Source of the DNA: Priapulus caudatus
Taxonomy: Eukaryota > Priapulida > Priapulimorpha > Priapulimorphida > Priapulidae
Length of the DNA stretch: 37,419 nt
Direction: 5' to 3'
NCBI RefSeq assembly: GCF_000485595.1
Contig: NW_014577350.1
Coordinates: 196,955 to 234,373 of the forward strand
Shown here: positions 1 through 37,419 of the stretch, piece by piece
Layout: every line of letters begins with the position of its first letter
Numbering within the stretch: position 1 is the stretch's first letter
The notes under the pieces: model-generated
What the model was told of the DNA's origin: nothing
The model's input: the letters and a program-made list of their open reading frames with translations, nothing else
The model's database searches: none
Translations under genes and position numbers: made by a program

Positions 1-380
1 GAGATCTAACAAGAAAATTTGTTCTTAATTCTCCGGCGGCCGGAGAACTAACGATGGTTTTCATCGCTGCTTCTCCGGTTGCAGGAGAAATAATACCAAC
101 CATCTTTTAATTAGCCACCGTTATATATACTTATAGGTGTAGTATGTTTCTGCAAATTTTGTCCTTGAATGGTTGCTATTAGTGAACCACGAATGCAATA
201 AGTTCAGTCTGTAGTTAAGTTCACAGTCGGTCGGATTCGGTTGCACAATCTTTTTAATTATACCTTTTTGTTCAAGGACAAGTAATTGCGGTTGCCGTAA
301 TTACTGTTCCTATAGTGTGGCTGTTTTTTTTAAATTTGCCTTTACAAATTAAGGTCTCTATATTGTATGAGGAGTCTTCT
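1..380. other. Unassigned AT-rich sequence
   Basis: I see no coding frame, RNA gene or element with ends here. A short inverted motif, CTCCGGCGGCCGGAG, lies at about 32-46, and a related CTTCTCCGGTTGCAGGAGAA palindrome at about 70-89. Both are only local symmetry. Confidence 0.5.
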
Positions 381-460
381 GATATATATGCGTGTGTGTG
401 TGCGTGCGTGCGTGTGCGTGTGTGCGAGCGTGCGTGCGTGCGTATTTGTGTTTCTGCGTG
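381..460. repeat. TG/CGTG microsatellite
   Basis: Alternating purine-pyrimidine tract of TGTG, TGCG and CGTG units, slightly interrupted. It opens a frame rich in Cys, Val and Arg that is an artefact of the repeat. Such alternating tracts can adopt Z-form DNA. Confidence 0.85.
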
Positions 461-517
461 TTCAGGGGCTTTTCTTGTTAGTTCCGTCTTTCTGACTGTA
501 TAGTAGCTCTAGTACTA

Positions 518-1112
518 CTATAGCCTGCGTACAGTTGCCGCAGGGCTATAGAACATTTTATGCCAGGTTTCGTAACTGAACCTGTCCCCCAATGCTTCCA
601 CGAAAAATGGCTCACAAAACGCAGAATGATCGGACTTTTTAACACTTATTTATCTACATGGACATCTCACCTATCTTTTTGAACACTTACCACAACTTTA
701 CACCCTGTATTTATGCATTTATTCCTCAAAGTGCTAGCACTACTTTCGTTTCGTTTTCAAATGTTGTGTACACGCGTGACGTCACCCGAAATGTAGACAA
801 AACACATGGGCAGCTATGATGCAGCCTATTACATTTCGGGTGACGTCACGCGTGTACACAGCAGCATTTGAAAACGAAACGCAAGTACTGCTAGCACTTT
901 GAAGAATAAATGCATAAATACAGGGTGTAAAGTTGTGGAAAATGTTTAAAAAGATAGGTGAGATGTCCATGTAGATAAATAAGTGTTAAAAAGCCCGATC
1001 ATTCTGCGTTTTGTGAGCCATTTTTTATGGAAGCATTGGGGTACAGGTGCAGTTACGAAACCTGGCATATAAAATATTCTATAGCCCTGCGGCAACTGTA
1101 CGCGGGCTATAG
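518..1112. mobile_element. Long foldback (hairpin) transposable element, ~595 bp
   Basis: Two arms of about 280 bp are near-perfect reverse complements (about 518-797 and 830-1112) around a short loop near 798-829. The outer tip reads CTATAGCCTGCG on the left and, reversed, CTATAGCCCGCG on the right. Each tip holds its own small palindrome, because CTATAGCC recurs inverted about 25 bp further in. The innermost arm sequence contains GTGACGTCACCCGAAATGT, which includes a CRE-like TGACGTCA. I found no convincing target-site duplication, so the superfamily is open. The frames inside are arm artefacts. It could also be a decayed MITE with very long termini. Confidence 0.85.
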
Positions 1113-2295
1113 GTGGTGAACAACAGTAGAGGGCGTCCATAGGCGGCAGGCCTGAATAAGCACTGAACAGAAATTAATTAAAAATACTCACACTGTTACT
1201 TCGCTTACACAACATACACTTTATTCATGTTAAATAACTACAGATTCATGCTCTATGCTTCGCTCGAAACTTTTGCCAGCTCTATGATGCGAATTTCTGC
1301 AAAGTTGTCTGAACACATTTCAAGCACAAGTAGACAGAGGGCACTCACGGAGAGTGCATACCTCCGCGAGCATGTAACATGTATGTGCTCGCTGGTGGCG
1401 GCTGCTGACTGACTCGCCTACTGCTGACTCGCCGCTCACTGGTGGCTGCTGCTGACTCGCCACTCGCTGACTCGACGCGCTATCGATTGCGAGGTGGCTA
1501 CACACACACACACGCGAGCGGTTGCATGACCTCCGTTTGCGCGGAGGTAAAAATGACCAACCGGTCGCTGTGGCTACGCCACCTGACGGAATGTCACGAA
1601 TACACAACAAGACAAATTTTACTTCTAATGCTTTCTAGACGTCCACGAGGCATCTAACTTGCGTGCATAACGCAAATTATTGCACTCTAGTGCCGAATTT
1701 CGGCGAAAAATAAAAGCCAAAAAAGGCCTTTTCTAGAGACGAAATAGTGCAACGGTGCAACGGTGCAATTTGCGGAGGCTTACTGTTGTATGCCTTCTAT
1801 AGTACTAGGGCTAACTGTATAGCTGATACACGGAAAGCTAATTGTATCCATAACCAGCGTGCTTGACGTGTGCTCTCATATGTATTCGCAATATTAACTC
1901 CTCTAGGGGAGTATGAACGTATTACGTGAAGCAATGAGTCGGCAGGCACTACCGACGATGAGTTAATATACGATGCTGTATTGCTGCCTTCATGTCTATC
2001 TGATCACCAGCTCATCGATCCAGCCTGATCACCAGAATTGATTGAAGTACAGTGTTTTCAGTAGATTAATGGAATTAATGGAAAATAATATTCTCTCTCT
2101 CACTCTCTCATATGTATGTATATTATGAGCCTGCCCCTGTGTCCCTGTGTGAGCGATGTAGCCTGTACAACGAGAGAATGGATATATGCCACATAGGTCA
2201 TGCATACATAATAGTTTTAGTGCCCACAAAACATTTTGAGCCTTTCCACTGAACATGTACACGTTAATTATGTGCTAATAATAATATAATATAAT
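1113..2295. other. Unassigned sequence with small repeats
   Basis: No gene is recognisable. It holds a short CA run at about 1500-1513, a 20-base hairpin built on CCTCCG/CGGAGG at 1529-1548 (similar to the GGCGGAGG motif near 23200), a doubled GCAACGGT motif near 1750-1770, and inverted ATTAACTC / GAGTTAAT octamers near 1890 and 1960. Confidence 0.5.
1389..1475. repeat. Degenerate GACTCGCC / GCTGCTGACT tandem tract
   Basis: The words CTGCTGACT and GACTCGCC recur four to five times with irregular spacing. It is a short decayed minisatellite, and the overlapping frames on both strands come from it. Confidence 0.6.
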
Positions 2296-2370
2296 ATTAC
2301 ATTACATTACATTACATTACATTACATTACATTACATTACATTACATTACATTACATTACATTACATTAC
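2296..2370 (+). repeat. (ATTAC)15 pentanucleotide microsatellite
   Basis: Fifteen uninterrupted ATTAC units, bordered by AT-rich sequence (TATAATATAAT on the left, ATTGTATTATATT on the right). Confidence 0.97.
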
Positions 2371-3230
2371 ATTGTATTATATTATATATTATATATAACT
2401 GTTATAGGAAGCACCGGAACTCCATTTAACAACAAAGGATTTGACATTTTGTACACCTGCTGTATTAAGCATGTGGTGCACTATCTTATGTTCTTTAAAA
2501 AAAAATTGTAACTTGTAAAAATAAAACGTCAATATTGTAAGGTTGTCGTTTAATAAAACATTATTCTGTTTTATTGCTGCCGCATCATGCATTAATTTAA
2601 TTAGTTCCTACTTCATAGTGCCTTAAAATTTCATTTGATACTAAAGTTTTAACGTACTACAATTCTAGCAAATAACTCCTACAATACATACAAAGCTACA
2701 AAGTTAATTTGAACGCAGGTCACTGCCCTAATATGCTTTTACCTTATCACGTAGCCACCGCTTCGTAAGTATGACTGACTAAAGTCTTCGTGGTGCCAGG
2801 AAATAAAAGCAAATTATAAAGAATATAATGCATTTATAAAAAAACAACAGAAATTATGGATTGCCACCTCTAGTCTATACACTGCACATAACTGCTCCAG
2901 AACGTGAAGGCTGTTATGTATTTCTACCTGAATTAGCTTTTAAAAAAACAAACCTGCAGTTACAAACCACAGATTCTTTCACGCTACTCGGCATGTTAGG
3001 AACAGGCGTTATTACAGAGCGACAGCTAGTTATGTCAGTATTCAATATTGTAATTCCGGGAGCTAGCCGTATATAATCATGCCCTCCACGTCAGCGTAAA
3101 TTCCCTAATAATGTCCTCTAGCCTCGTTCGGCGTGACAAGATTTTGCTGTAGAAGCCGTACACAACGTAATAGCCTGCCTATATACACGTCATACATAAT
3201 CGTTTATGATCGGTATATTCACGTAGTGTC
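2371..3230. other. Unassigned AT-rich sequence
   Basis: No gene or bounded element recognised. Two short frames (2389-2592 on the minus strand and 2861-3076 on the plus strand) show no known domain and are within chance length for AT-rich DNA. Confidence 0.5.
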
Positions 3231-3237
3231 ATGCTAT

Positions 3238-3279
3238 CAGGAGTTAATAAAGACAAATATTTGTCTTTATTAACTCATG
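3238..3279. mobile_element. 42-bp CAGGAG-family palindromic insertion
   Basis: A 42-bp palindrome with no spacer: 21 bases (CAGGAG, TTA slot, ATAAAGACAAAT) followed by their reverse complement with one mismatch (CATGAG against CAGGAG). It is flanked by ATGCTAT on the left and ATGGTAT on the right, a 7-bp direct repeat with one mismatch. The flanks and the shared terminus mark it as an inserted element, not a chance hairpin. The family name is mine. Confidence 0.85.
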
Positions 3280-3311
3280 ATGGTATGTGAACGTTACCGT
3301 ATGTGAAAGCA

Positions 3312-3339
<28 letters not shown>
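3312..3339 (+). repeat. 28-base poly-C run
   Basis: An uninterrupted run of 28 C between AAAGCA and TAATTATA. Such runs are prone to length error in sequencing. The C strand could form an i-motif and the G strand a quadruplex. Confidence 0.95.
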
Positions 3340-3342
<3 letters not shown>

Positions 3343-3396
3343 TTATATATATTATAATATATATATATACTAATATTATATTATATATAATATATA

Positions 3397-3438
3397 CAGG
3401 GAGTGAATTAATAATAGATCTAATATTATTCACCCCTG
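3397..3438. mobile_element. 42-bp CAGGAG-family hairpin insertion
   Basis: Starts CAGGGAGTGAATTAATAATA and ends TAATATTATTCACCCCTG, an imperfect inverted repeat. It is flanked on both sides by ATATATA, a perfect 7-bp direct repeat, though the target is low in complexity. It lies between the copies at 3238 and 3486. Confidence 0.7.
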
Positions 3439-3485
3439 ATATATAATCATACATTATATATTATTATATAATAGTTATATATATA

Positions 3486-3999
3486 CAGGAGCTAATTATG
3501 ATCATAACGATTTATAACATCATTCCTCGCGGGAAGTAGTTCAGATATTTTACCAGCGCAGCGTCGTTTGAAAAAACTGCGGGATTCAACATATATATAA
3601 AACAAGCATATCTCTATGTTATGTAAAATAGGGTGCAAACGTAACTTATTTCTAGGCGGGAGAATTTTCTGCAGTCGACTAGCTACGGCCGACAAGCCTG
3701 TGGCGCGCTTCCATTTCAACTAGCTTGGTGTGTGCGGCATTTTGGGCTCTAGCATGATCGCACCGACGGTAATAACGTGAATACCATGTCGTGCAAAAGT
3801 TACGAATTATGTTCAAACGAAGTAATGTACGCGGTTGTAATACTACCGCGAAGACTAGAATAGGACCAGTTGACAAAAGAAGCTCATGTTTGTATACATT
3901 TTGGTATTTTTCATTCACGATCGAAGCTGGTACGACAAAATGTAAGTGAAATCAGTCACCCAAATAGTGTCAAAACTCCTTTGTCATTATTAGCTCCTG
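3486..3999. mobile_element. 514-bp CAGGAG-family element (longest member)
   Basis: The left end reads CAGGAGCTAATTATGA and the right end, reverse-complemented, CAGGAGCTAATAATGACAAA. Both sides are flanked by ATATATA (3479-3485 and 4000-4006), a 7-bp direct repeat. The CTA slot matches between the ends. The interior holds two short minus-strand frames (75 and 79 residues) with no domain I recognise, and a small CGCGGT/ACCGCG hairpin at 3830-3850. It may be a longer, internally deleted ancestor of the tiny copies. The target is AT-repeat, so the duplication alone is weaker evidence than at complex sites. Confidence 0.6.
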
Positions 4000-4121
4000 A
4001 TATATACTGTAATGGGCCGCCATGGATACATTGCCACATTTTCAAACGCCGGGTGAGCGAGACACCTGAACTTACTTTTGCTTTATCGTGTTTAGTGGGC
4101 ATAATTTAAATAAAATGTAAT

Positions 4122-4142
4122 CAAGAGACCATTAATAGAAAA
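4122..4142 (+). mobile_element. Possible half copy of a CAGGAG-family terminus
   Basis: CAAGAGACCATTAATAGAAA closely resembles the arms at 9432 and 26177 (CARGAGTCCATAATRGAA). I see no matching inverted arm nearby, so it would be a one-ended relic. A chance match is possible. Confidence 0.35.
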
Positions 4143-4265
4143 AATCCTGATAACAGTGTTGAATATGAGTCCAATAAAAAGTGCTCATATCTGATTTTCT
4201 AGACCACCATGACCAAATGCGATAAGCACAGAATCCTAAGATACAGGTAATACAGCCAGTCGACC

Positions 4266-5070
4266 TTTTTAGTCTCACCTTGACATCGTCAGCGTGAGCT
4301 ATTGCCATGGTCGTCGTCCGTCGTAACGTCGTCCGTTCAAAAATTTGCATGGGTCAAGCGATAAACTCAAGACAACGGTTTGAACCTCACATGTTTGGAT
4401 ATTGAGTGATAGTTGTGTACTGCTATGCTCCGAGTATTAAACGTCTATTTTGGTAGCACACAGTCGACGTACTTTTCTGAGCCCGGAAAATTTGTTGGCA
4501 AAATATGGGAATTGCATTAGTCAGTTCATATTCAAATGATTTTGCTCATTTTGGCTATGTGAATGAATAAGGGTTAAAAATTATGCAAAATTAGGTAGGG
4601 TTTGGCAATTATATAGCATATTATATAGACACGCGGATGAACAAACAGTCTGTGGTGTCACACTCGTCTGGTTTGTGTTAACAGATTTCATTGACAATAT
4701 TTTAATGCAAAATTCTGCTATGAACATATTATGATTTATTATTATTATTTATTATTTTTAATTATTATTATAGAATGATTTATGCTAGAAAATATCATAA
4801 GCGGGTATAGCCCATCTACTGTCACAAATTGTGATTCATTTTGGTTTATAATTATTTATAATTATATATATATACATTATTCATCTATTTTCACATAAAA
4901 TTACACATATAATTAGCGAGAGTATATAATGGGAGTGGTCTCCCATATATACTCTGCGGTTTCTATAATGACGTCGATGGATTGCTCATACTTAAAACTG
5001 ACTTCTTCTCACTCACTCATTTGTGTCCTTTTTTGTGGTGAGCTATATAGTGTCATTGACACTTTCATTT
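4266..5070. repeat. Dispersed ~0.8 kb repeat, copy 1
   Basis: Aligns end to end with 14461-15240 in the same orientation, with many small differences. It opens with a CTCACCTTGACATCGTC motif, then GAGCTATTGCCATGG and GTCGTCCGTC, and ends GTGTCATTGACACTTTCATT. A TAGCTCACC/GGTGAGCTA pair near the ends hints at a non-autonomous DNA element, but I found no target duplication and the ends are approximate. Both copies carry the CAGGAG-type hairpin at the same internal place. Confidence 0.8.
4917..4957. mobile_element. Decayed CAGGAG-family hairpin inside repeat copy 1
   Basis: CGAGAGTATATAATGGGAG folds onto CTCCCATATATACTCTGCG. It sits at the same place as the hairpin at 15095 in the other copy of the host repeat, so the insertion predates that repeat's spread. 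No clear 7-bp duplication remains. Confidence 0.5.
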
Positions 5071-5606
5071 GTAAGAGAATTACAGTCATAAAACCTAGCG
5101 TCGAGCAGAGCACAGAACGAACAAAACGCCTCTTTTCTCTCCGGGGATTGACAAAAAATTGTTGCAAACTTGTCTGTCAATCGCTGGATGCCAAATGATT
5201 GGAGCAATTTGCGGGGCGGTAATTGGCAGTTAAAACAGGTTATCGCAATTGCATGCTGCGAGTTGCTCTCATCCACTATTTTATTTTATCTCACCTGACG
5301 TGGTCAGGCATAACTAGGAAATGCGAAAATTTCCAGTCCGCTATATGTACGTCCTTTCCAACATTAGTTGAAGCTGTCCAGCCAGCCTCTTTATATTTTG
5401 TGCTTATCTTTGGGATGTGCAGATCAAGAAGAAATGGCAGGCTGGAACGGGATGCCGTGAGTCAAAGAGAAATTATGCGATTCCCTGAGGATTTTAGCTT
5501 ACTATTTACTCGAGGAAATACACGCCTCTCTTTCTCTCCTTTCGATTTCTCTCTCCATATCTCCCTTTCTTCTACCCTTTCTCTGTGCCTGTCTGTCTTT
5601 CTCTCG
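5071..5606. other. Unassigned sequence grading into a pyrimidine-rich tract
   Basis: A plus-strand frame of 186 residues (5223-5783) crosses this stretch. About half of it is Leu-Thr-His-Ser repeat encoded by the neighbouring microsatellite, and the rest shows no domain I recognise. I do not call it a gene. Confidence 0.5.
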
Positions 5607-5713
5607 CTTACTCACTCACTCACTTACTCACTCACTCACACTCACTCACTCACTCACTCACTCACTCACTCACTCACTCACTCACTCACTCACTCACTCA
5701 CTCACTCACTCAC
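5607..5713 (+). repeat. (ACTC)n microsatellite
   Basis: About 26 units of CTCA, nearly uninterrupted apart from a few TTAC variants at the left edge, set in a longer CT-rich block. Confidence 0.95.
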
Positions 5714-6157
5714 CTCTCCCGCTCTCCTTCCCTCCCCCCTTCCTTCTTCCTGTTGCTCGCTCACGCTCTTATCCTGCCTCTAGACTAACTAACTTTATAA
5801 CTGACATTGTTTGACTAACCCTGGCTCATATATCTAAAAGCACTGATGCACCCATATCGAATCCCCCTGGCTTGATGTGAAGGTCGCATTACCGTAACAG
5901 CGGGCGGGCGCTCCTTTAGCCTAATGTACTATAGTGGCGTCCAGCGTTTGTGAGAGGGGCGGGCAGCTGCAAACGCCGTCTTTTGTCGTTTTTGTAGGAG
6001 CTAGATCGCTGCTCGCTCTGCAGTGTACGTCCTGTGCCTGCACCGTGTTAGCTCTACTGGTGTGTCCCCCCCTTTCGCTCCCGTTACAGGGGAAGCCCGG
6101 AAGAGTAGCAGTTAGGTCGCTGTAGCGTTAGCGAAGGGACTGCACCATTATAGAGCT
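5714..6157. other. Unassigned sequence
   Basis: CT-rich on the left, then GC-richer single-copy-looking DNA. The frame at 5934-6125 has no recognisable domain. Confidence 0.45.
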
Positions 6158-6165
6158 AGCGCCGT

Positions 6166-6622
6166 CACATGCACTTGGAACGTTTCAATGATAAAATGAT
6201 GGTAAATAAAATGTATGCTGGTAAGAATGATGGTAAGAAATGTATTTACTACCAAAGTCTTTTAATGTTTCTCCACTCTCTTTCACCTATTATTACTGAT
6301 AATAGGCTATTTCTGCCTTGCTCATCGATTGTAACGTAACCTTCGAACATTTGTAATTGTTTATGGATCAGGATTGAGTTATCCTGGCGTTAAGCCAGGC
6401 GCACACGCACGCTATGTTACGGTTTTAGTCGCCGGGTTTTCTCGCAGGAAATAATCAGTATAAATGCCGTTCAAATGCTCTTCTGCAACACACAAATACA
6501 CCCCACGCACGCCGGCCGCTGTGCACAAACAACAAGACTATTATATAAAGTAATCTACATTCTCTAGATTTCGTGTTTTTTTGCCATCATTTTGTTATAT
6601 GGAGACGTTCCAAGTGCATGTG
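6166..6622. mobile_element. hAT-type MITE, 457 bp, 8-bp target duplication
   Basis: The left end reads CACATGCACTTGGAACGT and the right end is its reverse complement. The pairing continues with indels to about 45 bp (both arms include ATGATGG). Both sides are flanked by AGCGCCGT (6158-6165 and 6623-6630), a perfect 8-bp duplication. An 8-bp duplication with CA...TG ends is typical of hAT elements. There is no transposase inside, so it is non-autonomous. Its tip resembles that of the element at 20294 (CACAGGCACTTGGGACAG), suggesting one related family. Confidence 0.88.
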
Positions 6623-6630
6623 AGCGCCGT

Positions 6631-7200
6631 ATATGACTGCGTACAGTACAACTTTATTATATTATTATAGTAATTTACACGATGCTATTCTAAATTAAAA
6701 CTAGTGTGAATTATTCATCGTCCCTGTGCGGCCTGTGCATTGGTCACGGCCAGTCTTCTCACGCCTAACTAGTGCTACCGCGTGATACAGGAGCGTGTAC
6801 AGGATTTGTAGCAGGGGGGGGGGTCTAACTGTAGCCCAAACTTGCGAGCACGCGAAGGGGGGTCCGGGGGGCCCTTCCCCAGAGAAATGTTGAAATTAGA
6901 CCCCCTCAGATGCGTTTTCTGCGCGAGCAGAGGGGGTCCGGACCCCCTGGACCCTCCCCCTGTACACGCCCATGTGATGGTGGCCGCAGGAGAGACCGGG
7001 AGGGGTGCAATGCTGCGTGTGTGCGATGTCTAGACTAGGGCCACTATTATAGGATCCAAAGTAATTACGAAGTATTATAATTAGTATAAAGTTTGTACAA
7101 CTTCTGATATATAGCGTAACTGGGACATGTAGCAGTTCGTATACATGTCTTTTCTTGATGCAGAGTTTGCAGTCCACTGGCAGCGGGATGAAGTTCCCCC
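6631..7200. other. Unassigned sequence with G-rich transposon-like motif
   Basis: No gene. At about 6850-6900 the string GGTCCGGGGGGCCCTTCCCC followed by AGAGAAATGTTGAAATT resembles the interior of the hAT-like element at 25430-25475. It may be a relic of the same kind of repeat. A run of 10 G lies near 6815. Confidence 0.45.
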
Positions 7201-7202
7201 CC

Positions 7203-7311
7203 CCTCAACTACACACGCTCGCACACGCACGCGCGCACAAACACACACACACGTGCATACGCGCACACACACGCACGCGCGCGCGCGCACACTGTCACAC
7301 GCACACACTCG

Positions 7312-7347
<36 letters not shown>

Positions 7348-7350
7348 TGT
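7203..7350. repeat. CA/CG then TGCG microsatellite
   Basis: CACA and CGCA units give way to (TGCG)n from about 7311. All is alternating purine-pyrimidine, with a pure CGCGCGCG stretch near 7275. Overlapping frames on both strands are repeat artefacts. Confidence 0.9.
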
Positions 7351-7475
7351 GTGCGGTCCGACGACTAACCCTAATATTTCTCGCAACTCGCAAATCAGGT
7401 CGACGATTCAAGTTGGAACAACACACGGGTAACTCCAATCACCGCTCTTTAAACTTAGCGCCTAGACCCAGTATG

Positions 7476-7742
7476 GCTGAGAGGATCTATGTTCCCCAGG
7501 GTACTGCCGGAACGTACCCTTGGTACGGTCCGGTATACCGGAACGTACCCTGGTACTATCTAATATGCCGGACCGTACCTCGCCTACTCCCCTAACGAGT
7601 CTAGGGAGTCGTCTACGCCTACTCTCTAACCCTAACCCTAACCCTAACCATATCAGATAGTTACCAGGGTACGTTCCGCTATACCGGAACGTACCCAGGG
7701 TACGTTCCGGTAGTACCCTGGGGGGGCATAGACCCTATGAGC
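7476..7742. mobile_element. MITE with internal telomeric repeats, copy 1 (9-bp duplication)
   Basis: The termini are GCTGAGAGGATCTATG and, reversed, GCTCATAGGGTCTATG, followed by CCGGAACGTACCC repeats on both arms. It is flanked by CCCAGTATG (7467-7475) and CCCAGTAAG (7743-7751), a 9-bp direct repeat with one mismatch, which suggests a Mutator-like origin. The interior carries four TAACCC-type units at 7626-7649. Copy 2 lies at 16615-16843 with its interior inverted. There is no transposase. Confidence 0.88.
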
Positions 7743-7794
7743 CCCAGTAAGCAGGTCACATTCTGAGCCTTGCCCGTCACTAATAATATTAAAC

Positions 7795-7865
7795 AGATGG
7801 GATTCGAACCCATCACCTCAAGAAGAATCGTTCGGCGCCTTACCCGCTGCGCTATTTTGGTTCGC
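7795..7865 (-). repeat. tRNA-like SINE head (A and B boxes, minus strand)
   Basis: Read on the minus strand, an A-box-like TAGCGCAGCGGGTAAGG (7839-7855) is followed by a B box GGGTTCGAATCCC (about 7801-7813), with spacing like a tRNA promoter. I could not fold a proper anticodon stem, and the acceptor arm does not pair, so it is more likely a tRNA-derived SINE than a functional tRNA. It lies about 50 bp right of the telomere-repeat MITE. Its tail is unclear. Confidence 0.6.
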
Positions 7866-8009
7866 TCAAATGATGTATTATGTATGTGCCCTATATGCAT
7901 ACATGGATGTGCGTGCGTGATTGGTCTAGCCACTGACGTCACACTGACGTACACTGACATCACGCGATCAGTCGGTGGCATAGAAACATATATCCACCTA
8001 CCCCGAACT

Positions 8010-8110
8010 AGCTCTAGAACTAAAGCCCTTCGTTCTGCCACATGCCTTCGCTCTGTCGCACGCATGTGGCAGAGCGAAGGGCTATTAGTTATATATAGTT
8101 CTATAGAGCT
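8010..8110. mobile_element. 101-bp inverted repeat, possible tiny TA-flanked MITE
   Basis: The arms include GCCCTTCGTTCTGCCACATG (8025-8044) and CATGTGGCAGAGCGAAGGGC (8063-8082). Pairing continues outward through TAGTT and AGAAC to AGCTCTA / TAGAGCT. TA lies at both edges and could be a target duplication, which would fit Tc1/mariner, but two bases are weak evidence. Confidence 0.6.
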
Positions 8111-8176
8111 AACCGCCAACAGCATGTTACTAGCATTCCCAAAGTTACTATAGCATGTCCTGGTTTTCGCGCACAG

Positions 8177-8201
8177 ACACGCACGCACGCACGCACGCAC
8201 G
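8177..8201 (+). repeat. (CACG)n microsatellite
   Basis: About six CACG/ACGC units, of the same type as the tetranucleotide at 7311-7350. Confidence 0.85.
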
Positions 8202-8413
8202 TAATGTTATCTTTTGTAGAGCCCGTTGAACCGGACAGTTCCTGGACCCTTTGCCAGCTATTTGCAATATTATATGGGTCCCGGACCTTGCCAGATAGTC
8301 ATAGTTTTAGGCGGCCTTGCCATAATTATATTTACATTCCCGCGCCTTGCCAGATATCCAAGTCATGCGGTCTGGCCAGATATTCGCAGTTTTGAGGTAT
8401 CCGAATTTGATGT
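8202..8413. repeat. Degenerate CCTTGCCAGATA tandem repeat
   Basis: CCTTGCCAGATA, CCTTGCCATAAT, CCTTGCCAGATA and TGGCCAGATA recur roughly every 28-60 bp from about 8240 to 8390, with CCGGACC beside some of them. The decay is heavy and the boundaries are uncertain. Confidence 0.4.
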
Positions 8414-8640
8414 CTGATTGTATAATTGTATAATTGTATACAATTGTATATACAACAGTACAATTATACAACGGTACAATTGTATAAAATTGTACAATTG
8501 TAAAATTGTAAAAATGTAAAAATTGTAAAATTGTACAATTGTACAACAGTGCAACAGCACAACAGTACAACAATACAATTACATATACAATTGTATAATT
8601 GTATACAATTGTATATACAACAGTAAATACAATTGTATAA
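8414..8640. repeat. AT-rich array of overlapping TTGTACAA / CAATTGTA palindromes
   Basis: Self-complementary words (TACAATTGTA, AATTGTACAATT, TATACAATTGTATA) recur about 20 times over 227 bp with variable spacers such as ACAGTAC. Either strand can fold on itself at many registers. Minus-strand Tyr/Cys/Asn-rich frames are repeat artefacts. Confidence 0.85.
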
Positions 8641-9424
8641 TTTATTTACCTGTTGTGCTACACTTGTACGCATGTCCCAACTGTTGGGAAGTGTGTCGCC
8701 CAATCAATTCACATAATAAATTTATTATGTAATATATTCCTAATATATTATAACGTCATAGAACAGAAGAGGGTACTATAATCAAGAGAGCTAGCTATAT
8801 AGTCCAGTTCTTACCATTGTCTAGTCCTACTAGCATGTGATTGCATTCATAAATTTTACATGGGTTATATATCAGCCTCGGCGAGGGATATTATTTCTAT
8901 GCAGAAATCTTTTACTATTATTTCCTGGGTCAGGGGAATTGACCAGCATTATCCACATAGTTCGTGGATTTTTTCCCAATTCGCAAAATGTTTTTACTTT
9001 GGTTCATAATATTTTCATGAAGACCCTGATGGGTATGTCATTCTACTATAACGTCGGAACCCTGACAGTAGGTATTTTTTGCTTGTCTGTCATGTTTGCT
9101 TCTTCCCTGGATGTGCGTACGTGCGCGCGTTGAGTGCGTGCATGCTTGTCCCCGTGCGTGCGTGCGTGTGTGTGCCTGCCTACCTCATATATGACAGCCC
9201 CATGAACGCGAGTAGAAACGTGAACATGTGACAGACGTGCTTTTATATTTAAAATATGTGGTTATTTAGTTTCATCAACGTGTTTTGTTGCTAGGTAGAC
9301 TGACAAATCCCAAAATAACCGCAAAACGTCGTGCTTTACTTATTTGCCATAATTTATTCGTGTTTTTATGGTGTCATCATCGCGGCAAATTTTCGCGTTC
9401 CTGTATATATCCACATGTGTACAC
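8641..9424. other. Unassigned sequence
   Basis: Contains an AATAAATTTATT palindrome near 8718 and a TGCG/TG-rich patch near 9113-9172. The plus-strand frame at 8837-9133 (98 residues) is hydrophobic and ends in the TGCG tract. I recognise no family in it. Confidence 0.45.
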
Positions 9425-9431
9425 ATTTTAT

Positions 9432-9498
9432 CAGGAGTCCATAATAGAAAATGATCATTTTAGAAAGAGTCTATTTTCTATTATGGATTGGACTCTTG
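9432..9498. mobile_element. 67-bp CAGGAG-family hairpin insertion
   Basis: Left arm CAGGAGTCCATAATAGAAAA. The right arm, reversed, reads CAAGAGTCCA, a 4-base repeat ATCC, then ATAATAGAAAAT. It is flanked by ATTTTAT on both sides (9425-9431 and 9499-9505), a perfect 7-bp duplication. The TCC slot is shared by both arms and by the copy at 26177. The centre is short and AT-rich. Confidence 0.88.
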
Positions 9499-9505
9499 AT
9501 TTTAT

Positions 9506-10086
9506 CTGTTTCCGTCTGTATTTTTTTCCTAGTATGGACATTTTCTGACAGAATAGATACATGTATAAAGTCCATAATAAAATGAAACACATACAGCCAC
9601 GCTTAACTGCACAGAAATCATGCCAATTCGTGAAGCAGTATATCAGGTTTGTTTTCAGCTGCTAAACAAAAAAACACGATCGAAATCAAAGTAATTTATG
9701 GTCTTTTATATAAAAAATATGGATTTAGAACAATACAGTCTGAAAACAATGTGCCGTGGTGGCTCATGCTATGATTATATACGTGATTGAAGTTCAAATA
9801 GCCAATGATTATCTACTAGATGCCTTGGAATATGTTGAACTGTGCCCGATATTTACCAGCTTATCGTGCAAAATGCAGTCAAAAGCCAAAACGCTCCCAC
9901 TTACATTCTAATAGCCACATATGTTTTTAACTGCACTGGTTCTCCACGAAGCGTTGAACTTAGACGAATTCAGTAAACAAGGTCTTCCTCCAATCTCTCA
10001 CAAAGCACAAAGTGATAAAAGTCCGAAGTAAAAGCGATCACTAGGTATTATAAAGATGTGTAAACCTAGTGTAGGCGTGTGATTCG
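9506..10086. other. Unassigned AT-rich sequence
   Basis: No gene recognised. AGTCCATAATAAAATG at about 9570-9585 echoes the hairpin-family arm next door but lacks the CARGAG tip. Confidence 0.45.
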
Positions 10087-10093
10087 CACTACC

Positions 10094-10389
10094 TTAGTAG
10101 AAGGTTTGTAGTAGACTGATAGAGATAAGACAAGACAAGAAGTAGCGTGTTTTACTCAATCTCTAATACAATACATGAGGTCTCCGTGTACTACCAAAAG
10201 CAAGAGCGGTTACTACACACTACACCTTTGCTTTCTCAGCGGGTGGCTGGTCCAAGAGCCTCCCGAGAACGGTGGCTTTCGCTATTTATACGGCGTTCCC
10301 TTTCCTACGTCACCTCTCGTTATAGCTCCCTTCTCTGGCCATCCGGCCATACTAAATAAGGTGTGGTGAGCCTTGCAACTGCTATATTA
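10094..10389 (-). mobile_element. Possible solo LTR, minus strand, ~296 bp
   Basis: CACTACC lies at 10087-10093 and again at 10390-10396, so the block sits between direct repeats (7 bp, of which 5 may be the true duplication). Read on the minus strand it starts TGTAATATAG, has a GTATAAATAGC TATA-box-like motif near 10280-10290, and ends in CTACTACA or CTACTAA a little further on. TG start, central TATA box and short direct repeats fit a solo retroelement LTR. No primer-binding site, polypurine tract or coding domain supports it. Confidence 0.4.
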
Positions 10390-10396
10390 CACTACC

Positions 10397-10740
10397 GAAT
10401 AAGGTGGGGGTGCGTATTTTCTTTTGGCTCGGATCCATAGATCATCTGGTCAGTGTCTAGGCTGTCACAATGCGCAAGGATTCGGGGATTCATGACCGGG
10501 CTTCCAGCTAGACGGCGCCATCTCGAGTCACGGTTCTCTTTGACCTCCGTTCCGCCGCTGCATGACTCTCTCGTCTCTGTTTCATACATTCTCCTGACAC
10601 CGGTTGCGTTCTCGCATTGCCATAACTTTTCCTGGCGTGTGGGGTTTCGCCCGCTTACACTATAGATATAGTTGATATGCTGTTGGTTAACTATACACAC
10701 AGACCATGGCCGATCGCACCATGCGCACACATGACCACAC
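10397..10740. other. Unassigned GC-moderate sequence
   Basis: A minus-strand frame covers 10392-10814, but its start codon lies in the CA repeat and the remaining ~90 residues match no family I know. It could be a retroelement remnant next to the LTR-like block. I cannot show it. Confidence 0.4.
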
Positions 10741-10768
10741 AGCATGCACGCACGCACGCACACACGCA

Positions 10769-10813
<45 letters not shown>
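10741..10813 (+). repeat. (ACGC)n/(AC)n microsatellite
   Basis: ACGC units, then about 20 AC units with one CACT interruption. A GA-rich patch follows near 10850-10880. Confidence 0.95.
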
Positions 10814-10816
<3 letters not shown>

Positions 10817-11410
10817 TATAGTTAGAGTCAATGAGAGACTGGAATAGAGAAAGCGATAATGAGAGGAGGAGAGAGAGGGCAGTAGAGAAAAAACTGGATT
10901 AGTTCCGTGAGTCTAAACACACCTGATTTTGGAGCGATCACGTCAATTTAAAATGCAGCCTCGTCATTTTGTTACAGAAATAATAGATCTCAGAAGAAAA
11001 GACCGAGCGAGAATTTAGGAAGAAAGTATATTTCAACGGAACCCGCCTACTGAATGGTTTCGTGGCAGGTTATATATAAGCCGAATTACGGATGAAAGAA
11101 TTTTTCTTCTCTCTGTAAGAGAGTAGTTAGGGTGACAACTATGGGTGACAAACTCGGGAGAAGATTCTTCTTTTGCCCTCGCAAGTGGGTGGCAATTTTC
11201 CACGTTGCTGTAAAGCTCGTAATGAGGTAATACCCTTCTCGTCGCGAGCGCAAGCTTTCGGAACTGCTAAACTTTTAGAAATCATTTTTAACGAACGACC
11301 TTCCGCTTTGGGGCAATCGCGCCAGGTATTAGCAGGTGAGTCTTCCGTGAGAGCTCTGCAATCAATCACCTGTCGCCGGTGTTCGCTAACAAGCAGCGCT
11401 AGCGACGTAG
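10814..11410. other. Unassigned sequence
   Basis: Two overlapping frames on opposite strands (11139-11430) are mirror artefacts without a known domain. No element ends seen. Confidence 0.45.
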
Positions 11411-11417
11411 ATAATAC

Positions 11418-11448
11418 CAAGAGCGTATAAGACCTTTATACGCCCTTG
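11418..11448. mobile_element. 31-bp CAGGAG-family insertion (shortest member)
   Basis: CAAGAGCGTATAA, a 4-base spacer GACC, then TTTATACGCCCTTG: two 13-14-base termini and almost nothing else. It is flanked by ATAATAC on both sides (11411-11417 and 11449-11455), a perfect 7-bp duplication in complex sequence. It shares the CGT slot with 12535, 19544 and 20546. Confidence 0.88.
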
Positions 11449-11455
11449 ATAATAC

Positions 11456-12527
11456 GCGCGTCGGGCCGTTCCCAGGGAGAGATGGCCGTAAGGTGTTCAG
11501 TCACGCCATGCAAGCTCGGTCTGTCTCAATTTGCTCGTCACGATAACCGACGAGCTGGGAAGCCGACAGATCCGTAGCGAAGCCTGTGCTACTTAACGCA
11601 GCCATGCAGCCACCTGTGGATAGCTCGTTATAAAGATGATGAGGACTGTGAGAATTCAATGGGCGCAGAAGAACTTACCCGGACACAGCAATAACTGCGC
11701 CGCATCGTATGAAAGCGTAGGTGCAGCTATTATACGTCGCAGGGCACCAACCCGTGTGTTCGTGGTGAAACGATCGAAAGTACGCGTGAAATGTAATTAT
11801 TTTCGTTAAGTTCTCGCCGACGGTTTTTGACACAATGTTTTAAACTAATATTAGCGTGCACCGCTGCGTTGTAATTAAAATGCCAATTCTGTTAGCAAAT
11901 ACTCGCCGGAGAAGTTGAGTCAATGTGTTGCACTATACTATGCTAAATAATAGAATAAATACGTGTTGGAGACGATGACTATCATTCTTTGCGATGAGTT
12001 TTTACATCTAGTCCATCCGCGGGCATGTTGTCTTTAAATCCGCCAACTCAATGCTACAATAAAACTGCGCGCCCGCAAGAGCTGGCCTACCTCAAATCCA
12101 TTTATAAATGTACACACGCAGCCTTATACTATTAGCCACCTCATGTGGTACCGATTGATTAAATTTTATTTCCTCGCTCGCGTGCTAGTTTAATAAAAGC
12201 CAGCCTAGTTGTGCGTGCGTGTGCGTGTGCGCGTGCGGGTGCGCGTGTACGTGCGCGTGCTGTGGGTGTGTGGGTGTGTCTTGCCACGATTGTGAAAACC
12301 TGCGTTAATTCACAGCACAGCTTCCGCTTCTCGTGTAGTCTTGTGCAAATCCTCTCATTTCATTACGGAAAAAATCAATATCAATAAGAACCGCAAGCAT
12401 CTCAGCAACACACGTGTCCTCTGTGCGCAGGCCTACATGCAAACATCACTAATTTATTCCGTATATATATTACTCGAGGGAATTTGGGCGCGAAAATTTA
12501 CGCCAACAGGCCTGGTACTAAATGTAT
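11456..12527. other. Unassigned sequence with a TG/CG microsatellite
   Basis: No gene recognised. GTGCGTGC/GTGTGCG repeats occupy about 12211-12280. Confidence 0.45.
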
Positions 12528-12534
12528 ATATCAT

Positions 12535-12613
12535 CGAGATCGAGCGTATAAAGAAGGATATATGATAAAGGATATAGGATAAATAGTATAATATCCTTCT
12601 TTATACGCTCTTG
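12535..12613. mobile_element. 79-bp CAGGAG-family hairpin insertion
   Basis: The arms share GAGCGTATAAAGAAGGATAT, exactly inverted at the right end. The left tip reads CGAGATCGAGCG instead of CAAGAGCG, as if it had a small repeat or insertion. It is flanked by ATATCAT on both sides (12528-12534 and 12614-12620), a perfect 7-bp duplication. A further CAAGAG follows directly after the right duplication at 12621. Confidence 0.82.
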
Positions 12614-12769
12614 ATATCATCAAGAGATATATTATATAGATGGACATAACTGTATGTAGAGAGATTACAGGTGTTACGTCACCTGTGCGAAGAGCTGCCA
12701 GAAGACAGACAAGAGTGTAGAGATTCATGAGTAGATTCGTATAGATACAGCACGATAGCGGAAGCGCAC

Positions 12770-12821
12770 TTAAAATATATATATATATTATATATATATA
12801 TATATTATTATATATATATAT
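12770..12821. repeat. (TA)n microsatellite
   Basis: TA repeats with occasional TATTATTA interruptions. Mirror frames on the minus strand are artefacts. Confidence 0.9.
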
Positions 12822-13204
12822 GTAACCGGACAACGTGTGCTTACTATACATAACTAACTATACCATTCTATCCGCGTTGTTTTATGTTAGTAAGTAATTG
12901 AAATATGTGAGGTATTTTATTATTATATAAATGCCGTTTTATTTTCATAATGCTCGGGTTTCAGCTATTTTAATTTACTAGTTTCATGTGCCTGATTTCG
13001 TGCTTCACAACGCCTCGGCGATTTTTTCCGTAAACTGTCTCTGCACCAGAGTAATACTCTTAGAATGCGCTTAGAAAATGGAAAAGAACTGTTAGAAAAT
13101 AGATTAGCAGAATTAAATATTTTTATCAACAACTATTTCAATCCTTCGGGTTATCAATGGCAAATAGTATCCAAATGTAGTAATATACACACACGGATTA
13201 CATA
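12822..13204. other. Unassigned AT-rich sequence
   Basis: No gene or bounded element seen. Confidence 0.45.
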
Positions 13205-13244
13205 CATGCATGCATGCATGCATGCACGCACGCACGCACACACG

Positions 13245-13281
<37 letters not shown>

Positions 13282-13286
13282 CAAAG

Positions 13287-13333
<47 letters not shown>
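13205..13333 (+). repeat. ATGC / ACGC / AC compound microsatellite
   Basis: (ATGC)n, then (ACGC)n, then two long AC runs split by ACAAAGTC. It ends 20 bp before the pogo-type element. Confidence 0.95.
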
Positions 13334-13335
<2 letters not shown>

Positions 13336-13353
13336 AGTGATATATTTCGGATA

Positions 13354-13891
13354 CAGTAAACACCCGCATAAAAGAACCCGTGATTTTCTGTTTCAGGCTG
13401 AAGAGGTTCTTATATATATGGTACATAGTGAGAAATAAGCCTGAAGAGTTTCTTAAAGAGGTTCTTAAAATAGTTTTTATTCCCTGGGGGGGATATTGTG
13501 TACATTATCTAGGTAAAATTGGCTTTAATTAGTGAATAATTGACACTAATTCATTAACCAACTGCTTAATATTAGAAATTATATGTCTGTTTAAATTCAT
13601 TTGAGTTAATTTATTTATCACCTTTAATTTACTTATCATATTAAACACAATTTGAATGGTCAAATGCTGTGAAAATTGATTTGACTATAATAGTAGAAAG
13701 TTTCTAATGGTGTAGCACACATACTTGGATTGCCCCAGTTTGCTCTAATTTTCGGTATTTTTGTTATATATAAGAACCTGTTTAATTTATCAGGCTGAAG
13801 AGGTTCTTATATAATAGGTGCTTTATTGGTCCAATTTCAGTATGGATTTTCTTAAAATCACGGATTCTTTTATGCGGGTACGTGTTTACTG
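13354..13891. mobile_element. pogo/Tc1-type non-autonomous element, 538 bp, TA duplication
   Basis: The left end reads CAGTAAACACCCGCATAAAA then GAACCCGTGATTTTC. The right end is its inverse with a 4-base GTAC insertion and one mismatch, about 35 bp of matching terminus. TA flanks both ends (13352-13353 and 13892-13893). CAGTA tips with TA duplication are typical of the pogo branch of Tc1/mariner. Inside, CTGAAGAGGTTCTTA occurs at about 13400 and 13793 and in diverged form near 13442. No transposase frame is present. Confidence 0.85.
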
Positions 13892-13893
13892 TA

Positions 13894-14460
13894 GTGCATG
13901 CAGCGCTGTATTTCACAGGTATGTATGGTTACGACGTTGAGATGCTGCTGCTGTAATCCTCTATTCAGCCCCATGCGATGCTGCTTTTAGAACATTAAAC
14001 ACGTCATTATATACGGGAGATGAATAGAAAATGTCCGTGTCCGCCCGCCGTTATAAGGGATGTGTAACGTACCGATGTATATTGCCAGAAGATTTTACGC
14101 GCCGAACTGTGCGATGAGGGTCGGACACAGAAGTGCAAAGTCATGTAAATTAACTATCGATAAAATTATTCTGAACTTCACGATGCTAAATTACGCAAAT
14201 TTGCATCATCAAAGTGAATGCCTGTCGATTAAATATTTAATGCTTTTTTAATCTCTAGTCATCCTCGTACTCATAAACGTATAATGCACATGCACGTGCT
14301 ATAGACAGCGCCCACACATATGTGCTGATGACGATCGTTGCGTTAATTTTATGCACATTTCTTTAATTTTTTTAGGGAGGGGTGAATTTTATGGTCTATT
14401 ACTTCATATTAATTACTAATGTGCCATAAAGTCATAATTTATATTCCATGTTCCTCCTCA
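13894..14460. other. Unassigned AT-rich sequence
   Basis: No supported gene. The frame at 14060-14251 has no domain I recognise. Confidence 0.45.
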
Positions 14461-15240
14461 TTTTTAGCTCACCTTGACATCGTCAAGCTGAGCTATTGCC
14501 ATGGGTCGTCGTCCGTCCGTACGTCAACATTTGGCTACGGTCAACGATAACTCAGGAACCGTTTGACCCACATGTTTGAAATTAAGTATAGTTGTTACTG
14601 CTATGCTCCCATATTAAACGTCCTATTTTGGAGCACACCAGTCGACGTACTTTCGAGCCACGGCAATTTTTTGGCAAAAAATGGGAATTGCCATTAGTCA
14701 GTATAGGTTCAACGGATTTTGCCTCGGTATGTGAATGAATAAGGGCTAAGGGTTTCGATATTTAAAAAAAAATTATGAAAATTAGGTAGGGTTTGGCAAT
14801 TATATAGCATATTATATAGACACGCAGATAACAAACAGTCTGTGGTGTCACACTCGTCTGGTTCGTTTTACAAGATTTCATAGACAATATCTTTAATGCA
14901 AAATTCCTGCTATGAACATATTATGATTTATACTATTATTATTATGATATAATGATTTATGCTAAGAAACATCAAAGCGTGGTATAGCACCATCTACCGT
15001 CACAAATTGTGATTTATTTTGGTTTATAAATTATTTATAGTTTATATATAATATTATTTATTATTTTCACATAAACAATTTCACATATAATTATCAAGAG
15101 TATATAATGAGAGTTTTCCCATATATACTCTTTGTTTCTATAATGTACGTCAATGGTTGCTCAATTAAAACTGACTTCTTCTCACTCACTCATTTGTGTC
15201 TTTTTTGTGGTAAGCTATAGTGTCATTGACACTTTCATTT
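14461..15240. repeat. Dispersed ~0.8 kb repeat, copy 2
   Basis: The same repeat as 4266-5070, same orientation, about 10 kb away, with substitutions and small indels throughout. It carries the better-preserved copy of the nested hairpin at 15095-15134. Confidence 0.8.
15095..15134. mobile_element. CAGGAG-family hairpin nested in repeat copy 2
   Basis: CAAGAGTATATAATGAGAG opposes TTCCCATATATACTCTTTG. The TAT slot is common to both arms. Left flank TAATTAT and right flank TTTCTAT match at only 4 of 7 positions, so the duplication is decayed or absent. Confidence 0.55.
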
Positions 15241-16110
15241 TCTCATGCGCCAAATAACATGATGGTCAATTGTGACAGAGGTTACTCCTTCATTGAGAAG
15301 ATGATGGATAGATGGATGTTTAATCACAGTTGTGACAGCTGATCAGCTTGTGAAAGCTTGACAGTTGGGGGGAGGCTCACTGAGCAATTTTTACGATATC
15401 TCTGATTTATCACGCATTTCCGAGAGCCAAAAGTTTTGCTGAATAGTGATCAAACGTCAAAAATGGGTAGGAAAGAAAATCATATTTGCGACAATTTTCA
15501 CATCTTGATCCCCGCGTTTGCCAGCAGCAACAACATCATCGGGCGAGTTGAAAAGCTCATGACGATTGGGTTCGTTATACGTTTGTTGGGTTATGGTCTT
15601 GGATTCGCTATGGTTGTTCATCAATCGTTCCTTGTTCAGGCCAAGTGACATTATGGTCATGCGTTTATAAGCGGGTGGAGTGGGGCGTGGTGGGTCAAAT
15701 AGCAGATTTTCATTTTTCCATGCGCGGTGCGAGGGACTGAGCGAGAAACCTGATTTTCTGCCGGAACTATTGCCTTATTACAATATTGATCGGAGCATGA
15801 AATGAGCCGTGAAAAACAGGGTTAAACGTTTTTGCCACAATAGACCTAAATGGCGCTCAGTTAAATTCGCAACTTTATCATTGTCCACGTTTCCTTTGAA
15901 GGTCAGTGCCAAAGTACAGTAGGATTTTACGTGCGCATTATATTCTATTCCGAACTATTTTATATTTAACGTGTCACTTGCAATCTAGATCATAGGAAGC
16001 TAACGAGTTTTTTTTTAAATCAATAATTTTCCATGGAATACGTCCAAAGTGAATCAGTCGTTGGAACGCGTGAATGCATTCCAGCTGGTTGAATAAAACT
16101 ACTTCGTGTC
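15241..16110. other. Unassigned sequence
   Basis: Overlapping frames near 15436-15660 lie on opposite strands and match nothing I recognise. No other structure is evident. Confidence 0.45.
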
Positions 16111-16393
16111 CAGTGAGGCCATCCTTAAAAAAATTCTATGTTTGCTGCCCCCGACCCATGATTTTTTTAGTGGACAGGTAGGTAGGTCATTTTTTGTGAG
16201 GCATAATAGTTATTTTAAGTCTGTCCTTATGTTTGCCACACATGCTTTGTGTTTCAGTCTTAACTATAAAAAATGTTTTAAAAAAATAGAAAAAATATGG
16301 AACTCAAAATGTCAAAAAAACTTTTGGGTCGCGGCTATTTTCGTGGGTCGGTCGGAGGACAGCAAACATAATTTTTTAAAGATGGCCTGACAG
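16111..16393. mobile_element. 283-bp inverted-repeat element, hAT-like tips
   Basis: The left end CAGTGAGGCCATCCTTAAAA, continuing through TATGTTTGCTG, pairs with the right end (reversed CTGTCAGGCCATCTTTAAAA). Matching reaches about 45 bp with small indels, up to a GACCC motif. CAGTG-like tips suggest hAT, but I see no 8-bp duplication. Confidence 0.65.
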
Positions 16394-16614
16394 TATGCAT
16401 GCATATTTAAATGCACAAATCCTGTTGGACGAAAACCGAAATCACATACCTCTAATGCTAACTCAAACATAAAATACATTTTCGTAATGCTATTATAATC
16501 GCCGATTGATCATGAACGTAAATAGGCCCTACATCACTACGTGTGCCGATTGAGTGGCAAGTGTTCCTAGCATTAGTGTATGCATTCGGATGGGACTATA
16601 TACGTCGTACTTTA

Positions 16615-16843
16615 GCTCATAAGGTCTATGTCCCCCAGGATACCGCCGGAACGTACCCTGGGTACGGTCCGGTATACCGGAACGTACCCTGGTAACTATT
16701 TGATATGGTTAGGGTTAGGGTTAGGGAGTAGGCGTAGGCGACTCCCTAGACTCGTTAGTGGAGTAGGCGAGGTACGGCCCGGCATATAAGATAGTAACAG
16801 GGTATGTTCTGGCAGTACCATGGGGGACATAGACCCTCTCAGC
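16615..16843. mobile_element. MITE with internal telomeric repeats, copy 2 (9-bp duplication)
   Basis: The tips are GCTCATAAGGTCTATG and, reversed, GCTGAGAGGGTCTATG. It is flanked by CGTACTTTA on both sides (16606-16614 and 16844-16852), a perfect 9-bp duplication. The interior has GGTTAGGGTTAGGGTTAGGG at 16707-16726 and the same middle segment as copy 1 in opposite orientation. It is about 38 bp shorter than copy 1. Confidence 0.9.
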
Positions 16844-16852
16844 CGTACTTTA

Positions 16853-17553
16853 CTATACACATGTAGTCCATTTACGTAACCGTGCCAGTTTTCCTCCCAC
16901 TAGGTTCTCTATCGCTAGGTGCTAATATTATTGCAGCTGTGTGTGGCATATCGATGGCTACGATAAAGTGATCTGTCATTAGCAGCTGGGCGCATACTGA
17001 TGGCTGGATGGACGTCGCGTCCATGTCGCCCGCCTTCGCCATCTCCCGCCGTCTTCCGCGCCATTATTACACGCGACCGTGCATCGAGTAAATCTGCCAC
17101 CAAGTGTGCTCGGTAGTTGATATTTATGTCTTTTGTAATCAATACGCGCGTATTCCTCGCTTGTTATCGTCGTCTTAATGTGCAAATAATTGCACTAGCA
17201 GATGAACGTTCGGCTAACATTGGCGGCCGTCTCGTTTGTACATCTATAATAAAATGGTTTTGCTTTTCGGCGGTCCAAGTGGCGACATCTGTGACGTACG
17301 TTTTCTGAAATTAATTAAATTGCGCAGTGAGCGGTTCACTGAGTGTTTCAGCATCGAATTGCTTCGATATTCCTTTGGGTTTATTTACATATTTCTACGG
17401 GTAGAGTATATTTGTAAAGTATTCGAAAATGTACAGGCGAGAGAGCAACGGCTTATGGTGAATGTATTATTAGACCCGAAGCATCTTTATAAGTCGAAAG
17501 AAAATGGTTACAAATATAAAAGGTAAAATAATTTTAAAACAACCACCTTATAG
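16853..17553. other. Unassigned sequence
   Basis: Several 60-96-residue frames overlap on both strands (16915-17526). None shows a known domain, and their overlap argues against coding. Undetected exons cannot be excluded from sequence alone. Confidence 0.4.
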
Positions 17554-17560
17554 ATACCTA

Positions 17561-17598
17561 CAAGAGCAGATAAAGAAGGCCTTCTTTATCTGCTCTTG
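17561..17598. mobile_element. 38-bp perfect-palindrome insertion, CAGGAG family
   Basis: CAAGAGCAGATAAAGAAGG followed immediately by its exact reverse complement, 19 + 19 with no spacer and no mismatch. It is flanked by ATACCTA on both sides (17554-17560 and 17599-17605), a perfect 7-bp duplication. The CAG slot is unique to this copy. AAAGAAGG matches the copy at 12535. Confidence 0.92.
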
Positions 17599-17605
17599 AT
17601 ACCTA

Positions 17606-18326
17606 ATAACTACTATTAAGTAGATATTTTATTGATCTCGGGGCCCAAGCCTAGTTTAGTACCCCGGATTAGTTTAGCACATATGCGAACACACATTTAC
17701 GAGGTCCAAAACATTCCTCGATCCGAGCCTGGTACCCACACCGCGGTGGTGTCAACGCATCAATAAAGGAAGCGTTATTGCAGAACTATCTACAGATTAA
17801 TGTGTCAGTAAGGATTGTTGAACAGTCAGCTAAAAACTAACGACCTTAAAATATTTTAATTTGCATCATTATCGTGAACCTGCGTGTCGCGGGCGTGTCA
17901 GCCAGACACGCTGAAGCATCTTGCTTCACACTGCGCTGTTGTCGTTGTAGAGCTGCTGACCGGCTGCACTCGTGCACGCACACATAGGCGTGTCGCACGC
18001 TCTCGCATTGCCTGCTAATGAGATCAACACGACAGTGTGCCGCATCCGCCCGCCTGCAAGCATGCGCCTGAATACGCACGATTTCAGATTATTGAGCTGC
18101 GGGATGCGAGATGTTATTGTGTTATAGTACCGATTGGCAAACGACGCGTGCCGAAACGCACGCGACCGACACGTTCTGATGCGTATAAGCACCGTGTTTT
18201 TCTTGTTCGTCGATCACGAATGGGATTAGCCCTAGGTCTGTAACGTGCAAAATGAATCGGAAAAGCGCAACTTTGTCGGGGTGGCAGCACAATCGCGGGG
18301 TGTCATGTCAGCGGCCGAAAATACAG
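17606..18326. other. Unassigned sequence
   Basis: No gene recognised. Opposed short frames at 17846-18243 have no known domain. Confidence 0.4.
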
Positions 18327-18335
18327 ATTTCGATA

Positions 18336-18740
18336 GGGATTGTCTATATTCAGGCCGGTACGGGAGATTACGGTACGCATATATTTGCTAATATATTGAC
18401 TAATCGCGCGTCAATAAACTCAATATTCACAGAGAGTATAGCTAAGACATGTGTCTATAGGTATCTAGAATATATTATGCAAATGATCTCCCGTACCGGC
18501 TTGAATTCATATACTCTGTGAATATTGAGTTTATTGACGCACGATTAGTCAATATAGCAAATATATGCGCGCGGAAGTGAATTACAGATGATTAAATTTC
18601 TAAAATTCTAGATACCTATAGACACATGTCTTAGCTATACTCTCTGTGAATATTGAGTTTATTGACGCGCGATTAGTCAATATATTAGCAAATATATGCG
18701 TACCGTAATCTCCCGTACCGGCCTGAATATAGACACTCCC
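18336..18740. mobile_element. Compound foldback element with 9-bp duplication, 405 bp
   Basis: The tips are GGGATTGTCTATATTCAGG and, reversed, GGGAGTGTCTATATTCAGG. The arms (about 18336-18470 and 18602-18740) pair almost fully. A third partial segment at about 18486-18560 repeats the right-arm sense, including CTCCCGTACCGGC and ATTGAGTTTATTGACGC. It is flanked by ATTTCGATA on both sides (18327-18335 and 18741-18749), a perfect 9-bp duplication that fits a Mutator-like foldback. No transposase. Confidence 0.87.
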
Positions 18741-18749
18741 ATTTCGATA

Positions 18750-19536
18750 ACTCACCGTTGTTTCATGACAAATGTGAATGCATGATTATAGATATTTGTA
18801 GGTATATTCTATCATCTATGTACTTCCTATCATAATATAGCCTAAGGTTCTAGGGCGTAGTATCCCTTTAACTGCATGCAGGGGCCAATTAAAATCGAGT
18901 CCCGATTACAATGCGTGTATCTCGACACGAACTGCTCTTGCTATGAAGATTATATGACTGTTTCTAAGGAAATGCACATGTTCCTTGTTATAATTAAAGT
19001 CGCAAAATGGGTTTGACAGTTTTGTCATTGCACGGAGAAATCGTAGGGAAATCGGATGTAATTATATTGCATTAGAAGTTCATGTTTAAATAAATTACGG
19101 TAACTATTAGAGGTCGTTATACTTTTCCCTTTTAACGTAGGATTATACAATGTTATCAGGTGTTCACGTGCGGTCTAATGCCCGATATTACATAATATAT
19201 TAAAACTTCTGTTGTGATTGTCATGTTGTAATGCTTCCTTAACAGAAAATATCACATCGTGTTCTTGTGTGGCAAATTCAAGTCAGAGGCTACCATGCAA
19301 GTGCAACAGTGATGATGATGATTCAGTGCCATTACGTACCACTCTAAAAATACTTGGGTGAGGTTTTTAACATCTCCATACTCTTAACCAGGCAGAAATG
19401 TAATAATGAATGCTGTGAACATAACGCATGCAAAGCTCATAAAACTAAAACCAAGCACATAAAATTATGTTATCTTTGGTTCGTAACTGTTACAATGTGT
19501 AATGTATTATTATTAGTACATATATAGATATGTAAT
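18750..19536. other. Unassigned AT-rich sequence
   Basis: No gene, repeat array or element ends recognised. Confidence 0.45.
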
Positions 19537-19543
19537 ATGTTAT

Positions 19544-19603
19544 CAGGAGCGTATAATGACAAATACACATACGCCATACGCCATTTGTCATTATACGCTC
19601 CTG
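19544..19603. mobile_element. 60-bp CAGGAG-family hairpin (best-preserved termini)
   Basis: CAGGAGCGTATAATGACAAA plus T, an 18-base loop that contains CATACGC twice, then the exact inverse: 21-bp perfect termini. It is flanked by ATGTTAT on both sides (19537-19543 and 19604-19610), a perfect 7-bp duplication. I take this copy as the reference for the family terminus. Confidence 0.93.
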
Positions 19604-19610
19604 ATGTTAT

Positions 19611-20285
19611 GTATATATATATAGTAGTCATGGTTTCAGTTTTATTTGCATTTACTAACAGAACGATTATGGAATGTTAGAATTTTTCTGTGTTTTAAAT
19701 TTTTTTAAGAAGGAAGGAACCAAATGGCTCTAGGGTCATAATATTTATAGAATACGGTCATTAGTATATAAATATGTTCCAGATTTAAACATATTCAGTC
19801 TAGATACGGACTAAAAATGTATTATAAGTGGCAACTTTTGTATGATTGCCGAATACCTACAATATCTGGTATAAATGACGGGAAGGAAGGCAACGATAGG
19901 ATCTAAATGATTGTTGATTATTTCGACGTCAAGATAATTTAAATTTATAATCATTTCTACAAAAAGTCGATGTTAATAATGAAATACGGCTGATTCACAT
20001 AGAGGTAGGCAGAAAAGCCTTACTGGTGTAGGCAGAAAAGCCTACACCAGAATATAATCCACACATTTACAGTAAGCTCTGTTTGCTTGTAGTCATCAAT
20101 GCTAGGCTAGGCGGAATATATAGGCACGCGTGCATATGCACTTCATGAAATCGTCGAACGCCACAGAAAGCAAGTACCCTCTGTATGGCTTCACACGAGT
20201 GCGAAGAAACTCATCATAACAATGGTAGAATGCCATCGCTGTTCAGGTTTGTTTGGTTCGACACGTGAAACTCGTTGCCAAAGGG
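19611..20285. other. Unassigned AT-rich sequence
   Basis: No gene. It contains the small hairpin at 20023-20050 but no other element. Confidence 0.45.
20023..20050. repeat. 11-bp stem hairpin with tandem half copy
   Basis: CTGGTGTAGGC, loop AGAAAA, GCCTACACCAG. The core AGGCAGAAAAGCCT is repeated 23 bp upstream at 20007-20020. It is intrinsically stable, but its function is unknown. Confidence 0.7.
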
Positions 20286-20293
20286 GTCCTAGG

Positions 20294-20782
20294 CACAGGC
20301 ACTTGGGACAGAGTCAGTAAAAACTGAAAATAATATGAACACACATTCACAAATAGGCCCTACAGCTACTACCGTACCCCTCTGTTACAGTTCCACTGTT
20401 GCGTCACTGTATATCAACTTTCCTTCATAAAAACCGATGTAAAAACTAACGCCGAACGCTCCAGCACTCGCCACTGCGAGTGTGCTGTGACGCTATGATG
20501 ATAATATCTATATAGAGATATATATATAGAGATAGAGACGTAGATCAGGAGCGTATAATGACAAATTATCATCATAATTATCATCATAGCGTCACAGCAC
20601 ACTCGCAACGGCGAGTGCGGGAGCGTTCGGCGTTAGTTTTTACATCGGTTTTTATGAAGGAAAGTTGATATACAGTGTCGCAACAGTGGAACTGTAACCG
20701 AGGGGTACGGTAGTAGGGCCTATTTGTGAATGTGTGTTCATATTATTTTCAGTTTTTACTGACTCTGTCCCAAGTGCCTGCG
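20294..20782. mobile_element. hAT-type foldback MITE, 489 bp, 8-bp duplication
   Basis: Arms of about 215 bp (about 20294-20510 and 20567-20782) are near-perfect inverses, starting CACAGGCACTTGGGACAG on the left and CGCAGGCACTTGGGACAG reversed on the right. It is flanked by GTCCTAGG on both sides (20286-20293 and 20783-20790), a perfect 8-bp duplication. The tip resembles the hAT MITE at 6166. The loop holds GATA-rich repeats and a one-ended CAGGAG terminus at 20546. Confidence 0.9.
20546..20566 (+). mobile_element. One-ended CAGGAG-family terminus in foldback loop
   Basis: CAGGAGCGTATAATGACAAA plus T is identical to the 21-base terminus at 19544, but no inverse copy follows; TATCATCATAATTATC comes next. 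It sits in the loop of the hAT foldback, so a copy either inserted there and lost one end or was captured with the loop. Confidence 0.75.
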
Positions 20783-20790
20783 GTCCTAGG

Positions 20791-22036
20791 CGTCCAGACA
20801 AAAATACGATAGTGGCAGTGTACGTGTGCAATCAAGGAACACATGTTTTCCCGGTTGAGCGCAATGCTGCGAAAGCTATCACGCGCCGATATTTCCCATC
20901 GGCTAAATCACATTCACTTGACTGATATCAGCAGGTAATTACATTTTCAGAATTATTCTTCCTGTCCAATTCAACAGCGCGTTGGCAACACGGATATTCT
21001 CGTGTAACACCTGAATTGCTCTATCAAAAAACCCCGTAGGGTTGGTAAATTCATTATGAACACCGCGTAGTATAGCTCTACTGAGCTGCATACAGCGATG
21101 TAGTTCTATAGTTGTTACTAAAAAATGTTCTTTCTTTTCCATGATAACACTATGTGTAGTATACATATTGCTAGTAACCAACGTCCTTAGGAATAAATAA
21201 TAATAATATAACTATATAGAAACTAGCTTTTATGCACTTCATCACACAATCGTGCACTGGAATTCAGGGTCGCGCATGTTTTGTACATTTTCTAGTATGT
21301 CCACGTGATTCCAGTTTACAGTGACTTTGCTGTTGAGCCAGGCGCTGTTTGTAATAGATCGATACGAAAACTACTTACCGGTCGTTAATCCGCGATACAG
21401 TGTTAGCCCGAAGAAAAAAGCATCCTCAGTTTGCGCATACTAATTATAATTATACTACTACTAATAATAATAATTATCTAATTATATGGTTACTAATTAT
21501 AATAGTCCTCGCTGTGGATCATCTTATGTAGTAAGGTGGAGCTGCTACAAGGTCGGACCGACCTTGTAGGAAAAATTATTTTAGTTATAAAGGCCATACA
21601 TGGTTTCTTTACTCGCACGTACGTGCTAAGCTCATTATTTTATACTCGGGCACACAAAGACTCTCCTCTCCGGTTTCCTTTTTAACGCTCACGTTGAGGT
21701 CTGCGCGTTATTTCCTTCGTTCTTTTGAGACAGTTGTTCGGAAGTGAAATGAGTGTGCGCGTTGTTATCAGCTACGTTGCCGATATCGCTCGTATTACGT
21801 ATATAAAGCCGATACAGTTAGTTATCGTCAGCAGCCCAGCAGTGCGAGATAATTATAGGGATGGACGAGTTTCACGTATTGAAATTCACGGCACGGATCG
21901 GCGAATCGCGTTTTGGTTTGCTGCGACAATTTCCACGCAATCTGGCGATACTGTCACAGGAAGTTAGCTCCAAACGACCATTTTTTTCTACTGGAAGAAA
22001 GATAAAGGTCTGCGCGTACTAAGAGAATGAGATACT
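20791..22036. other. Unassigned sequence
   Basis: Short frames at 20734-20925, 20939-21181 and 21725-21967 match nothing I recognise. The first begins inside the foldback element. It contains the hairpin at 21545-21569. Confidence 0.4.
21545..21569. repeat. 25-bp near-loopless palindrome
   Basis: CTACAAGGTCGG, one A, CCGACCTTGTAG: a 12-bp perfect stem with a single central base. It lacks the CARGAG tip and a clear flanking duplication. Confidence 0.8.
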
Positions 22037-22244
22037 GTATACGCTGTATATTTCGCGGTAGTTTAATTTTCGCGAATTTCGCGAACGCGTCACCGACCGC
22101 GACAAGAACAACACGCGAATTAATAATTCATACCGAATAATACCGAATAATTCATAATTCACCGACCGCGAAATTAAGCACTCGCGAAACTCCGTCAAGT
22201 CCGACTTCGCGAAAATATCTGTACGCGAAAAATATGGCGTATAC
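22037..22244. mobile_element. TTCGCG-rich foldback element, 208 bp
   Basis: The tips are GTATACGCTGTATATTTCGCG-type on the left and, reversed, GTATACGCCATATTTTTCGCG-type on the right. CGCGAA/TTCGCG occurs about ten times inside, and CACCGACCGCGA occurs twice. The centre is the palindromic AATTCATACCGAATAA block. No clean target duplication was found. Confidence 0.65.
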
Positions 22245-22542
22245 TAGTGTTCGTTACGAGCGGTAGAATAGCGGAAATGTGATCGCAGTGCGACGCGCGA
22301 CGATCGTTTTGACTTTGGTTTTCGCTCTTGCACTTGCGATCGTGATTTCACCCTTGAGCGTATGACTCGACGTGTGATAATTATCAAACGCATTCTAATC
22401 AAAACTAGAGCACTCGGAGCGCAGACCTCCGCCAAGGCAGCTCTTACTGTGAAAATTTTTATTAATTGTATCCCCCGCGACGTAGTCGGCGGGGATATTA
22501 TGGTTTCATGCCGCCGCCGCTCGGTCCGCCACAGAGAATTTT

Positions 22543-22768
22543 CCTTCCGCTCTATAACTCGACCCCTAATTGACCTAGCGTGACCAAACTTGGTATACTT
22601 ACACATCTTGGGGAGAAGGTGTGCAGAGTACCGAAACCAGGTCACTGCAACCTTTATTTGACATTGACCTTGACCTTGACCTTCATCATATTTTTCTTCC
22701 ACTCTATAACTCGACCCCTAATTGACCTAGCGCGACCAAACTTCGTATACTTACACATCTTGGGGAGA
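22543..22768 (+). repeat. Two-unit direct repeat, ~152-bp spacing
   Basis: A ~73-bp block with CTCTATAACTCGACCCCTAA, GACCAAACTT and CACATCTTGGGGAGAA occurs at about 22543-22617 and 22695-22768. A GACCTT triplication lies between. It runs straight into the 88-bp array and appears to be part of one composite repeat. Confidence 0.8.
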
Positions 22769-22808
22769 ACACGGGAGATACTTAGTTGGAGACAACTACC
22801 CTTTCTAG

Positions 22809-23085
22809 TTAATTAATTAATTAAATAATTAATTGGATCCGGATCACCACCAAAATGTTATCAATTCTAAGTTACCCCATTTCTGACCTATCCTGAAAAT
22901 TTTATTTATTAATTAATTAATTGGATCCGGATCACCACCAAAATGTAATCAATTCTAAGTTACCCCATTTCTGACCTATCCTGAAAATTTTATTTATTAA
23001 TTAATTAATTGGATCCGGATCACCACCAAAATCTAATCAATTCTAAGTTAGCCCATTTCTGACCTATCCTGAAAATTTTATGACA
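22809..23085 (+). repeat. Three tandem 88-bp units (GGATCCGGATCACC)
   Basis: GGATCCGGATCACCACCAAA begins at 22835, 22923 and 23011, exactly 88 bp apart. Each unit continues with CAATTCTAAGTTA and TGACCTATCCTGAAAATTTT, then TTAATTAATTAATT. The units are almost identical, so the expansion is recent. Confidence 0.92.
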
Positions 23086-23210
23086 ATCCGTCCATAAATT
23101 TTCAGTTAGGCTGTACACAAACAAACAAACGCACTAACCCACAAACCAACAAACACATGCACGCCGGTGAAAACATAACCTTCTGCCAACCCTTTGGCGG
23201 AGGTAACTAC
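23086..23210 (+). repeat. Tail of composite repeat: CAAA-rich then GGCGGAGG
   Basis: GACAATCCGTCCATAAATTT leads into ACAAACAAAC-type sequence and ends ACCTTCTGCCAACCCTTTGGCGGAGGTAA. From memory of similar genomes, the motif order with GGCGGAGG at one edge recalls a dispersed repeat common in molluscs. I could not check this. Its head may begin near 22425, where CCTCCGCC appears inverted. Confidence 0.55.
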
Positions 23211-23236
23211 AACCTTGTTTGCGAGTTAGTTTGGCG

Positions 23237-23335
23237 GAAAGTTAAACAGGGTAGACCTAGGTGGGGGCTGTAAGTTAACAGGGTAGACGGAAGTGGGGGC
23301 GGCAAATTATTAGAGGGTAGACGGAGGCGGGTGGG
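23237..23335 (+). repeat. Degenerate ~46-bp tandem repeat, GTAGAC / GTGGGGGC
   Basis: CAGGGTAGAC...GTGGGGGC recurs three times with drift, followed by GGTGGGTGGG runs to about 23395. Confidence 0.7.
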
Positions 23336-23395
23336 TGGGTAGTTTGGATCATGCTGCCGTCTTCAGGCCGGTGGGTGGGTGGGGGGGTGTAATGT

Positions 23396-25305
23396 CCTGT
23401 CTTCTCGATTTACTGGCGGATGTTTGCCGCTGGTCGCGAGTGCCTCTGTAAGGTGAGCCGAGTCGGTAATGACACATCCACTTAGCGTTCGTTTGTGTAA
23501 CGCGAAGCCTCCCAGCCAACTCTCCCCGAGTACGCTGGGCAAGAATAAAGGGGATCGTAATTACAAGTTGTAATAAGTGCCGAATGCAATCGCATTTCGA
23601 CGGCAGCCAGCACCAAGGAAAATAGTTCGCCCGCTCGCAGCGCTGGCTGCTATTGATTGACGCGGCCTGGATTTTTATACATCGGTGAGTGATGTTCGCA
23701 GAGGCAGGTTAAGTTGAAAGCCATTGCCTAATGGCGAATGATTGCGGCCAATCAATGTTGAATTAACTATAATGAACCTTCGTCGTGTTTATAATGCCGG
23801 AAATGCTATCCGCTATTCCTCGCATCGAGGTGCGAATTGTGGTTTATTTTATTGTCATAGCAACGAGCGTACATGTGCCTCATGTTTCGTTTTCACTTTC
23901 ATTTCGATAAATGAAGCCCACAGGGTGGCGTTTAAGTCGTCATTGCAGTTCGAAGTCTGCATTAACATGTGACGAAATTACAAGTGAAATTCTGTCATCT
24001 TGCGTGGGCTACTGAAATTACCACTTCGAAAAATGCCCATATACGTGTGTCATTCACGAAATAAAAATCATCAAAACATTGATAGTGTTCCGTCTTGAGA
24101 GTTTATGTAAAGTGACTGTATCGTAGGACCTTTTTTGTTTTTGTTCGTTTTGAAGAATTCCTGTACGCATAATACACTCATCCAAAATCGTTAGGAAGGG
24201 CAAATGGATGTTTCACAAATTGAAATGGACCGAGTTGGTTTTTAATCATGTCGGGATATTTCCTACCCGTCAGTATTTCAGAAATCTATATCTCACTTCA
24301 TATCTTCGGATTCCTCTAATTTTATCAATAAATCTAATAGTTCTCCGCTATATGTGTAGCTATTGTATATGTATAGCATCCACTGTATGCACATACTGGA
24401 CTGTAAACGGGCAGTGCATGTATATCAGAGCTCTTTTTGTATTTAGTTTGGCTAATGAATGCTCTGTTACGAGGGGATAGGAATTTCCCGATTTTAATCT
24501 TCTGATGAACCAAAGGTTAGTGGGATTAACATCTGGTCGAGTATAAAGCATAAAATGCGAAATGGCAGTGTACTGTAATAGATGTTTTGCCGAAATTCTA
24601 TGACATTTGAACCATCCTACAATACGTATATATAAGGTAGTTTTGAAGGGCAGCAGGTTGGCTATTGTGTGTTTGGGTGAACGATATTCATGGGCACAAT
24701 TACATGCAGGCAGTGCAGTGAATGCATTTCTGTGTCCAGTTACATATACGGTGAGCTTGCGCCACGTTCAACACAACCCCATTGATCTTCATTTATTTGC
24801 ACACTAGTATTGTTGTAAGACCCTCCGTAATTTATTTCTGATCAAAGTTAAATTTCGAGTTAAAGCTAACGTTTACAACGGCCGAATCTTGTGTATTTTG
24901 ATTTTCCGTATGCTTTTTACCGTATGTATTTATGGATGCCGCCGTTAGGGGGATATGGGTTATTGCGCTGGTCAATAATTGAAAGCTCAGTCGGGTTTCG
25001 CCCGGCGTGATAACATTGTTAGGTAACAAGACGACAAAAATGTTTCTGTGTAGGGAAGAGTAAGCACAAGGTTCTGACATTGGCCGCAGTCATCGTGAAA
25101 CGTTGTGCATTATTATACGTACGCATAAACGCTAACCAAATAAAGACCTGCGCTTTGACATCTTTTTCGACGAAAATCTACCTTTGCGTACACTCATCGT
25201 AGCGTGGTTATTTATTGACGTTGTGCATCATTCGTTGTCTGACCTGTCTACTTACGAAAGGGCTTTTCGGTCTACCTGACGTAGTCAGCTGCCACTTTTA
25301 GAATC
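23396..25305. other. Unassigned stretch, longest without a recognised element
   Basis: About 1.9 kb with no repeat array, no element ends and no recognisable coding domain. Frames at 23742-23972 and 24208-24480 are short. If the window holds an exon or regulatory DNA, this and 33000-35000 are the likeliest places, but I see no positive sign. Confidence 0.4.
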
Positions 25306-25310
25306 GCTAT

Positions 25311-25812
25311 CAGGGGCGGATCCAGGACTGCATGAGGCTAGACAGTATTTTTCCAGATTGTAAGGGCAAAGCCACCAAGAAGGGCACACCACCCCACAGT
25401 GAGCGCCGTCAGGCGCGAAGCACATGGCGGGGGGGGGTCTGGGGGGCCTCCCCCAGGAAATTTCAAAATTTCAAACGTCCCTGTGTACAAAAATGAGCAC
25501 CATTTGAGCACACATTTAGTCAAGCAGCAATAGCTAAAAACCATATGGAATTTTATTTCTGCTTCATTTTGCCTGCACTTTGCATACCAGCAATTAATGC
25601 AGAATGAGCAGCTAGTTTTGTTACCATGTAAAATTTTGATTTCCTTCAAGTCCTGTCAATGAATCAGAAGAAAAAGAAAACAAATAAAGAATATAGCCAA
25701 ATTCTATCAAATAGTTTTCTGTATTTTTGGTATTTTCTGTAAATTTTGAAGGGCACTTTGAAATCTAGACCGTATTTCCCAATACGGCAAATACGGTCTG
25801 AATCCGCCCCTG
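25311..25812. mobile_element. hAT-like element, 502 bp, CAGGGGCGGATCCAG tips
   Basis: The left end CAGGGGCGGATCCAGGAC pairs with the right end (reversed CAGGGGCGGATTCAGACC). GCTAT flanks both sides (25306-25310 and 25813-25817). CAGGGGCGGATC tips are familiar from animal hAT elements. A 5-bp duplication fits the hAT5 group better than classical 8-bp hAT. The interior contains GGGGGGTCTGGGGGGCCTCC near 25430-25450 followed by an AAATTTC-rich patch. The minus-strand 103-residue frame does not look like transposase. Confidence 0.8.
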
Positions 25813-25817
25813 GCTAT

Positions 25818-26169
25818 AATGTGTGCGCATCGGCAGTAACGGCACGAATCTAGTGTTCACATTCTCATCATTTATAAATGGTCGATTCGGTGGGCAAAGT
25901 GAGACACCGAAAGTGGTTTAATTTCCATAGTCGAAAAGCAACTGTGTGGTTCCCGCCTTGAGACTGTCACTGGATTCGTGAAGCCACGCACTTAATTTGT
26001 AGCATAAATCGTTAGTGCTGCAGCAGCACTCCTTGTAGTTTAAGGAGGAGGTGTAGCACACCAAAGACGCATTCTTGACGATGTCTGAAAAATATTCCTT
26101 ACGATGCCGGGGTTATTAGTTGCCATTTTTCGTTCTGCTTTGTTTTAGTGCTTCATCGATAAATATTGG
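25818..26169. other. Unassigned sequence
   Basis: No gene or bounded element seen. Confidence 0.4.
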
Positions 26170-26176
26170 GTTATAT

Positions 26177-26275
26177 CAAGAGTCCATAATGGAAAACGTA
26201 TTATCTTTAATTTTAAATTTATTTTTTATTAAATTTACTATTTTTATTACATTTATCTTCTATTATGGATTCTTG
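26177..26275. mobile_element. 99-bp CAGGAG-family insertion
   Basis: Left arm CAAGAGTCCATAATGGAA. Right arm reversed CAAGAATCCATAATAGAA (16 of 18 match). It is flanked by GTTATAT on both sides (26170-26176 and 26276-26282), a perfect 7-bp duplication. The interior is about 63 bp of A/T-rich sequence. It shares the TCC slot with the copy at 9432. Confidence 0.85.
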
Positions 26276-26457
26276 GTTATATGTAACCGCAACCTGTCGA
26301 TTGCACGTCAGCAAGCGCAAGAAATCGGGAGATATGCTTCCTGAGATCACACGCGCTAGTTTGCCAAAAACATGACAATGACGGAATGCCAATTGTTAGG
26401 CTAACGCTCCATTAGGACTTTGATATCATTAATGATTAATGATTAATGATTGATAAT

Positions 26458-26482
26458 CCTAACCCTAACCCTAACCTTAACC
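26458..26482 (+). repeat. Interstitial telomere-type repeat (CCTAAC)n
   Basis: About four units of CCTAAC/CCTTAAC, the complement of TTAGGG. A third internal site after 7626-7649 and 16707-16726. Confidence 0.85.
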
Positions 26483-26515
26483 TAAATTACATTAAACCAC
26501 AAACTAATATATGAC

Positions 26516-26543
26516 CATATATATATATATATATATATATATG
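26516..26543. repeat. (TA)n microsatellite
   Basis: Fourteen TA units inside the CTCCATTAGGA inverted pair. Confidence 0.95.
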
Positions 26544-26885
26544 TTATTATGACCAGTAATAACATTAAAGTTGGAAACATTCCTAATGGAGTATCACTTA
26601 ATTGTAAGAGCAATAATTAACATTATATCTTTAATGCGTCTGGTGAGACGCGTTGAGATTTCAGGATCTTCGCAGCACGGGTCATTAAATCAGTCTATCA
26701 AAGACTCGCGAGATTTAGAATGTAGAATTATAATAAATTGATTCGCCGAGAGATGTCGACTTTGATGTTTCTCGGTGATTGCAACTCGGCTATTTCTGCA
26801 GTGTGTGAATGAATATTCCGAGAGAGACATAATCGAGAAGGTGTTATCGACGCAGCTGTGACGCAACACGGTTGTTGCTGACGTT

Positions 26886-27770
26886 ACCTGCCTGCTGTCT
26901 TTCTATCTGCTTTCTACCTGCCTCCTGCCTACCTGCCTCCTGCCTGCTTTCTACCTGCCTCCTGCCTACCTACCTCCCTCCTGCCTACCTGCCTGCTGCC
27001 TCCTGCCTACCTACCTGCCTCCTGCCTACCTACCTGCCTCCTGCCTGCTTTCTACCTGCCTCCTGCCTGCTTTCTACCTGCCTCCTGCCTACCTACCTCC
27101 CTCCTGCCTACCTGCCTGCTGCCTACCTGCCTGCTTTCTACCTGCCTGCTTTCTACCTGCCTCCTGCCTACCTGCCTGCTGTCTACCTGCCTGCTGTCTA
27201 CCTGCTTACCTACCTGCTGCCTACCTGCCTGCTGCCTACCTGCCTACCTGCCTGCTGCCTATCTGCCTACCTGCCTGCTGCCTACCTGCCTGCATGCCTA
27301 CCTGCCTGCTGCTAGCGTGCCTACCTGCCCGGCTGCCTATCTGCCTACCTGCCTACCTGGCCTACCTGCCTGACTCTGTGCCCTAGCTGCCCTCCGCCCA
27401 TGCCCTATCTGCCTACCTGGCCTGCTGCCTAGTGCCCTGGCCTACCTTGCCTATCTGCCCTGCCCTGCCTGCTGCCTAGCTGCCTGCCTTACCTGCTGCC
27501 TACCTGCCTGCTGCCTACCTGCCTACCTGCCTGCTGTCTACCTGCTTACCTACCTGCTGCCTACCTGCTTACCTGCCTGCTGCCTACTGCCTACCTGCCT
27601 GCATGCCTACCTGCCTGCTTTCTGCCGGCCTGCATGCCTACCTGCCTGCTTTCTACCTGCCTGCTGCCTACATGTCTGCTGCCTACCTGCCTGCTGCCTA
27701 CCTGCCTACCTGCCTACCTGCCTACCTGCCTGCTGCCTAGCTGCCTGCCTACCTGCCTGCTGCTGCTGCT
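26886..27770 (+). repeat. CCTGCCTAC / CCTGCTG minisatellite array
   Basis: Words CCTGCCTACCTG, CCTGCTTTCTACCTG and CCTCCTGCC alternate for nearly 900 bp, with higher-order units of about 42 bp early on. Irregular inserted G and C bases appear from about 27310. The frame at 26872-27315 is an artefact (Leu-Pro-Ala-Cys-Tyr repeats). Confidence 0.93.
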
Positions 27771-28126
27771 GTCTGTGTACGTACGTCCTAGCACAATACT
27801 GTCTCTGCTGCTGTACTGCCGCTATCACTGCCACGGCAAAGGTACGACACTGTAGCTAACTGCTGCTCCGAGTAATACTGCGTATAATAGTGCTACTGAT
27901 ACCGCACACTACCGCTGCCCGGCTAATGCACCTGATATTGTTACGGCTACTGTTACTGCCACCGCTACTGCTACTGCTTCTACTGCTGTTACTGCAATAG
28001 CAATGGCTACTGCTACTCTCACTGCTACTCTCACTGCTACTACCACCGCTGCTGGTAAAGCTATTGCTGCTATTTTCCCTATTGCTGCTGCTGATTCACC
28101 TGCTGCTACTGCTACTTTTGTTGTGG

Positions 28127-28161
<35 letters not shown>

Positions 28162-28275
28162 ATTGTTGTTGTTGTTTTTGTTTGTTGTTGTTGCTGCTGC
28201 TGCTGCTGCTACTACTACTACTACAAATATTTCTATTGCTAGTTCTACTACTGCTGCTGCTGCTCCTCACACACA
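27771..28275 (+). repeat. CTG / CTACTG / GTT trinucleotide-rich block
   Basis: CTGCTACTG-like words, then (GTT)n at about 28121-28188, (CTG)n at 28192-28207 and (ACT)n to about 28224, then CTGCTGCTG again. Frames here encode Ala/Val or Leu homopolymers and are not genes. Confidence 0.9.
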
Positions 28276-29051
28276 CATAAAGTTTGTCTACAGAAACTAG
28301 TGTTGCCACAGGATGTACAGTAATACTCGAAGTCCTCTATAAACATATATGCCAGGCAAGCAATGGTAATATGAGAATCCAAATGTTTGCGATTGACATT
28401 AAATATTTGGTCGTACATGGATTGATGAAGTCTGTTATTATTTGAGCCATCTGTACTGAGTATGATGGTCTAATGGTCTGAGAAACATTCATCAAAATTG
28501 TCGCATAATTAGGTTAGTACATGTAGGATAACAACTGTTCGTGTTGGTTTATCTTCGTCCGTGCATGATGGTTTAGCGATTCATGAGATGTTTATTAGAT
28601 TGACGTTATTTCTGCGCACAGCTGATCCTGTTACGACGATAGCTTTATTTAATCGTGTTTGCTTAGTTTTTCGTTGCTATTTCTGCACGTGTTTATACAC
28701 GTATGACGTTAAACGTGGCGTACACTTAGGCGGTTTCCGCCCGTGCGTCGGTTGTAATGAGTTGCTGTTATTATCTAGGTACCTAGCCCGAGTTGCTGCC
28801 GATTTTGTTTCAATGTCAACACAGGGATCGGTAACTGTCATGGTTTGCCGCGCAGTGTGGTTCGAATATTACGCTGTATTTCGACCGGATCGATATTCAA
28901 ACGCTGATATATGTAAATAAAGAGAAACGGATAGAGTTCGAGCGCGTGTCTGTCACGAGCAGTCAGTTCCGACCGTGTGGATCACTCACTCCACAGGGCG
29001 TCTGCGGGTATTTTACGCGCCACGGGACTCCGTCGTACCATACATATGCCT

Positions 29052-29137
29052 CAGGGATGAATGAATCATGACAAATTTTTCATGGGATTCTTTTGTGAGA
29101 CATTTTTGTAGATTTTTTGTCGTAATTCACATCCCTG
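29052..29137. mobile_element. Diverged CAGGAG-family hairpin in duplication unit 1
   Basis: CAGGGATGAATGAATCATGA opposes a right arm that reads CAGGGATGTGAATTACGACA when reversed. Both contain the family's GACAAA word further in. Flanks ATATGCC and ATACGCA agree at 5 of 7 with a one-base shift. An older or separate subfamily. Confidence 0.45.
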
Positions 29138-29766
29138 ATACGCATTCATGGCCAGGCTGTTCTGGACACGCCGTACACGACGATTCCCGCTGCGCGTAGG
29201 CAGGCCGAGGGCCTCCGGGATGCGACGCTGTCAGGTGTACATGAATAGCGATCAGATTATCTCTATTCATGTATTCTCTGCATGCTATTGCTTCGTAAAT
29301 CGTGTAGTACAGGAGCGCTGAACGTCGCCGTAGGAGACGGTGTGGATGAATGCATAGCGTAGGAGATCGAGGGAGGCGAGTATTGTATAGGGATTGCTGT
29401 AGGAAGTGCAGAACACTGCTGTTGAGTGCTTACAGGGACACGTGAGAGCATTGTAGGGATGTAACAATTATATCTTATAAGCGAAGATGTCTGCCGGTGA
29501 GACGCGTTGAGATTTCAGGATCTTGCGCAGCACGGCGTCATAAATCTCATATCATGACTCGCAGATTTAGAATGTTAGAATTATAATAAATTGATTGCGC
29601 CGCAGAGAGTCTGTCGACTTTGATGTTTCTCCGGTGATTGCAACTCCGCGGCCTATGTCTGCAGCTGTGGGGCGCTAGGGTGAATGAATATTCCGAGAGA
29701 GACATAATCGAGAAGCGTGTTTATCGACGCAGCTGTGTGACGCAACGACGGTTGTTGCTGCACGTT

Positions 29767-30980
29767 ACCTGCCTGCCTGTCTTTCTATCTGCTTGCCTAC
29801 CTGCCTGCTTTCGTGACCTGCCTCCTGCCTATCCTACCTCCCTTCCTAGCCTACCTGCCTGCCTGCCTGCCTGCTACCTACCCCTCCTGCCCTACCTACT
29901 GCTCCTGCCTGCTTTTCTACTTGCCTCCTCCTGCTACCTGCCTGCTGCCTAGCCTGCCCCGCTTTTACCTGCCTCGCTGCCTACTGCCTGCTGCCTAGCC
30001 TACCTGCCTCCTCCTGCTTTCTACCTGCCTCCTGACCTACCTACCTCCCTCCTGCCTACCTGCGCTGCTTTCTACTGCTGCCTTTCTACCTGCCTCCTGC
30101 CTACCTGCTTGGCTGTCTACCTGCTTACCTACCTGGCTGCCTACCGGCCTGCTCTGCCGTACCTGCCCTTACCTGCCTGCCTGCTACTGCCTACCTGCCT
30201 GCTGCCTACTTTGCTGCCCTACCTGCTGCTGGACTACTGCCCTACCTTGCCTACCTGCCTACCTGCCGCCTGGCCTGCTAGCTAGCGTGCCTGGCGCTAC
30301 CTGCCTACTGCCTACCTGCCTGCTGCCTAGCGTGCCTACCTGCCGGCTGCCCTATCTGCGCTACTGCCCTACCTGGCCTACCTGCCTACCTCCTGCCTAG
30401 CTGCCTACCGCATGCCTCTGCCTACCTATGCTGCCTTGCCCTATACTAGCCTACTGCCCTGCCCTGCCTAGCTGCACTGTCTACCTGGCTACCCTCCCCA
30501 TGCCTACGCTGCTGCTGCCTTAAGCTTGCTTGCTACCTGCGCCTACCTGTCCCTACCTGCCCTACCTGCTGCTGCCCTAGCTTGGCCTGCCTCCGGCTGC
30601 CTATCCCTTGCCTGGCCACTGCCTAGCTGCTTCCTACCCTTACTGACACTCCGGCTGCCTATCTGCCTGCATTGCCACCTGCCCTTAGCTGCCTGCCTAC
30701 CTGCCTACCTGCCTACCTGCCTGCTTGCCTAGCTGCCTTACCTGCGGCTGCCTATCTTGCCTACTGCCTTGCTGCCTAGCTGCTGCCTACCTGCCCCTAC
30801 CTGCCTGTGCCTAGCTGCCGTGCCTACCCCTGCGCCTACCTGCCTGCGTTGCTATCTGCTAACCTGCCTGCTGCCCTAGCCTGCCTGCCTACCTGCCCTA
30901 CCTGCCTACCTGCCCTGCTGCCACAATGAGCTGCCTTACCTGCCGGCCTGCCTGTGCCTGCCTGCCTGCTGGCTGCTGCT
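29767..30980 (+). repeat. CCTGCCTAC array of unit 2, irregular
   Basis: Counterpart of 26886-27770, about 330 bp longer, with many broken words (CCTGCGCTG, CTGCCCTAC). Length and phase should not be trusted. Confidence 0.88.
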
Positions 30981-31510
30981 GTCTGTGTACGTACGTCCTA
31001 GCCACAATTACTGCTCTCTGCTGCCCTGTACTGCCGCTATCACTGCCACGCGCAAAGCGGTTACGACCACTGGTAGCTAACTGGCTGGCCTTCCGCAGTA
31101 ATATACTGCGTATAATAGTAGCTTACTGATACCGCACACGTACCGCCTGCCGGCTAATGCAACCTGATATTTGTTACGGCTACTGTTACCTGCACCGCCA
31201 CTGCTTACTGCCGATCTACTGCTGTGACTGCAATAGCAATGGCTACTGCTACTCTCACTGCTACTTCTCACTGCCCCTACTACACGCTGCTGGCTAAGCT
31301 ATTGCTGCCCTATTTTCCCTATTGCTGTTCTGCTGATTCACCTGCCTGCTACTGCTACTTTGTTGTGGTATGTTGTTGGTTGTTGTTGTGATTGTTGTTT
31401 TTGCTTTGTTGTTGTTGACTGCTGCCTGCTTGCTGACTACTACTACTACTACAAGATATTTCTATTGCTAGTTTCTACTACTGTGCTGCTGCTCCTCACA
31501 CACACAAAAG
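30981..31510 (+). repeat. Trinucleotide-rich block of unit 2
   Basis: Counterpart of 27771-28275. The GTT run is broken and shorter (TTGTTGGTTGTTGTTGTGATTG), and extra C bases interrupt CTG runs. Confidence 0.85.
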
Positions 31511-32295
31511 TTTGTTCTACAGAAATAGGTTGCCACAGGGATGTACAGTAAAATACTCGAAGTCCCTCTATAACACTATATATGCCCGGCAACGCAATAG
31601 TAATATGAAATCCAAATGTTTGGATGACATTAAATATTGCGTACGTACATGGATTGAATGAAGTCTGTTATTATTTGAGCATCTGTACTGAGTATGATGG
31701 TCTAATGGCTGAGAAAACACTTCATCACCAAATTGTCGCCATAATTAGGTTAGTTCATTAGCATACAACGTTCGTGTTTGGGTTTATCTTCGTCGTGCAA
31801 TGATGGTTTAGCTGATTCATTGAGAATGCTTTTATTAGATTGACGTTATTTCTGCGCCCAGCTGATCTGTTCCATAACTATATTAATTTCGTTTTGCTTA
31901 GTTTACTGTCTTTCGCACGTGTTTATACACGTATGCACGTTAAACGTGGCGTACATTTAGGCGGTTCCGCCGTGCGTCGGTGTGTAATGAGTTGCCTGTT
32001 ATTATCATGGGTACCTAAGCCCGAGTTGCTGCCGCATTGTTTCACAGTCAACATCAGGGCTCCGGTAACTGTCATGCGTTTGCCGCGCCAGTGTGGTTCG
32101 AATATTACGCTGTCATTTTCGACCGGATCGAATATTTCAACCTGCTGATATATGTAAATAAAGAGAAACGCGATAAGAGTTCTCGAGCGCGTTGTCTGTC
32201 ACGTAGCAGATCAGTCTCGACGTGTGCGATCAGCTCACTACAGCGTCGGGATTCTTACGCGCCACGGGTCTCCGTACGTACCATACATATGGCCT

Positions 32296-32377
32296 CAGGG
32301 ATGATATGAATCATGACAAATTTTTTGCGCGAGGTTGTAAACATTTGTAGATGTTTTTGTCGTAATTCACATCCCTG
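32296..32377. mobile_element. Diverged CAGGAG-family hairpin in duplication unit 2
   Basis: Duplicate of 29052-29137, with CAGGGATGATATGAATCATG at the left and CACATCCCTG at the right. It arose with the large duplication and is not an independent insertion. Confidence 0.45.
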
Positions 32378-32666
32378 ATACCGCATTCATGGCCAGGTGT
32401 TTTCTTTGCTGGACACGCCGTACACGACATTCCGGCTTGCGACGATAGGCAGGCGAGGGCCTCCGGAGGAACGCTGTCAGGTGCTACATGAACTAGCCGA
32501 TCAGATTATCTTAATTCATGTATTCTCTAGCCAATGCTTATTGCCCTTCGTAAATCGTGCTACCTACAGCGAGCGCTTGAACGGTCGCCGTAGGAAGCGC
32601 GCTTGTGGTGATATGCATTAGCGTAGAGAGATACGAGGGAGCGCGAGATTGTAGGGATTCGCTTGG

Positions 32667-32995
32667 TAGGAAGCTCGCAGAACACTGCTGTTGAGTGCTT
32701 ACAGGGACACGTGAGAGCATTGTAGGGATGTATGTAGGAAGTGTATAACACTGCTGCTGTGTGCTTACAGGAACACGTGAGAGTATTGTAGGATGGATGT
32801 AGGAAGTGTATACACTGCTGTTGTGTGCTTACAGGGACACGTAGAGGTATTGTAGGGATGGATGTAGCGAAAGAATGATAGAACGACTGCTGTTGCAGTG
32901 CTTACAGGGCACACGTGGAGTATATGTAGGGATGGATGTAGGAATCAAAAAAAAAAAATTATAGAACACTGCTGTTGTGTGCTTACAGGCGAGTA
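32667..32995 (+). repeat. ~65-72-bp minisatellite, about five units
   Basis: Each unit holds GTAGGAAG, AACACTGCTGTTG, TGTGCTTACAGG, GACACGTGAGAG and ATTGTAGGGATG. A single unit closes duplication unit 1 at about 29398-29463, while the array is expanded here. One unit contains a 12-A insert near 32948. Confidence 0.88.
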
Positions 32996-35000
32996 CGTCC
33001 AGCTACGACATGGCGCTGATGGGCGAGGCACACGGACTTCATCACGACCTATGCTTTAGCCAACCCGCACCTGCGCCTACGATCGTCAGTGGCTGCTGCG
33101 AGCGGTTCGCCAACCTACCTGAATCCACCCAAGCAGTTCACTCACAACTTTCCAGGTATGGCGGTACGGCGCCATGGCCTGCGCGCCTGCCGGCCATGGC
33201 CTGGCATGCCATCACAGCGCGGCTGCATGCGTGACCACACCGCCACCGAGTTTTTCCTCGCGCGGATGCATGCAGATTCCGGTTTGCGTCGCTGTATTTC
33301 GCACATTGTTTTTCCAATTGCTACGCCTTTTCTGTTGATCGCATATACCGCCACTTCGCCTGCAAGAGAGGAGGGATTGGCGGGCTGGGTTAAGTGTGTC
33401 GAAGAGGGTAATTTTTTTACAGTGGGTATTTTCCTTATCTAGCATTATGTGCAGGGATAGAGAAAGATGGGTTATACAATCTAGGTAGTTCGTACTTACG
33501 TAGTGTTCTGTGTGTTAAGGGTCGGGAACTGTTATAGCAAAGGGGAGAGTGACGGGCGAAGGTTGTATCAAGTAAGCCTCCTGCTTCATAATAAGATTTG
33601 CCGAGCACGAAATTCTGTGAAAATTGTATGCATTAATTTTTAATAACGTGTATATGGAATTCTTTATTACGGCAAAGGAGAACATCATTTGCGCTGGGTT
33701 AAATGAGGCATTACGTGTTGCGAAAATGTTTCAAGCCTTTGTTGTCACATCCATATGTAGCTAGCCGACAATTCATGTGCTTATTATGGCGTGCTGCCCG
33801 CACTTAAATTTTCTGTGATTCATCTTTATTTTTTTCACTATTTAAATCATTTATGCATGAACTTAAGACTTTTGTGCATATTTTGCGTTCTTAATTTTCT
33901 TCACCAATTAAAATGTAAGAATCGGAAATAATAGTAACATTAACAATTAAGCGATTTTACAGAAGGGATTTTTTGGAAGTCGTGCATTAAATGTTTCGAA
34001 AGACTAAATCGCTAAGCCTTCATTAGTTCAAACCCCACGCGCTGTATTTCATACGGCATGTTTAAAATGTTCAGTCGTTGCTTTAGCCTACTTATAGCAC
34101 AATGTCACTAAAACATCATGAGGCCATCGTAATTATCACAAGCAATTGATTCCGTAAATCCTAATTGCCACATTTGAAATCGAATAGCTGTTCATGCCAC
34201 CTTTTATATATCTCATCTGAACTGTCCGTGTGCCTTTTCAGAAACCTCGCTTGCTAAATTGTGTCTGTGTTTCAGAAGCCAAGATGAGTCCGCTGTTTCC
34301 ACTGACAGAAACTCATGAATAGCTCCGATTACTTGCGAGGAAAACCATATAGCGGAGAGAGACGTCCGTTCATTCCAAGCGGTAGGTGAAGCATGTCTTC
34401 ATTTCATCCGGGCACGGGTTACGCCGCGTGTGTGCGGATTTTCAGTCCTAATAATTCATCTAGCTTGCCGCAATCCTTGATGCCATTTTCGCAGGAAGCA
34501 TAACGCGGTGTACTGTGAATTATGTTAGAGCTAGAGGTAGAGATTCTCTAGGAGGCGCACGACGAGAGCTAGTTTATTGACGGTCGGAAGGCGAGTTTAA
34601 TTCGATTGCGGAATGTTATTACCACGGAACCTGCCTGACGGCAAGCCTAGATTACGTCTTGTTGCATATTATCCAACGCTGAAGGTGGGGCGGCGGGCGG
34701 GGGAATGAAGAGGAAATGGCCTGCCAATTCGACTCGAGAAGATTTGCAGAAGCTACAATCACACGATGTTCCCTTTTGCAGCTTTGACGGATGTGAGTGG
34801 AAGGTTGCACGGAGACAGATGCATTACACGATTTGACAAAATGTTCAAGAGCAAATCTTCAATGATATTTTAAAAAAGCTTAGATTCCTTCCGCCCGCCT
34901 ATACTATGTGGACATTGGCTCATTAGGGCGTAGCCTATCTATCCGTATTCCCGTAACCCTGAGGCCCGCAGCTGCTTTCACAGTAATGCCTACAGATGGA
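32996..35000. other. Unassigned sequence
   Basis: About 2 kb without bounded elements. Overlapping opposed frames at 32977-33445 carry no known domain. The right part (33450-34900) is AT-rich and looks single-copy. Confidence 0.4.
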
Positions 35001-35006
35001 TGATTC

Positions 35007-35066
35007 CAAGGAGTTAATGAGACAAATGGAAAGAATTTTGAAAGCATTTTGTCTTATTATCTCCTG
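35007..35066. mobile_element. 60-bp CAGGAG-family hairpin, partly decayed
   Basis: Left arm CAAGGAGTTAATGAGACAAA. Right arm reversed CAGGAGATAATAAGACAAAA. The right flank ATGATAT (after one extra C) and the left flank ATGATTC agree at 5 of 7. The arm is close to that at 3238 (GAGTTAATAAAGACAAA). Confidence 0.65.
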
Positions 35067-35074
35067 CATGATAT

Positions 35075-35984
35075 TGTGCAGCACTACGTTACTGTGTGAT
35101 CATTATGGACGGAGTCGGTAGCACGTGCGGGAACTAGTGGTGATCACGCTTGACATAAGAGTATACACCGTATTAGAATTCGAGGGAGGACATCAGGATT
35201 CTCTGGATAGGCGAAGCGTTCCAGTGAATGTTGGAACACGATGGAGCCGAAATAGTATTTATTTTCGTAGAGGGACACACACATTCTAGTCTATGTATCT
35301 GTCTACCCTTACTTGGTCTGTCTGTGTCTGGTCTGTCTGTCTGTCCTGTCTGTCTGTCGCTCTTCTGCGGTCTGTCTTTCTTTCTGTTCTGTGTGTGCGG
35401 TGCGTTGCTGTGTCGTACCTACACGTGCGTGGCATTATATTATACTAGTCGCTTCGATTAGCAGCCGCCACTGCACTAGGAATTTTGTTTCGATGCTTAG
35501 TTCTTCGTATGCCGTTGTATCTTCTAAGATCGACCAAGATGCAAGGCTATACTGTCAATATATACAGCCTTTGTGCCGCGTCTTAATCTACCTTACCTTT
35601 AATTAGGCTCCTCTTACCCCTATCTATACCTTTATATATAAAAACTTATATTAGGTTAAGGTACAGTACCTGGTACCTTAGCTTATCCTATTTCACACTA
35701 GGCAAATCTTCTGCCAAAGCCACTAAAAATCGAAGAATGCAGACTACAAGTGTGCTTGCCAATCCCCTTTACCCAACTGTGAACCATTTCTTCGGAAAGC
35801 TCCATCCAAGGAATTGCCACAAGTTCCAGCAGCGCATTATTTCGCCTTGTAATTGACGCGCAATCTTTCAACCTGGATTGCAGTTCGAAATCCAAGCCTG
35901 CGCCATTCAATCGTCTGCAGATCGATAACTTATGGCTTGCCACGATTGTCTAGAGGTGCCGGATCCAAGGAACTCACTCGGTAC
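35075..35984. other. Unassigned sequence with CTGT repeats
   Basis: CTGTCTGT-rich tract at about 35311-35395. A small AAGGTAC...GTACCTT hairpin near 35658-35681. A minus-strand 81-residue frame at 35698-35943 (containing AIPWMELSEEMVHSW) has a fairly protein-like composition but no family I can name. Confidence 0.4.
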
Positions 35985-36469
35985 AACTTATCTGCTGATT
36001 ACCACCTTGAAATCTCAATTTGCTTGTGTGATTATCTAGTTCTAGAGGTTAACTTAAAACTCATGGCTTAATTGTGCAATTATCCACAGGAGGTCATGCT
36101 AGAAAACTTCGTTGCTTGCGCGATTATTTGATGGAAGTGTACACTTGAATCTCATTGCTATGTGTAATTTTCCAGGGTCAATGCCTCAAAAATCTCTATC
36201 CTTGGTCTGATCACTTGCCAGAGGTTCACTGCCCTCGAGATAATTCTCATGCGCCGCTATGCGAATTTATCTGAAATTAGTTAACAGCATCGAAACTCTC
36301 ATTTGCTTGTGTACGTATCACAGAGGTTACAAATCTTAGAAAATCTTACATTCGGTGGTTTATCCACACAAGAGGTTTCAAAAACTCCTTCCTTGTGCGT
36401 ATTATCCACGGAGTGCACGCTCGGAAATCTCATGGCTTGTGTAATTAATTCAAGAGGCTTACTATGTTG
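35985..36469 (+). repeat. Degenerate ~50-bp tandem repeat (GATTATCCACAGAGG)
   Basis: Words like GAAATCTCATTTGCTTGTG and GATTATCCACAGAGGTTAC recur about every 50 bp with heavy drift and indels. The same GATTATCCACAGAGG word closes the following array at about 37380. Confidence 0.7.
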
Positions 36470-37395
36470 ATTATATCATGTGGATTTCTTACCTGTATTG
36501 TCAGTGATTATCGCATGTGCATTATTCATGTGATCTTACCTTATGTCATGTGTTATATTCATGGGATCTTACCTTATGTCATGGTTATTATCTCATGTGA
36601 TTATCTCATGTGATCTGTACCTTATGTCATGTGATTAACCTGCATGTGATCGTACCTTATGTCATGTGATTATGCTCATGTGATTATTACTCATGTGATT
36701 TACGTATGTACCCCCCCCCCGCAAATTGTGATTATCTCATGTGATCTTACCTTATTGTCATGTGATTATCTCACGTGCATCCTTACCCCTCTATCGTCAT
36801 GTGATTATTGCATGTGATCTTACCTCTATGTCATTGTGTATTATCTCACGTCTGATCTTACTATATGTCATGTGTTATCTCACGTGATCTTACCTTATGT
36901 CATTGTGATTATCCTCATGATGTCTTACCGTTATGTCATGTGATTATCTCATGTTGATCTTACCTGTATGTCATGTGATTATCTTCATGGTGATCTTACT
37001 TATGTCATGGCTATGATCTCATGTGGATTTTACCCTTATGTCATGGTTGATTATTCATGCTGATCTTACCTTATCTCACGTGATCATCTCATTGTGAATC
37101 TTACCTTATCTCATGTGATTCTTACTCTATCTCATGTGATCTTTACCTTATGTCAATGTGATCTTACTTATCTCATGTGATCTTACCTAATATCTATGCT
37201 AATCTCGCTTACATATTCATGCGAGATCTCACTGTGATCTTACCTCGTATACCGTGTGATTGTCTAGAGGTTACTCATGTGATCTCATGCTGATCTTACC
37301 TTATCTCCATGCGAGTTCTCATCTGTTTTAACTTATCTCATCGATTATATCATCTGATCTTACCTCATCTCGCATTGCGATTATCCACAGAGGCT
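36470..37395 (+). repeat. ~31-34-bp tandem array (TGTGATTATCTCATGTGATCTTACC)
   Basis: The unit is approximately ATTATCTCATGTGATCTTAC plus CTTATGTCATGTG, repeated about 25 times. Random one-base indels (TGTTGATC, TGGTGATC) occur in most units, and a C10 run interrupts at about 36710-36719. Shortened units alternating CATGTG and CACGTG appear toward the end. Confidence 0.85.
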
Positions 37396-37419
37396 CCGCC
37401 GCAGATCTTCCACGAACCT

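Follow-up and report, generated by a model that had tools for sequence, protein, structure and literature searches.

In this work, we analyzed a family of short palindromes in a stretch of 37,419 nucleotides from the Priapulus caudatus genome (assembly GCF_000485595.1, contig NW_014577350.1), referred to below as the window. These hairpins are best explained, and with good probability, as fossil excision scars of P/Galileo-like transposons that would be cut with a stagger of about 20 nt. Evidence for this reading comes from the duplications that flank the hairpins, the point at which their arms end, the origin of the filler between the arms, and the longer elements that carry the same tips.

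Hairpins and their flanking duplications

The features recorded in the window are the following:

3238..3279, no strand: 42-bp scar-like hairpin, arms of 20+20 nt, filler of 2 nt; flanks ATGCTAT and ATGGTAT (6/7); right tip CTCATG
3397..3438, no strand: 42-bp hairpin with tips CAGGGAG and CACCCCTG; flanks ATATATA (7/7) within an AT repeat
3486..3999, plus strand: 514-bp internally deleted copy of a parent of about 900-1,000 bp; flanks ATATATA (7/7)
9432..9498, no strand: 67-bp hairpin, filler of about 27 nt; flanks ATTTTAT (7/7)
11418..11448, no strand: the shortest hairpin, 31 bp; flanks ATAATAC (7/7); right tip CCCTTG
12535..12613, no strand: 79-bp hairpin, filler of about 35 nt; flanks ATATCAT (7/7); left tip damaged, CGAGATCGAG instead of CARGAG
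17561..17598, no strand: perfect 38-bp hairpin, arms of 19+19 nt, no filler; flanks ATACCTA (7/7)
19544..19603, no strand: 60-bp hairpin, arms of 20+20 nt, filler of 20 nt; flanks ATGTTAT (7/7)
26177..26275, no strand: 99-bp hairpin with a long AT-rich filler; flanks GTTATAT (7/7); right tip one base off (ATTCTTG)
35007..35066, no strand: imperfect 60-bp hairpin of a similar kind, by eye without an exact duplication; doubtful member

The sequence-only reading had described the first nine of these sites as hairpins with the tip CARGAG and its inverse between 7-bp direct repeats. The repeats were confirmed (7/7 at eight sites and 6/7 at 3238), and the tips describe the hairpin ends in general but deviate at 3238, 3397, 11418, 12535 and 26177. 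The ATATATA duplications at 3397 and 3486 sit in AT-rich repeats and are weak taken alone. By eye, the window also holds a further occurrence at 15095, within a dispersed repeat and without duplication, and a lone half-site at 20546. Neither the Rfam scan nor a tRNA search gave a match in the window.

The duplications are far above chance, in line with the earlier claim that they mark insertion and not growth in place. When the left and right flanks of the nine sites were mismatched, 6/72 pairings reached 6/7, and in 20,000 flank permutations at most 7/9 sites did so (13 times), against 9/9 observed. A narrower scan of the window recovered five hairpins, each framed by a repeat matching at 6/7 or better, whereas across 7,807 dinucleotide-shuffled versions of the window it gave 11 such hairpins altogether. 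Genome-wide, a strict hairpin pattern had 1,425 forward-strand matches in 385 Mb, compared with 0 and 1 for the backward-pattern control. Hairpins lacking the repeats, which the sequence-only reading had named as the observation that would speak against it, were looked for among 40 genome copies chosen regardless of their flanks (40 of the first 41 hairpins listed, C4:1187628 being left out). Duplications stood at 36/40 allowing one mismatch: exact over 7 bp in 23, exact over 8 bp in seven and one base off 7 bp in six; the remaining four had none, which counts against the scar reading. Crossed flanks of these copies matched exactly in 24/1,560 pairs. In a separate hairpin scan, which covered the window and 20 stretches of 10 kb, 11 hits were obtained. 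Five fell in the window; of the six in the 10-kb stretches, two are true copies framed by an exact 7-bp duplication, and the other four are of a CAGCAG type without duplication. In viral contigs the hairpin pattern matched in eight, with a 7-bp duplication, judged by eye from the flanks, at none. The genome seems to hold very many of these probable repair scars.

The consensus of 35 duplications, from sites selected for an exact 7-bp match, is ATAWTAT; pairing of target half-sites beyond composition was not significant at these 35 sites (p 0.10).

Arm ends, fillers and long parent elements

The genome also contains longer elements that end in the same tips and are flanked by 7-bp duplications. 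A search for such parents gave 27 loci, corresponding to 23 places, nine of which yielded no usable end pair; both ends were found at 14, and exact 7-bp duplications at 8/14. L014/L019 and L021 have no duplication, the flanks of L025 match 7/8 by eye, and L023, L032 and L035 lie within AT repeats, where the length of a duplication cannot be told. The duplication of L010 is GTATTAC. Inverted repeats measure 252-297 bp in 13/14 family A elements and 141 bp in one. Further long elements of the same tips and 7-bp duplications are L037 and L056, the latter with inverted repeats of 233 bp and a longest stop-free frame of 105 aa. L084 (on C82), a 1,747-bp member with family B ends, is flanked on both sides by an exact 7-bp duplication, GTATGAT, and contains no recognisable transposase-like frame; the family B end has at least 41 genome matches (the best 40 of 932 first-look candidates were scored). 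At about 770-1,250 bp, non-coding where checked, with inverted repeats, duplications and many similar copies, the long parents are MITEs by the usual features. The 31-99-bp hairpins differ from MITEs in this respect: they have no common interior and lack the appearance of amplified sequence.

The sequence-only reading had seen the hairpins as two joined termini, and this was borne out. Their arms copy only the outer ~20 nt of the longer elements. Among 44 arms of 22 hairpins compared with their parents, the arm ended at nt 20 in 26 and by nt 21 in 43, although the search pattern permitted arms of up to 30 nt and the parental inverted repeats continue for 141-297 bp. The scored hairpins comprise 18 of 51 listed ones, one in L042, and three of the window: 3238, both of whose arms diverge from parent A1 at nt 20, 17561, scored against family B, and 19544, scored against parent A2. 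The unscored arms are those of the other 33 listed hairpins and of six of the window's nine. The arms at 12535 were left out because the left tip is damaged; those at 11418 and 26177 also lie outside the scored set, as do those at 3397, a low-complexity context, and at 9432, the last two having no parent among the long elements recovered. Nor was a parent of the commonest scar variant, CAGGAGTAGATAATAGGG, among these elements, which counts against the scar reading. Just inside nt 20 the parents have a motif in common (GGAGTNNGACA.., AGAGCGTACAACG), a candidate transposase-binding site.

Between the arms, sequence is specific to the locus. The listed hairpins are distinct in 46/51 cases, identical filler-free 40-mers recurring at several sites (4, 2 and 2 copies), and the longer fillers are distinct in 46/46. 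The filler at 19544 contains repeats of ATACGC taken from the arm. Over 46 places, 10 of them also among the 51 listed hairpins and six other listed places being left out for want of sequence, the longest match of a filler to its own arms averaged 7.46 nt, against 4.84 in shuffles (highest of 1,000: 5.43) and 5.30 for the arms of other subfamilies; taken singly, the filler tests were significant in 2/14. These longer loops, which vary by locus and derive in part from the arms, together with arms that end ~20 nt along longer elements of the same tips and duplications, do not sustain the earlier view of the hairpins as a family of minimal mobile elements.

In the internally deleted 514-bp copy at 3486, the left-end 16 nt are joined to parent nt ~404-911, it aligns to L010 in reverse orientation at 81%, and it has at least 69 genome matches (the best 40 of 159 candidates were scored).

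A proposed excision mechanism and its alternatives

We propose that a cut-and-paste transposon of P-superfamily type, Galileo-like and with long inverted repeats, would insert at RTAWTAY-like sites and produce a 7-bp, sometimes 8-bp, duplication. On excision, one strand would be cleaved at the tip of the element and its complement about 20 nt further in. Each donor end would then retain the duplication together with a single-stranded element tail of ~20 nt, presumably of 3' polarity. End joining, perhaps with a polymerase-theta-like step, would then fuse the two tails directly, via microhomology or with filler copied from them, giving duplication, 20 nt, optional filler, 20 nt inverted, duplication. 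The original insertion would have been that of the long element, and the hairpin what remained after its departure; a palindrome of ~40 bp without anything from inside nt ~20 is predicted to be immobile. The 514-bp copy could be a one-sided variant, with a single 16-nt tail attached to sequence copied afresh from the opposite end.

Excision products of this form have been described for the Drosophila P element. In the junctions of Table 1 of Chan, Yu and McVey 2010 (PMC2895639), each element end contributes up to 17 nt, filler lies between the two, and the duplication stands on either side; as in the hairpins, tail and inverted tail meet at microhomology or around a short insert, in some cases templated. 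In that table the tails are of 17 nt and the duplication of 8 bp, as against about 20 nt and, in most cases, 7 bp in the hairpins, and the events were induced experimentally at a single site, whereas the hairpins form a natural genome-wide set. Excision with long tails kept in the junctions finds an anatomical match in arms that end by nt 21 in 43/44 cases. The family also appears Galileo-like in duplication length, in its AT-rich targets and in its long, foldback-like inverted repeats: in Galileo, duplications are of 7 or 8 bp and the target consensus is GTATTAC, to which ATAWTAT is similar but not identical (PMC4168063). Galileo is placed in the P superfamily there by its transposase, whereas the elements here are likened to it by duplications, target and repeats.

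In favor of a P-type origin, the P transposase domain PF12017 has 14 matches in the genome, and one open frame of 827 aa combines HTH, RNase H, GTP-binding and THAP9-like domains. Against it, three of the 14 loci were read (C1414, C1591 and C1247); no CARGAG ends with duplication, and no transposase gene between such ends, were found in the stretches read, and these loci matched the parents only weakly (22-47 bp, E 0.08-0.29).

Several alternatives were weighed. The hAT superfamily usually makes duplications of 8 bp, and P is, to our knowledge, the only long-stagger cut-and-paste transposase. Scar-like joins could nonetheless stem from a non-P transposase, for example hAT or an undescribed group, making ~20-nt staggered cuts; the absence of a P transposase with these ends at the three loci read and the 7-bp duplications that Repbase text implies for some hAT families (PMC4455052) are in favor of it. 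Against it, the 17-nt stagger of P itself is called unusual in a review (PMC7776569), and Galileo is matched in the length of the duplications, the target consensus and the long repeats, so that we hold this origin to be unlikely. Under this alternative, the hairpins would testify to a second group of long-stagger transposons, which ~40-bp terminus-only palindromes between 7-bp duplications would make identifiable in any genome.

The view of the sequence-only reading, that ~40-bp palindromes are mobilised as minimal MITEs by a transposase and make their own 7-bp duplication at each insertion, accounts for the exact duplications at most sites, the high copy number and the identical 40-mers at a few sites; such filler-free 40-mers would fit amplification too, which counts against the scar reading. 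However, most hairpin sequences and all the longer fillers are distinct, the latter templated from the arms, recurrence is limited to joins with little or no filler, and the sequence just inside nt 20, common to the parents, is missing from the hairpins. Moreover, a 40-bp duplex would be too short, given the stiffness of DNA, to loop for end pairing, and we regard mobility of the hairpins as improbable. Ordinary internal deletion of long elements, e.g. by aborted gap repair, is compatible with the 514-bp copy, but random break points predict a spread where the arm ends cluster at nt 20; this explanation is very improbable overall and was rejected for the short class. The window does contain an error-rich stretch at about 29470-32990, by eye resembling a second copy of 26600-29460 that was poorly corrected, as an assembly artefact might have it, but none of the nine sites lies there. 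Permutations and shuffles, the pattern controls and the duplications at 36/40 genome copies led us to reject artefact and chance alike, whose probability is practically negligible.

Probable excision scars as a genomic record

A search of open-licence papers, mostly by title, yielded no title on such scars at genome-wide scale. Foldback elements and the C. elegans palindromic repeats of Repbase consist, like the hairpins described here, nearly entirely of inverted repeat. On the scar reading, short palindromes catalogued in repeat libraries might be scars and not mobile elements; we propose an arm length fixed at the stagger and a locus-specific filler as the criteria for telling a scar. If the scar reading is right, an ordinary assembly would preserve a natural record of transposon excisions in very large number. 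From it could be read the cut position (~20 nt) and target motif of an unseen transposase, as well as the repair of germline breaks, in which templated filler of a type ascribed to polymerase theta had a part. Scars of tip variants without recovered parents may record families that have been lost.

Hairpins and their flanking duplications

The sequence-only reading had described at least nine hairpins in the window, each made of two joined termini with CARGAG-type tips and framed by 7-bp direct repeats. The repeats are present at all nine sites (perfect at eight, 6/7 at one), a result never attained in 20,000 rounds of flank permutation (maximum 7); several tips differ from CARGAG, most clearly at 12535 (left tip) and 3397 (both tips). 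Scanning returned 5 qualifying hairpins in the real window versus 11 in total over 7,807 shuffles of it. The identical scan found 2, both with perfect 7-bp duplications, in 20 stretches of 10 kb picked blind, so the 37-kb window is richer in hairpins than average. Its nine copies lie within 23 kb (3231-26282), more densely than in the sampled genome stretches; local jumping is known for P elements (PMC7776569).

Other features of the window:
18336-18740 and 16615-16843: elements with inverted repeats, each framed by an exact 9-bp repeat (ATTTCGATA; CGTACTTTA); they indicate that other transposon families are present
524-1106 and 6165-6623: near-perfect long inverted repeats
20280-20790: long palindrome with a half hairpin tip, CAGGAGCGTATAATGACAAAT, in its loop, lacking the partner half (by eye)
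4914-4960 and 15095-15135: related-looking hairpin GAGTATATAATG...CATATATACTC without target duplication (by eye), present in each of the two copies of a dispersed repeat (4270-5060, 14470-15230)
29470-32990: by eye, resembles a duplicate of about 26600-29460 that is rich in errors, with numerous small indels, as though a read or haplotype had been joined in uncorrected

Across the 385-Mb genome (2,952 contigs), the pattern CAGGAGNNNATAA-N(4-34)-TTATNNNCTCYTG gave 1,425 forward and 1,434 reverse matches, similar counts because near-palindromes match both strands, and its 46-75-bp version gave 593 and 601; the control, the pattern read backwards, gave 0 and 1 in each case. Among 40 of the first 41 matches listed, taken without regard to flanks, an exact duplication of 7 bp (23/40) or 8 bp (7/40) flanked 30 copies, versus exact matches in 24 of 1,560 pairs of crossed left and right flanks; six further copies were one base off 7 bp and four had no duplication. 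The consensus of 35 exact duplications is ATAWTAT (position 2 is T in 97%, position 6 is A in 86%), and among these 35 the pairing between target halves did not significantly exceed what composition predicts (p 0.10).

Longer elements with the same tips

The 514-bp copy in the window (3486..3999) led to longer elements, which we call parents. Both ends were recovered at 14 places, where the elements are 899-1,250 bp long; their inverted repeats span 252-297 bp in 13 and 141 bp in one, and exact 7-bp duplications are present at eight. A second parent family has ends like CARGAGCRTATAAAGAAGGAGAGCGTACAACGG (932 first-look candidates, 40 of them scored). Individual elements include:
L056, second family: 770 bp, inverted repeats of 233 bp, duplication ATAATAT
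L084, second family: 1,747 bp, duplication GTATGAT (read from its flanks)
L037, a relative: 1,246 bp, duplication ATACAAT

Parent tip variants were also found on some short hairpins; the commonest hairpin tip, CAGGAGTAGATAATAGGG, and some others are without counterpart among the parents recovered here. At locus L040 a cadherin/EGF-type frame adjoins one element end (translation, by eye), which gives the genome an animal-like look.

The 514-bp copy consists of the left-end 16 nt fused to parent nt ~404-911, with 81% identity to the element at L010 reversed. We suggest that it is the product expected from one-sided copying off the other end followed by joining, a described route for P excision (PMC2895639), although this is a single, AT-rich example.

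Arm ends and filler

For 22 hairpins with a tip that occurs on a recovered parent, we walked the 44 arms along that parent. With the search pattern constraining the first 13 nt and permitting arms of up to 30 nt, 26 arms ended at nt 20, six at nt 19, four at nt 18, three at nt 21 and one each at nt 13, 15, 16, 17 and 22. Motifs common to parents just inside this limit (GGAGTNNGACA, AGAGCGTACAACG) are absent from hairpins. The arms might instead have been shortened by a deletion process, yet deletions would not be expected to end at a single point, whereas a shared stop fits a staggered cut, from which we infer a stagger of ~20 nt.

The 51 listed hairpins comprise 46 distinct sequences; three recur (4, 2 and 2 copies), with little or no filler between the arms, and in the longer hairpins (n=46) every filler is different. 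The longest filler match to its own arms averaged 7.46 nt, versus 4.84 after shuffling (highest of 1,000 shuffles 5.43; single-base shuffling is a mild control for AT-rich filler) and 5.30 nt against other subfamilies' arms. This templating signal is a pooled one, since only two of 14 fillers reached p < 0.05 one by one. In a 132-bp hairpin with GTAATAT duplications (L041, 7601-7732) the loop repeats the hairpin's own arm as a series of AATAGRGRTAATAG-like copies, templated-looking filler in an extreme form.

Comparison with P elements

The 3' tails left behind by P transposase are 17 nt long (PMC7776569), and the products of end joining that follows P excision in flies run duplication (8 bp), tail, microhomology or insert, other tail, duplication; the tail is kept partly or whole, inserts are 1-15 nt, and some products are stripped of most tail sequence (PMC2895639, Table 1). 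The hairpins share the layout of these junctions, with a longer apparent stagger (~20 versus 17 nt). Galileo, of the P superfamily, has long foldback-like repeats, and its duplications are 7 or 8 bp long with GTATTAC as their consensus (PMC4168063), which ATAWTAT here resembles; the duplication at L010, among our 35, is itself GTATTAC. The existence of hAT families with 7-bp duplications is implied in PMC4455052.

PF12017 has 14 matches in the genome. One locus (L057, C1414:67800-73300) has an open frame of 827 aa of the P-transposase type, in which HTH, RNase H, GTP-binding and THAP9-like domains are recognised (E 2.8e-23 against Drosophila P transposase 6p5a); its relatives L078 and L079 are broken. 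At the three of the 14 loci that we read, two of them with extra flanks, we found neither CARGAG ends with a duplication nor clear similarity to the parents. The intact frame may represent a different lineage of P elements, or it may be a domesticated gene.

A mode of action like P excision is thus well supported, and the parents are likely P elements. The hairpins themselves are real and non-trivial; the likeliest reading makes them a natural collection of excision scars rather than a new class of terminus-only transposons. Single scars of such anatomy are already known from fly genetics; what is new is so many of them in one genome, together with the longer apparent stagger.
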